Source: Pseudomonadota bacterium (GTDB lineage: Bacteria; Pseudomonadota; Gammaproteobacteria; Burkholderiales; Burkholderiaceae_C). From it: a DNA stretch of 53,226 nucleotides. The notes beneath the pieces are model-generated. The model did no database searches. It saw only the letters and a list, made by a program, of their open reading frames with translations, and had not been told where the DNA came from. Positions 1 to 53,226 of the stretch are shown here, in pieces; position 1 is the stretch's first letter; each line of letters starts with the position of its first letter. Both the position numbers and the translations under genes were made by a program. Location: assembly GCA_031119395.1 (NCBI GenBank), contig JAVHYA010000003.1:105726-158951 (forward strand). The letters are read 5' to 3'.

Positions 1-294
1 GGCGGCAACGGACCGCGCCAGCCGAACCCGCTCGCCACGCGCGGCAATCCGCAGGGCGGCAATGCCGCGGGCCCCGGTGGCAGGAAGAAGCGCGGCAACG
101 ACCGCGGGCCCAAGGCGGGCGGCGGGGCAGGGGGCGGGCAGCCCGACCCGATGAAGACCTCGTTCGGCTACATCGGTGCCGACAGCTTCTCGCGCCAGCG
201 CAAGGATCCGCGCCGCGGTGGCGGCACCGGCGGCGGCGGCGCCCCGGGTGGCGGCGGCGGCGGTGGCCGCGGCCGGCGCCCGCGGCCTCGCTGA
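1..294 (+). CDS. rluB: C-terminal tail of 23S rRNA pseudouridine synthase (RluB-like), partial
   Basis: This is an open frame from the left edge to a TGA stop; the start lies outside the window. The 97 visible residues are Gly/Arg/Lys-rich, with one ordered segment (about residues 50-65) reading DPMKTSFGYIGADSFSRQR. From memory, that segment is typical of the long basic tail of RluB in Comamonadaceae. RluB isomerises a uridine in helix 89-93 of 23S rRNA, and the basic tail would contact RNA. The catalytic domain is not visible, so the call rests on the tail motif and on the usual order rluB-ndk-rlmN in this family. It could be another RNA-binding protein with a Gly-rich tail. Confidence 0.6.
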   Translation, partial: GGNGPRQPNPLATRGNPQGGNAAGPGGRKKRGNDRGPKAGGGAGGGQPDPMKTSFGYIGADSFSRQRKDPRRGGGTGGGGAPGGGGGGGRGRRPRPR

Positions 295-483
295 ACGCGC
301 GACAGACGCGGGCAAGCCATGGGGCGGCCTGCGGTTTTTGCACCGGGATGGCGCGAATCGGTCATTCGCCCCGGTTAAAATGCAAGGCTTTGTCAAGACT
401 GGCACAGGCATCGTTTCAGGCGATGCAACTTCGTGCCGGTTCGACAGCTCATTCCAGATCAACATCCGCTCAGAAAGCATTCC

Positions 484-897
484 ATGGCCATCGAACGCAC
501 CCTCTCCATCATCAAGCCCGACGCCGTCGCCAAGAACGTCATCGGCAAGATCGTCTCCCGCTTCGAAGCCGCTGGCCTGAAGATCGTCGCCGCACAGTAC
601 ATGCAGCTCTCGCAGGCCCAGGCCGAGCAGTTCTATGCCGTGCACAAGGAGCGTCCCTTCTTCAAGGACCTGGTGAGCTTCATGGTCTCGGGCCCGGTGT
701 TCGTGCAGGCGCTCGAAGGCGACAACGCCATCGCCAAGAACCGCGACCTGATGGGCGCCACCGACCCCAAGAAGGCCGCCCCCGGCACCATCCGCGCCGA
801 CTTCGCCGACAGCATCGATGCCAATGCCGTGCACGGCTCGGACGCCCCCGAGACGGCCAAGGCCGAGATCGCCTTCTTCTTCCCCAACCTGAAGTAA
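484..897 (+). CDS. ndk: Nucleoside diphosphate kinase
   Basis: The product is 137 residues, close to the usual 140-143 of bacterial enzymes. It transfers the gamma phosphate from ATP to NDPs through a phosphohistidine and so balances cytoplasmic (d)NTP pools. It opens with [12 protein letters not shown], has the conserved [20 protein letters not shown] segment, and carries the active-site His117 in NAVHGSD. I chose the ATG at 484 because the upstream in-frame extension is not conserved-looking and the family starts [13 protein letters not shown]. The preceding 189-bp gap carries a TAAAAT hexamer near 376 that may be a -10 box, but I see no convincing -35. rlmN starts 25 bp after the stop. Confidence 0.97.
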
Positions 898-922
898 GCC
901 CGCGCCAGCGCCGGGCCGCCGC

Positions 923-2074
<1,152 letters not shown>

Positions 2075-2078
2075 ACCG

Positions 2079-2927
2079 ATGACAGAACACTCCCTGACCG
2101 CGGCACGGCCCTCGGCACGCTGGCTGTGCAGCGGTGCGGCGGTGGTCGCGCTGGCGCTGGTCGGCTGCACGACGACCACCACGACCACCACGTCCTTCGC
2201 CGACATGAAGAACAGCCCGCCCGCGGCCGTGGCGCCCGAGTCGGCCCAGGCCCAGGCGCAGCGCCGCGCCGAGTTGCGCCTGCAGCTCGCGGTGGGCTAC
2301 TTCCAGCACGGCCAGACCGAGGTCGCGATGCAGGAGATCAATCAGGCGCTGGCGGCCGACCCCACCTACGCCGATGCCTACAACCTGCGCGGCCTGATCT
2401 ACATGCGCCAGGACGACGCCGCCCAGGCCGAAGACAGCTTCCGCCGCGCGATCGCGATCAAGCCGCGCGACCCGGACACCCGCCACAACTACGGCTGGCT
2501 GCTGTGCCAGCAGAAACGCTACGCCGACGCGACGGCCCAGTTCGGCGCCGCGCTGGCCGTGCCGACCTACCAGGACGCCGCCAAGACCCTGATGACGCAG
2601 GGCGTGTGCCAGATCCAGGCCGGTGACCGCGCCGCGGCCGAGAAGAGCCTCACGCAGGCCTACGAGCTGGACGCCGGCAACCCGGTGATCGGCTACAACC
2701 TCGCATTGCTGCTGTTCCAGCGCGAGGACTACACGCGGGCGCAGTTCTACATCCGCCGCATCAACAACGGCCAGCAGGCCAACGCCGAGTCGCTGTGGCT
2801 GGGCGTGAAGACCGAGCGCCGCCTGGGCAACCGCGAGGCCATGGCGCAGTTGGCCAGCCAGCTGCAGCGCCGCTTCCCCCAATCGCGCGAGGCGCTGGCG
2901 TACGAGCGCGGCAACTTCAATGATTGA
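2079..2927 (+). CDS. pilW: Type IV pilus biogenesis/stability lipoprotein PilW (PilF)
   Basis: A 282-residue lipoprotein with tetratricopeptide repeats, the pilotin that helps secretin assembly in the outer membrane. The signal peptide ends in a lipobox (LVGC, Cys30). It is followed at once by eight threonines encoded by an ACC/ACG triplet run (2169-2192). TPR units cover roughly residues 60-250, for example NLRGLIYMRQDDAAQAEDSF. I chose ATG 2079 over ATG 2055 because AGGAG at 2063-2067 is well spaced for it and it avoids a 20-bp overlap with rlmN. The stop overlaps the start of the rodZ-like gene by 8 bp. Confidence 0.9.
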   Translation: MTEHSLTAARPSARWLCSGAAVVALALVGCTTTTTTTTSFADMKNSPPAAVAPESAQAQAQRRAELRLQLAVGYFQHGQTEVAMQEINQALAADPTYADAYNLRGLIYMRQDDAAQAEDSFRRAIAIKPRDPDTRHNYGWLLCQQKRYADATAQFGAALAVPTYQDAAKTLMTQGVCQIQAGDRAAAEKSLTQAYELDAGNPVIGYNLALLLFQREDYTRAQFYIRRINNGQQANAESLWLGVKTERRLGNREAMAQLASQLQRRFPQSREALAYERGNFND

Positions 2928-3849
2928 GCGGGCCAGTGAGTTCGGTGCGTCGGCGGCCGTGCCGTTGACGCCGGGTGATACCACGCACATGAGCGCGGGC
3001 GACATGCTGCGCCAGGCGCGTGAAGCCCATGGGCTTCACGTCGAAATGGTGGCCGCGGCGCTGAAGGTGCCGCCTCAGAAGCTCGAAGCCCTGGAGGCCG
3101 ACGACATCGACGCGCTGCCCGATCCGGTGTTCGCGCGCGCCCTGGCCGCCAGCGTGGCGCGGGCACTGCGCATCGACCCCGCGCCGGTGCTCGCCAAGCT
3201 GCCGGGCGCGCCGCAGGCCGCCCTCGCCGAGGCCGACCGCAGCATGAGCGGGAACATCCGTCAGCATCCGCACCGCGGTGCCGGCCGCCAGCCGCAGGGG
3301 CGCCTGCTCCCCAGGCCACTGCTGGCGCTGGTCGCGGTGCTGCTGATCGGTGCGGCGGCGGTGTTCTGGTTGCCGCAGTCGGTCTTCGACGGCGCCGGTG
3401 CCTGGCTGGCGAAGCTGACGGATCGCCCAGGGACTTCTTCGGCTGGCGCGTCGTCCGAGGGCGCGGCGGCGCCTGCCGCACCGCCCGGCACGGTGGTCGA
3501 GCCCGTCGTGGCGGCGGCCGCGCCGACTTCCGCCGCAGCGCCCGCCACCGAGGCCGCGCCATCCGCACCCGTTGCGGCGCCGGAGCCTGTTGCGTCGGCC
3601 GCCGGCGACGTGCTGGTGTTGACGGCTGCGCGCGGCGAATCATGGATCACCGTCAGCGAGGCGGGTGGCAAGGTGCTGCTGCGCAGGCTGGTGGCGTCGG
3701 GCGAGACGGTCAGGCTCTCGGGCAGCCTGCCGCTGTCGGTGGTGGTCGGCCGAGCCAGCAACGTCGACGTGCTCGTGCGCGGCAAGGCCTTCGACCTGGC
3801 CCCGCTTGCCCGGTCGGGCGGCGTGGCGCGCTTCGAGGTCAAATCTTGA
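2920..3849 (+). CDS. rodZ: RodZ-like helix-turn-helix membrane protein
   Basis: 309 residues with RodZ architecture: a cytoplasmic Cro/C1-type helix-turn-helix (about 24-90, [11 protein letters not shown]...), a basic stretch, a single membrane segment (about 132-151), an Ala/Pro-rich periplasmic linker (165-230) and a C-terminal DUF4115 domain (about 235-309). RodZ couples MreB filaments to the cell-wall elongasome. The gene starts inside the 3' end of pilW (8-bp overlap), implying coupled translation, and ispG follows. The order pilW-rodZ-ispG-hisS is the standard one. The HTH in RodZ binds MreB rather than DNA, so it should not be read as a transcription factor. Confidence 0.88.
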
Positions 3850-3883
3850 CGCGGTGCGCCTGTGCGCTGCGAAGGAGCTGCAG

Positions 3884-5176
<1,293 letters not shown>

Positions 5177-5187
5177 GTTCCCTTCCC

Positions 5188-6519
5188 ATGGCTGACAAGA
5201 TCAATGCCGTCAAAGGCATGAACGACATCCTGCCGGCGAGCGTGCCGCGCACGGACAAGCTCCCCGACGCCGCCCTGTGGCACTGGTTCGAATCCACGGT
5301 GCGCAAGGTGCTTGCACGCTACGGCTACCAGTACATCCTCACGCCGGTGGTCGAGCCGACGGCGCTGTTCGTGCGCGGGCTGGGAGAGGTGACCGACATC
5401 GTCGAGAAGGAGATGTATTCCTTCACCGACTCGATGAACGGCGACAAGCTCACCTTGCGGCCCGAGGCCACGGCCGGCATCGTGCGGGCCATGGTCGAGC
5501 ACAACGCCCTGTACAACGGCCCCCTGCGCCTGTGGACGATGGGTCCCATGTTCCGCCACGAGCGTCCGCAGAAGGGCCGCTACCGCCAGTTCCACCAGCT
5601 CGACGTCGAGGCGCTGGGCTTCGCGGGCCCGGACGTGGACGCGGAGCTGATCCTGCTGGTGCGCGCGCTGTGGCGCGCGCTGGGCCTGATCGAGGGCGAG
5701 CATGTGCGCCTGGAGATCAACAGCCTCGGCCAGCCTGCCGAGCGCCAGGCACACCGCGAGGCGCTGATCCGCCACTTCGAGGCGCATGCCGACGTGCTCG
5801 ACGCCGACGCGCAGCGCCGCCTGCACAGCAACCCGCTGCGCATCCTCGACACCAAGAACCCGGCGATGCAGGCCGTGGTCGAGGCCGCGCCCCAGCTCAT
5901 GGACTTCCTCGGCGACGAGTCGCGCGCGCATTTCGACGCGGTGCGCGCCGTGCTCGACGCTGCCGGCCTGGCCTACCGCATCAATCCGCGCCTGGTGCGC
6001 GGCATGGACTACTACAACCTCACCGTGTTCGAGTGGGTCACCGACCAGCTCGGCTCGCAGGGCACGGTGTGCGGTGGCGGCCGCTACGACGGCCTGATCG
6101 GCCAGATGGGCGGCAAGCCCGCCCCGGCCGTGGGCTTCGGGCTGGGCATCGAGCGGCTGCTGCTGCTGGTGCAGGAGCTGGGCCTGGCCGTGCCGTCGAC
6201 CGCACCTGCCGCCTACGCCATCGTGCCTTCGGCGGCGGCGCTGCCGCGCGCCATGGTCGCGCTCGAGCAGCTGCGCGGTGCCGGGGTGGCCGTGATCCAG
6301 CACGCCGGCGGCGGCGGGATGAAGGCCCAGTTCAAGAAGGCGGACGCCAGCGGCGCGCGCTTCGCGCTCATCTTCGGCGACGACGAAATGGCGCGCGGCG
6401 AGGTCACCGTGAAGTCGCTGCGCGACGGCAGCGGCGCCCAGGTCGCCCGGCCGCTGGCCGACGTGGCCGGCTGGGCCGCCACCCTACAATCCGCGGCTGC
6501 CCAGGGCGCCACGCCCTGA
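5188..6519 (+). CDS. hisS: Histidyl-tRNA synthetase
   Basis: 443 residues, class II synthetase. Motif 2 is in the [14 protein letters not shown] region, the histidine-specific loop is [15 protein letters not shown] (about 270-285), and motif 3 is [12 protein letters not shown]. The C-terminal anticodon-binding domain covers roughly the last 100 residues. A conserved [16 protein letters not shown]-terminus supports ATG 5188. It charges tRNA-His in the cytoplasm. The paralogous regulatory subunit HisZ is encoded further along at 14222. The downstream yfgM-like gene starts 24 bp after the stop. Confidence 0.97.
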
Positions 6520-6543
6520 GGCTCTCTCACACAACGACAACGC

Positions 6544-7227
6544 ATGGCGACCCATCTCGACCTCGAAGAACAGGAACAGCTCGACCAGCTCAAGCACTTC
6601 TGGAACAAGTACGGCACGCTGATCACCTGGGTCGTGCTGCTCGTCGCCGGTGCCGTGGTGGCATGGAACGGCTGGCAGTTCTACCAGCGCAACCAGGCGG
6701 CGCAGGCCGCGGCGCTCTACGACACGCTGGAACAGGCGGTGCAGGCCGGCGATGCCGATCGCGTCGAACGTGCCTTCGGCGACGTCAAGAGCCGCTTTGG
6801 ACGCACTGCGTATGCGCAGCAGGCGGGCCTGCTGGCGGCGAAGTCGCTGGCCGACAAGGGCAAGCCCGAGGGCTCGCGCGCGGCATTGGCCTGGGTGGCC
6901 GACAACGCGGTCGATCCTGGCTACCAGGCGATCGCACGGCTGCGCCTGGCCGCCGAATTGATGGACACGAAGGCCTGGGACGAGGCGCTCAAGCAGCTGT
7001 CGGCCGGCGTGCCCAAGCCCTTCGAAGGCCTCGTGGCCGACCGCCGCGGCGACATCTATGCGGCGCAGGGCAAGCGCGACGAGGCACGCGCCGAGTACGA
7101 GAAGGCCTGGAAGGCGCTGGGTGCCGGCTCCGAATACCGCCGTCTGGTGGAGATCAAGCTCAACGCCGTGGGCGCGGACCCGAAGACCCTCGAAGCAACC
7201 GCGGCTCCGGCCAAGACCAACCCCTGA
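6544..7227 (+). CDS. YfgM-like tetratricopeptide membrane protein
   Basis: 227 residues: a short cytoplasmic N-terminus, one membrane segment (about 26-44, ITWVVLLVAGAVVAW) and a periplasmic TPR-like region. This is the YfgM/DUF2133 family. In E. coli, YfgM sits with the chaperone PpiD at the Sec translocon and its gene lies between hisS and bamB, exactly as here. It probably assists periplasmic folding and outer-membrane protein delivery. A TACAAT hexamer lies at 6485-6490 inside hisS, but no matching -35 is evident, so I would not call a promoter. bamB starts 11 bp after the stop. Confidence 0.88.
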   Translation: MATHLDLEEQEQLDQLKHFWNKYGTLITWVVLLVAGAVVAWNGWQFYQRNQAAQAAALYDTLEQAVQAGDADRVERAFGDVKSRFGRTAYAQQAGLLAAKSLADKGKPEGSRAALAWVADNAVDPGYQAIARLRLAAELMDTKAWDEALKQLSAGVPKPFEGLVADRRGDIYAAQGKRDEARAEYEKAWKALGAGSEYRRLVEIKLNAVGADPKTLEATAAPAKTNP

Positions 7228-7238
7228 TCGCACGCACC

Positions 7239-8393
7239 ATGAATTTCAAGCGTTTTAGTGCTCCAGCGCCCGTCCTTCGTGCGGGGGCAGCTATGGTTTT
7301 GATAGCGGTCGCCGCCAGCATCGCGGCCTGCTCGGGCACGGCCAAGCCCAAGCCGGCCGAACTGCCGCCCAACAACGCCTTGATGGGCGTTCGCCAGGCC
7401 TGGACGGCCAAGCTGCCCTCGGTGGCCTTCCCGCTGCAGATGGCGGTCAACGGCGACACGGTGACCGTGGCCGCGGCCGACGGCACGGTGGTGGTGATCG
7501 ACGCCCGCACCGGCGCCGAGCAGTGGCGTGCCAGCGCGGGGGCGCCCCTGATCGCCGGCGTCGGCAGCGACGGTGCGATGGCCGCGGTGGTCACGGCCAA
7601 CAACGAACTCGTCGCCCTGCAGGGCGGCAAGGTGCTCTGGAAGGAGCGCCTGCCTGCCGAAACCTACACCCCGCCGCTGGTGGCCGGCCGCCGCGTGTTC
7701 GCGCAGACCGCCGACCGCAGCACCACCGCCTTCGACGGCCAGAGCGGCCGCCGCCTCTGGACCCAGACCCGCGCCGCCGGCGATGCGCTCGTGCTGCGCA
7801 AGCCCGGCGTGATGTTCCCGATCGGCGACACCCTCGTCGCCGGCGTGGGCGCACGCATGGTGGGCATGAACCCGAACAACGGCGTCTCGCGCTGGGAAGT
7901 CCCGATCGCCTCGCCGCGCGGGACCAACGACGTCGAGCGCCTGGTCGACCTGACCGGCACCGTGAGCCGCGTGGGCGAAACCGTCTGCGCGCGCGCCTAC
8001 TACGCGGCCGTCGGCTGCGTCGACACCACCCGCGGCACGCTGCTGTGGAACAAGCCCTCGGTCGGCGCCGAAGGCGTGGGCGGCGACGAGCGCGCGGTGT
8101 ACGGGACCGAATCGAACGGCAGCGTGGTCGCCTGGCGCCGCACCGACGGCAACGTGATGTGGACGTCCGACCGGCTGCGCCTGCGCACGCTCACCGCACC
8201 GCTGGCCGTGGGCCGCACGCTGGTGATCGGCGAAGACACGGGCACCGTGCACTTCCTGTCGCGCGAGGATGGCTCGCCGCTCAACCGCCTGGCACCCGAT
8301 GGCTCGGCCATCGCCGCTGCGCCGGTGCTGGCCGCCAACACCGTGGTGGTCGTGACGCGCAACGGCGGCGTCTTCGGCTACCGCGCCGAGTAG
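7239..8393 (+). CDS. bamB: Outer membrane protein assembly factor BamB (lipoprotein)
   Basis: 384 residues. A lipoprotein signal peptide ends in the lipobox IAAC (Cys31). An eight-bladed PQQ/beta-propeller follows, with repeated blade motifs such as GTVVVIDARTGAEQW and GSVVAWRRTDGNVMW. It is a subunit of the BAM complex at the outer membrane. The oddity is that residues 2-23 of the signal peptide are encoded by a copy of the dispersed 60-bp repeat (7241-7306) seen elsewhere in intergenic DNA. A second in-frame ATG is at 7293, but starting there would leave a signal peptide without a basic n-region, so I keep 7239. A strong terminator follows. Confidence 0.95.
   Translation: MNFKRFSAPAPVLRAGAAMVLIAVAASIAACSGTAKPKPAELPPNNALMGVRQAWTAKLPSVAFPLQMAVNGDTVTVAAADGTVVVIDARTGAEQWRASAGAPLIAGVGSDGAMAAVVTANNELVALQGGKVLWKERLPAETYTPPLVAGRRVFAQTADRSTTAFDGQSGRRLWTQTRAAGDALVLRKPGVMFPIGDTLVAGVGARMVGMNPNNGVSRWEVPIASPRGTNDVERLVDLTGTVSRVGETVCARAYYAAVGCVDTTRGTLLWNKPSVGAEGVGGDERAVYGTESNGSVVAWRRTDGNVMWTSDRLRLRTLTAPLAVGRTLVIGEDTGTVHFLSREDGSPLNRLAPDGSAIAAAPVLAANTVVVVTRNGGVFGYRAE
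7241..7306 (-). repeat. Dispersed 60-bp repeat, copy A (inside bamB signal-peptide codons)
   Basis: Read on the minus strand it begins GCTATcaaaaccATAGC and continues TGCCCCCGCACG..GGACGGGCG..TGGAGC, matching the copies at 32530 and 38623 along the whole length. It occupies codons 2-23 of bamB, so a normally non-coding element has been taken into a signal peptide. Confidence 0.85.
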
Positions 8394-8454
8394 GGCTGCC
8401 CCCCGGCGGCGAGACCGCCGTCATTGCCGCGCGGCTGCCCCGCCGACTCCCAAC

Positions 8455-8482
8455 GACGCCGCACCCCTGCGGCGTCTTTTTT
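8455..8482 (+). terminator. Rho-independent terminator after bamB
   Basis: A GACGCCGC stem (8455-8462), ACCCCT loop and GCGGCGTC (8469-8476) are followed by six T. The 8-bp perfect G+C stem and T-tract end the ispG/hisS/bamB transcript before der. Confidence 0.88.
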
Positions 8483-8524
8483 CTTCCGCCCGCGCCCTGT
8501 GCGGGCGCGGGATACAGTTAGCCC

Positions 8525-9877
8525 ATGAAACCCGTCATCGCCCTGGTCGGCCGCCCGAACGTGGGCAAGTCGACCCTGTTCAACCGCCTCACGCAGACGC
8601 GTGACGCCATCGTGGCCGACTTTGCCGGCCTGACGCGCGACCGCCACTACGGCACGGGCCACCTCGGGCCGCGGGAATTCATCGTCATCGACACCGGGGG
8701 CTTCGAGCCCGACGCCGGCAGCGGCATCTACCGCGAAATGGCCAAGCAGACGCGCCAGGCCGTGGCCGAGGCCGACGTCGTGGTCTTCGTGCTCGACGGC
8801 CGGCAGGGCCTGTCGGCGCAGGACCACGACATCGCCAACGAACTGCGGCGCCTGGGCAAGCCCTGCCTGCTGGCCGTCAACAAGGCCGAGGGCATGAAGG
8901 ACAGCAGCCGCCTGGCCGAGTTCTACGAGCTGGGCTTCGGCGACGTGCATCCGATTTCCTCCGCCCATGGCCAGGGCGTGCGTGCGCTGATCGAGCTGGC
9001 GCTCGATACCCTGCCGCCGCCGCCCGACGAGCCGGAGGAGGGCGAGGAGGACGACCCGGCCAGCCGGCCGATCCGCCTGGCGGTGGCCGGCCGCCCGAAC
9101 GTGGGCAAGTCCACCTTGATCAACACCTGGCTGGGCGAGGAGCGGCTGGTCGCCTTCGACCTCCCGGGCACCACGCGCGATGCCATCAGCGTGCCGATGG
9201 AGCGCAACGGGCAGCGTTTCGAACTCATCGACACCGCCGGGCTGCGCCGCAAGGGGCGGGTGTTCGAGGCGATCGAGAAGTTCTCGGTCGTCAAGACGCT
9301 GCAGGCCATCGAGTCGGCCCATGTCGTGCTGCTGCTCATCGATGCCACCGAGGGCGTGACCGACCAGGACGCCCACATCGCCGGCTTCGTCCTCGAGGCC
9401 GGGCGGGCGGTGGTGGTGGCGATCAACAAGTGGGACGCCGTCGACAGCTACCAGCGCGAGCAGATCCAGCGCCAGCTCGAGAACCGGCTGCCCTTCCTGA
9501 AGTTCGCGGCCGTGCATTTCATCTCGGCCAAGAAGCGCCTGGGCCTCGGGCCCGTCTGGCAGTCGATCGTGCAGGCGCACCGTTCAGCCATGCGCAAGAT
9601 GTCCACGCCCGTGCTCACCCGGCTGCTGCTCGAATCGGTGCAGTTCCAGGCGCCCAAGAAGAGCGGCATGTTCCGGCCCAAGCTGCGCTATGCCCACCAG
9701 GGCGGCATGAACCCGCCCGTGATCATCGTGCATGGCAATTCGCTGGAGCACGTGAGCGAGAGCTACCGGCGTTTCCTGGAGGCACGCTTTCGCAAGGAGT
9801 TCGACCTCGTTGGCACGCCGCTTCGCATCGAATTCAAGACCTCGCACAACCCTTACGCCGACAAGCCGGGGTCTTGA
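8525..9877 (+). CDS. der: Ribosome biogenesis GTPase Der (EngA)
   Basis: 450 residues with two tandem GTPase domains, unique to this family, and a C-terminal KH-like domain. P-loops GRPNVGKST occur at residues 9-17 and again near 189; the two share a run of identical codons. G3 (DTGGF; DTAGLR) and G4 (NKAE; NKWD) motifs are present in each domain. Between the G domains is an acidic linker ([11 protein letters not shown]). Der acts in 50S subunit maturation. It has its own transcription unit after the bamB terminator. Confidence 0.97.
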
Positions 9878-9963
9878 AACGGGCTCCGGAGTGCCCACCT
9901 GGAGCGGTCGGTCTGGCCGCCTGTCGGTCGCAACCGTTAATTTTTGAAGGCCATTCGGAAACC

Positions 9964-9993
9964 TTGCTGCAGCGCGGAAACGCTGTGTTAAGG
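9964..9993 (+). promoter_or_regulatory. Candidate sigma-70 promoter for hfq
   Basis: TTGCTG at 9964-9969 is followed after 16-17 bp by TGTTAAG around 9986-9992. The -10 match is only fair. It lies in the 156-bp der-hfq gap, about 40 bp before the hfq ribosome-binding site. Confidence 0.3.
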
Positions 9994-10033
9994 TGCCCGG
10001 TCCAACAACTTCTTTTTGAACACGGAGAATATC

Positions 10034-10279
10034 GTGAGCAACAAAGGGCAACTCCTACAAGACCCGTTTCTGAACACGCTGCGTCGCGAGCACGTGCCGG
10101 TCTCGATCTATCTGGTCAACGGCATCAAGCTGCAGGGTCAGATCGAATCGTTCGACCAATACGTCGTTCTGCTTCGCAACACAGTGACGCAAATGGTCTA
10201 CAAGCACGCCATCTCCACCATCGTGCCGGGCCGCGCGGTCAACTTCTCGGTCACCGAGAACGACGACGCAGGCGGCTGA
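10034..10279 (+). CDS. hfq: RNA chaperone Hfq
   Basis: 81 residues, Sm-like fold. Sm1 region: [20 protein letters not shown]...[19 protein letters not shown]. Sm2: [12 protein letters not shown]. It forms hexamers that pair small RNAs with mRNAs. I chose GTG 10034, giving [14 protein letters not shown] as in the family, with GGAGA at 10024-10028. An in-frame TTG 18 bp upstream gives a non-conserved extension and no ribosome-binding site. The C-terminal tail is very short. A UUCG-loop terminator separates it from hflX, although the hfq-hflX-hflK-hflC order is conserved. Confidence 0.96.
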
Positions 10280-10292
10280 ACGGCGCAGGGCA

Positions 10293-10319
10293 GGGCGGCT
10301 TCGGCCGCCCCGCCTTTTT
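10293..10319 (+). terminator. Rho-independent terminator between hfq and hflX
   Basis: GGGCGGC (10293-10299), loop TTCG, GCCGCCC (10304-10310), then a short CGCC and five T. The UUCG tetraloop makes a very stable hairpin. Because hflX follows within 20 bp, it may be a partial terminator or attenuator. Confidence 0.75.
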
Positions 10320-10335
10320 CTGAAGTCCGTTCCGA

Positions 10336-11514
10336 TTGTCTGAACCCATTCCCCGCCAGGACGGCGCCGTCATCCTCGTCGGCGTCGATTTCGGCCATCC
10401 CCATTTCGACAGCGAACTCGAGGAACTCGGGCTGCTCGCGCAGACCGCCGGCCTCGAGCCCGTCGCCCGCCTGATCTGCAAGCGCAAGGCGCCCGATGCG
10501 GCGCTCTTCGTCGGCAGCGGCAAGGCCGACGAGATTCGCGAACTCGCCGAGCTGCATCGCGCCAGCGAGGTGATCTTCGACCAGGCCATCTCGCCGGCCC
10601 AGCAGCGCAACCTCGAGCGCGCGCTCGGCGTGGCCGTCTACGACCGCACCTTCCTGATCCTCGAGATCTTCGCCCAGCGCGCGCGCAGCCACGAGGGCAA
10701 GCTGCAGGTCGAGCTGGCCCGCCTGCAGTACCTCAGCACGCGCCTTGTCCGTCGCTGGTCCCACCTGGAGCGCCAGACCGGCGGCGCCGGCGTGCGCGGC
10801 GGTCCGGGCGAGAAGCAGATCGAACTCGACCGCCGGATGATCGACGCGTCGATCAAGCGCACGCGCGAGCGCCTGGCCAAGGTCCAGAAGCAGCGCGGCA
10901 CCCAGCGCCGCCAGCGCGAGCGCCGGGACACCTTCAACATCTCGCTGGTGGGCTACACCAACGCCGGCAAGTCCTCGCTGTTCAATGCGCTGGTCAAGGC
11001 CCGTGCCTATGCGGCCGACCAGCTCTTCGCCACGCTGGACACCACCACGCGCCATCTGTACCTGGGCGACGTGGGGCGGCGCGTGTCGATCTCCGACACG
11101 GTGGGATTCATCCGCGAATTGCCGCACGGCCTGGTGGACGCCTTCAAGGCCACGCTGCAGGAGGCCGTCGACGCCGACCTGCTGCTGCACGTGGTCGATG
11201 CCTCCAACCCGCATCACCCGGAGCAGATCGCCGAGGTGCAGCAGGTGCTGCAGGACATCGGTGCCGGCGAGGTGCCGCAATTGCTGGTCTTCAACAAGCT
11301 CGACGCGCTGGATGCGGACCACCGGCCGCACGTGCTGGCCGACGAAATGGAGATCGACGGCCAGCGTGTGCCGCGCATCTTCCTCAGTGCCCATTCGGGC
11401 GAGGGCTTGCCGGCCCTGCGCGAGGTGCTGGCGCAGCGCGCCGCCCAGGAGGCCACGCAGGACGACGGCATGCCCCCAGCGGAGCCGGCCGAATTGCAGG
11501 GCGCCACGCACTGA
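10336..11514 (+). CDS. hflX: Ribosome-associated GTPase HflX
   Basis: 392 residues. An N-terminal HflX domain (about 15-200) has the Gly-rich linker GGAGVRGGPGEKQIELDRR. The GTPase domain has G1 GYTNAGKSSLFN, G3 DTVGF and G4 NKLD. HflX splits stalled or heat-damaged ribosomes. The apparent start is TTG 10336, giving MSEPIPRQDGAV with no clear Shine-Dalgarno. No better start exists before the conserved region, so the start is provisional. The gene sits directly behind the hfq terminator and 38 bp ahead of hflK. Confidence 0.93.
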   Translation: MSEPIPRQDGAVILVGVDFGHPHFDSELEELGLLAQTAGLEPVARLICKRKAPDAALFVGSGKADEIRELAELHRASEVIFDQAISPAQQRNLERALGVAVYDRTFLILEIFAQRARSHEGKLQVELARLQYLSTRLVRRWSHLERQTGGAGVRGGPGEKQIELDRRMIDASIKRTRERLAKVQKQRGTQRRQRERRDTFNISLVGYTNAGKSSLFNALVKARAYAADQLFATLDTTTRHLYLGDVGRRVSISDTVGFIRELPHGLVDAFKATLQEAVDADLLLHVVDASNPHHPEQIAEVQQVLQDIGAGEVPQLLVFNKLDALDADHRPHVLADEMEIDGQRVPRIFLSAHSGEGLPALREVLAQRAAQEATQDDGMPPAEPAELQGATH

Positions 11515-11552
11515 TTGGGCACAATAGCTGCCTTCTATAAGAAGCGAAACGA

Positions 11553-13007
11553 ATGACGTCCATGCCAGAGAGCGCGCCCCGACCCGGATTGCTTCCGGCG
11601 CAGCCCCCGAGGAAGACAGAACGACGGGGAGCGGTGCGGCGTTTTCTCGCCAGCCGGTTTCCGGGCATGTTCAACCTGAACGACGGCCGCTGGGGCCGCA
11701 GCGACGAGCCGTCCTCCTCCGACGGCGAGCGCCCGGCACCGAGCCGACCGCCCGAGAACGATCCGCCTCCCCCGTCGGGCAACAACGGCAACCGGCCGCG
11801 CGGCCAGGGCCCCAACCAGGGGCCGCCCGACCTCGACGAGCTGTGGCGCGACTTCAACCGCAAGCTGGGCGGCATGTTCGGTGGCGGACGTGGCGGCGGC
11901 CCGCGCCCCGGCGGCAACGGCGGGGGCGGCAACAATTACAAGCCCGACATGAAGAACGCCGGCTTCGGCATCGGCCTCATCGCCGCCGTGGCGGTGCTGA
12001 TCTGGCTGGGCACCGGCTTCTTCATCGTCAACGAAGGCCAGCAGGCCGTGATCACCCAGTTCGGCCGCTACAAGGAAACCGTGGGCGCCGGCTTCAACTG
12101 GCGCCTGCCGTATCCGATCCAGCGCCATGAGCTGGTGGTGGTGACGCAGATCCGCTCCACCGACGTCGGCCGCGACAGCATCGTGCGCTCCACCGGCCTG
12201 CGCGAGTCGGCCATGCTCACCGAGGACGAGAACATCGTCGAGATCAAGTTCGCCGTGCAGTACCGCCTGAACGACGCGCGTGCCTGGCTCTTCGAGAGCA
12301 AGAGCCCGAGCGAGACGGTGGTCCAGGTGGCCGAGACCGCCGTGCGCGAGGTCGTCGGCAAGATGAGGATGGACGCCGCGCTGGCGGAGGAGCGCGACCA
12401 GATCGCGCCGCGCGTGCGCCAGCTCATGCAGAGCATCCTCGACCGCTACAAGGTCGGTGTCGAGGTCGTCGGCATCAACCTGCAGCAAGGCGGCGTGCGT
12501 CCGCCCGAGCAGGTGCAGGCGGCCTTCGACGACGTGCTCAAGGCCGGCCAGGAGCGCGAGCGGGCGAAGAACGAGGCGCAGGCCTACGCCAACGACGTGA
12601 TCCCGCGCGCCGTGGGTACCGCCTCGCGGCTGAAGGAAGAGTCCGAGGCCTACAAGGCCCGCGTGGTCGCACAGGCGCAGGGTGATGCGCAGCGCTTCGG
12701 GCAGGTCCTGACGGAGTACCAGAAAGCGCCCCAGGTGACGCGCGACCGCATGTACACCGACGCCATGCAACAGATCTACAACAACACCACCAAGGTGCTG
12801 GTGGAGACGAAGCAGGGCTCCAACCTCCTGTACCTGCCGCTCGACAAGCTGATGCAGTCCTCCGGTGCCGCAGCCGCGGCGCCCGCCGACGGCGCGCCCC
12901 CGAGCGTGGCCGGTACGGCCCCGCCGCAGGCATCGTCCATTCCCGTGGCGCCGAGCGATTCGCGCGCCCGCGACAGCGGCCGTTCGCGCGACCGTGACGC
13001 ACGCTGA
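11553..13007 (+). CDS. hflK: FtsH protease activity modulator HflK
   Basis: 484 residues. A long Pro/Gly/Asn-rich N-terminus (1-130) is followed by one membrane segment (about 134-152, GIGLIAAVAVLIWLGTGFF), then the SPFH/band-7 domain and a coiled-coil stretch. HflK and HflC form a large cage around FtsH in the inner membrane. Alternative starts at 11562 and 11667 (MFNLNDGRWGR) are possible; the conserved part begins near the latter. The Ala/Pro/Ser-rich C-terminus is typical. hflC starts 17 bp downstream. Confidence 0.95.
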   Translation: MTSMPESAPRPGLLPAQPPRKTERRGAVRRFLASRFPGMFNLNDGRWGRSDEPSSSDGERPAPSRPPENDPPPPSGNNGNRPRGQGPNQGPPDLDELWRDFNRKLGGMFGGGRGGGPRPGGNGGGGNNYKPDMKNAGFGIGLIAAVAVLIWLGTGFFIVNEGQQAVITQFGRYKETVGAGFNWRLPYPIQRHELVVVTQIRSTDVGRDSIVRSTGLRESAMLTEDENIVEIKFAVQYRLNDARAWLFESKSPSETVVQVAETAVREVVGKMRMDAALAEERDQIAPRVRQLMQSILDRYKVGVEVVGINLQQGGVRPPEQVQAAFDDVLKAGQERERAKNEAQAYANDVIPRAVGTASRLKEESEAYKARVVAQAQGDAQRFGQVLTEYQKAPQVTRDRMYTDAMQQIYNNTTKVLVETKQGSNLLYLPLDKLMQSSGAAAAAPADGAPPSVAGTAPPQASSIPVAPSDSRARDSGRSRDRDAR

Positions 13008-13024
13008 GCCGGGAGACCCACACC

Positions 13025-13933
13025 ATGAACAGAATCGGATTCATCGGCGCCTCGCTGCTCGTGCTGCTCGTCCTGGCCAGCTCCATGCTCTTCGTCGTCG
13101 ACCAGCGCCAGTTCGGCGTGGTCTATGCCCTGGGCCAGATCAAGGAGGTCATCACCGAGCCGGGCCTCAAGTTCAAGCTGCCGCCCCCCTTCCAGAACGT
13201 GTCGTACATCGACAAGCGCCTGCTGACGCTCTCCAGCCTCGACACCGAGCCCATGCTCACCGCCGAGAAGCAGCGCGTGGTGATCGACTGGTACGTGCGC
13301 TGGCGCATCGTCGACCCGCAGGCCTACATCCGCAATGTGGGCCTGGACGAGAACGCCGGTGCCGTGCAGCTCAACCGGGTTGTGCGGAACGCGTTCCAGG
13401 AAAACATCAACAAGCGCACCGTGCGCGAGCTGATCTCCACCCGTCGCGACGACGTGATGAACGACGTCAAGCGTGAGGTCCTCTCGGTCGTGAAGGGCGG
13501 CAACCCGTGGGGCGTGGACATCGTCGACGTGCGCGTGACCCGCATCGACTACGTCGAGGCCATCACCGAATCGGTCTACCGCCGCATGGAGGCCGAACGC
13601 AAGCGCGTGGCCAACGAGCTGCGCTCCACCGGCCAGGCCGAGGGCGAGAAGATCCGTGCCGACGCCGACCGCCAGCGCGAAGTGACGGTGGCCAACGCCT
13701 ACCGCGACGCGCAGAAGATCAAGGGCGAGGGCGATGCCCAGGCCGCCGCCGCGTATGCCGATGCCTTCGGCAAGGACGCGCAGTTCGCGCAGTTCTACCG
13801 AAGCCTCGAAGCCTACAAGCAGAGCTTCAACAAGAAGAGCGACGTGCTGGTGCTCGACCCCTCGCAGTCGGACTTCTTCCGCGCGATGCAGGGCCCGGGC
13901 GCCGCTTCCTCCGGCCAACCGCCCCGGCGCTGA
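13025..13933 (+). CDS. hflC: Protease modulator HflC
   Basis: 302 residues. An N-terminal membrane anchor (about 5-22) is followed by an SPFH domain (VDQRQFGVVYALGQIKEVI...) and a coiled coil with AEGEKIRADADRQREVTVANA. It is the partner of HflK in the FtsH-associated cage. GGGAGA at about 13010 precedes ATG 13025. It is in one operon with hflK and probably with the DUF2065 gene, whose GTG start is 22 bp after the stop. Confidence 0.96.
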   Translation: MNRIGFIGASLLVLLVLASSMLFVVDQRQFGVVYALGQIKEVITEPGLKFKLPPPFQNVSYIDKRLLTLSSLDTEPMLTAEKQRVVIDWYVRWRIVDPQAYIRNVGLDENAGAVQLNRVVRNAFQENINKRTVRELISTRRDDVMNDVKREVLSVVKGGNPWGVDIVDVRVTRIDYVEAITESVYRRMEAERKRVANELRSTGQAEGEKIRADADRQREVTVANAYRDAQKIKGEGDAQAAAAYADAFGKDAQFAQFYRSLEAYKQSFNKKSDVLVLDPSQSDFFRAMQGPGAASSGQPPRR

Positions 13934-13955
13934 GTTGCCGCGCTGAGCTTCGTTC

Positions 13956-14144
13956 GTGAGCAGCGATGCGTTCTGGAGCGCCGTGGCGCTCGTCCTGGTG
14001 ATCGAGGGCATCCTGCCCTTCGTGTCACCCGGCGGGTGGCGGCGCGGCTTCAGCCAGCTCATGCAGCTGCGCGACGGCCAGTTGCGCTTCTTCGGGCTGT
14101 GCAGCATCGTCGCCGGGCTGGTCCTGCTCTGGCTCGCCAGCTGA
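13956..14144 (+). CDS. Small inner-membrane protein, DUF2065 family (YjeT-like)
   Basis: 62 residues with two predicted membrane helices (about 5-23 and 44-61) separated by the short basic loop GGWRRGFSQLMQLRDGQ. This is the DUF2065/YjeT family, which in E. coli also lies between hflC and purA. Function is unknown. The start is GTG 13956 (MSSDAFWSAVALVLVIEG), with GAGCTTCG upstream as a weak ribosome-binding site. hisZ follows after 77 bp, with a TAGAAT hexamer at 14189-14194 that could be its -10 box. Confidence 0.85.
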   Translation: MSSDAFWSAVALVLVIEGILPFVSPGGWRRGFSQLMQLRDGQLRFFGLCSIVAGLVLLWLAS

Positions 14145-14221
14145 TCCGCGCCCGGGCCGTCTGAAGGGCCGCGGTCACCCGCGCCCGTTAGAATCCGTTT
14201 TTAACCACGGCCCCGTTTCCC

Positions 14222-15373
14222 ATGTCCGCCTGGGTCCTCCCGGATCACATCGCCGATGTGCTGCCTTCCGAGGCGCGCCACATCGAAGAGCTCCGACGCC
14301 AACTGCTCGACACCGCCCGTGGCTACGGCTACGAGCTCGTCATGCCGCCGCTGCTCGAGCACCTCGAATCGCTGCTGTCGGGCACCGGCGAAGCCCTCGA
14401 TCTCCAGACCTTCAAGCTGGTCGACCAGCTCTCCGGCCGCAGCATGGGCCTGCGCGCCGACACCACGCCGCAGGTCGCGCGCATCGACGCCCACCTGCTC
14501 AACCGCAGCGGCGTGGCGCGCCTGTGCTACTGCGGCCCCGTGCTCCACACCCGGCCCGACCGCCCGCATGCCACGCGCGAGCCGCTGCAGTTCGGCGCCG
14601 AGATCTACGGCCATGCCGGCCGTGAGGCCGACCTCGAGGCCCTGCTGCTGGCCCTCGACTGCCTGCGCGCGGCGGGCATCGAGCGGCCGCTGGTCGACCT
14701 GGCCGACGTGCGCATCGTCCGCTCGCTGTTCGGCGGCGTGATGGTGCCGCCCGACACGATCGAGGACGTCCATGCCGCCCTGGCCGCCAAGGATGCGAGC
14801 ACCCTGGCCGAACTCACCCGCAGCTTCCCCGCGGCGGCCCGCGAGGGCCTGCAGGCCCTGCTGCACCTGTACGGCGACGTGAAGGTGCTCGACGAGGCCG
14901 CGCGCGCCTTGCAGGGCACACCGGCGGTGCAGGCCGCGCTCGACCACATGCGCTGGCTGGCCGCGCAGCTCGGCGACGCACAGGTGAGCTTCGACCTGGC
15001 CGACCTGCGCGGCTACGCCTACTACAGCGGCGTGCGCTTCGGCATCTACGCCGAGGGCGCGGCCGACTCGCTGGCCCGCGGCGGGCGCTACGACGAGGTG
15101 GGTGCCGTGTTCGGGCGCAACCGCCCGGCGGTGGGCTTCAGCCTCGACGTGCGCGAACTGGTCGGCGTGCTGCCGGCAAGGCCGCTGCGCGCGGCCATCC
15201 GCGCGCCCTGGAGCGACGCCGATGCGGGCCTGCGCGCCGCCATCGCCGCGCTGCGCGGCCACGGCGAGACCGTGGTGTGCGTGCTGCCGGGCCACGACAG
15301 CGAGATCGACGAGTTCCACTGCGACCGCGAACTCGTGCAGCGTGCCGGCCAATGGCACGTGCAGCCCATCTGA
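14222..15373 (+). CDS. hisZ: ATP phosphoribosyltransferase regulatory subunit HisZ
   Basis: 383 residues, a catalytically inactive paralogue of histidyl-tRNA synthetase. It shows the class II fold motif [22 protein letters not shown] and [18 protein letters not shown] in place of the HisS loop RGLDYY. HisZ pairs with short-form HisG to make the histidine-sensitive first enzyme of histidine synthesis, so the organism must have a short HisG elsewhere. The position between the hfl operon and purA is standard in Burkholderiales. Confidence 0.95.
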
Positions 15374-16729
<1,356 letters not shown>

Positions 16730-16732
16730 GTG

Positions 16733-16854
16733 CGGACCTCCGTACGCGAAGGGCGCGAAGGTCACGCGAAGGACGCGAAGACATCCAGAAATTTTTTCGG
16801 CTGTTCTCTTGCGATCTTCGCGTCATCTTCGCGGCCTTCGCGTATGGATGTCCG
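16733..16854. repeat. Long imperfect inverted repeat, family 2 copy 1
   Basis: Two arms of about 45 nt pair with few mismatches, starting CGGACcTCCgTACGCGAAGG on one side and ending with its complement ...TATGGATGTCCG. Each arm is built from iterated CGCGAAGGN units. A 30-nt T-rich centre (AATTTTTTC) separates the arms. It starts 3 bp after the purA stop. The copy at 39563 has the same layout with CGCAGAGGN units. Confidence 0.8.
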
Positions 16855-16861
16855 AGTCCCT

Positions 16862-16920
16862 GAGCCAAATCGGCCGCCAACGCCCGCCCCACCTGCGCCA
16901 CCAGCTATCAAATCAGGAGC
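16862..16920 (-). repeat. Dispersed 60-bp repeat, copy B (carries the ribosome-binding site of the next gene)
   Basis: On the minus strand it reads GCTCCtgatttgATAGC, then TGGTGGCGCAG..GGGGCGGGCGTTGGCGGCCGATTTGG, matching the other copies. On the plus strand its last bases, CAGGAGC (16914-16920), lie 9-14 bp before the ATG at 16930 and form that gene's Shine-Dalgarno. Confidence 0.85.
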
Positions 16921-16929
16921 AAATGCCCC

Positions 16930-17454
16930 ATGTTGACCGAAGACGGCAAGCACCTTTACGTCAGTTATGACGAGTACCACAACCTGATCGAGAAGCTCGC
17001 GATCAAGGTGCACCAGTCGGGCTGGGAGTTCGACAACATCCTGTGCCTGGCACGCGGCGGCATGCGGCCGGGCGACGTGCTCTCGCGCATCTTCGACAAG
17101 CCGCTGGCCATCATGTCGACCAGCTCCTACCGCGCGGAGGCCGGCACGGTGCAGGGGCACCTGGACATCGCCCACTACATCACCACGCCCAAGGGCGAGA
17201 TCGCGGGCAAGGTGCTGCTGGTCGACGACCTGGCGGACTCGGGCCACACGCTCAACGCCGTGGTGGAGCTGCTCAAGACCAAGTACGCGCCCATCACCGA
17301 GCTGCGCAGCGCGGTGCTGTGGACCAAGGGGCTGTCGAATTTCACGCCGGACTACTCGGTGGAATTCCTGCCCACCAACCCCTGGATCCACCAGCCCTTC
17401 GAGGGCTACGACAACATGACGCCGACCAAGCTGCTGGCGAAGTGGTCGGTCTGA
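16930..17454 (+). CDS. Phosphoribosyltransferase (hypoxanthine/xanthine-type)
   Basis: 174 residues, type I phosphoribosyltransferase. The PRPP loop is VLLVDDLADSGHTL (about 96-109), and the N-terminal CLARGGMRPGDVLSR segment is typical of xanthine/hypoxanthine salvage enzymes. It probably converts a purine base to its nucleotide, which fits its place after purA, though substrate cannot be told from sequence. ATG 16930 is preceded by CAGGAGC, supplied by dispersed repeat copy B. A terminator follows 27 bp after the stop. Confidence 0.85.
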   Translation: MLTEDGKHLYVSYDEYHNLIEKLAIKVHQSGWEFDNILCLARGGMRPGDVLSRIFDKPLAIMSTSSYRAEAGTVQGHLDIAHYITTPKGEIAGKVLLVDDLADSGHTLNAVVELLKTKYAPITELRSAVLWTKGLSNFTPDYSVEFLPTNPWIHQPFEGYDNMTPTKLLAKWSV

Positions 17455-17480
17455 AACCGGCTTTCGCCGACGAAGAACGA

Positions 17481-17505
17481 AGCCGCTCCTTGGAGCGGCT
17501 TTTTC
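17481..17505 (+). terminator. Rho-independent terminator after the phosphoribosyltransferase gene
   Basis: AGCCGCTC (17481-17488), a CTTG loop and GAGCGGCT (17493-17500) are followed by TTTTC. It lies between convergent genes and ends the + strand core region. Confidence 0.85.
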
Positions 17506-17530
17506 TTGGTCCTCGCCGCGGTGCTCCGGC

Positions 17531-18406
17531 CTAGGAGGCTGCGGCCTGCGCCATCCGTCGCATCGCCGCGCACAGCGGGCTCGCCGCGTCCTCGAAGCCG
17601 TGGATCGCGCTCAGGTGATCCGCGCCCGGCTGGGGCATCAGCTCGCCGGTGTTGCCTGCGGCATGCCATGCCTCGAGCATGCGCGTGGACTGCTGCTCGA
17701 AGGCGGGCTGCTCGCGCTCGCCCCAGGTCAGCACCACCGGCGTGCGGCAGCGCCGCACGAAACTCAGCGGCGTGTTGCGCAGCACGATGCCGTCGTCCAG
17801 CTGGATGGCCGGCTGCAGGTAGCTGTAGCGCAGCGGCGCGATGTCGTAGAGGCCGCTGACCAGCACCGCACCGGCGAAGGGGTCGTCCGGCAGCCCGTAC
17901 TGCGCCTGCCACGGCGTGTTCAGCAGCATCGCGCCCAGGTGGCCGCCCGCCGAGTGGCCGCCGATCACCACGCGGCGCGGGTCGCCGCCATGCTCGCCGA
18001 TGTTGCGCAGCACCCAGGCGGCGGCGGCGCGCACCTGGCGCACGATCTCGTCGAGCGTCACCGCCGGGCACAGCGCGTAGTCGACCAGCACGGTGGTGAA
18101 GTCCATCGCATGCGGGCCGAAGGCCACCTGGGCGAAATCGCGCGCAGCGTTGGCGCGCCAGTAGCCGCCGTGGATGAAGAAGAAGACCGGCGCGCCGGGA
18201 CGCCGGGCCGGCACGATGTCGACGGTCTCGGCCAGCGTCGGGCCATACGGCACGCCGGCGCGGTAGGGCAGCTCGCGCTGGGCCTGGGCGCTGCGCTGCG
18301 CCTGGCGCTGCGCGGCGGCATCGACGTCCGCCACGCGCAGGCGCGGGTTGTACGCTTCGTCGATCGCCTGCAGGCTCTCGAAACCATGGGGCAGGGGCAA
18401 GGGCAT
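17531..18406 (-). CDS. Alpha/beta hydrolase (arylformamidase/BD-FAE-like)
   Basis: 291 residues. The oxyanion-hole motif HGGYW is at 79-83, the nucleophile elbow GHSAGG has Ser152, and an acid (SGLYD, about 200) and a C-terminal His in GADHLSAIHGF complete the triad. The HGGYW/GHSAGG combination resembles kynurenine formamidase and feruloyl/carboxyl esterases of the HSL-like group. No signal peptide is visible, so it is probably cytoplasmic. It is divergent from the metC-like gene with 71 bp between starts. The tryptophan-degradation genes usual for formamidase are not nearby, so substrate is open. Confidence 0.8.
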   Translation of the reverse strand: MPLPLPHGFESLQAIDEAYNPRLRVADVDAAAQRQAQRSAQAQRELPYRAGVPYGPTLAETVDIVPARRPGAPVFFFIHGGYWRANAARDFAQVAFGPHAMDFTTVLVDYALCPAVTLDEIVRQVRAAAAWVLRNIGEHGGDPRRVVIGGHSAGGHLGAMLLNTPWQAQYGLPDDPFAGAVLVSGLYDIAPLRYSYLQPAIQLDDGIVLRNTPLSFVRRCRTPVVLTWGEREQPAFEQQSTRMLEAWHAAGNTGELMPQPGADHLSAIHGFEDAASPLCAAMRRMAQAAAS

Positions 18407-18477
18407 GCGCCCATTGTGCCGTGCGGCATGAAGGCCACGGGACGAGGGGCGCCGTGCATCCGGGCTAGGATCGCCGC

Positions 18478-19671
18478 ATGACGAAGCCCTCGACCGACCT
18501 GATCCACCACCCCTACATCCCGCCCGACACCTTCGACGCGCCGCAGCCCGGCGTCTTCAAGGCGTCCACCGTCTTCTTCAAGGACGTGGCGGCGATGCGG
18601 GCACGGGACTGGCGCTCCAAGGTGGGCTACACCTACGGGCTGCACGGCACGCCCACCACCTTCACGCTGGAGGAGCGGCTCGCGACGCTCGAGGGCGGCA
18701 CCGAGTGCCTGCTGGTGCCCAGCGGGCTCGCGTCGATCGCGCTGACGGACTTCGCGCTGCTCAAGCGCGGCGACGAGGTGCTCATCCCCGACAACGCCTA
18801 CGGCCCCAACAAGGCGCTGGCCACCGGCGAGCTGGCCAACTTCGGCATCACGCACCGGCTCTACGACGCGATGGATGCGGCCGACCTGGCGGCGAAGATG
18901 TCCGAGCGCACCCGCCTCGTGTGGGTGGAGGCGCCCGGCTCGGTGACGATGGAGTTCCCCGACCTGCGTGCGCTGGTCGCCGCCTGCCGGGCGCGCGGCG
19001 TGCTCGTGGCGCTCGACAACACCTGGGGGGCAGGACTGGCCTTCGACCCCTTCGACCTGGCCGGCAGCGGGGAGGGCGTCGACATCTCCGTGCACGCGCT
19101 GACCAAGTACCCGAGCGGCGGTGGCGACGTGCTGATGGGCAGCGTGGTCACGCGCGATCCGGCGCTGCACCTGAAGCTCAAGCTCACCCACATGCGCATG
19201 GGCTATGGCGTCGGCGTGAACGACGTCGAGGCCGTGCTGCGCTCGCTGCCCAGCCTGCCGCTGCGCTATGCGGCGCACGACCGCGCCGCGCGCGACCTGG
19301 CGCTCTGGCTGGCCGAGCGCGAGGAGGTCGCACAGGTGCTGCACCCGGCCGTGGAGGACTCGCCGGGCCACGCGCACTGGCTGGCACTGTGCGGGCGGAC
19401 CGGCCTGGCGGCCGGGCTGTTCTCCATCGTCTTGCACGAGCGCTACGGCACCGAGTCGGTCGACCGCTTCTGCGACAGCCTGCAGCTCTTCCGGCTGGGC
19501 TATTCGTGGGGCGGCCCGACCAGCCTCGTGGTGCCGTACGACATCGGCCTGATGCGCGACGCCTCGGTGGCACGCTGGCCGCACAAGGGCACGCTGGTGC
19601 GGTTTTCCATCGGCCTGGAGGACGTGGACGACCTGCGTGCCGACCTGGCGCAGGCGCTGGCGCGGCTCTGA
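18478..19671 (+). CDS. metC: Cystathionine beta-lyase (PLP-dependent)
   Basis: 397 residues, Cys/Met-metabolism PLP family. The Schiff-base lysine is Lys210 in HALTKYPSGGGDVLMGS. PLP phosphate and ring contacts appear in YGLHGTPT (53-60), VPSGLASI (80-87) and ALDNTWGAG (178-186). The GGGDVLMG sequence after the lysine, in place of GHSD, is seen in MetC-type lyases. It should cleave cystathionine to homocysteine, pyruvate and ammonia, or act as a cysteine desulfhydrase. It is divergently transcribed from the hydrolase. Confidence 0.87.
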   Translation: MTKPSTDLIHHPYIPPDTFDAPQPGVFKASTVFFKDVAAMRARDWRSKVGYTYGLHGTPTTFTLEERLATLEGGTECLLVPSGLASIALTDFALLKRGDEVLIPDNAYGPNKALATGELANFGITHRLYDAMDAADLAAKMSERTRLVWVEAPGSVTMEFPDLRALVAACRARGVLVALDNTWGAGLAFDPFDLAGSGEGVDISVHALTKYPSGGGDVLMGSVVTRDPALHLKLKLTHMRMGYGVGVNDVEAVLRSLPSLPLRYAAHDRAARDLALWLAEREEVAQVLHPAVEDSPGHAHWLALCGRTGLAAGLFSIVLHERYGTESVDRFCDSLQLFRLGYSWGGPTSLVVPYDIGLMRDASVARWPHKGTLVRFSIGLEDVDDLRADLAQALARL

Positions 19672-19770
19672 GCGCGGCGCCGCGCCCCGCGTAGGCGGGG
19701 CCGGTTTTATCGCTTACATTGCACCGCAGGGCGGCCCCGCTTCCAGGGGCACATCGACACAGGAGCCAAA

Positions 19771-19962
19771 GTGGCCACACCCAACTACGGATACGAAAAG
19801 CGCCAGAAGGAGCTCGCCAAGAAGAAGAAGAAGGAAGAGAAACTGCGCGCCAAGGCCGAACGCAAGCTCAATCCGGGCAGCACCGAGGGTGCGGACGGCG
19901 ACACGGCGTCCCTCGAGCAGGATGCGCCCGCCACCCCGGGAGCGCCGCCCAAGGACGACTGA
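19771..19962 (+). CDS. Small Lys-rich conserved hypothetical protein
   Basis: 63 residues starting at GTG 19771, with a good AGGAG at 19761-19765. The N-terminal half is strongly basic and helical (KRQKELAKKKKKEEKLRAK); the C-terminal half is acidic, Pro/Ala-rich and probably disordered. The ribosome-binding site, the terminator behind it and the charge segregation argue that it is a real gene. I recall similar small proteins annotated as hypothetical in Comamonadaceae. Function is unknown; nucleic-acid or ribosome binding is a guess. Confidence 0.75.
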   Translation: MATPNYGYEKRQKELAKKKKKEEKLRAKAERKLNPGSTEGADGDTASLEQDAPATPGAPPKDD

Positions 19963-20008
19963 ATGCCGCCTGGCCGCAGACCTCGGGTCGGGCCGACAAG
20001 GACATGCA

Positions 20009-20043
20009 AACCGCTGCTGGCCAGGCCGGCAGCGGTTTTTTTT
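20009..20043 (+). terminator. Rho-independent terminator after the Lys-rich small gene
   Basis: AACCGCTGC (20009-20017) and GCAGCGGTT (20029-20037) pair around TGGCCAGGCCG and are followed by a run of eight T ending at 20043. It sits between convergent genes. Confidence 0.9.
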
Positions 20044-20095
20044 GGGCGTGTCGAACGCTCTCGGCCTGCCCCGGAAGGCGCGTGCCGCGGTGTGC

Positions 20096-20767
20096 TCAGC
20101 GGGCGGCCTGGATGAGCTTGCGCAGCTCCGGCCAGACGTTGTCCAGCATGCGCGGCTGCGCCACGGCGAGCGGGTGGATGCGGTCGGCCTGGAACAGGCT
20201 CGCCGCGTCGGGCGCGTCGGCCACGTTCTTGAGCAGGAAGGGCACCAGCGCCGACTTCGTGGCCGCAGCCACCTTCGGGAACACCTCGCCGAAGCGGCGG
20301 GTGTAGTCGGTGCCGTAGTTGGGCGGCACCTGGATGCCCACCAGCAGGACCTTGGCGCCGGCCGCCTGCGAGGCCCGGGCCATCTGGGTGAGGTTGTCCT
20401 CGGTGCTCGGCAGCGGCAGGCCGCGCAGCGCATCGTTGGCCCCCAGCTCCAGCACCACGATGTCGGGCTTGTGCTGCGCCAGCAGCCCGGGCAGCCGGGC
20501 GCGGCCGCCGGAGGTGGTGTCGCCGCTGATGCTGGCGTTGACCACGCCGGCCTTGACCTTCTGCTCGGCCAGGCGCTTCTGCAGTAGCGGCACCCAGCCG
20601 TCGCCGCGCTTGAGGCCGTACTCGGCCGAGAGCGAGTCGCCCACGACCAGGACCAGCGGCCGTTCGGGCGCGGGGGCCGCAGGCGCCTGCGCCCACGCGG
20701 AAGACCCCACGGCGCCGGCCGCCACGGCGGCGAACAGGCCATGCAGGCTAAAGTCACGTCGATTCAT
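20096..20767 (-). CDS. Arylesterase / lysophospholipase-like SGNH hydrolase (TesA family)
   Basis: 223 residues. A signal peptide (about 1-27, NRRDFSLHG...SSAWAQA) has a twin Arg that might be Tat-compatible. SGNH blocks: GDSLS (Ser45), the Gly of block II in ISGDTTSGG, GAND of block III in ELGANDAL, and the Asp/His pair in ADRIHPLA. This is the TesA family, periplasmic esterase/thioesterase/lysophospholipase. It is head-to-head with an ABC ATPase gene, with only 24 bp between start codons, as in E. coli tesA/ybbA. Confidence 0.9.
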   Translation of the reverse strand: MNRRDFSLHGLFAAVAAGAVGSSAWAQAPAAPAPERPLVLVVGDSLSAEYGLKRGDGWVPLLQKRLAEQKVKAGVVNASISGDTTSGGRARLPGLLAQHKPDIVVLELGANDALRGLPLPSTEDNLTQMARASQAAGAKVLLVGIQVPPNYGTDYTRRFGEVFPKVAAATKSALVPFLLKNVADAPDAASLFQADRIHPLAVAQPRMLDNVWPELRKLIQAAR

Positions 20768-20791
20768 CCAGCCGATCACTTGCATCCTTTC

Positions 20792-21556
20792 ATGTCTTCC
20801 AGCCCTGCTTCCGCATCGCCGATCGTCAGCGTCGAGCATGTGTTCAAGTCCGTCACCGATTCGGCGGGCACGCTGGACATTCTGCGCGACATCGATTTCA
20901 CCCTCGGCGCGCGGGAGACCGCCGCCATCGTCGGCGCCTCGGGCTCGGGCAAGAGCACGCTGCTGTCCATCGTGGCAGGGCTGGACGTGCCCTCCCGCGG
21001 CACCGTGCGCATCGCGGGCGACGACCTCTTCGCCATCGACGAGGACGAACGCGCTGCGCTGCGTGCCAGACAGATCGGTTTCGTGTTCCAGAGTTTCCAG
21101 CTGCTGGGCAACCTCACTGCGCTGGAGAACGTGATGCTGCCGCTGGAGCTGGCCGACCGCCGCGATGCGCGCAAGGCCGCCACCGAGATGCTCGGCCGCG
21201 TCGGCCTGGGCCAGCGCCTGTCGCACTACCCCAAGGTGCTGTCGGGCGGCGAGCAGCAGCGCGTGGCGCTGGCGCGCGCCTTCGTCGTGCAGCCGCAGCT
21301 GCTGCTGGCCGACGAGCCCACCGGCAGCCTGGACTTCGCCACCGGCGAGCAGGTGATGCGGCTGATGTTCGACCTCAACCGCGAGCTGGGGACCACGCTC
21401 GTGCTGGTCACGCACGACCGCGGCATCGCGGCCCAGTGCGAGCGCCGCATCACCATCGAGGCGGGCCGCGTCGCCAGCAACGAGAGTTCCAAGCCGAATT
21501 GGCCTGAAACGCCCGTGGATGGGGCGCAGGATGCTATCAATTCCGTAGCGCCTTGA
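20792..21556 (+). CDS. ABC transporter ATP-binding protein (YbbA/LolD-like)
   Basis: 254 residues. Walker A is GASGSGKST (about 48-56), the Q-loop is in VFQSFQLLGNLTALENVMLP, the signature is LSGGEQQRVALARA, Walker B is LLLADEPTGSLD, and the H-loop is VLVTHD. It belongs to the MacB/LolD/YbbA family that energises FtsX-like permeases. No permease gene follows, which is odd: E. coli ybbA is followed by ybbP. I chose ATG 20792. The last 22 codons (from SKPNWPE) are encoded by dispersed repeat copy C, so the original C-terminus may have been replaced. Confidence 0.9.
   Translation: MSSSPASASPIVSVEHVFKSVTDSAGTLDILRDIDFTLGARETAAIVGASGSGKSTLLSIVAGLDVPSRGTVRIAGDDLFAIDEDERAALRARQIGFVFQSFQLLGNLTALENVMLPLELADRRDARKAATEMLGRVGLGQRLSHYPKVLSGGEQQRVALARAFVVQPQLLLADEPTGSLDFATGEQVMRLMFDLNRELGTTLVLVTHDRGIAAQCERRITIEAGRVASNESSKPNWPETPVDGAQDAINSVAP
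21487..21549 (-). repeat. Dispersed 60-bp repeat, copy C (3' end of the ABC ATPase gene)
   Basis: On the minus strand it reads GCTACggaattgATAGC, then ATCCTGCGCCCCATCCACGGGCG..TTTCAGGCC, matching the family. It encodes the final residues of the ABC ATPase up to 7 bp before the end of the TGA stop. Confidence 0.85.
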
Positions 21557-21578
21557 GGCACGAAGCACCCCACACCCC

Positions 21579-22070
21579 ATGAGCCGACCGCCCCCCGACG
21601 CCATCGCCGCCCTGGAACGCGGCGACCTCATCGATGCCATCAAGCGCACGCGCGAGGCGACCGGCCTGGGCCTCAAGGCGTCGAAGGAGCTGGTCGAGCG
21701 GTATGCGAACGGCGAGGCCGGCGTCGACCCCGCCGGGGGCGCGGACGAGTTCGACAGCCTGCTGCAGGGCCATCCCACCCCCGCGTCGGCGTTGCCCGCG
21801 GCTGCACGCGCCGCGCTGCAGCGCGGGCAGGTGCTCGAGGCCGTCAAGCGCACGCGCGAGGCCACGGGCCTGGGCCTGAAGGAGGCCAAGGACCTGGTCG
21901 ATGCGGCGCGCGCGGCCGACGGGTCGGTGCCGGGCCTGGCCGCCGCGGGCGCCACCTTCGACCCGATGCACGAGCCGGGCCGCGTGCGAGGCACGGGCGC
22001 CAGGGGCGCGCTGATCGTGGTCGTGCTGCTGTGTGCGCTGCTGGCCCTGTGGGCCGTTTTCGCCCGGTGA
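21579..22070 (+). CDS. Membrane-anchored protein with two ribosomal L7/L12 C-terminal-like motifs
   Basis: 163 residues. Two internal repeats, at about 14-45 and 78-110, carry IDAIKRTREATGLGLKASKELVE and its near-twin ending LGLKEAKDLVD. This is the helix-turn-helix signature of the bL12 C-terminal domain, which binds translation factors in the ribosome stalk. A single C-terminal membrane helix (about 143-161) would anchor it with the repeats in the cytoplasm. Function is unknown. It starts 22 bp after the ABC ATPase gene and is the first of three overlapping or touching genes. Confidence 0.75.
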   Translation: MSRPPPDAIAALERGDLIDAIKRTREATGLGLKASKELVERYANGEAGVDPAGGADEFDSLLQGHPTPASALPAAARAALQRGQVLEAVKRTREATGLGLKEAKDLVDAARAADGSVPGLAAAGATFDPMHEPGRVRGTGARGALIVVVLLCALLALWAVFAR

Positions 22071-22096
22071 TGCCGCAGCCAGGAGATGCGGGCCGC

Positions 22097-22522
22097 ATGC
22101 ATCCGCTGCCGCCCGACGCCCAGGCCGCCGTCCGTCAGGGCGATCTGATGAAAGCCATCGAACTGACCCGCGCGGCCACCGGCATGGACCTGGGCGCCAG
22201 CATGCAGGCCGTGGTGGCGCATGCCACCGAAGAGGGCGTACAGGGGCCCGATACCTTCGACCGGTTGCTCGCCGGAGATGCCGCGTCGTCGGCGCCCGAG
22301 CCCGCTCGGGTCCGCCACCTCAGCGTCACCACGACGACGACCACCGTGAATGGCCGCACGGTGTCGCGGACGGTCTCGCGCAGCGAAATCCCGCCTTCCT
22401 CCGACGCCTGGGTCCGCCGGCACAGGGGCCGGGCCATCGCCGTCGCCGCGGCGGTGGTCGTGGCGGTGATCGCCATCGGCTTGCTGTACGAACTGGCACG
22501 CGGCTTCCTCTACCAACGATGA
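22097..22522 (+). CDS. Membrane-anchored paralogue with one bL12-like motif
   Basis: 141 residues. Its N-terminus aligns with that of the preceding protein (PPDAQAAVRQGDLMKAIELTRAATG against PPDAIAALERGDLIDAIKRTREATG), so it is a diverged tandem paralogue with one unit left. A Thr/Ser/Arg-rich segment (SVTTTTTTVNGRTVSRTVSR) and a C-terminal membrane helix (about 115-137) follow. I chose ATG 22097 because AGGAG is at 22081-22085 and it matches the paralogue's start; ATG 22070, overlapping the previous stop, is the alternative. Function is unknown. Confidence 0.7.
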   Translation: MHPLPPDAQAAVRQGDLMKAIELTRAATGMDLGASMQAVVAHATEEGVQGPDTFDRLLAGDAASSAPEPARVRHLSVTTTTTTVNGRTVSRTVSRSEIPPSSDAWVRRHRGRAIAVAAAVVVAVIAIGLLYELARGFLYQR

Positions 22523-23499
22523 TCGTTCCTGCCTACTGGGCCGAAGGCCGCCTCCAGCAACGCGTCGACGGCCGGCAGATCACCGTGCGGCGCTTCGGCT
22601 GGTCCGACGAGGGCCAGGCCGCCGCGCAGGCCCATGCCGACGAGCGCACGCGCGAGGCCTTCGAGCGCATCGCCGCGGGAGAGGCGCTGGAACGCCGCGA
22701 GCGCAAGGCCGGCTACAACGGCGCGCAGGGCCTGCCGATCCGCGAGGAGATCGTCGAGCGGCATGGCGATGCCGTGGTCACCCGCAACAGCTACGGCGCG
22801 CGCTGCCTGAACACGCCCGACGTGCTCTTCGTGGACGTCGATTTCGACCAGCCGCCGGTCGCCTCGCCGGTGCTCGCCGTCATCGGCGCGGCGGCCCTCG
22901 GCGGCGGCGTGGCCGGCTATGCGGCGAGGTCCTGGCTGGCCGCGCTGGCCGTCTTCCTCGGCGTGCTGGCGGTGGGCCTGTGGCGCGTCCGCACCGAGAA
23001 GGCGAAGGTCGGGCGCTCGCCGCGCGACCCGCTGCAGGCGGTGCGTGCACGCATCGACCGCTTCATCCACCAGCACCCCGACTGGCACCTGCGGCTGTAC
23101 CGCACGCCGGCCGGGCTGCGCGCACTGGCCATGCACCGCACCTTCGCACCGGGCGAGACGGCGGTCGCCGACTGCTTCCAGGCGCTGGGGGCCGACACGG
23201 TGTATGCCCGCATGTGCCGCAACCAGAACTGCTTTCGCGCCCGCGTGAGCGCCAAGCCCTGGCGCATCGGCATCGCCGAGCACCTGCGCCCGCGCCCCGG
23301 CGTGTGGCCGGTGGCGCCCGAACGCCTGCCCGAGCGCGAAGCCTGGGTCGCGCGCTACGAGGCGGCGGCGGCTCGCCACGCGGCCTGCGCCTTCGTCGGC
23401 GCGGTGGGCGCGACGGGCCGCACCACCTTCGAGACGCAGGCGCTGTGCGAATTCCACGACCGCCTGTGCCAGGCCGAGAGCGGGCTGCCCATCGCCTGA
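22519..23499 (+). CDS. Unknown membrane protein with conserved Cys/Trp-containing C-terminal domain
   Basis: 326 residues. ATG 22519 overlaps the previous stop by 4 bp (ATGA), implying translational coupling. The N-terminal 115 residues are soluble and charged. Two adjacent membrane helices follow (about 118-155, rich in Ala/Gly/Val), then a 170-residue C-terminal domain with YRTPAGLRALAMH, FQALGADTVYARMC, NQNCFRARVSAKPWRIGI and a Cys near the end. I do not recognise the family. The operon with two bL12-like proteins suggests a shared, probably cytoplasmic-face role. Confidence 0.7.
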   Translation: MIVPAYWAEGRLQQRVDGRQITVRRFGWSDEGQAAAQAHADERTREAFERIAAGEALERRERKAGYNGAQGLPIREEIVERHGDAVVTRNSYGARCLNTPDVLFVDVDFDQPPVASPVLAVIGAAALGGGVAGYAARSWLAALAVFLGVLAVGLWRVRTEKAKVGRSPRDPLQAVRARIDRFIHQHPDWHLRLYRTPAGLRALAMHRTFAPGETAVADCFQALGADTVYARMCRNQNCFRARVSAKPWRIGIAEHLRPRPGVWPVAPERLPEREAWVARYEAAAARHAACAFVGAVGATGRTTFETQALCEFHDRLCQAESGLPIA

Positions 23500-23558
23500 C
23501 ACCGGCGCCGGCAGCCTACACGGGGCGAGCAGGCGCTGCCTCGATAATCGGCCGCGAT

Positions 23559-24317
23559 ATGGCTTCCTCCCCCAAAGTGATCTTCGGCTTCCACGCCGTC
23601 GGCGTGCGGCTCAAGACGGCACCGGCCTCGGTGATCGAAGTGCTCTTCGATGCCAGCCGGCGCGATGCGCGCATGAAGCAGTTCATCGCGCGTGCGCAGG
23701 AGGCCGGCGTGCGCCTCATCGAGGCCGATGGCATCCGCCTGGCCAAGCTGGCCGGCAGCCACGGCCACCAGGGCGTGGCCGCGCGCGTGGAGGCCGTCGC
23801 CCAGACCCATTCGCTGGACGACCTGCTCGATGGCCTGGAAGCCGCCGGCACCGTGCCGCTGCTGCTGGTGCTCGACGGCGTGACCGATCCGCACAACCTC
23901 GGCGCCTGCCTGCGCGTGGCCGATGGCGCGGGGGCCCATGCCGTCATCGCGCCCAAGGACCATGCCGCCGGCATCAACGCCACCGTGGCCAAGGTGGCCA
24001 GCGGCGCGGCCGAGACGGTGCCTTACTTCATGGTCACCAATCTCGCGCGCACGCTGAACGAATTGAAGGAGCGCAACATCTGGTGCGTGGGGACCAGCGA
24101 CGACGCACCCGGCACGCTGTACCAGTGCGACTTCAGGCGCCCCCTGGCGCTGGTGCTCGGTGCCGAGGGGCAGGGCATGCGCCAGCTCACGCGCAAGACC
24201 TGCGACGAACTGGTCAGCATTCCGATGGCCGGCGCCGTCGAGAGCCTGAACGTCTCCGTCGCCAGCGGCGTGTGCCTGTACGAAGCCCTGCGGCAGCGCC
24301 AGACCATCCCGGCCTGA
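23559..24317 (+). CDS. rlmB: 23S rRNA (guanosine-2'-O-)-methyltransferase RlmB
   Basis: 252 residues of the SpoU/TrmH (SPOUT) superfamily. An N-terminal substrate-binding domain (1-75, VIFGFHAVGVRL) is followed by the knotted methyltransferase domain with motif 1 DPHNLGACLRVADGAGAHAVI, motif 2 LVLGAEGQGMR and motif 3 IPMAGAVESLNVSVASGVCLYEA. RlmB makes Gm2251 in the 23S rRNA P-loop. It starts 59 bp after the unknown membrane-protein gene. Confidence 0.95.
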   Translation: MASSPKVIFGFHAVGVRLKTAPASVIEVLFDASRRDARMKQFIARAQEAGVRLIEADGIRLAKLAGSHGHQGVAARVEAVAQTHSLDDLLDGLEAAGTVPLLLVLDGVTDPHNLGACLRVADGAGAHAVIAPKDHAAGINATVAKVASGAAETVPYFMVTNLARTLNELKERNIWCVGTSDDAPGTLYQCDFRRPLALVLGAEGQGMRQLTRKTCDELVSIPMAGAVESLNVSVASGVCLYEALRQRQTIPA

Positions 24318-24375
24318 GCGTCGCAGCGACGCACTAACATCCAACCCACATCCAGCAGCGGGAGCATTGAGAACC

Positions 24376-24696
24376 ATGGAGCACGATCCCATCGACGGCC
24401 TGAAGATCACCGACAAGCTGGTCTTCGATCTGCAACTGGCGCTGTACCTCGACCTCGTCGCCGTGCTCGAGCGCGCGGGCGCCGTGAGCTACCGGCAGAT
24501 GGCAGCGCGCGTGCTCAACCTCAGCCTGATCGCGCAGAACGACGGCGACCAGCCCCTGGCCAACGTGCTCGAAGGCATTGCCGGCGGCTTCGCGAGCCAG
24601 GAGAACGGCCTGTCGCTGGGCGTGCTCAAGGCCGCGAGCGAACTGCGCAACGACGAGGCGCTGGGCGACATCCCTTCGCGGCCCGAAGGCCTCTGA
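24376..24696 (+). CDS. Conserved hypothetical protein, soluble, about 106 residues
   Basis: It starts at ATG 24376 with GGAG at 24361-24364; a TTG 9 bp upstream is also in frame. The sequence is mainly helical, with no membrane segment or Cys: DKLVFDLQLALYLDLVAVLERAGAVSYRQMAARVLNL. I do not recognise a domain. It follows rlmB by 58 bp in the same direction and ends 36 bp before the convergent LysR gene. The composition matches the neighbours, so I take it as a real native gene. Confidence 0.6.
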   Translation: MEHDPIDGLKITDKLVFDLQLALYLDLVAVLERAGAVSYRQMAARVLNLSLIAQNDGDQPLANVLEGIAGGFASQENGLSLGVLKAASELRNDEALGDIPSRPEGL

Positions 24697-24732
24697 GCGC
24701 GCGAAGGGCGCTTCCCGCGCCATCGCGCGCGC

Positions 24733-25650
24733 TCAGCCCTGCCGTGCGGCACCCGAGCCGAAGAGTTCCACCACCGTACTCCTGAGCCAGCGATTGGCCG
24801 CTTCCTGGTGGAAGCGCGCGTGCCAGTGCTGCCGCACGGCGAAGCCCTCGACGGGAACGGGGCATCGGAACACCGACAGGCCGTTGGCCTGGGCCAGGGT
24901 CTCGCCGATGTGCCGCGGCAGCGTGGCGATCAGGTCCGTGCTGCGGATGATGGCGCCCAGGCCGAGAAAGCCCGGCAGTTCCAGCACCACGTCGCGCTCG
25001 ATGCGCGCGCGCGCCAGTGCCTGATCCAGCAGCTGTGCGCCCGTGCCCGCCGCCGTGGTGACGTGGCCCTCGGCCCTGTACTGCCTGACGCCCAGCCGGC
25101 CCCGCAGCCGGGGATGGTTCGCATTGGCCAGGCAGATCCAGTCCTGCTCGTAGAGCTGCTGCTGGAACACGCCGCGGCCCAGCCAGGGCACGTAGCCGAT
25201 GGCCAGGTCCGCCTCGCCCGACTCCAGCGCCCGCTCGGTGTTGCCATCGATGCGGGCCGCCTCCAGCCGCACGCCCGGCGCCTGCGCCCGCACGTGCGCC
25301 AGCAGGCGCGGCAGCAGGGCCACATGGCTGGCATCGGTCATGCAGATGCGAAAGCGCCGGCGGGCGGTCGCGGCGTTGAAGTCGGGCTCCCAGGAGGTCA
25401 GCCGTCGCACCGACTCCAGCGCGTCGCGGCAGGGGCCGATGAGTGCGTCCGCCCGCGGGGTCGGCGCCATGCCGCCCGGGGTGCGCACGAACAGCGGGTC
25501 CTTCAGATGCGCGCGCAGGCGGTTCAGCCAGATGCTGACCGTCGGCTGGCTCTGCCCCAGTTGCTCCGCGACGCGCGTGACGCTGCGGGCGTCGTACAGC
25601 AGGTCGAAGAGCTGCAACAGCTTCAGCTCGGGCAGATCGGAGGTGGTCAT
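24733..25650 (-). CDS. LysR-family transcriptional regulator (of the 25.7-30.1 kb operon)
   Basis: 305 residues. The N-terminal winged HTH covers about 8-66 (LLQLFDLLYDARSVTRVAEQLGQSQPTVSIWLNRLRAHLKDPLFVR) and an effector-binding periplasmic-binding-like domain covers about 85-300. I chose ATG 25650 because the alternative GTG at 25668 abuts the probable operator at 25669-25693. It is divergent from the PanE-like gene, the standard arrangement for a LysR regulator controlling a catabolic operon. The ligand is unknown; a hydroaromatic acid is a guess from the operon content. Confidence 0.88.
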   Translation of the reverse strand: MTTSDLPELKLLQLFDLLYDARSVTRVAEQLGQSQPTVSIWLNRLRAHLKDPLFVRTPGGMAPTPRADALIGPCRDALESVRRLTSWEPDFNAATARRRFRICMTDASHVALLPRLLAHVRAQAPGVRLEAARIDGNTERALESGEADLAIGYVPWLGRGVFQQQLYEQDWICLANANHPRLRGRLGVRQYRAEGHVTTAAGTGAQLLDQALARARIERDVVLELPGFLGLGAIIRSTDLIATLPRHIGETLAQANGLSVFRCPVPVEGFAVRQHWHARFHQEAANRWLRSTVVELFGSGAARQG

Positions 25651-25668
25651 CCCACCATATTGCCTCAC

Positions 25669-25693
25669 GCAATGAAGCTATTGCAATCATTGC
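25669..25693. promoter_or_regulatory. Candidate LysR operator between the LysR gene and the PanE-like gene
   Basis: Inverted repeat GCAATGA (25669-25675), 11-nt spacer, TCATTGC (25687-25693), with further ATTGC half-sites on either side. The T-N11-A spacing is that of a LysR box. It lies in the divergent gap, 19 bp from the LysR start and 53 bp from the operon start. Confidence 0.5.
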
Positions 25694-25745
25694 ATTGCCG
25701 ACGCGGATGCAGCTGCCTATCGTCACGGCTCTTCAAGGAGACAAA

Positions 25746-26696
25746 GTGAAGATTGCGATCCTGGGTGCGGGTGCACTCGGCTGTGCCATCGGCGCCGCGC
25801 TGACCGAGGCGGGCCACGAGACCTGGCTGATCAACCGCTCCCCCGCCCATGTCGAAGCCATGCAGCGCGCCGGCCTGCGCGTGGACGACGCCGCCGGCAC
25901 GCGCCAGGTGGCGGTCAAGGCGGCCACGGCGGCCGGGGATGCCGGCGCGGTGGACCTGGTCATCGTGCTGGTCAAGTCCTTCCACACCGACACGGCCATG
26001 CGGGGTGCCCTCGCCCTGGTGGGGCCGCAGACGGTGGTGCTCTCCCTGCAGAACGGCCTCGGGCACGAAGACCTGCTGGCCGACATCGTGGGTCGCGAGC
26101 GCCTGCTGGCCGGCAAGACCTACGTGGGGGGCGTGATGCGCGGCCCAGGCCACATCCAGTCCGGCGTCGCGGGCAAGGCGACCTACATCGGTGAGCTGGA
26201 CGGCCGGCGCACCGCGCGCGTGGAGGCAGTGGCCGCCGCCTTCAACGCCGCTGGCCTGGAGACCATCGTCAGCGACAACATCCTCGGCACCATGTGGGAC
26301 AAGCTGCTGGTGAACGTGGCCACGGGCGCCATCACCGGCATCACCCGGCTGACCTACGGCCAGCTCTATGACGAGCCGCTGCTCAAGACCACGGCGCTGG
26401 CTGCGGTGCAGGAGGCCATCGATGCCGCGCAGGCGGCCGGCGTGCGGCTCTCGATGACCGAGCCCGAGCAGGCGTGGACGCTGGCCTCGGCAGGTCTGCC
26501 CGCCACCTTCAAGACCTCGATGCTGCAGAGCCTGGAGAAGGGCTCGGTGACGGAGGTCGACTTCATCAACGGCTCGGTCGTGCGCTGGGGCCGGCGCCAC
26601 GGCGTGCCCACGCCCGTCAACGCGACGCTGGTGGCCTGCATCAAGGGCATCGAGCGCGCCATGGCCGACAAGACCCACAAGGAGACCCCCGCATGA
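25746..26696 (+). CDS. Ketopantoate reductase family protein (PanE/ApbA-like)
   Basis: 316 residues. The N-terminal Rossmann motif is GAGALGCAIG (7-16). A second helical domain has the family lysine in TMWDKLLVNVATGAITG. Start GTG 25746 has AAGGAG at 25735-25740. PanE itself reduces 2-dehydropantoate with NADPH, but homologues in catabolic operons often act on other 2-oxo or 3-hydroxy acids. It is the first gene of a LysR-controlled operon with CoA-transferase and hydratase genes, so I favour a catabolic oxidoreductase. Its stop overlaps the VOC gene start (ATGA). Confidence 0.85.
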   Translation: MKIAILGAGALGCAIGAALTEAGHETWLINRSPAHVEAMQRAGLRVDDAAGTRQVAVKAATAAGDAGAVDLVIVLVKSFHTDTAMRGALALVGPQTVVLSLQNGLGHEDLLADIVGRERLLAGKTYVGGVMRGPGHIQSGVAGKATYIGELDGRRTARVEAVAAAFNAAGLETIVSDNILGTMWDKLLVNVATGAITGITRLTYGQLYDEPLLKTTALAAVQEAIDAAQAAGVRLSMTEPEQAWTLASAGLPATFKTSMLQSLEKGSVTEVDFINGSVVRWGRRHGVPTPVNATLVACIKGIERAMADKTHKETPA

Positions 26697-27088
26697 TCCA
26701 TCCCAAGAAAGCCTACCTGGAGCACGTCGCCATCTGGGTCAGGGACATCCACTGGCACATCGACTTCTTCCAGCAGGTGTTCGGCATGGGCATGCGCGAA
26801 GTGGACGGGCCGGCCGACGCCCCCCGCCAGTACTGGACGCTGGGCGGCCTGCAGTTCATCCACGACCCGGACTATCAGGCACCCGAGGGGCGCCTGGCCC
26901 ACCTGGGCGTGATGTGCGAGGACCTGGAGGCAGCGCTCGCGGCGGCCCGGGCCTTCGGCGTGACCGAGATGCCGCAGGGGCGCAACTGGTTGCGCCTGCC
27001 CGACGGGCTCGCGATCGAGTTCATCCAGGCCAGGCCGGCCTCGTGCGTCGCACAGGCCCTGTCCATCGATCCCCGCGCCGAGGCCTGA
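26693..27088 (+). CDS. VOC/glyoxalase-like metalloprotein
   Basis: 131 residues with the beta-alpha-beta-beta-beta fold of the VOC superfamily. A metal-ligand His appears early (YLEHVAIWVRD, His11), a central LAHLGV (His about 67) is the likely second ligand, and a terminal Glu lies in LAIEFIQAR. Members include glyoxalases, epimerases such as methylmalonyl-CoA epimerase, and dioxygenases. With CoA-ester enzymes next door, an epimerase or lyase step is plausible but not shown. It overlaps the PanE-like gene by 4 bp and ends 2 bp before the MaoC gene. Confidence 0.8.
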   Translation: MIHPKKAYLEHVAIWVRDIHWHIDFFQQVFGMGMREVDGPADAPRQYWTLGGLQFIHDPDYQAPEGRLAHLGVMCEDLEAALAAARAFGVTEMPQGRNWLRLPDGLAIEFIQARPASCVAQALSIDPRAEA

Positions 27089-27090
27089 CC

Positions 27091-27549
27091 ATGAGCATCA
27101 CCGAAAAGTACTGGGACGACGCCCGCGAGGGCGACGAGTGCGTCAGCCCGAGCTACACCGTCACCAGGGAACGCATCCTGGCGTACGCCGACCTGACCGG
27201 CGACCACACGCCCGTCCACGTGGACGAGGCGTATGCCAACGCCAGCCATTTCGGCTGCATCGTCGCGCACGGCCTGTTCGGCCAGTCGATCGCCGATGGC
27301 CTGAAGACGCAGAGCGACTACCGCTTCCTGCCCGGCATGTCCCTGGGCTGGACCTGGGACTTCCTGCTGCCGATCAAGGTGAACGACGTGCTCCACGTGA
27401 AGTTCCGCGTGGGCAGCATGCGCGCCAGCAAGAGCAAGCCCGGTTGGGGCATCGTGGTGCTGCCCTCGGAGCTGATCAACCAGCATGGCCAGGTGGTGCA
27501 GCGCGGCGAGCACCGCCTGATGGTCCCCCGCCGGCCGGGAGCGCAATGA
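27091..27549 (+). CDS. MaoC-type (R)-specific enoyl-CoA hydratase
   Basis: 152 residues, single hot-dog domain. The hydratase-2 motif is ADLTGDHTPVHVDEAYA (about 33-49), with catalytic Asp38 and His43, followed by FGCIVAHGLF. The usual Asn of GDxNP is Thr here. It should hydrate a trans-enoyl-CoA or dehydrate the hydroxyacyl-CoA. The neighbouring CaiB transferase would supply the CoA ester. The stop overlaps the CaiB gene start (ATGA). Confidence 0.86.
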   Translation: MSITEKYWDDAREGDECVSPSYTVTRERILAYADLTGDHTPVHVDEAYANASHFGCIVAHGLFGQSIADGLKTQSDYRFLPGMSLGWTWDFLLPIKVNDVLHVKFRVGSMRASKSKPGWGIVVLPSELINQHGQVVQRGEHRLMVPRRPGAQ

Positions 27550-28760
27550 TGCAGGCCCGTCCCCTCGAAGGCATCCGCGTCATCGACTACAGCCACTTCC
27601 TGGCGGGTCCCTACGTGGGCCGCTGCCTGGCGGCGCTGGGCGCGGAGGTGATCAAGGTCGAGCGGCCGGGCAGCGGCGACGCCGGCCGGCAGCACGCCAC
27701 CGTGCTCGACGACCAGCAGAGCGGCTACTTCCTGCAGCTGAACATGGGCAAGCAGGGCGTGAGCGTCGACATGAAGGACCCGCGCGGCAAGGACTTCATG
27801 CAGCGCCTGTGCGACTCGGCCGACGTGTTCATCGAGAACTACCGCCCCGGCGCCCTGGACCGGCTGGGCCTGGGCCATGCCGAGCTGTCGGCACGCAACC
27901 CGGGCCTGGTGTACTGCTCCATCTCGGCGTACGGCCACACGGGCCCCGACGCGCACCGCGCAGGCTTCGGCCTCATCGCCGAAGCCAAGAGCGGCATCAT
28001 GCAGATGGTGGGCACGCCGGGCGAGGCGCCCCCGCTGCTGCGCATCTCGCTGGGCGACATGTACACCGGCATCCACGCCGTGGCGGCCATCAATGCCGCG
28101 CTGCTGGGCCGCGTGAAGAGCGGCAAGGGCCAGCACATCGACATGGCGCTGTACGACACGCTGGTGTCGATGCACGAGTACGCCGTGCAGTGCTACACGC
28201 TCGGCGGCGTGCTGCCGGCGCAGACCGGGCACGACATGCCCACGTCCACGCTCTACGGCGTGTTCCGCGCGGCCGACGGCGATCTGGTGATCGCCGCGCA
28301 GGTGGACGATGCCTGGAAGCGCTTCGCCGCGCTGGTGGAGCAGCACGGCGGCCCGCCAGGCTTCGGCAGCGACGCGCGTTTCCACGACGGCGGGGGGCGC
28401 AATGCCCATCGCGAGGCCATCCTCGCCGTGGTCAAGCCCTGGGTGGCGGCGCGGCCGGTGGCCGAGGTGCTGCGCCTGCTGGACGGCATCGACGTGCCCA
28501 GCGCCAAGGTGCAGCGCATCGACGAGGTGATGGCCGATCCGCAGATCCAGGCCCGCGGCATGGTGGTGGAACAGGAGCATCCGCGACTGGGAACGCTGCG
28601 CCTGCCGAACCTGCCTTTCCGCTTCTCCGACTGCGACACGACCATCCACCAGGTGGCCCCCGACCTGGGGCAGCACAACGCCCAGGTGGCGCAGGCCCTG
28701 GGCTTCTCGCCCGCCGAGATCGATGCCATGCAGACCGATGGCGTGCTCTTCTCCCGCTGA
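27546..28760 (+). CDS. CaiB/BaiF-type CoA transferase (class III)
   Basis: 404 residues. It opens PLEGIRVIDYSHFLAGPYVGRCLAALGAEVIKVERPGSGD, the class III CoA-transferase signature. The catalytic Asp corresponding to Asp169 of formyl-CoA transferase is Asp171 in ISLGDMYTGIHA. The enzyme moves CoA from a donor acyl-CoA to a carboxylic acid through an aspartyl-CoA thioester. Two adjacent ATGs (27546, 27549) are possible starts; the first overlaps the MaoC stop. Substrate is unknown. aroE follows after 9 bp. Confidence 0.9.
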   Translation: MMQARPLEGIRVIDYSHFLAGPYVGRCLAALGAEVIKVERPGSGDAGRQHATVLDDQQSGYFLQLNMGKQGVSVDMKDPRGKDFMQRLCDSADVFIENYRPGALDRLGLGHAELSARNPGLVYCSISAYGHTGPDAHRAGFGLIAEAKSGIMQMVGTPGEAPPLLRISLGDMYTGIHAVAAINAALLGRVKSGKGQHIDMALYDTLVSMHEYAVQCYTLGGVLPAQTGHDMPTSTLYGVFRAADGDLVIAAQVDDAWKRFAALVEQHGGPPGFGSDARFHDGGGRNAHREAILAVVKPWVAARPVAEVLRLLDGIDVPSAKVQRIDEVMADPQIQARGMVVEQEHPRLGTLRLPNLPFRFSDCDTTIHQVAPDLGQHNAQVAQALGFSPAEIDAMQTDGVLFSR

Positions 28761-28769
28761 GGATTCCCG

Positions 28770-29606
28770 ATGACCGACAGCTACGCCGTGATCGGCAACC
28801 CGATCGGCCACACCAAGTCGCCCCTGATCCATGGCCGCTTCGCGCAGCAGACCGCGCAGGACCTGCGCTACACCGCGATCGAGGGGCCGCTCGCGCCCGA
28901 AGGCGCGTTCGCCGGCGTGGTCCGGTCCTTCATCGCCGAGGGCGGCCAGGGACTGAACGTCACCGCGCCCTTCAAGCTGCAGGCCTTCGCGCTGGCCGAT
29001 GAACTGAGCGACCGGGCCCGCATGGCCGGCGCCGTGAACGCGCTCAAGTTCGTGGACGGCCGCATCCTGGCCGAGAACTTCGACGGCATCGGCCTGCTGC
29101 GCGACATCGCGGTGAACCTGAACCGGCCGCTGGCCGGCCGCCGCGTGCTGCTGCTGGGGGCCGGCGGTGCCGCGCGCGGTGCGCTGCTGCCCTTCGTGGA
29201 GGCGGGGCCGAAGGAACTGGTCATCGCCAACCGCAGCGTCGCCAAGGCGGAGGCCCTGGTCGAGCAGGTGCGCGGGCAGGGCGGGCCGGTGCGCGCCTGC
29301 GGCTACGACGAGCTGGCGGCCGAAGGTGCCTTCGACCTGGTGGTGAATGCCACCTCGGCCAGCCTCACGGGCGCCTTGCCGCCGGTGCCTGCGACTGTCT
29401 TCCAGGCGGATGGCCTGGCCTACGAGCTGGCCTACGGCAAGGGCCTGACCCCCTTCCTGAAGGTGGCCAGCGATGCCGGCGTTCGCCAGTTGGCGGACGG
29501 CGTCGGCATGCTGGTGGAGCAGGCGGCCGAGGCCTTCGAATGGTGGCGCGGGGTGCGTCCGCAGACCCGTGCCGTGATCGAGCAACTGACGGTGCCGCTC
29601 CGATGA
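28770..29606 (+). CDS. aroE: Shikimate dehydrogenase (AroE family)
   Basis: 278 residues. Substrate-binding NPIGHTKSP has Thr15 and Ser17 in place of the usual Ser/Ser pair. The catalytic pair is Lys69 (NVTAPFK) and Asp105 (ENFDGIG, where many family members have NTDG). The NADP-binding loop GAGGAARG is at 130-137. It interconverts 3-dehydroshikimate and shikimate. The catabolic context makes a quinate/shikimate-degradation role as likely as the biosynthetic one, and I cannot tell whether a second aroE exists. It overlaps the dehydroquinase gene by 4 bp. Confidence 0.85.
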   Translation: MTDSYAVIGNPIGHTKSPLIHGRFAQQTAQDLRYTAIEGPLAPEGAFAGVVRSFIAEGGQGLNVTAPFKLQAFALADELSDRARMAGAVNALKFVDGRILAENFDGIGLLRDIAVNLNRPLAGRRVLLLGAGGAARGALLPFVEAGPKELVIANRSVAKAEALVEQVRGQGGPVRACGYDELAAEGAFDLVVNATSASLTGALPPVPATVFQADGLAYELAYGKGLTPFLKVASDAGVRQLADGVGMLVEQAAEAFEWWRGVRPQTRAVIEQLTVPLR

Positions 29607-30091
29607 ACGCGTCCACGGCCTCCGCTGTTGCGCCGCACGCCCGCAAGAGGGTGCTGATGCTGCATGGCATCAACCACAACATGTTCGGCAAGCGCGACCC
29701 GGCGCAGTACGGCACCGTGACGCTGGCGGACATCGATGCGCGGCTGCAGCGGCTCGCGGACGAGCTGGGTGTCGAGCTCGACGCGTACCAGACCAACAGC
29801 GAAGCGCAGATGTGCGAGCGCATCCACCAGGCCCACGAGGAAAAGCGGGACGCGGTGCTCATCAACGCCGGCGCGTGGACGCACTACAGCTATGGCATCC
29901 GCGATGCGCTGGCGATCCTGAGCTGCCCGGTGGTCGAGCTGCACATGTCCAACATCCATGCCCGCGAGGCCTTCAGGCACCACTCCGTGTTCGCGGACAT
30001 CGTGACGGGGCAGATCAGCGGCTTCGGCGTCGACAGCTACGAACTGGCGCTGCGGGCCGTGGTGCTGCGCCTGCGCGCGGCCGCGGTGTGA
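29603..30091 (+). CDS. Type II 3-dehydroquinate dehydratase, divergent
   Basis: 162 residues. The type II fold is clear, and the catalytic set is present by alignment with the M. tuberculosis enzyme: Asn24, Arg31, Tyr36, Asn88, His94, Glu112, His114, Arg125. Several normally fixed neighbours are changed: the GPNLN loop is GINHN, RExxYG is RDPAQYG, and THTS is THYS. This suggests a specialised paralogue, either catabolic or acting on a related hydroxy-acid. ATG 29603 overlaps the aroE stop. It is the last gene of the operon and converges on a Bug receptor gene. Confidence 0.83.
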   Translation: MNASTASAVAPHARKRVLMLHGINHNMFGKRDPAQYGTVTLADIDARLQRLADELGVELDAYQTNSEAQMCERIHQAHEEKRDAVLINAGAWTHYSYGIRDALAILSCPVVELHMSNIHAREAFRHHSVFADIVTGQISGFGVDSYELALRAVVLRLRAAAV

Positions 30092-30127
30092 GCTCGGCCG
30101 GGCGCGGCGCGCACGCCGCGCGCCGGC

Positions 30128-31144
30128 TCAGTCGGCCTTGAAGCCCGTGGCCTTGACGGCCTTGCCCCAGGTCACCGTGTCGCCGTCGATGATGCGTGCG
30201 AACTCCTGCGCGGTGGTGCCGGTGACGCCGAAGCCGGCCTCTTCCATCCTGGTCTTGCCGTCGGGCGACTGCATGGCCTTGCGGATGTCGGCCTCCAGCC
30301 TGGCCACGATCTCCGGGGGCGTCCTGGCCGGCGCGACGATGCCGAACCAGGAGTTGAAGACCAGCTGCGGATAGCCCTGTTCGCGGAAGGTGGGCACGTC
30401 GGGCAGTCCGGCGCTGCGGCCCTCGCCGCTGGAGGCGAGCGCCACCAGCTTGCCCGCCTTCACGTTCGGCGTGGCCAGGCCGACGCTGGCGAAGGCACCC
30501 GAGACGTCGCCGCTCATCAGGCCGGCCAGCGCGTCGCCCGTGTTCTTGTAGTGCACCGGTTCGGGCTTGATGCCGATGGCGTCGCCGAACAGGTAGGCGC
30601 CGAAGTGGCCGGGCGTGCCGGCGCCGAAGGTGCCCATGAACAGGCCCTTCTGCTGGCGCGTCCAGTCGACGAACTCCTTGACGTTCTTGGCCGGCACCTT
30701 GGCCGGGTTGACGACCAGCATGAAGTTGCTGGTGACCACCTGGCTCACGGGCACGAAGTCCTTCTTCGGGTCGTAGGGCAGCTTGCTGTAGCTGCTGGGC
30801 GCGATGGCGAGCTGGCCGGTCTCGCCGAGCATCAGGGTGTAGCCGTCGGGCTGCGCACGCACCGTCTCGTTGGCGGCGATGAGGCCGCCGGCGCCGGGCT
30901 TGTTGTCGACGATCACGCCCAGGTTGCCCCAGCCTTCGGACAGCTTCTGCGCCAAGAGGCGCGCGACGATGTCGGGCCCCGTGCCGGCCGGGAAGCCGAC
31001 GATGATGCGCACCGGCCGGTTGGGGTAGGGCGCGTTCTGGGCGGCGGCCTGCGACGCGGCCAGCGCGCTGGCCAGGCCCAGCGCGGCGCTGGCGATGAGC
31101 GTGAGCGCGCGGCGGCGCGCGCCCGTCGTGGGGGCGTTCGTCAT
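30128..31144 (-). CDS. Tripartite tricarboxylate transporter receptor (Bug/TctC family)
   Basis: 338 residues. A signal peptide (about 1-36, ending ASQAAAQ) is followed by YPNRPVRIIVGFPAGTGPDIVARLLAQKL, the Bug hallmark with its substrate-carboxylate loop, then NKPGAGG and a two-lobe binding fold. It captures small carboxylates in the periplasm for TctAB-type permeases. No tctA or tctB is present here, so it is an orphan receptor, which is common in Comamonadaceae and Bordetella. Convergent with the dehydroquinase gene, it may bring in that operon's substrate. It lies 34 bp downstream of the DUF3237 gene. Confidence 0.92.
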   Translation of the reverse strand: MTNAPTTGARRRALTLIASAALGLASALAASQAAAQNAPYPNRPVRIIVGFPAGTGPDIVARLLAQKLSEGWGNLGVIVDNKPGAGGLIAANETVRAQPDGYTLMLGETGQLAIAPSSYSKLPYDPKKDFVPVSQVVTSNFMLVVNPAKVPAKNVKEFVDWTRQQKGLFMGTFGAGTPGHFGAYLFGDAIGIKPEPVHYKNTGDALAGLMSGDVSGAFASVGLATPNVKAGKLVALASSGEGRSAGLPDVPTFREQGYPQLVFNSWFGIVAPARTPPEIVARLEADIRKAMQSPDGKTRMEEAGFGVTGTTAQEFARIIDGDTVTWGKAVKATGFKAD

Positions 31145-31178
31145 GGTTGTCTCCTCTTGGACTGGAAAAAAGCAGGCG

Positions 31179-31667
31179 CTACAGCACGGTGAAGAAGCGC
31201 ATCACCACCTGGGCCGGATGGCGGACCCCGACGCCGACGAAAAGGCGCTCGGTGATCCAGCGCAGCGTGGGCGAGCCGGTCTCGAAGCTCGGGCTGCAGC
31301 GGAAGTAGATCTGCGACGGGTCGACCGGCTCGCCGCGCAGCAGCTTCGCCATGACCTCGGCCGGGGCGGTGCGCACGGCGCGGTTCTGGACGTAGATGCG
31401 GTCGCCGGCGTCGGTCTCGAGGCCGTAGCGGGCGTCGAGCTCCGAGGCGGTGTCGCTGCTGATGCGCTGGAAGTCCGCGCCGCCGGGCAGCACGCGGGCG
31501 CGCCAGCCTTCGCCGTGGGCGCTGCCGCCGAGGATGGGCACCACGCGGCGCAGGCCGCCGGGGCCTTCGCCCAGCACCAGCGGTTCGCCCACGTCGACGG
31601 CCACGTCGGCGAACCAGGTGAGCCGGGGGGGTGCGAGCGGGTCGATGTCGGCGGGGGATGAAGACAT
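31179..31667 (-). CDS. DUF3237 family protein
   Basis: 162 residues, no signal peptide. It shows DUF3237 features: LTWFADVAVDVGEP near the start, ILGGSAHGEGWRARVLPGGADFQ in the middle, and RCSPSFETGSPTLRWITERLFVGVG near the end. The family forms a beta-barrel of unknown function and often sits in catabolic clusters of proteobacteria. It is transcribed with the Bug receptor and divergent from a LuxR regulator (47 bp between starts), which probably controls this pair. Confidence 0.82.
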   Translation of the reverse strand: MSSSPADIDPLAPPRLTWFADVAVDVGEPLVLGEGPGGLRRVVPILGGSAHGEGWRARVLPGGADFQRISSDTASELDARYGLETDAGDRIYVQNRAVRTAPAEVMAKLLRGEPVDPSQIYFRCSPSFETGSPTLRWITERLFVGVGVRHPAQVVMRFFTVL

Positions 31668-31714
31668 TGCGCTAGCGTAAGTCCGGTGGCCGGGCCAGGC
31701 TGTCATCCGCGAAG

Positions 31715-32542
31715 ATGACGGACTCACCCGCAGTCCCATCCATGCGTACCTGGACCCCCGAACCCGCCAACGACGGCGCCGAGGCGCTGCTGGCGCGGTG
31801 CATGCCCCAGGTGGTGCCCGCGCTGGGCGAGCCGGGCTTCGGGGCCTGCCTGCTCGACGCCATGGCACAGGCGCTGCCGGTGGGGTCCTTCTCGGTCTAC
31901 CGCACCGGCCCGCGCCCGGCCATCTTCCTGAGCGGCGCCCGCGGGGTGCCGGACACCACGCGCGACTGCTGGCGCGCCTACCTCTCCGGCCCCATCCGCC
32001 ACGACCGCACGCTGCGCGATGCCGGCGCGCCCCCGCTGCGCGTGTGCCACATCACGGCCGGCGAGGTGCCGCCCGAGCACCGCGCGAAGGTGTACGAGGC
32101 GCATGGGGTGCTCGAGCGCGTGTCGGTGGTCGAGGACGAGGTGGCGGACGAGGGCGCGCTCTTCGCGGTCAACTTCTACCGCCACACGCACCAGCGCGCA
32201 TTGAGCGACGCACAGATCGCCGACTTCGGCGCGGCCGGCCGGCTGCTGATGGCGCTGGCGCGCAAACACGTGGCGCTGGTGCGCGCGGATGACGGCGCGA
32301 ACCTGCGCGAGCGGCTGCTGGCGCGATGCCCCGCGCTCACCCTGCGCGAGCAGGAGGTCTGCCTGCGCCTGCTGCGCGGCATGACGCAGGAGGGCATCGC
32401 CGCCGACCTCGGCGTGGCGCTGCCCACGGTGAAGACCTACCGCAACCGCGCCTTCGGCCGGCTGGGCATCCACTTCCGCAGCGAACTGTTCGCGCTGATG
32501 CTGCCCGGTGGCCGCGGCCCCGGTGATTTGCTATCGAATTGA
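31715..32542 (+). CDS. LuxR-family transcriptional regulator
   Basis: 275 residues. A C-terminal GerE/LuxR helix-turn-helix lies at about 205-265 (LTLREQEVCLRLLRGMTQEGIAADLGVALPTVKTYRNRAFGRLGI). The N-terminal 200 residues contain no recognisable receiver or autoinducer domain. Starts at 31715 and 31742 are both possible and neither has a good ribosome-binding site. The last codons and the TGA stop (LLSN-stop) lie inside dispersed repeat copy D. It is divergent from DUF3237-bug, its likely target. Confidence 0.85.
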   Translation: MTDSPAVPSMRTWTPEPANDGAEALLARCMPQVVPALGEPGFGACLLDAMAQALPVGSFSVYRTGPRPAIFLSGARGVPDTTRDCWRAYLSGPIRHDRTLRDAGAPPLRVCHITAGEVPPEHRAKVYEAHGVLERVSVVEDEVADEGALFAVNFYRHTHQRALSDAQIADFGAAGRLLMALARKHVALVRADDGANLRERLLARCPALTLREQEVCLRLLRGMTQEGIAADLGVALPTVKTYRNRAFGRLGIHFRSELFALMLPGGRGPGDLLSN

Positions 32543-32591
32543 TAGCTGCCCGCGCCCGCTGGGCGGGCGTTGCAGGCACTTTAGGCTCGAA
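32530..32591 (+). repeat. Dispersed 60-bp repeat, copy D (supplies the LuxR gene's stop codon)
   Basis: GCTATcgaattgATAGC, then TGCCCGCGCCCGCTGGGCGGGCG, then TTGCAGGCACTTTAGGC: the cleanest copy, with an outer GCTAT/ATAGC hairpin and an inner GCCCGC/GCGGGC hairpin. It lies between convergent genes. Confidence 0.9.
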
Positions 32592-32609
32592 TCGCCGATG
32601 TCAGGTGCT

Positions 32610-32780
32610 TCAGGACGGGTCCTTGCTGCGCGTGCGCCCCACGGCGCTGAAGATGCCGATGCCCAGCAGGATCAACGCGCCGATGCCGATGTAGACCGAG
32701 GGCACGCCCGCGACGGACGCGCCCCAGATGCAGCCGGCCAGGAAGATGATGAAGCCGATCATGTAGAGGGCGAAGGACAT
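32610..32780 (-). CDS. Small two-helix membrane protein (56 residues)
   Basis: It starts at ATG 32780, with AGAGAG 2-9 bp upstream on the minus strand as ribosome-binding site. Two hydrophobic helices are visible: ALYMIGFIIFLAGCIWGASV and VYIGIGALILLGIGIFSAV. They are followed by the short basic tail GRTRSKDPS. It has clean codon structure and a stop just short of repeat copy D. Similar short membrane proteins of unknown function are common in Comamonadaceae, as far as I recall. It is convergent with the LuxR gene. Confidence 0.72.
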   Translation of the reverse strand: MSFALYMIGFIIFLAGCIWGASVAGVPSVYIGIGALILLGIGIFSAVGRTRSKDPS

Positions 32781-32894
32781 GGATCTCTCTCCGTTGTGTC
32801 GAAACGGGAGCGAGATTGCCCTGCCGGCGCGGCTGCCGTCGTGCAGCGCGCGCCGCCTTTGCCTGTCGGCCGGTGCCTACCGGCAGGCGGGGCC

Positions 32895-33851
32895 TCAGGT
32901 TTCGGCGCTCGCCGCGTCGAGGCGGGCGATGGTCTCGGCGTCGAGCTTCAGGGTGGCCGCCTTCTCCAGTTCGGCCAGTTGGTCGAGCGAGGTGGCGCTC
33001 GCGATCGGCGCCGTGATCGAGGGCCGGGCGATCTGCCAGGCGATGGCGACCTGGGCCGGTGTGGCGCCGTGGGCCTGGGCGGCGGCGTCCAGTGCGTCCA
33101 GGATGCGCAGCCCGCGCGGATTGAGGTACTTGGCCGTCGTGTTGGCGCCGCGCTGGCTCTTGGACGCATCCTCGGCCGTGCGGTACTTGCCGGTGAGGAA
33201 GCCCGCGGCCAGGGCGTAGAAGTTGATCACGCCCACGCCGCGTTCCAGGCACAGCGGCTCCAGCGCCTCCTCGTACACCTTGCGGTCGTACAGGTTGTAC
33301 AGCGGCTGCAGCGACTCGTAGCGCGGCAGGCCGGCGCGCTCGGCCACGTCGAGCGCCTCGGCCAGCCGCGGCGCCGTGTAGTTGGATGCACCGATCGCGC
33401 GCACCTTGCCCGCCCGGATGAGGTCGGCAAAGGCGCCCAGCGATTCCTCCAGCGGCGTGTCGGTGTCGTCGTCGTGCGACTGGTACAGGTCGATGTGGTC
33501 GGTCTGCAGGCGCCTGAGCGACGCGTCCACCGCCTCCTTGATGTAGGCCGGGCGCAGGCCCTTCCTGCCTTCACCCATCGGCTTGCCGACCTTGGTGGCC
33601 AGCACCACGCGGTCGCGCTTGCCGCTCTGGCGCAGCCACTTGCCGATGATGGTTTCCGATTCGCCGCCGACGTGGCCCGGCACCCAGGCCGAATACACGT
33701 CGGCCGTGTCGACGAAGTTGAACCCGGCGTCCAGCCAGGCGTCCAGCAGGCGGAAGGACATCGCCTCGTCGACCGTCCAGCCGAACACGTTGCCGCCGAA
33801 GGCGAGGGGAGAGACTTGCAGGCCGGAGCGGCCGAGGGGCTTGAGTTGCAT
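32895..33851 (-). CDS. Aldo/keto reductase
   Basis: 318 residues, NADP(H)-dependent TIM-barrel oxidoreductase of the AKR YajO/YghZ-like type. The catalytic tetrad is visible: Asp and Tyr in FVDTADVYSAW, Lys in LATKVGK, His in LYQSHDDD. The cofactor-binding end has APIASATSLDQLAELEKA. It reduces aldehydes or ketones of unknown identity. It is monocistronic as far as I can see, with 114 bp to the small membrane-protein gene downstream. Confidence 0.92.
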   Translation of the reverse strand: MQLKPLGRSGLQVSPLAFGGNVFGWTVDEAMSFRLLDAWLDAGFNFVDTADVYSAWVPGHVGGESETIIGKWLRQSGKRDRVVLATKVGKPMGEGRKGLRPAYIKEAVDASLRRLQTDHIDLYQSHDDDTDTPLEESLGAFADLIRAGKVRAIGASNYTAPRLAEALDVAERAGLPRYESLQPLYNLYDRKVYEEALEPLCLERGVGVINFYALAAGFLTGKYRTAEDASKSQRGANTTAKYLNPRGLRILDALDAAAQAHGATPAQVAIAWQIARPSITAPIASATSLDQLAELEKAATLKLDAETIARLDAASAET

Positions 33852-33962
33852 GGTGTCGTCCTGGGAGAGAGCCGGCCAGTGTGCGCCCGCGCGCCGGGGC
33901 TTGCGGCCGGCTGCGCCGAAACCCCCGCGCCGCGTTCGGGCGTCCGCCGCGCCGCACCGGGT

Positions 33963-34562
33963 TCAGACGAAACCCAGCACCCCCAGCAGCGCGCCCCCGC
34001 CCAGCAGCCACAGCAGGTGGATGCGCGTGCGCCAGACGATCAGACCCGCCACGGCCGTGAGCAGCCACACGTGCCACGCCGGCCGGCCGGGCGACTGGTT
34101 GCTGTTGGACAGCACCCAGCCGGTGGCGACCAGCAGGCCCACCACCACCGGCGCCATGCCCTGCTTGAAGGCGCGCACCTCGCGCCGCGTGCGGTTGCGG
34201 TGCGCCCAGCGGGTTGCGAAGTAGGTGAGGGCGGTGCTCGGCAGCATGATGCCGACCATGGTGACGGCCAGGCCCAGCAGCCCCATCGCCCAGGCGTGCG
34301 GCCCGGCACCGATGCCGCCGCTGGCGTTCAGGCCCACGTTCCAGCCCATCAGCCCGACGAAGAGCACGTTGGGCCCGGGCGCGGCCTGCGCGATGGCGAC
34401 CGACGAATTGAGCTGCGCGGCGGTGAGCCACTGCTTCTGATCGACCAGGTAGCGATGCATGTCGGGCACCGTGGTGATGGCGCCGCTGATCGACATCAGC
34501 GACAGCAGCATGTACTGCGCCAGCAGGGCCAGCCAGTCGTGCCAGTGCATCGAGATCGTCAT
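33963..34562 (-). CDS. Chromate transporter, short subunit 2 (ChrA family)
   Basis: 199 residues, several membrane helices. It carries the ChrA motif AQAAPGPNVLFVGLMGWNVG and, upstream, DQKQWLTAAQLNSSVAIAQA. Start ATG 34562 overlaps the stop of the partner gene (ATGA). It is one half of a split chromate transporter: long-chain ChrA has two homologous halves in one chain, here encoded as two short proteins inserted with opposite topology. It should export chromate by a proton-linked mechanism; the natural substrate may be another oxyanion. No chrB regulator is nearby. Confidence 0.85.
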   Translation of the reverse strand: MTISMHWHDWLALLAQYMLLSLMSISGAITTVPDMHRYLVDQKQWLTAAQLNSSVAIAQAAPGPNVLFVGLMGWNVGLNASGGIGAGPHAWAMGLLGLAVTMVGIMLPSTALTYFATRWAHRNRTRREVRAFKQGMAPVVVGLLVATGWVLSNSNQSPGRPAWHVWLLTAVAGLIVWRTRIHLLWLLGGGALLGVLGFV

Positions 34563-35155
34563 GCCGAAAGCCGCGTCCATGTCCACACGCAGGCCGCGCC
34601 GCCGACGCACAGCAGCACCCAGCCCAGCGGCACCTGCGCCACGCCGATCAGCCCGAACACCAGCGCCACGATGGCCAGGCACACGCCGAAGCCCAGGGGA
34701 TGCCGGCGCAGCGGCGGGATCAGCTTGACGCCCGTGGCGGCGATCAGCCCGCCCGACACGGCGCCCATGCCGCGCAGTGCGGCGGCCACCTGCGGGTTGC
34801 TGGCGTAGTGGGCGTAGAGCACGGCCAGCGCCAGGATGACGACCAGCGGCACCGTCAGCATGCCGGCCACCGCGGCCGCCGCGCCGCGCAGGCCGAAGTG
34901 GCGGTCGCCGATCATCAGCGCGAGATTGATGACGTTGGGGCCCGGCATCACCTGCGCGACGGCCCAGTCCTCCAGGAACTCGTCGGCCGTGAGCCACTTC
35001 TTGCGCTCGACCAGCTCGCGCTGCACCACGGCCAGCACGCCGCCGAAGCCCTGCAGTGCCAGGAGGGTGAAGGAGACGAAGAGGTCGCGCGGCGAGCTCG
35101 GCTGCGGGCGGCCCGCGTCGGGCGGCGTGGGGGCGTGGTCGGGGGCCGGCGGCAT
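34559..35155 (-). CDS. Chromate transporter, short subunit 1 (ChrA family)
   Basis: 198 residues with five or six membrane helices. Conserved segments are LLALQGFGGVLAVVQRELVERKKWLT and DWAVAQVMPGPNVINLALMIG. It is the upstream member of the split pair, with a 4-bp overlap to subunit 2. The soluble N-terminus (about 1-22) is Pro-rich. It lies 54 bp upstream (on the + axis) of the MFS gene's 3' end, in the same direction, so the MFS gene and this pair may share a transcript. Confidence 0.87.
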   Translation of the reverse strand: MPPAPDHAPTPPDAGRPQPSSPRDLFVSFTLLALQGFGGVLAVVQRELVERKKWLTADEFLEDWAVAQVMPGPNVINLALMIGDRHFGLRGAAAAVAGMLTVPLVVILALAVLYAHYASNPQVAAALRGMGAVSGGLIAATGVKLIPPLRRHPLGFGVCLAIVALVFGLIGVAQVPLGWVLLCVGGAACVWTWTRLSA

Positions 35156-35209
35156 GGTCGGCCGATTATGTCGGCGCGGCCCGGCCTGCCGGCTGACCGC
35201 GCCGCCGCC

Positions 35210-36652
35210 TCAGTGCGCGGGCATGGGCTCGCCCGCGCCGGGCGCCTGCAGCCGCGTGCGCAGCAGCAGGCCGCCCAGCAGGGCGGCGGCGGCTGCGAAC
35301 AGCGCACCGACGAAGAAGGCCATCTGGTAGCCGCCGTTGAGCGCCGCCACCGGCAGCGCGCCGGCCGTGCCCAGCGCGGCCGTGCGGGCCGCGGCCAGGC
35401 TGGCCAGCACCGCCAGGCCCAGCGATCCGCCCATCATGAAGGCCGTGTTCACCACGCCCGAGGCCAGGCCCGCGTCGGCCGGCGACACGTCGCTCATGGC
35501 CGCCAGCAGCATCGGGTTGAAGGCGATGCCCGCGCCCAGGCCCAGCAGCAGCATGCCCGGCAGCACGTCCAGCGCGAAGCTGCCGCCGACGGGCGCCCGG
35601 GCGAAGAGCAGCAGCCCGACCATCGCCAGTCCGAGGCCGGCGGCGAGCGGGCGGCGGATGCCGAAGCGCATCACCAGCCGCGCCGACAGGCCCAGCGACA
35701 GGACCGCCATGATGAGGTTGGCCGGCAGGAAGGCCAGGCCGACCTGCATCGGGCTGTAGCCCAGCACCAGCTGCAGGTACAGCGCCGACATGAAGAACCA
35801 GGCGAACATGCCGGCCGACCACAGCACCCCGGTGATGTTCGACACCGCGACGTTGCGCAGCCGGAACAGCGACAGCGGCACCAGCGGGTGCGCCACGCGC
35901 GATTCGATGAGCACGAACAGCCCCATCAGCACCACCGCCGCGCCCAGCAGGCCCAGCGTGCGCCCCGAAGTCCACCCGGCCTCGTTGCCGTCGACCACGC
36001 CGTACACCGCCAGCATGAGCGAGAGCGTCACCGTGACCGCGCCGCCGACGTCGAGCCGGCCGGGCGCCTGCTCGGCGCGCGAGTGCGGCAGCAGCGCCAC
36101 GCACAGCGCGTACACCGCCACGCCGATCGGCAGGTTCACCAGGAAGATCCAGTGCCAGCTCAGCGTGCTCGTGAGCAGGCCGCCCAGCAGCACGCCGATG
36201 CTGCCGCCGCCCGCGCACACGAAGCCGTACACGCCCATGGCCTTGGCGCGCTCGGCCGGTTCGCGGAACAGGTTCATGATCAGCGAGAGCGACACGGCCG
36301 AGACCACCGCGCCGCCCAGCCCCTGCACCGCACGCGCGGCGATCAGCAGCCACTGCGAGCGGGACAGCCCGCAGGCGAGCGACGCCAGCGTGAACAGCAC
36401 CAGCCCGGCCAGGAAGAGGCGCCGATGGCCGTACAGGTCGCCCAGCCGCCCGCCGAGCAGCAGGAAGCCGCCGAAGGTGAGCATGTAGGCGTTGACCACC
36501 CAGACCAGCGAGGTCTCGGTGAAGCCGAGGTCGGCGCGGATCGAGGGCAGGGCGACGTTCACGATCGTGGTGTCGAGCACGATCATCAGCACGCCCAGGC
36601 ACAGCACCATCAGCGCCAGCCAGCGGCGGCGCGAATCGGAGTCAGCCGTCAT
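35210..36652 (-). CDS. MFS multidrug efflux transporter, DHA2 (EmrB/QacA) type
   Basis: 480 residues with about 14 hydrophobic helices. The DHA2 motif C-like LDTTIVNVALPSI is at residues 26-38. Motif A GRLGDLYGHRR (about 68-78) and a GLGGAVVSAV segment follow. It is a proton-driven exporter of organic compounds at the inner membrane. No membrane-fusion partner (EmrA) is adjacent, so it may work alone or with a distant partner. ATG 36652 precedes the DHA2 hallmark; an upstream extension looks non-coding. Confidence 0.9.
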   Translation of the reverse strand: MTADSDSRRRWLALMVLCLGVLMIVLDTTIVNVALPSIRADLGFTETSLVWVVNAYMLTFGGFLLLGGRLGDLYGHRRLFLAGLVLFTLASLACGLSRSQWLLIAARAVQGLGGAVVSAVSLSLIMNLFREPAERAKAMGVYGFVCAGGGSIGVLLGGLLTSTLSWHWIFLVNLPIGVAVYALCVALLPHSRAEQAPGRLDVGGAVTVTLSLMLAVYGVVDGNEAGWTSGRTLGLLGAAVVLMGLFVLIESRVAHPLVPLSLFRLRNVAVSNITGVLWSAGMFAWFFMSALYLQLVLGYSPMQVGLAFLPANLIMAVLSLGLSARLVMRFGIRRPLAAGLGLAMVGLLLFARAPVGGSFALDVLPGMLLLGLGAGIAFNPMLLAAMSDVSPADAGLASGVVNTAFMMGGSLGLAVLASLAAARTAALGTAGALPVAALNGGYQMAFFVGALFAAAAALLGGLLLRTRLQAPGAGEPMPAH

Positions 36653-36666
36653 GGCAGTTTCATTCC

Positions 36667-36690
36667 AAAAAAAAGCGGCCCGCAGGCCGC
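36667..36690 (-). terminator. Rho-independent terminator after the PhnB-like gene
   Basis: On the minus strand, GCGGCC, a four-base loop and GGCCGC are followed by eight T (plus-strand A run 36667-36674). It ends the VOC transcript just before the MFS start, so the MFS gene needs its own promoter or read-through. Confidence 0.85.
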
Positions 36691-36707
36691 GGTGAGTAGC
36701 AGGGGGC

Positions 36708-37157
36708 TCAGGCCGGCGGGTTCCCGGTATCGGTGATGACCATCCAGTTGACGCCGAATCGGTCGGCGACCATGCCGAAGGAGGAGGAGAAGAAGGTCTT
36801 GATGAGCGGCTGCTGCACCGTACCGCCGTCGCTGAGCGCATCGAACGCCGTCTTCGTCTGCGCATCGCTCGGGTAGCTCAGCGACAGCGACACGCCCTTG
36901 AACTCCGGCTTGCCGGAGTTCATGCCGTCGGAGCACATGATGCGCGCGCCGCCGACGAGCAGGCTGGCGTGCATGATCTTCTCGGGATCGGCCTGCATGG
37001 GGCCGCAGCCTTCTGCGGCGCCGGCGCCGGCGTTGGGGTCGGGCGGGGCGTCCTTGAAGCGCATCAGCATCTCGACGTCGGCGCCGAGCGCCTTCTTGTA
37101 GAACGCGATGGCCTCCTCGGCACGGCCTTCGAGGAAGAGGTAGGGCTGGATCAGCAT
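36708..37157 (-). CDS. PhnB/YjdN-like VOC family protein
   Basis: 149 residues. It opens IQPYLFLEGRAEEAIAFYKKALGADVEMLMRFKD, the PhnB/3-demethylubiquinone-9 methyltransferase-like VOC signature. The C-terminus has GMVADRFGVNWMVI, also typical. A strong AAGGAG lies upstream of ATG 37157. Homologues are metal-binding proteins of unclear function. It has a probable promoter and operator upstream and a strong terminator behind, so it is a single-gene unit. Confidence 0.88.
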   Translation of the reverse strand: MLIQPYLFLEGRAEEAIAFYKKALGADVEMLMRFKDAPPDPNAGAGAAEGCGPMQADPEKIMHASLLVGGARIMCSDGMNSGKPEFKGVSLSLSYPSDAQTKTAFDALSDGGTVQQPLIKTFFSSSFGMVADRFGVNWMVITDTGNPPA

Positions 37158-37197
37158 GGGAACTCCTTGGACGGGCGGGTTGCAGATCGGCGAGGGT

Positions 37198-37223
37198 TTT
37201 GTGTACGCCGTCCACAAACAATA
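37198..37223 (-). promoter_or_regulatory. Candidate promoter/operator of the PhnB-like gene
   Basis: On the minus strand a TATTGT -10-like hexamer (37223-37218) abuts the inverted repeat TTTGTG (37198-37203), 9-nt spacer, CACAAA (37213-37218). A repressor at this position would cover the start site. The remaining 196-bp gap to the patatin gene shows nothing else clear. Confidence 0.35.
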
Positions 37224-37353
37224 GCAGGATCGGCCGGCGGCGTCCATCGCGCGGCCGTCGCGAGGGGGGACGAGCGCGTCGAATGCCCCCTGCCGCGCAC
37301 CGGGCCGGGGCCGGGCACTGAACCGCGGATGCGCGCTCGTGTCCAATGCGCCC

Positions 37354-38604
37354 ATGACCGTCTCCCGCCGCACCCGCGCATCGCGCGCGCCGCTCGCCCC
37401 GCCTTCTTCCGCCCCGACACCTGCCGCGGCCCTCGTCTCGCCCCGGCCCGTGGTCGCCTCGCCCGACCAGGCCGCCGCCGCGGCCACCAAGGCACTGGTG
37501 CTGCAGGGCGGCGGGGCGCTCGGCGCCTACCAGGCCGGCGTGTACGAGGCGCTGTTCGAGCGCCACAAGGACATGGACTGGGTCGCCGGCGTGTCGATCG
37601 GCGCCATCAATGCGGCGCTGATTGCCGGCAATGCGCCCGAGCACCGCGTGGCGCGGCTGCGCGAGTTCTGGCACCTCGTGTCCTCGGCACCGGGGCAAAT
37701 GCTGCCGGGCTGGGCCGGCGAGCGCAGCTGGCTCAACCAGTGGAGCGCCGGGACCGCCGTGGCGCTGGGCATCCCGGGCTTCTTCGAGCCGCGCATGAGC
37801 CCCGCGCTGATGATGGGCGCGGCGGCGCCCATGCTGAGCTACTACGACACCAGCCCGCTCAAGGCCACGCTGGAGCGGCTGGTCGACTTCGACCGCATCA
37901 ACCGCCGCGAGATGCGCTTCTCGGTCGGTGCGGTGAACGTGCGCACCGGCAACATCGTGTACTTCGACAACGGCACGACCACGATCCGCCCCGAGCACAT
38001 CATGGCCAGCGGTGCGCTGCCGCCGGGCTTTCCGCCGGTGCACATCGACGGCGACGACTACTGGGACGGCGGCATCGTGTCGAACACCCCGCTGCAGTAC
38101 GTGCTCGACGAGCACGTGCGCAGCCGGCGCCTGCTGGTGCTGCAGGTCGACCTCTTCAGCGCACGCGGCGCGATGCCGCGCACCCTGGGCGACGTGGCGG
38201 CGCGGCAGAAGGACATCCAGTACTCCAGCCGCACCCGCATGAACACCGATGCCCTGGCTGCCAACGTGAACCTGCAGCAGGCGCTGGCGGCGCTGCTGGA
38301 GCGCCTGCCCGCGCACCTGCGCCGCGAGCCCGACGTGGCCGCCCTGTGCGCGCACCTCAAGAGCGAGCCGATCGACATCGTGCACCTCATCTACCGCCAC
38401 AAGCCCTACGAGCTCGATTCGAAGGACTACGAGTTCTCGCGCATCACCGTCGACGAGCACTGGGACAGCGGCGCGCGCGACATGCGCATCACGCTGCAGC
38501 ACCCGGAATGGCTGCGCCCCACGGCCCAGGCCGGCGGCGTGACCACCTATGACCTGAGCGAGCCGGATGTGGCGCGCGTTCGCCATCCGGGCACGGCGGT
38601 GTGA
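37354..38604 (+). CDS. Patatin-like phospholipase with C-terminal DUF3734
   Basis: 416 residues. A disordered Ala/Pro/Ser-rich N-terminus (1-45) is followed by the patatin domain: oxyanion loop LQGGGALGAYQAGVYEAL, nucleophile in GVSIG, and catalytic Asp in DYWDGGIVSNTP. A C-terminal DUF3734-like part contains FSRITVDEHWDSGARDM. It should hydrolyse acyl esters (phospholipids or polyester). Being next to acetoacetate decarboxylase and 3-hydroxybutyrate dehydrogenase, it may link to polyhydroxybutyrate turnover; this is inference. ATG 37354 and GTG 37339 are both possible starts. Confidence 0.9.
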   Translation: MTVSRRTRASRAPLAPPSSAPTPAAALVSPRPVVASPDQAAAAATKALVLQGGGALGAYQAGVYEALFERHKDMDWVAGVSIGAINAALIAGNAPEHRVARLREFWHLVSSAPGQMLPGWAGERSWLNQWSAGTAVALGIPGFFEPRMSPALMMGAAAPMLSYYDTSPLKATLERLVDFDRINRREMRFSVGAVNVRTGNIVYFDNGTTTIRPEHIMASGALPPGFPPVHIDGDDYWDGGIVSNTPLQYVLDEHVRSRRLLVLQVDLFSARGAMPRTLGDVAARQKDIQYSSRTRMNTDALAANVNLQQALAALLERLPAHLRREPDVAALCAHLKSEPIDIVHLIYRHKPYELDSKDYEFSRITVDEHWDSGARDMRITLQHPEWLRPTAQAGGVTTYDLSEPDVARVRHPGTAV

Positions 38605-38622
38605 AGGGTGCTCGGCTGGCTT

Positions 38623-38685
38623 GCTATGAAAAAGATAGCTGCCGGCGCAGGCGGGACGGGCGTTGCCGGGCGATTTGGGCCTGAA
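38623..38685 (+). repeat. Dispersed 60-bp repeat, copy E (after the patatin gene)
   Basis: GCTATgaaaaagATAGC, then TGCCGGCGCAGGCGGGACGG, then GCGTTGCCGGGCGATTTGGGCCTGAA. It starts 18 bp after the patatin stop in the same orientation as copy D. The rest of the 199-bp gap to the next gene holds nothing I can name. Confidence 0.88.
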
Positions 38686-38803
38686 GGCCGCCATCGGCGC
38701 GGCGGGGCGCCGGATCGAGGGTTCAGTTTCCCCTAAGGCGGGGCGGTGAAGCTGGGGGCTCGCTGTCACACGCCCTGCATCGCTCACTCCCACCCTGCTG
38801 CCC

Positions 38804-39553
38804 ATGAAAGCCTCCGACCTGCGCGAGCGCGCCTTCGCCATGCCCTTCACCAGCCCGGCCTTTCCGCCCGGGCCCTATCGCTTCGTCGACCGCGAGTTCC
38901 TGGTCGTCACCTACCGCACCGATCCCGAGGCGCTGCGCGCCGTGGTGCCCGAGCCGCTGGAGATCGTCGAGCCGGTGGTGAAGTACGAGTTCATCCGCAT
39001 GCCCGATTCGACCGGCTTCGGCGACTACACCGAGTCGGGCCAGGTCATTCCGGTGCAGCTGCGCACCGAACGCGGGCTGGAGCAGGGCGCCTACGTGCAT
39101 GCCATGTACCTGGAAGACCACCCGCCGATCGCCGGCGGCCGGGAACTGTGGGGCTTTCCGAAGAAGCTGGCGTCGCCCGCGTTCACCTACGAGACCGACA
39201 CCATCGTCGGCACGCTCGACTACGGCAAGGTGCGCGTGGCCACCGCCACCATGGGCTTCAAGCACCGCGCGCTGCCGCCCGGCCCCATTCTTGCCGGCAT
39301 CGCGCAGCCCAACTTCCTGCTCAAGATCATTCCCCATGTCGACGGCACGGCCCGCATCTGCGAACTGGTGCGCTACCACATGGTCGACGTGCAGCTCAAG
39401 GGCGCCTGGACCGGCCCGGCCTCGCTCGAGCTGCACCCGCATGCGCTGGCGCCCGTGGCACAGCTGCCGGTGCTCGAGGTGCAGTTGGCCGTGCACTACA
39501 TCGCCGACATGACGCTGGCGCTGGGGACGGTCGAACGCGACTACCTGGCCTGA
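38804..39553 (+). CDS. adc: Acetoacetate decarboxylase
   Basis: 249 residues. The Schiff-base lysine and its pKa-lowering neighbour are Lys120 and Lys121 in [12 protein letters not shown]. Glu residues of the active site appear in [20 protein letters not shown]. It converts acetoacetate to acetone and CO2 in the cytoplasm, draining the ketone-body pool produced by the neighbouring 3-hydroxybutyrate dehydrogenase. The gene lies between the patatin gene and hbdH, separated from the latter by a long inverted repeat. Confidence 0.93.
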
Positions 39554-39562
39554 ACCCGATAC

Positions 39563-39677
39563 GGGCAGCCGAACGCAGAGGGCGCAGAAGTCACGCAGAG
39601 GTCGCAGAGAAAGCCTTCATGAATTTCACTTTTGCGACCTCTGCGAAATCTTTGCGACCTCTGCGTTCGGCTGTCCG
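39563..39677. repeat. Long imperfect inverted repeat, family 2 copy 2
   Basis: Arms of about 40 nt face each other: GGGCAGCCGAACGCAGAGGG... and the complement ...CCTCTGCGTTCGGCTGTCCG. Each is made of iterated CGCAGAGGN units, with a T-rich centre. It begins 10 bp after the acetoacetate decarboxylase stop and ends 33 bp before hbdH. The layout and flanks match copy 1 at 16733. Confidence 0.8.
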
Positions 39678-39710
39678 ATTCCGCTTTTTCAACCTCAACA
39701 GGAACCCACC

Positions 39711-40493
39711 ATGCAACTCAAGGACAAGGTCGCCTACATCACCGGCTCGGCCAGCGGCATCGGCAAGGAGATCGCCATCGTCTATGCGCGCGAAGGCGCG
39801 AAGATCGTCATTGCCGACCTCAACAAGGACGCCGCCGACGCAACGGCCGCCGAACTGAAGGCCACGGGCGCGCAAGCCATCGGCGTGGCGGTGGACGTGA
39901 CCAGCGAGGACCAGGTCGACGCCTCGGTCGAGGAGGCCGTGAAAGCCTTCGGCGGCATCGACATCCTGGTGAGCAACGCCGGCATCCAGATCGTCCACCC
40001 GGTGGAAGAGTTCGCGTTTGCCGACTGGAAGAAGATGCTCGCCATCCACCTCGACGGCGCCTTCCTCACGACCAAGGCCTGCCTCAAGCACATGTACGCC
40101 CAGGGCCGCGGCGGCCGGGTGATCTACATGGGCTCGGTGCACTCGAAGGAAGCATCGCTGCTCAAGGCGCCCTACGTCACGGCCAAGCACGGCCTGATCG
40201 GCCTGGCCAAGACGGTCGCCAAGGAGGGCGCCAAGCACGGCGTGGCCGCCAACGTGATCTGCCCGGGTTTCGTGCGCACGCCGCTGGTCGAGAAGCAGAT
40301 CCCCGAGCAGGCCCGGACCCTGGGCATCACCGAGGAAGAGGTGGTCAAGAACGTGATGCTCAAGGAGACCGTGGACGGCGAGTTCACCACCACCGACGAC
40401 GTGGCCCAGGTGGCGCTGCTGTTCGCCGCCTTTCCGACGAACGCACTGACCGGCCAGTCGATGGTCGTGAGCCACGGCTGGTTCATGCAGTGA
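39711..40493 (+). CDS. hbdH: 3-hydroxybutyrate dehydrogenase (SDR family)
   Basis: 260 residues, classical short-chain dehydrogenase. The NAD-binding motif is [11 protein letters not shown] (about 10-20), NAGI follows at about 89, and the catalytic Ser-Tyr-Lys are in [25 protein letters not shown]. The [12 protein letters not shown] stretch and the C-terminal [17 protein letters not shown] are characteristic of (R)-3-hydroxybutyrate dehydrogenase. It oxidises 3-hydroxybutyrate from PHB breakdown to acetoacetate, the substrate of the preceding gene's product. Confidence 0.93.
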
Positions 40494-40589
40494 GCGCGAA
40501 CACGTGCGGCCTCCACCTACAAGGGGAGGCGGCGCGCGCCGAGCGCGGCGATGGCGAAATCGTCGTTCTGGAGTGATAAGGTGGCGGCC

Positions 40590-41186
40590 ATGCCTGCCCA
40601 CCTGAACCTCTCCCGTTTTCCCTCGTTCATGACGGCATGCCGCGGCGCGGGGGCCACCGCGCTGGCCGCGGCCGTGCTCGCCGGCTGCACCTCGGTGTCG
40701 CTCGACGAGCCGCCGCGCCGACCGCCGCCGCCGATGCCGTACCCGCAGCAGGTGCCGCCGCCGCAGCCCCTGCCGCCGCAGGCGACCCCGGTGCCGGCGC
40801 CGCCGCCGACGGTGCGCGAGCCGCAGCTGGCCGCCTTCAGCACCCGCCTGGACGGGCGCAACGAGGTGCCGCCGGTCTACAGCATGGGCACGGGCACGCT
40901 GGATGCGGTGCTCGACCGCGAGAGCGGGCTGTTGCGCTTCCGCCTCACCTTCTCGAACCTCAGCGGCCCGGTCACGGCGGCGCATTTCCACGGCCCGGCC
41001 GACGTCGGCGGCAACGCGCCCCCGGTGGTCACGCTCAACGGCCCCTACAACGTGCCCTACGAAGGCCGGCTCACGCTGACGCCCGCGCAGCGGGCCGACC
41101 TGCTGGCCGGGCGCTGGTACGTCAACATCCACACGGAGCGCAACCCTGCCGGGGAGCTGCGCGGTCAGATCATCGAGCGCCGCTGA
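40590..41186 (+). CDS. CHRD-domain lipoprotein
   Basis: 198 residues from ATG 40590. A lipoprotein signal peptide ends LAGC (about Cys34), a very Pro-rich linker covers about 45-80, then comes a CHRD domain with LDGRNEVPPVYSMGTGTLDAVLD, AAHFHGPADVGGNAPPVV and NIHTERNPAGELRGQI. CHRD domains were named from chordin; bacterial versions are extracytoplasmic and of unknown function. Earlier and later starts (40551, 40629) are possible. It follows hbdH by 96 bp and converges with the MarR-GNAT gene. Confidence 0.85.
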   Translation: MPAHLNLSRFPSFMTACRGAGATALAAAVLAGCTSVSLDEPPRRPPPPMPYPQQVPPPQPLPPQATPVPAPPPTVREPQLAAFSTRLDGRNEVPPVYSMGTGTLDAVLDRESGLLRFRLTFSNLSGPVTAAHFHGPADVGGNAPPVVTLNGPYNVPYEGRLTLTPAQRADLLAGRWYVNIHTERNPAGELRGQIIERR

Positions 41187-41204
41187 GGCGGGCCGACTCG
41201 GCGG

Positions 41205-42134
41205 CTAGAGCCGCAGCGACCAGGTCTCGCCGACGAGCTGCTGGCCGAAACCCTCGTAGGCCTCGGACCTGTCGAGCACGAAGCCGCGCTTGGCATAGAT
41301 GCCCCGCGCGGCCGTGAGGCAGCTGTTGGTCCACAGCACCATCTTCCTGTAGCCCCTGGCGCGCGCGAAGGCGATGGCCTCGTCGGTCAGGCGCGCGCCC
41401 AGTCCCAGGCCGCGCGCCTGCGGCGCCAGGATCAGCATGCGCAGCTGGGCGGTGGCCGCCGACTTGCGCACCACGAAGATCGCGCCCACACGCTCACCGT
41501 CGAGCTCGGCGATCCAGCACTTCTCCCACTGCGGCTGGAACTTGCGCACGAAGCGCGCCGCGATGTCCGCCACCAGCGCCTCGAACTCGATGTTCCAGCC
41601 GTACTCGCGGGCATAGACCTCGCCGTGCTGCTGCACCACCCAGCCGATGTCGCCCGGCGTCGGGTCGCGCAGCAGCACCGTGCGCGTGGCCGGGGTCGCC
41701 GCGCCGAGCAGCGCCTCGAGCCGCGCCATCGCGGCCACCGCCTCGGCGCGCTGCGCGGGCGCCAGCGGTGCCAGCAGCGCCGCCGCCTCTTCGCGCGACT
41801 TCTGCTGCAGCGGTGCGAAGGCCGCATGGCCCGCCTCGGTGAGGTGCAGCAGGCTCTGCCGCGCGTCCGCCGGGTGGGGGGTGCGTCGCAGCCAGCCCGC
41901 ATTGTCGAAGCGCTTGAGGATGCGGCTCAGGTACCCGCCATCGAGCCCGAGCTCCCGTTGCAGCGCGGCCGCGCTCGGGCCGTCCCGGTGCGCCAGTTCG
42001 TAGAGCACGCGCACGTCCGTCAGCGACAGGTCGCTGCGGAGGTAGGGGTCGAGCACGCCGATGCGGCGGGTGAAGAAGCGGTTGAAGCGGCGCACGGCTT
42101 TGACTTGAGCGGTCGGGACGGAAACGGCGGTCAT
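41205..42134 (-). CDS. MarR-type regulator fused to a GNAT acetyltransferase
   Basis: 309 residues. An N-terminal MarR winged HTH (about 12-145, with LSLTDVRVLYELAHRDGPSAAALQRELGLDGGYLSRILKRFDNAGWL) is followed by a C-terminal GNAT domain (about 155-309) with the acetyl-CoA loop LAPQARGLGLGARL. Bifunctional MarR-GNAT proteins are widespread, but targets are mostly unknown. A near-perfect palindrome sits 8-30 bp upstream of the start codon, suggesting autoregulation. It is divergent from ygiQ, 200 bp apart. Confidence 0.92.
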   Translation of the reverse strand: MTAVSVPTAQVKAVRRFNRFFTRRIGVLDPYLRSDLSLTDVRVLYELAHRDGPSAAALQRELGLDGGYLSRILKRFDNAGWLRRTPHPADARQSLLHLTEAGHAAFAPLQQKSREEAAALLAPLAPAQRAEAVAAMARLEALLGAATPATRTVLLRDPTPGDIGWVVQQHGEVYAREYGWNIEFEALVADIAARFVRKFQPQWEKCWIAELDGERVGAIFVVRKSAATAQLRMLILAPQARGLGLGARLTDEAIAFARARGYRKMVLWTNSCLTAARGIYAKRGFVLDRSEAYEGFGQQLVGETWSLRL

Positions 42135-42141
42135 GTTGCCA

Positions 42142-42164
42142 TTGTCAATTTAAATTGTTGACAA
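42142..42164. promoter_or_regulatory. Palindromic MarR-type operator upstream of the MarR-GNAT gene
   Basis: Arms TTGTCAA (42142-42148) and TTGACAA (42158-42164) enclose an A+T core. The inner CAATTTAAATTG is itself a perfect 12-bp palindrome. This A+T island stands out in G+C-rich DNA directly before the start codon at 42134. Confidence 0.6.
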
Positions 42165-42334
42165 AAGCAAGTGAAAGCCGATTCCGGTCCGTCCGGGCGG
42201 TGCAGGCGGCCGTGGGCACCTGGCCTTGGCAACGGTGGGGCCATCGGCCCCTTCGGTAAAATGCGCGATCCCCACGCGAAGCAGACAACCGGGCCCCGCC
42301 GCCACCCGGACCGCGTCTGCCATTCCCTTCCACG

Positions 42335-44701
<2,367 letters not shown>

Positions 44702-44810
44702 GGTCCTCAGCCGCCGGATCGGCCTGCAGCGCCCGTGCAGCGGGTGCGTGCGGCGATGGATTCGACCGCGTGCCGCGCACGCCCGCCCGCGCGCCCGCTA
44801 CGATCGCGCC

Positions 44811-45713
44811 ATGACCGCGTCGCGCATTCACGCCTCCCGCCGTGCCTGGCTGGCGGCCTTCGGATGGGGGCTGGCGCTGCTCGGCGGCCACGCCGGCGCA
44901 CAGGCCTCGGGCGGCCAGGCCCTGCTCGACAGCTTCGCGCAGGTCCATGCGCGCATGGCCAAGAGCGGCCTGGGCCGGCCGATGGTGCTCGAATCGGCCG
45001 AGACGCCGAACGGCCTGAAGGGCGACGTCTACGCCGTCGTCGACCACCGGCTCGACGACCTGCGCGGCGCGCTGGAGAAGCCCGAGCAGTGGTGCGAGTT
45101 GCTCACCCTGCACATCAACAACCGCCGCTGCCGGGTGGGGCAGGCCGCGGGCGGCGGCGCCACGCTCACGCTGAGCGTGGTGCGGCGCTACGACAAGCCG
45201 GTGGAGGAGGCCTTCGAGCTGCCCTTCAGCTACCGCGTGGCGTCGTCCACGCCCGACTTCCTCGCGGTCGACATGCGCACCGCCGAGGGCCCCTTCGGCA
45301 CCAGCAACTACCGTGTGCTGCTGGAGGCGGTGCGGCTCGACGGCGAACGCACCTTTCTCCACTTCGGCTACGGCTACGAGCACAACATGATGGTCAAGCT
45401 CGCGACCCAGGCCTACCTCGCGACCTTCGGCGCCCACAAGGTGGGCTTCACCGTCACGGGCCGTGACGAGAACGGCCAGCCGGTGCACATCACCGGCCTG
45501 CGCGGCCTGGTGGAGCGCAACGCGATGCGCTACTTCCTCACGCTCGATGCCTACCTGGTGGGCCTGGACGCGCCCCCGGCCGAGCGCCGCGAGCGCCGGC
45601 AGCGCCTGTGGTTCGCATCCACCGAGCGCTACCCGCGCCAGCTCAAGGAAGTCGACCTGGCGACCTACCTGGCGCAAAAGCGCGCCGACCGAGAACGCGA
45701 CGGCGGACGTTGA
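44811..45713 (+). CDS. Exported conserved hypothetical protein
   Basis: 300 residues. The signal peptide covers about 1-31 (RRAWLAAFGWGLALLGGHAGA). No membrane helix follows, so it is probably periplasmic. There are two Cys close together (WCELLTLHINNRRCRVG, about 99-112) that could pair. A long conserved-looking stretch reads FLHFGYGYEHNMMVKLATQAYLATFG. I do not recognise a domain. The C-terminus is highly charged (ERRERRQR...KRADRERDGGR). It is convergent with the binding-protein gene, with repeat copy F between them. Confidence 0.75.
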   Translation: MTASRIHASRRAWLAAFGWGLALLGGHAGAQASGGQALLDSFAQVHARMAKSGLGRPMVLESAETPNGLKGDVYAVVDHRLDDLRGALEKPEQWCELLTLHINNRRCRVGQAAGGGATLTLSVVRRYDKPVEEAFELPFSYRVASSTPDFLAVDMRTAEGPFGTSNYRVLLEAVRLDGERTFLHFGYGYEHNMMVKLATQAYLATFGAHKVGFTVTGRDENGQPVHITGLRGLVERNAMRYFLTLDAYLVGLDAPPAERRERRQRLWFASTERYPRQLKEVDLATYLAQKRADRERDGGR

Positions 45714-45732
45714 GCCGGCGCCGGGGACTCAA

Positions 45733-45789
45733 GAGAAAAGTGGCTGAAACGCCCGTCCGCCGGGCGCCGTCAGCTATGAATGTCGTAGC
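45733..45789 (-). repeat. Dispersed 60-bp repeat, copy F
   Basis: On the minus strand it reads GCTACgacattcATAGC, then TGACGGCGCCCGGCGGACGGGCG, then TTTCAGCCACTTTT. It lies between convergent genes, with the GCTAC end 15 bp from the stop of the binding-protein gene at 45804. Confidence 0.85.
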
Positions 45790-45803
45790 AACCCGGTGCT
45801 GGC

Positions 45804-47051
45804 TCAGCGCTTGACCAGCGGGCATTTCGACTCGGCCAGCGGCGCGAAGGCCTTGTCGCCCGGCACGGTCTGCAGCACCTTGTAGAGGTCCCAGGTGCTC
45901 TTCGATTCGGCGGGCGTCTTCACCTGCACCAGCAGCATGTCGTGGACCATCTTGCCGTCGGCGCGCAGCTGGCCGTTGCGGATCACGGCGTCGTCGAACT
46001 TCATCGTGCGCAGCTTCGCGACCACCGCGTCCACCTCGTCGGTGCCCGTGGCCTCGATGGCCTTCAGGTAGTTGAGCACGGCGGAGTACACGGCCGCCTG
46101 CATCATGGTCGGCATCTTCCTGTGCACGGCGAAGAAGCGCTGGCCGAAGGCGCGGGCGCGCTCGTCCATGTCCCAGTAGAAGCCGTTGGTCAGCACCATG
46201 CCCTGCGCGTTCGCGAGGCCCATGGACTGCACCTCGGTGATGAGCGAGAGCAGCGGCGTGAAGGTCTGCTTGCCGCCGCGCACCATGCCGAACTGCGCCG
46301 CCTGCTTGACGGTGTTGAGCGTGTCCAGCCCCGAGTTGGCCATGGCGACCACCTGTGCGCCGGAGTTCTGCGCGGTGAGCAGGTAGGAGGACTGGTCCGA
46401 GGAGTTGATCGGATGCCGCGAACTGCCCAGCACCTTGCCGCCCGACTTGTGGATGATGGCCGTGGCGTCCTTCTCCAGCGCGTTGCCGAAGGCGTAGTCG
46501 GCGGTGATGAAGTACCAGCTCGTCAGGCCCCGGGCGATCAGCGCGGGCACGGTGGTGTTCGACAGCGCATAGGTGTCGTACATCCAGTGCACGCTGCGGG
46601 CGGTGCACTGGTCGTCGCTGATGGTGGAGGCACCGGCGCCGGTGACCATGGCGAAGCGCTTCTTCTCGTCGGCGATGCGCGTCACGGCCAGCGCCACGTT
46701 GGAGTAGGTGAGGTCGGTGATCATGTCGACCTGCTGCTGGTCGAACCACTCGCGGGCCTTGGTGGCGCCGATGTCGGTCTTGCCCTGCGAATCGGCGGAG
46801 ACCAGCTCGATGGGCATGCCCAGCACCCTGCGGTCCTTGCTGAACTCGTCGATGGCCAGTTGCGCCGCCACGATCGAGCCCTTGCCCGCGTTCTCGCTCG
46901 ACACGCCCGACAGGTCGGTGAGCACGCCGATCTTGACCACGTTGTCGGAAATGCGCGGCGGCGACGCAGGCTGGGCCAGCGCGGGCGATGAGAGGGCGAG
47001 CAGGGCGGCGGACGCGAGCGCGTGCCGCAGCCGCAGGGGGATGCACGGCAT
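45804..47051 (-). CDS. ABC transporter substrate-binding protein (branched-chain amino acid/urea type)
   Basis: 415 residues. A signal peptide (about 1-26, ALLALSSPALAQP) is followed by a periplasmic-binding-protein type 1 fold: VKIGVLTDLSGVSSENAGKGSIVAAQLAIDEF. LivJ-like proteins of this subgroup bind amino acids, amides or aromatic acids. No permease or ATPase gene is near, so it is an orphan. It is divergent from the hemerythrin-like gene, with a tandem response-regulator-type box in the 229-bp gap. Confidence 0.9.
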   Translation of the reverse strand: MPCIPLRLRHALASAALLALSSPALAQPASPPRISDNVVKIGVLTDLSGVSSENAGKGSIVAAQLAIDEFSKDRRVLGMPIELVSADSQGKTDIGATKAREWFDQQQVDMITDLTYSNVALAVTRIADEKKRFAMVTGAGASTISDDQCTARSVHWMYDTYALSNTTVPALIARGLTSWYFITADYAFGNALEKDATAIIHKSGGKVLGSSRHPINSSDQSSYLLTAQNSGAQVVAMANSGLDTLNTVKQAAQFGMVRGGKQTFTPLLSLITEVQSMGLANAQGMVLTNGFYWDMDERARAFGQRFFAVHRKMPTMMQAAVYSAVLNYLKAIEATGTDEVDAVVAKLRTMKFDDAVIRNGQLRADGKMVHDMLLVQVKTPAESKSTWDLYKVLQTVPGDKAFAPLAESKCPLVKR

Positions 47052-47143
47052 GGGAAATGTCTCCTTCGTTGTCGTTCAAGAAAAGCGCGCGGCCAGTCTA
47101 CGGGAGCACGCGCGCGGCCGCTGTCGCCAGCGGGCAGGACGCG

Positions 47144-47182
47144 CTTAAGAAGTTCTTAGGAAGCCGTTAAGCAATTCTTAGC
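47144..47182. promoter_or_regulatory. Tandem PmrA/QseB-like boxes (four TTARG half-sites at 11-bp period)
   Basis: Hexamers CTTAAG, CTTAGG, GTTAAG and CTTAGC start at 47144, 47155, 47166 and 47177, each separated by exactly 5 bp. The YTTAAG-N5-YTTAAG pattern is that of the PmrA/QseB box of OmpR-family response regulators. TAGACT at 47205-47210 would place the last half-site next to the -35 region of the hemerythrin-like gene. Confidence 0.55.
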
Positions 47183-47280
47183 GGCGCGCGGACGGGGGCG
47201 TTCCTAGACTGCCTTCCAGCAGCCCACGAGGCATGTCGCCGCGGCGAAGCTGCCCTCCAGACCCGAACGGAAACCACACC

Positions 47281-48024
47281 ATGCACATCGACAAGAACGA
47301 ACTGCAGGCCGTCGCCTGCACCTCCGGCGCCGCCACCGCGCGCTTCGACATGTACGCCGGCATCCACAAGGCACTGCGCGCGCTGATGGCCGACACCCTG
47401 CTGACCCTCGGCCGCCTGGACCCGGACGACAGCTTCGAGCTGGCCGACGGCACGCAGCGCCTGCTGGCGCTGCTGGACTTCTGCCGCAGCCACCTGGGCC
47501 ACGAGAATGCGTTCATCCACGCGGCCATGGAAGCCCGCGCGCCCGGCGCCAGCGAGGCCATCGCGCACGAGCATGCGCAGCACGAGGCGGCCATCGCGCG
47601 CCTGGCCGCCCAGGCCACCGGCCTGCTGCACGCGCCCGCCGAAGCGCGCGCCACCGGCGTGCTGGCGCTCTACCGCGAGACCTCGCTCTTCGTCGCGCAC
47701 AACTTCGAGCACATGCACGTCGAGGAGACGGCGCACAACGCGGTGCTCTGGGCCCGCTACACCGATGCCGAACTGGTCGCCCTCCACGATGCGCTGGTGG
47801 CCTCGATCCCGCCGCAGGAGATGATGTTCACGCTGCGCTGGCTGGTGCCCTTCATGAACCCGGCCGAGCGGGCCGCGATGCTGCGCGAGATGCAGGCCCA
47901 TGCACCGGCACCGGCCTTCGCCGCCGCGCTGGACGTGGTGCGCCCGCACCTGAGCGAGCGCGAGTGGGCCAAGCTCGCGGGCGCCCTGGGCCTGCCGCCG
48001 GCGCCAGGCCTGGTCGCTGCCTGA
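47281..48024 (+). CDS. Hemerythrin-like (HHE-type) protein
   Basis: 247 residues. The His/Glu pattern fits a four-helix hemerythrin-like metal site: His29 in YAGIHKALRALM, His74/Glu75/His80 in HLGHENAFIH, His96/98/101 in AHEHAQHEAAI, and His140/144/146 with Glu148/149 in VAHNFEHMHVEE. The C-terminal 90 residues are outside the four-helix part and helical. It may bind oxygen or NO, or act as a di-iron repair protein. It is probably driven by the tandem box upstream. It is convergent with the PNPOx-GAF-wHTH gene, 19 bp apart. Confidence 0.8.
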   Translation: MHIDKNELQAVACTSGAATARFDMYAGIHKALRALMADTLLTLGRLDPDDSFELADGTQRLLALLDFCRSHLGHENAFIHAAMEARAPGASEAIAHEHAQHEAAIARLAAQATGLLHAPAEARATGVLALYRETSLFVAHNFEHMHVEETAHNAVLWARYTDAELVALHDALVASIPPQEMMFTLRWLVPFMNPAERAAMLREMQAHAPAPAFAAALDVVRPHLSEREWAKLAGALGLPPAPGLVAA

Positions 48025-48043
48025 GGCGGATGCGGCGCGCCGG

Positions 48044-49384
48044 TCAGCCGGCTTCGTCGAGTCGCACGGGCCGCGCCACGCGCAGCGCGAAGCGGCCGCG
48101 GCCGGTCTTCTCGATGCGCAGCGCCGGGCACTGCTCGGCCAGCCGGCGCTGCAGGAGCAGCAGGCGCGCCTCGAGGTTGTCGGCCACGTCGGGCAGGCCC
48201 AGCGACCCGTCCAGGCGCAGCTCGCGGTTGCTGAACTCGGTGCGGCCCTGGCCGGTGTACTCCCGCAGCAGCTTGCACAGGATCGCGCCGGCCACGCCCT
48301 TGATGAGGTACTGGCCGTCGACGAACACGCTGTCGTTGACGGCATAGCGGCGCACCTGCAGCGGCGTTCCGCCGACCGGTGCGCGCACCGGCGGCGGCGC
48401 AGGAGGCTCTGCCGCTGGCTCGGCCGCGGCCTGCAGCAGGTCCAGCGCGGTGCCCAGGTGGCCGGCGATGGCGGCCAGCGCATCCTCGTCCTCGAAGCCG
48501 AAGGCCATGTCGCATTCGCTCTCGGCGAAGAGCACGCCCAGCAGGCGCCCGGCCGAGACGATGGGCAGGGCGATCTGGCTGCGCGGCTGCGCCAGGCCGG
48601 GAAAGGGGATTTCCACCTCCAGCAGTTCGGGCGCATCGGCCTGGACGCTGGCGCGCAAGGCGTGGCTGTAGCTGGCCGCGTTGGTCATGTGGCCGATGCG
48701 CACCGCGGTGCGCTCGCGCGCGGCGACGCCGATCACGCCGTGGCCGACCGGGATCTCCGAGCCCACGCCCGAGGTGGCATAGCCGGTGCTGGCCAGCGTG
48801 TAGAGGCGATCGGTCGCCGGGTCGTGCATCAGCACCATGGCATGGCCGATGCCCAATGCGTCGGTGAGCACCGCCAGCGCGCCTTGCAGCAGTTCGTCGG
48901 TGGCGGTGCAGCGCGCGAAGCCGTCGGCGGCGCGGCGCACGGCCGCCAGCAGCCCGGTGCGTGGCGGCGGCGCGGGCAGCTGCTCGCCCTCGACCGCCTC
49001 GACCGACTCCACGCGGTAGACGTCGGCGCCCCGCAGGCGGAACACCGCGGCCATGCCCGAGTGCGACGCGATGCCGGCCAGCTGTGCCTTCATGCCCTCG
49101 AACAGCGGCCCCTCGGTTTCGGTGCGCAGGTAGCGCACGTGCAGCCGGTGGAAGGCGGCGGTGCGCGGGTCCATCAGCAGCAGCGTGGCGAAGGGGTTGG
49201 CCAGGATGTTCTGGCGCGTCTTGTTGAAGAACTGGAAGGACAGCGCGACATGTCCGCCGTCGACGTGGAACACCTGCGAGATGTATGCCACGTTGGGCGT
49301 TCCGTCGGCCGCGCAGGTGGCCATGATGGCCGGGATGGCGCCCTCGAAGCAGGGGCGCAGGGCAGAGATGGCGTCGCTGCTCAC
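48044..49384 (-). CDS. PNPOx-like / GAF / winged-helix three-domain sensor protein
   Basis: 446 residues from GTG 49384. Residues 8-135 form a pyridoxamine-5'-phosphate-oxidase-like split barrel (FMN-type motif FFNKTRQNILANPFATLLL). About 150-318 is a GAF domain (ALGIGHAMVLMHD...IPVGHGVIGVAARERTAVRIG...IALPIVSAGRLLGVLFAE). After an Ala/Pro linker (319-340), about 343-436 looks like an OmpR-type winged helix (EFSNRELRLDGSLGLPDVADNLEARLLLLQRRL..LRIEKTGRGRFAL). This would be a one-component flavin or heme-responsive regulator. It begins 9 bp after the stop of the second PNPOx gene, in one operon. Confidence 0.8.
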   Translation of the reverse strand: MSSDAISALRPCFEGAIPAIMATCAADGTPNVAYISQVFHVDGGHVALSFQFFNKTRQNILANPFATLLLMDPRTAAFHRLHVRYLRTETEGPLFEGMKAQLAGIASHSGMAAVFRLRGADVYRVESVEAVEGEQLPAPPPRTGLLAAVRRAADGFARCTATDELLQGALAVLTDALGIGHAMVLMHDPATDRLYTLASTGYATSGVGSEIPVGHGVIGVAARERTAVRIGHMTNAASYSHALRASVQADAPELLEVEIPFPGLAQPRSQIALPIVSAGRLLGVLFAESECDMAFGFEDEDALAAIAGHLGTALDLLQAAAEPAAEPPAPPPVRAPVGGTPLQVRRYAVNDSVFVDGQYLIKGVAGAILCKLLREYTGQGRTEFSNRELRLDGSLGLPDVADNLEARLLLLQRRLAEQCPALRIEKTGRGRFALRVARPVRLDEAG

Positions 49385-49395
49385 GGGGGCGGCGC

Positions 49396-49893
49396 TCAGG
49401 CGGGGTGGGGCAGCGCGGTGCCGGCGCGTGGGCCGGGCGTCTGGTCGTAGGCCTCGGCGGGCGTGAAGCCGATGGCGACGAGGTCGTCGAGCCGGTGCGC
49501 GAACATGGCATGCACGAAGGGCGGGCCGAAGCCGACGGCGCCGATCTCCTCTTCCATCGACGCGAGGTAGCGCCGCAGCGCGGTCCCGTCCGCGTCGTCC
49601 GCCGGCCGCAGCGAGGCCCGGCGGCCCTTGAGCTGGACGGTGCGGTGGCTCAGGGGCTGGCTGAAGACCACCGCCACCTCGCCGGTGGCCGCGATGTCGA
49701 GCAGCAGCTGGCGCGACTGGCTGCGCGACACGAAGACGGTGACCTGCCGGCCATCGGCCGAGATGGTCGTCCCCACGGCGCGCATGAGGCTGGGCCGCAG
49801 CCCCGCGTCGCGCGAGGCGACGATCGCCGAGACCCCCTTGTCGATCAGGGCGATGTGGTCGGGCGAGAGCAGGGCGGCGTCGGGAGACGGCAT
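49396..49893 (-). CDS. PNPOx-like split-barrel flavin-binding protein
   Basis: 165 residues from ATG 49893 (a TTG at 49914 is in frame). The fold is suggested by DHIALIDKGVSAIVASRDAGLRPSLMRAVGTTI, VTVFVSRSQSRQLLLDIAATGEVAVVFSQPLSHRTVQLKG and ending FAHRLDDLVAIGFTPAEAYDQTPGPRAG. Related proteins bind FMN, F420 or heme. It is upstream of, and surely cotranscribed with, the PNPOx-GAF-wHTH gene. The upstream 132-bp gap holds repeat copy G and the end of the LysR gene. Confidence 0.8.
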   Translation of the reverse strand: MPSPDAALLSPDHIALIDKGVSAIVASRDAGLRPSLMRAVGTTISADGRQVTVFVSRSQSRQLLLDIAATGEVAVVFSQPLSHRTVQLKGRRASLRPADDADGTALRRYLASMEEEIGAVGFGPPFVHAMFAHRLDDLVAIGFTPAEAYDQTPGPRAGTALPHPA

Positions 49894-49961
49894 GGCGCGG
49901 GTGGGGCGGTGCAACCGGAGCGCGGCGGATTGTCAATGAAAGTCACAGCGCCGTCGAATCC

Positions 49962-50023
49962 TTCAAGCCGGGAAGGCCGCCAGCGCCCGTGGGATGGGCG
50001 CGAGGCGCTATCAAAAACGGAGC
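49962..50023 (-). repeat. Dispersed 60-bp repeat, copy G
   Basis: On the minus strand it reads GCTCCgtttttgATAGC, then GCCTCGCGCCCATCCCACGG, then GCGCTGGCGGCCTTCCCGGC. Its GCTCC end lies 3 bp beyond the stop of the LysR gene at 50026. Confidence 0.85.
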
Positions 50024-50025
50024 AT

Positions 50026-51000
50026 TCAGCTCGGCAGGCCGGACGGCCGCGCCAGGGGCGCCGGCGTGCGCAGGTGCCGCGTGGCACCGGCCGTGCGCAC
50101 CACGGCCGAGAGCAGCGACCGGAACCAGATGTGGCCCGGCGCGTGCTGCGTGCGGCCGTGCCAGAGTTGGTAGAAGCGCATCGGCGGGAAGTCGATCGGC
50201 GCGGGCACGATGGCCAGCGGCAGCATCGCGGCGTAGTGCTGCGCGAAGTGCCGGCTGGTGGTGAAGATCAGGTCGGTGCCCGGCAGCAGGTGCGGCGCCA
50301 TGCCGAAGTAGGGCACCGTGACCGACGCGGTGCGCGCCATGCGCTGGGCGGCCAGCGAGGTTTCCACGACGCCGCGCTGCGTCATGCTGTAGAGCAGCGG
50401 CACGACGTGCGCGCCCTGCAGGTAGTCGGCCACCTTCATGCCGCCGGCCAGCGGGTGGTCGCGGTCGACGAGGCAGACGATCTCGTCCTCCAGCAGCAGC
50501 GTGGTGCGCAGGTGCTCCGGCGGCTGCGGCCAGTTGCCGATGACGACGTCCAGCTCGCCTTCGGCCAGCGCCTCCTCGAAGTCGTAGTCGGGCCCCAGCG
50601 GCTGCAGCAGCAGGCGCGCGTTGGGGGCGGTGCCGCGCATGTAGTTGACCACCGCGGCCATCAGCGGTGGCGCCAGGTAGTCGGGCGTGCCGATGCGAAA
50701 GACCTGCTTCGTCGTCGCGGGCTCGAAGGCGGAGCCGGGCGCGAGCAGCACGTCGATCTCGCCCAGCACCACGCGCACCGAGACCTCCAGCTGCAGCGCG
50801 CGCTCGGTCGGCACCATGCGCTGCTTGTCCTTGACGAGCAGCGGGTCGCCGAAGATCTCGCGCAGGCGCTTGAGGGCGGTGCTGATCGCCGGCTGGGACT
50901 GGTTCAGTCGCGTCGCCGTGCGCGAGACGCTGCGCTCCCGCATCAGGATGCTGAAGACGCGAAGCAGGTAGGTGTCGAAGGGGTCGTCGGGACGGGACAT
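50026..51000 (-). CDS. LysR-family regulator divergent from a Bug receptor gene
   Basis: 324 residues from ATG 51000. The winged HTH is at about 8-66 (TYLLRVFSILMRERSVSRTATRLNQSQPAISTALKRLREIFGDPLLVK), followed by the effector domain. NahR/LinR-like features (GTPDYLAPPLMAAVVNYM) suggest an aromatic or small-acid ligand, but that is weak. It is divergent from the Bug gene with a 166-bp gap in which I find no firm operator. Repeat copy G abuts its stop. Confidence 0.9.
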   Translation of the reverse strand: MSRPDDPFDTYLLRVFSILMRERSVSRTATRLNQSQPAISTALKRLREIFGDPLLVKDKQRMVPTERALQLEVSVRVVLGEIDVLLAPGSAFEPATTKQVFRIGTPDYLAPPLMAAVVNYMRGTAPNARLLLQPLGPDYDFEEALAEGELDVVIGNWPQPPEHLRTTLLLEDEIVCLVDRDHPLAGGMKVADYLQGAHVVPLLYSMTQRGVVETSLAAQRMARTASVTVPYFGMAPHLLPGTDLIFTTSRHFAQHYAAMLPLAIVPAPIDFPPMRFYQLWHGRTQHAPGHIWFRSLLSAVVRTAGATRHLRTPAPLARPSGLPS

Positions 51001-51166
51001 GGATCGCTCTGGAGGGTGCACAGCTTTGGTGCCGGGACAGGTCGGAACGAATGCCAAAGACCTCGCACCCGGCCCGTTCTGCTATGCCGTTCATTCGGTC
51101 TGGGCAATTGGCGTGCCCGTGCGGGATTTCCAGAATGGCGGGCATTCCCCTTGCTCTGGTTCGTCC

Positions 51167-52159
51167 ATGCCCTCGCTCCACACCCCTTCGCCTTCTCTGT
51201 CGCGCCGTGGCGCCCTGCGCCTGCTGGGCGCGGGCGGCCTGGCTTCCCTGGGCCTGCCCGCCTTCGCGCAGTGGCCGGACAAGCCGATCAAGATCGTCGT
51301 CACCTTTCCGCCCGGCGGCTCCAGCGACATCCTGGCGCGCATCGTGGGCGAACAGCTGGCCCGCAAGCTCGGCCAGGCGGTGGTGATCGACAACCGGCCC
51401 GGCGCGGGCGGCACCATCGGCGGCCAGGTCGTGGCCGCGGCGCCGGCCGACGGCTACACGCTGATGCTGTCCAACACCACGCCGATCGCGCTCGGGCCCT
51501 TCACGCTCGAGAAGGCGCCCTACGACCCGGTGGCCGCCTTCACGCACATCGCCTACCTGGGCTCGGCGCCGCTGGTGGTCATGGCCAGCAAGGAATCGGG
51601 CATCAAGAGCTTCGGCGAGCTGCTGGGCAAGGCGCAGAAGGAGCGCGTGGACTTCGGCTCCGGCGGCCCCGGCTCGGTCGGCCACATCCACGGCGAGCTG
51701 ACGCGCAAGGTCACGGGCGCCAACCTGGTGCACGTGCCCTACCGCGGCGGTGCCCCGATGACCACCGACCTGCTGGCAGGGATCATCCCGGTCGGCATCG
51801 ACGTGATCACCGCCTACGTGCAGTACTTCAAGACGGGGCAGCTGGTGCCGCTCGCGGTGACGAGCACGGCGCGCTCGCCGCTGATGCCCGAGGTGCCGAC
51901 GGTGGTGGAACTGGGGCAGCCCAAGCTGGTGCTGGAGAACTTCTTCGGCCTGTCCGGCCCGGCGAAGCTGCCGGCCGACATGGTCGCCAAGCTCAATGCG
52001 GCCTGCAACGAGGTGCTGGTCATGCCCGAGGTGCAGAAGAAGATGGTCGACCTGGGCATCGTCGGCAAGCCCGAGACCACGGCCAAGTTCGACAGCTTCG
52101 TGAAGGAGCAGGTCGGGGTGCTGGGGCCGACGGTCAAGGGCGCCGGCATCAAGCTTTGA
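51167..52159 (+). CDS. Tripartite tricarboxylate transporter receptor (Bug/TctC family)
   Basis: 330 residues. The signal peptide covers about 1-35 and contains SRRGALRLLGAGGLASLG, which could be a Tat signal. The mature part opens WPDKPIKIVVTFPPGGSSDILARIVGEQLARKLG, followed by NRPGAGGTIGG, both Bug hallmarks. It is a periplasmic carboxylate receptor with no tctAB genes in the window, the second orphan of this type here. It is controlled presumably by the divergent LysR regulator. It is convergent with the methyltransferase gene, 6 bp between stops. Confidence 0.93.
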   Translation: MPSLHTPSPSLSRRGALRLLGAGGLASLGLPAFAQWPDKPIKIVVTFPPGGSSDILARIVGEQLARKLGQAVVIDNRPGAGGTIGGQVVAAAPADGYTLMLSNTTPIALGPFTLEKAPYDPVAAFTHIAYLGSAPLVVMASKESGIKSFGELLGKAQKERVDFGSGGPGSVGHIHGELTRKVTGANLVHVPYRGGAPMTTDLLAGIIPVGIDVITAYVQYFKTGQLVPLAVTSTARSPLMPEVPTVVELGQPKLVLENFFGLSGPAKLPADMVAKLNAACNEVLVMPEVQKKMVDLGIVGKPETTAKFDSFVKEQVGVLGPTVKGAGIKL

Positions 52160-52165
52160 GCTTCC

Positions 52166-52774
52166 TCAAGCGTCGTCGGCGCACTCCATGGCGTAGAGCG
52201 GCACCTCGCAGTCGCGGCTGAGCCAGACGCCGCCGCCCGCGTGCCTGAAGTTCGGCGCGAGTCCGCGCCGGTAGGCTTCGGCGCGGTGGCGGAACAGGCG
52301 CGGGTCGGTCAGCGTGTCGTCGACGATGTCGTTCTCGTAGTCCTCGCGCGTGACCACCTCCAGGTACAGCGCGCCGCGCGTCAGCGTGCCCAGGTTGCGC
52401 AGTGCGCGCTTGAGGTCCGTCGGGCTCAGGTACGCCAGCACGCCCTGGCAGACCACGAGGTCGAAGGGCTCGCGCGCCGTGTAGTCCACCACCGAGCCCT
52501 GCGTCCAGCCGTAGCGCTGGCACAGGTACTCGCTGATCTCCACCCCGTGGAACTGCGCCTGCGGAAAGTGCCGCGCCACGATGTCGCGCCACAGCCCGAT
52601 GCCGCAGCCCACGTCGAGCACGCGCGCCACCGGCACGCGCAGGTAGTGCAGGTAGCTGCACACGAAGGCGCCCAGGCGCTCGACGTGCTGCGGGTCCGAG
52701 ACCCGCGTCTTCTGGTCGAAATAGAAACGCTCGTAGTAGGCCGCGTCGAAGAGGGCGGCGTCGGCCGATTGCAT
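52166..52774 (-). CDS. SAM-dependent methyltransferase (class I)
   Basis: 202 residues. Motif I is VLDVGCGIGLW (about 53-63), post-I is FHGVEISEYLCQRYGW, and motif IV-like is FDLVVCQGVLAYLSPTDLKRAL. The N-terminal AALFDAAYYERFYFDQKTRVSD is a family-typical helix and the C-terminus contains several His/Cys. Substrate is unknown; no partner gene gives a hint. ATG 52774 is preceded on the minus strand by AAAGGACC as ribosome-binding site. Confidence 0.87.
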   Translation of the reverse strand: MQSADAALFDAAYYERFYFDQKTRVSDPQHVERLGAFVCSYLHYLRVPVARVLDVGCGIGLWRDIVARHFPQAQFHGVEISEYLCQRYGWTQGSVVDYTAREPFDLVVCQGVLAYLSPTDLKRALRNLGTLTRGALYLEVVTREDYENDIVDDTLTDPRLFRHRAEAYRRGLAPNFRHAGGGVWLSRDCEVPLYAMECADDA

Positions 52775-52880
52775 GCCGGGGTCCTTTCATGCGCTGCGGG
52801 CCGGCAGGACCGGCACGACGCGCGGGATGACAAAGGACCGATTGTTGGCGAACCGGGCCGGCAGGCGGCGCGCCGGCGTT

Positions 52881-53226
52881 TCAGGGGCCTGGCGCAGGCG
52901 CCGGCGCCGGCTGGCTGCGGCGCAGGATGGCGGCCAGCAGCTCGCTGTCGGGGTCGGCGTTGCGACGGGCCGGTGCCGCGGGCGGCGGCTGGCGCGGATG
53001 AGCGTTTCGCGCTGCCACGGCGGTGGATGGGCGCGGCACCGATGCCTTGGGCGCCGCAGCGGGCCGCCTGGAGGAGGCCGAGGCCATTGGCTTGGCGGCC
53101 GGGCGAGCGGCGGCGGTCGTGGTGGCTGGCGCGGCCTCCGCGGGCCGGGCGGTCTCGAGCGTTGCTGGCGCAGGCGCTGCGGCGGGCGGCGGGGGAGGCG
53201 CCGCCACGATCTGCGCAGGCGCGGGC
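52881..53226 (-). CDS. C-terminal part of an Ala/Pro-rich protein, cut by the window edge
   Basis: An open frame runs from the right edge to the TGA at 52881, about 114 residues and still open at 53226. It is almost entirely Ala, Pro, Arg and Thr (a disordered tail), ending with an ordered-looking DSELLAAILRRSQ and a Pro/Ala tail. I do not recognise the protein. A GTG at 53207 could be a start, but the frame continues past the edge without a stop, so a larger protein is likelier. Confidence 0.5.
   Translation of the reverse strand, partial: PAPAQIVAAPPPPPAAAPAPATLETARPAEAAPATTTAAARPAAKPMASASSRRPAAAPKASVPRPSTAVAARNAHPRQPPPAAPARRNADPDSELLAAILRRSQPAPAPAPGP

Follow-up and report, generated by a model that had tools for sequence, protein, structure and literature searches.

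A dispersed repeat of about 62 bp at transcription-unit ends in Comamonadaceae, with a core conserved in place among Xenophilus relatives

A repeat of about 62 bp (conserved unit 62–67 bp) with an asymmetric core recurs throughout a window of 53,226 nucleotides, the whole stretch of DNA that was analyzed, and is present, by extrapolation, in several hundred dispersed, chromosomal copies per genome. The copies prefer the ends of transcription units, avoid divergent promoter gaps and have no orientation relative to genes. Most of the tested copies have been inherited in place among Xenophilus species, and a 28-column core has stayed conserved at its place in three relatives of the home genome, which is no longer the case in another, X. 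aerolatus DSM 19424 (G001). The usual view of dispersed bacterial repeats is that they are transposon debris or folded RNAs; the retention of this core in four related species, together with its extensive decay in a fifth, suggests from sequence comparison that some component of the cell may still be reading the repeat.

The initial annotation had reported seven copies in the window. All seven are present and, together with copies from other parts of the genome, give a gap-free alignment of 67 columns. They scored 45–75 bits (E 2e-12 to 6e-22) in cmsearch, which added an eighth copy (H; 44705–44771, minus strand, 41.8 bits, E 3e-11); the training set of the covariance model included all window copies except H, and the window total by profile is eight copies with E values of 6e-22 to 3e-11. 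The exact motif GCTAYN7ATAGC gives eight strand-wise matches at five places in the window, compared with 0.03 expected from dinucleotide shuffles.

As had been claimed, the copies lie at the 3' ends of genes: seven of the eight overlap a stop codon or lie within ∼20 bp of one, according to the gene calls (genes beside copies A to E and G are named from Pfam). The exception is copy B (16856–16922, minus strand, 66.1 bits), which has purA on one side and a phosphoribosyltransferase gene on the other, with 127 bp between it and the upstream stop and 8 bp to the start codon that follows; its left arm is altered to GCTCC, which gives the phosphoribosyltransferase gene an AGGAG Shine-Dalgarno-like sequence. 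Copy A (7242–7308, minus strand, 60.2 bits) follows the stop of a YfgM-like (TPR_21) gene at a distance of 15 bp, and its complement encodes residues 2–23 of BamB, in the signal peptide (Pfam and translation). Copy C (21485–21551, minus strand, 56.7 bits) falls near the end of an ABC-transporter ATPase gene, within its final 72 bases, and stops 5 bases short of the end of that gene call. A LuxR-type regulator gene has its stop codon within copy D (32528–32594, plus strand, 75.0 bits), in a convergent gap by the gene call; G001, G006, G008 and G010 have sequence at the same place, in decayed form in G001. Copy E (38621–38687, plus strand, 75.4 bits), 17 bp beyond the end of a patatin-like phospholipase gene, is missing from G001, G006 and G007 in alignments. 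Copy H lies 4 bp past a radical-SAM gene, and no copy was found at its place in G006 and G007. Copy F (45725–45791, minus strand, 58.8 bits) occupies a gap between convergent genes; G006 and G007 are without it, and G001 has a decayed stretch of 70 bp. Copy G (49959–50025, minus strand, 45.3 bits), immediately after the stop of a LysR-type regulator gene, has orthologues in G006 and G010.

A genome search with the covariance model, proposed earlier as a check, identified many copies beyond the seven: 64 in 453 kb of the home genome (Xenophilus-like), 12 in a further 113 kb, and at least 150 matches genome-wide. Extrapolation gives approximately 550–720 copies per genome, based on densities that may be high because the sampled stretches were pre-selected for matches (those of G000 on contigs already known to bear them, those of G202, from a second genus, placed over known matches). 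The repeat was found in 8 of 15 genomes of the home genus, the other 7 being without a match, and in 80 of 250 sampled genomes of the family (52 of 141 genera), in agreement with the initial annotation's mention of such repeats in other Comamonadaceae. Plasmids and phages carry almost no copies. No spacing below 1 kb occurs among the 150 matches listed in G085; closer pairs, a few hundred bases apart, occur elsewhere (for example at 2310 and 2749 of locus L045).

The preference for gene 3' ends extends to two genera. Compared with expectations from gap length, convergent gaps of the home genome are enriched in copies (11 versus 4.3) and divergent gaps are depleted (8 versus 17.0; p 4e-4); the corresponding values in G202, from which the six weakest of 70 matches were left out before counting, are 17 versus 7.8 and 1 versus 15.3 (p 4e-6). 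Overall, 50 of the 64 copies in the home genome lie in gaps, although the gene calls give 91% coding DNA, and the remaining 14 lie mostly inside genes. The proposed orientation bias was not found: in tandem gaps, 13 copies follow the direction of the genes and 18 oppose it in the home genome, versus 18 and 17 in G202 (13/20 and 19/17 with copies assigned slightly differently). In copies D, E, F and G the GCTAY end does face the upstream stop codon, but this fails as a general rule. We also rejected a signature of lagging-strand insertion, since a replichore strand bias is present in G202 (96 of 146, p 2e-4) and absent in G085 (76 of 150 among the matches listed).

Comparison with relatives indicated that copies are retained at the same place in 49 of 54 cases (one comparison set). 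Sub-variants persist between orthologues, so the copies have not been overwritten wholesale. Among intergenic orthologues, the core has changed at 4–7% of positions in G006, G008 and G010, versus 12–22% for the other columns and 10–12% for control gaps; choosing copies by profile match lowers the apparent core change, by our reckoning by up to about half. The underlying counts for core, other columns and control were 24/476, 105/567 and 494/4760 in G006, 10/251, 37/306 and 158/1655 in G008, and 20/280, 75/338 and 162/1396 in G010, from 17, 9 and 10 orthologues, respectively; these and 18 in G001 come from two contigs and are not independent, and the three weakest of 44 matches, as well as copies not exactly 67 bp long, were left out beforehand. 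Averaged over all columns, the elements change faster than the control gaps. When copies were chosen in a third genome (14 pairings, picked by us), six of nine comparisons among the four species that keep the core (G000, G006, G008 and G010) gave p <0.003, and the remaining three gave p 0.23 (G000 versus G008), 0.10 (G008 versus G010) and 0.004.

In G001 the core has changed at 112 of 503 positions (22%), the other columns at 170 of 601 and the control at 588 of 4538. That genome retains 119 matches with E values of 1e-4 or less, the strongest reaching 77 bits; its core is largely but not wholly decayed, and the case for released constraint depends on a single lineage. Whole copies are missing from G006 at 5 of 22 intergenic places (versus 12 of 84 control windows) and at 2 of 20 in G001 (versus 9 of 78). 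The strong copies in G001, and the loss of whole copies as often as of control windows, lessen our confidence in selection and increase it in an inert passenger, which we weigh below.

The initial annotation had described two hairpins. The consensus in the home genome is GCTATN7ATAGCTGCCnGCGCAGGCGGGACGGGCGCTGCAGGCCGATTTGGCTTG, and that in other genera is GCTATN7ATAGCTGCTTGCGCTTGnTGGACGGGCGCTGGAGGCCnATTTGGCTT. The GCTAT/ATAGC dyad is nearly constant, as described, and the first stem is 92% paired in an alignment of 34 copies from the home genus (A1; L001 left out as a duplicate of copy E); the second stem is mostly broken there, with columns 29–39 paired in 8 of the 34 copies and columns 30–38 in 10. 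RNAalifold returned seven pairs with zero compensatory changes, which led us to reject two folded RNA hairpins, and a hypothesis of three stems performed no better than shuffles in A1 and little better in an alignment of 74 hand-picked copies across genera (A4; 52 of 56 copies, themselves chosen from 120, plus 22 of the 70 G202 matches). Base-pair covariation was absent within the home genus, where the A1 value fell below the shuffles, and weak across genera (0.123 in A4 versus 0.111 in shuffles, reached by 25 of 500). Rfam had no match in the window at the gathering score, or in 301 bases around copy E at E values up to 1, and none of the copies inspected has a T run after the stems. Given the lack of orientation bias and of convincing covariation, the suggested role read from the transcript strand (RNA processing, decay or directional termination) is unlikely. 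An RNA element at transcript 3' ends, with hairpins that would terminate or stabilize transcripts or be cut by RNase III or RNase E, would fit the preference for transcription-unit ends, the dyads able to fold, and the U-G, U-A and C-G pairs seen across genera at columns 29–39 and 30–38. Tandem copies run 31 with and 35 against the genes in the two genera, even though the conserved core is asymmetrical; with the covariation, Rfam and T-run results also against it, we consider such an element decidedly improbable.

A transposon that currently prefers gene ends, the other possibility raised initially, is not supported either, given the retention of places in most comparisons, the near absence from plasmids and phages and the lack of near-identical copies among those sampled. 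No identical pair exists among 96 sampled copies (of the estimated 550–720), the closest pair differing at 6 of 62 positions and the median nearest neighbor at 12; with all 96 distinct and most at the same place in relatives, no current movement is seen. The ends GCTAT.. and ..TTGAA are not inverted copies of each other, and the few empty sites have ragged edges, showing neither a clean junction nor a duplication (alignments that left out the five weakest of 40 matches and the G007 matches). Deep positional conservation between genera was rejected: the first count (8 of 29) was inflated because loci were centered on repeats, and other stretches gave 2 of 13 places in common versus a background of 4 of 40 (p 0.63). 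Different genera have no more places in common than the background would give, so the copies must have multiplied at some time in the past; no amplification since the split of these species was seen. A Y1_Tnp hit above the cut-off is present in 14 of the 15 genomes of the home genus (G002 weak, at 14.8 bits), and in 6 of the 7 without the repeat. Across the family the gene is commoner where the repeat occurs (66 of 80 genomes versus 101 of 170 repeat-free ones, p 3e-4), and 14 of the 80 repeat-bearing genomes lack a hit, including all three of genus g21. A Y1/RAYT protein as driver was rejected, since the gene occurs without repeats and just one of the 30 best-scoring further Y1 loci of the family search has a repeat. 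What had made this driver attractive is a degenerate copy of the repeat that adjoins the Y1 gene in G000, G008 and G010.

A formerly mobile, REP-like or MITE-like non-autonomous repeat, mobilized in the past perhaps by the single-copy Y1/IS200-like transposase of these genomes and now tolerated at gene ends as an inert passenger, would account for the dispersal of the copies, for repeated multiplication at places not common to genera, for the association with the Y1 gene, for the replichore bias in G202 and for the loss of whole copies at the control rate. We nonetheless regard this as unlikely, though with an appreciable share of the probability: a core conserved in place is unexpected for a passenger, and the imperfect match between Y1 gene and repeat in both directions, the even replichores of G085, the ragged empty sites and the lack of identical copies do not favor it. 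A recognition sequence kept by molecular drive (through DNA uptake or biased recombination), and decaying once the recognizing machinery is lost, would be expected to exist in hundreds of orientation-independent copies with a constraint that is relaxed in one lineage; the repeat is far longer than uptake cores and sits mostly in gaps of a largely coding genome, and this reading appears very improbable.

Conservation of the core in place points to a sequence-specific site rather than a transposon. By analogy with REP/BIME elements, it is quite possible, if still short of probable, that an old repeat has been kept as a sequence-specific, orientation-independent DNA site that works like them at transcription-unit ends. 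A putative DNA-binding factor would recognize the GC..CGGG block together with the GCTAT/ATAGC dyad and could act at gene ends as happens at the E. coli sites, one possibility being that it sets a topological or transcriptional boundary; the copies would once have multiplied and then stayed in place, and a loss of the factor in the G001 lineage would explain the joint decay of most copies there. A bolder version, which we hold to be doubtful, the more so in view of the strong copies left in G001, is that the several hundred repeats form a genome-wide network of docking sites for one dispensable, Comamonadaceae-specific putative factor that marks transcription-unit ends, and that whole lineages lose the factor, after which their sites decay together; such losses, and not spread by itself, would help to explain why species within one genus have a hundred or more copies or else none.

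Individual copies can be followed at one place from species to species, with three relatives keeping the core and one having largely lost it. This contrast amounts to a natural experiment on whether selection acts on such repeats, and offers a route to a candidate factor, which would be kept where the core is kept and lost where it decays. If the proposed explanation is true, many environmental Comamonadaceae would have, in these hundreds of sites per genome, a substantial and largely unannotated layer of chromosome organization.

The REP/BIME sites of E. coli, which are bound by gyrase, IHF or Pol I and act through gyrase and IHF, are orientation-independent, located at transcription-unit ends and scarce in divergent gaps, and the repeat resembles them in all three respects in two genera. 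It also shares with REP, BIME and REPIN elements its hundreds of intergenic, palindrome-containing chromosomal copies and the presence, alongside them, of a single-copy gene for a Y1 transposase. DNA uptake sequences (Neisseria DUS and Pasteurellaceae USS), likewise orientation-independent and present in hundreds of copies, have much shorter motifs, with cores of 9–12 bp. REP sequences associated with a RAYT are described as palindromes of 20–40 bp with a GTAG or CGTC tag at one end (PMC3733652). The present repeat is instead an asymmetric 62-bp unit, singly dispersed as a rule, with no terminal GTAG or CGTC in the 34-copy and 74-copy consensus (CGTC occurs only inside the bottom strand), and its occurrence among genomes of the home genus does not track the Y1 gene. 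REPINs are reported to form a population around a master sequence (PMC8049555), and no near-identical master copies occur among our 96. A term search of the accessible text of PMC3733652, PMC12306157 and PMC6006769 gave no mention of Comamonadaceae genera. Within the partial texts consulted, the candidates for an earlier description were a MITE of Polaromonas sp. JS666 (Mattes et al. 2008), known from its mention in PMC10969869 and similar in being a short repeat of a Comamonadaceae genome, and the beta-proteobacterial repeat element BRE (Hot et al. 2011). According to PMC3110155, BRE is mostly intergenic in Bordetella and Comamonadaceae, with 29 copies in Polaromonas JS666 and 13 in Delftia, and in Bordetella is 75–91 bp at full length, in units of ∼90 bp that are often in tandem. 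Compared by description rather than by sequence, our repeat differs from BRE in its length of 62–67 bp, its dispersal and its hundreds of copies, and resembles it in being repeated in Comamonadaceae at mostly intergenic positions.

All seven copies of the repeat described in the initial annotation were recovered in the window, where they align without gaps over 67 columns with other copies from the home genome, and we found an eighth (copy H) at positions 44705–44771. Eleven columns are invariant among 34 aligned home-genome copies. A search with a covariance model identified 64 copies in 453 kb of the home genome (5.14 Mb in 167 contigs), 56 of them in the 400 kb outside the window, and a further 113 kb contained 12 more; the extrapolated copy number is roughly 550–720 per genome. 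A direct search of the whole home genome with the same model returned at least 150 copies, all of those listed scoring 63.7 bits or more.

Occurrence beyond the window, for which the initial annotation had called for a wider search, is extensive. At E values up to 1e-4, the 15 genomes of the genus divide into six with at least 119 matches, two with 8 and 2 matches respectively, and seven without any. Across the family (with up to 20 matches scored per genome), the repeat was matched in 80 of the 250 genomes sampled and in 52 of their 141 genera; genera g5, g16, g21, g40 and g55 were positive in all three sampled members and g1 and g15 in part of theirs. The matches listed include Acidovorax, Ottowia, Polaromonas, Rhodoferax, Variovorax, Diaphorobacter, Xenophilus and Rubrivivax, together with MAGs labelled Comamonadaceae, Burkholderiales, Betaproteobacteria or Proteobacteria. 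Also among them is an exact pattern match in a contig labelled as a Desulfuromonas MAG (PKUF01000062.1), which is possibly a binning contaminant. The repeat is almost absent from mobile elements: one of 72,556 plasmid records matched the typed consensus (none a second query), none of 50,697 phage records carried it, and an exact-pattern search of 2.9 million viral contigs yielded three stretches.

The repeat family has multiplied at some time in the past, probably independently from lineage to lineage, and we saw no current movement in Xenophilus, either by comparing copies or by examining their places in relatives. This reading follows from the distinctness of the copies, their retention in place and the lack of an excess over background in positions shared between genera (2 of 13, against a background of 4 of 40). 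The 96 distinct home-genome copies sampled include no identical pair: the two most alike differ by 6 of 62 positions, and the median distance to the nearest neighbor is 12 of 62. Because these are perhaps one in seven of all copies, a few recent pairs may have escaped notice. With copy E as the query, BLAST against the whole genome found no other site above 94% identity over 52 bases. When 20 copies on one home contig were compared with X. aerolatus DSM 19424 (G001) and three other genomes of the genus (G006, G008 and G010), sequence of similar length occupied the same place in 49 of 54 comparisons. Copy E is absent from G006, G001 and a further congener, G007, and copies F and H from G006 and G007; the empty sites have ragged edges. 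Over two contigs, the rate of whole-copy absence from intergenic places is close to that of control windows (5/22 versus 12/84 in G006; 2/20 versus 9/78 in G001). A repeat at the start of the same gene, presumably cysN, in the same orientation in Xenophilus and in the genus of G202, a complete genome (locus L040, 9060–9126; locus L284, 17104–17170), is a possible deep common position.

A single-copy Y1 (IS200-like) transposase gene scores over cut-off in 14 of the 15 genus genomes, six of which have no repeats. Across the family the gene is associated with the repeat (66 of 80 repeat-bearing versus 101 of 170 other genomes, p = 3e-4), and 14 repeat-bearing genomes do not have it. In the genus loci examined it seemingly occupies the same neighborhood (locus L049, 1462–2300), followed by TGTCCCC..TCTGACCCC motifs and by a gene that we take to be gltB; several repeat-bearing species have a degenerate repeat beside the stop codon of the transposase gene. 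The repeat strand follows the replichore in G202 for 96 of 146 matches (dnaA at 1.431 Mb, terminus assumed opposite; 93–98 under other terminus choices), and shows no such bias in another family genome, G085 (76 of 150 matches listed).

Individual copies appear to have been co-opted by the genes next to them, as side effects rather than as a general function. The complement strand of copy A encodes residues 2–23 of BamB (gene at 7239–8393), part of its signal peptide, ahead of a lipobox-like IAAC; the copy differs by 2–11% in four relatives. At the end of copy B (16915–16930), a left arm reading GCTCC in place of GCTAT creates a Shine-Dalgarno-like AGGAG ten bases upstream of the ATG of a phosphoribosyltransferase gene. 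Most of the remainder of copy B seems to be gone from G001, where the AGGAG-bearing end is still present. Separately, window positions 47146–49976 hold genes for a GAF/PNPOx-domain protein and for a weakly hemerythrin-like protein (below the Pfam cut-off); this segment has no match in the syntenic stretch of G001 compared, and the corresponding stretches of G006, G010 and another congener, G003, contain it.

The initial annotation had proposed that the repeats are biased in both position and orientation relative to genes, and the positional part held in two genera. By our gene calls, with expected counts derived from gap length, 50 of 64 home-genome copies lie mostly within gaps between genes, with convergent gaps enriched (11 versus 4.3 expected) and divergent gaps avoided (8 versus 17.0; gap-type test p = 4e-4). 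The same was seen in G202 (64 of 70 matches counted; convergent 17 versus 7.8, divergent 1 versus 15.3; p = 4e-6). Within tandem gaps of the home genome the median distance is 12 bp to the upstream stop versus 58 bp to the downstream start, and 23 of 31 copies lie closer to the stop (p = 0.003); the corresponding 21 of 35 in G202 is not significant (p = 0.20). Copies in tandem gaps showed no bias in orientation: 13 run with the gene and 18 against it in the home genome, and 18 and 17 in G202.

An RNA element would be expected to prefer the transcript strand, unlike these copies, and if the repeat acted as folded RNA its stems should change in pairs. In the genus alignment, two cells changed on both sides of a stem versus 6.3 in shuffles. 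Across genera (74 copies) the covariation score was 0.123 versus 0.111 in shuffles, a value that 25 of 500 shuffles attained, and sliding the stems gave as many double changes as leaving them in place. Among orthologues, column 7 changed in 6 of 36 comparisons and its would-be partner, column 15, in none of 36. The conserved letters are better described as a sequence motif. Some variants across genera at columns 29–30/38–39 have the appearance of compensatory changes, so the repeat may still form a hairpin as DNA or RNA. The second-dyad loop (columns 25–43 of the cross-genus alignment) occurs in two forms, TGGA and TCCA types, that resemble inversions of each other and differ even between orthologous copies; this was noted in window copies C and G and in the G010 orthologue of copy D.

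The repeat might otherwise be a passenger, but a passenger would not keep a core in place. For intergenic orthologous copies from two contigs, we defined the core as the 28 of 62 columns in which a single letter makes up 88% or more of the 34 paralogues, and used windows in repeat-free gaps as controls. Core columns changed at 10/251 positions (4.0%) in G008, 24/476 (5.0%) in G006 and 20/280 (7.1%) in G010, versus 12.1%, 18.5% and 22.2% for the other 34 columns and 9.5%, 10.4% and 11.6% for controls. In G001 the core changed at 112/503 positions (22.3%), against 28.3% for the other columns and 13.0% for controls. Judged by the controls, G001 lies only a little farther away than G006, and the core is no mutational cold spot. 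With all columns taken together, the repeats change more quickly than the control gaps. The pattern was the same in most pairings when copies were chosen in a third genome: six of nine comparisons among the four species that keep the core (6 or 7 copies each) gave p < 0.003, one gave 0.004 and two were not significant (0.10 and 0.23), and the core differed by 20.8–26.7% in the five pairings with G001. Minority variants (such as CCC and CACTTT types) are preserved between aligned orthologues, which argues against wholesale gene conversion. Decay in G001 is extensive yet incomplete: 200 kb of syntenic sequence gave 5 matches (best 38 bits), versus 17 in 151 kb of G006, and another 140 kb gave 11 (best 40.5 bits), with 119 genome-wide (best 77 bits). 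The chief weaknesses of this evidence are the few orthologous loci, the single relaxed lineage and the fact that whole copies are lost at the same rate as control windows.

The facts are best accounted for if the repeat is a sequence-specific DNA site at gene ends, working in either orientation and read by a putative factor; if the G001 lineage has lost that reader, or the reader has weakened there, the decay of the core in that genome would be explained. We compared the repeat with BRE (PMC3110155) by description rather than by sequence. Tests for a terminal tag, for master copies and for dependence on RAYT found none of them, and the repeat was therefore not filed as REP. What it works like is separate from what it is: its likeness is to the mode of working of the REP/BIME site, the literature model, with gyrase and IHF.
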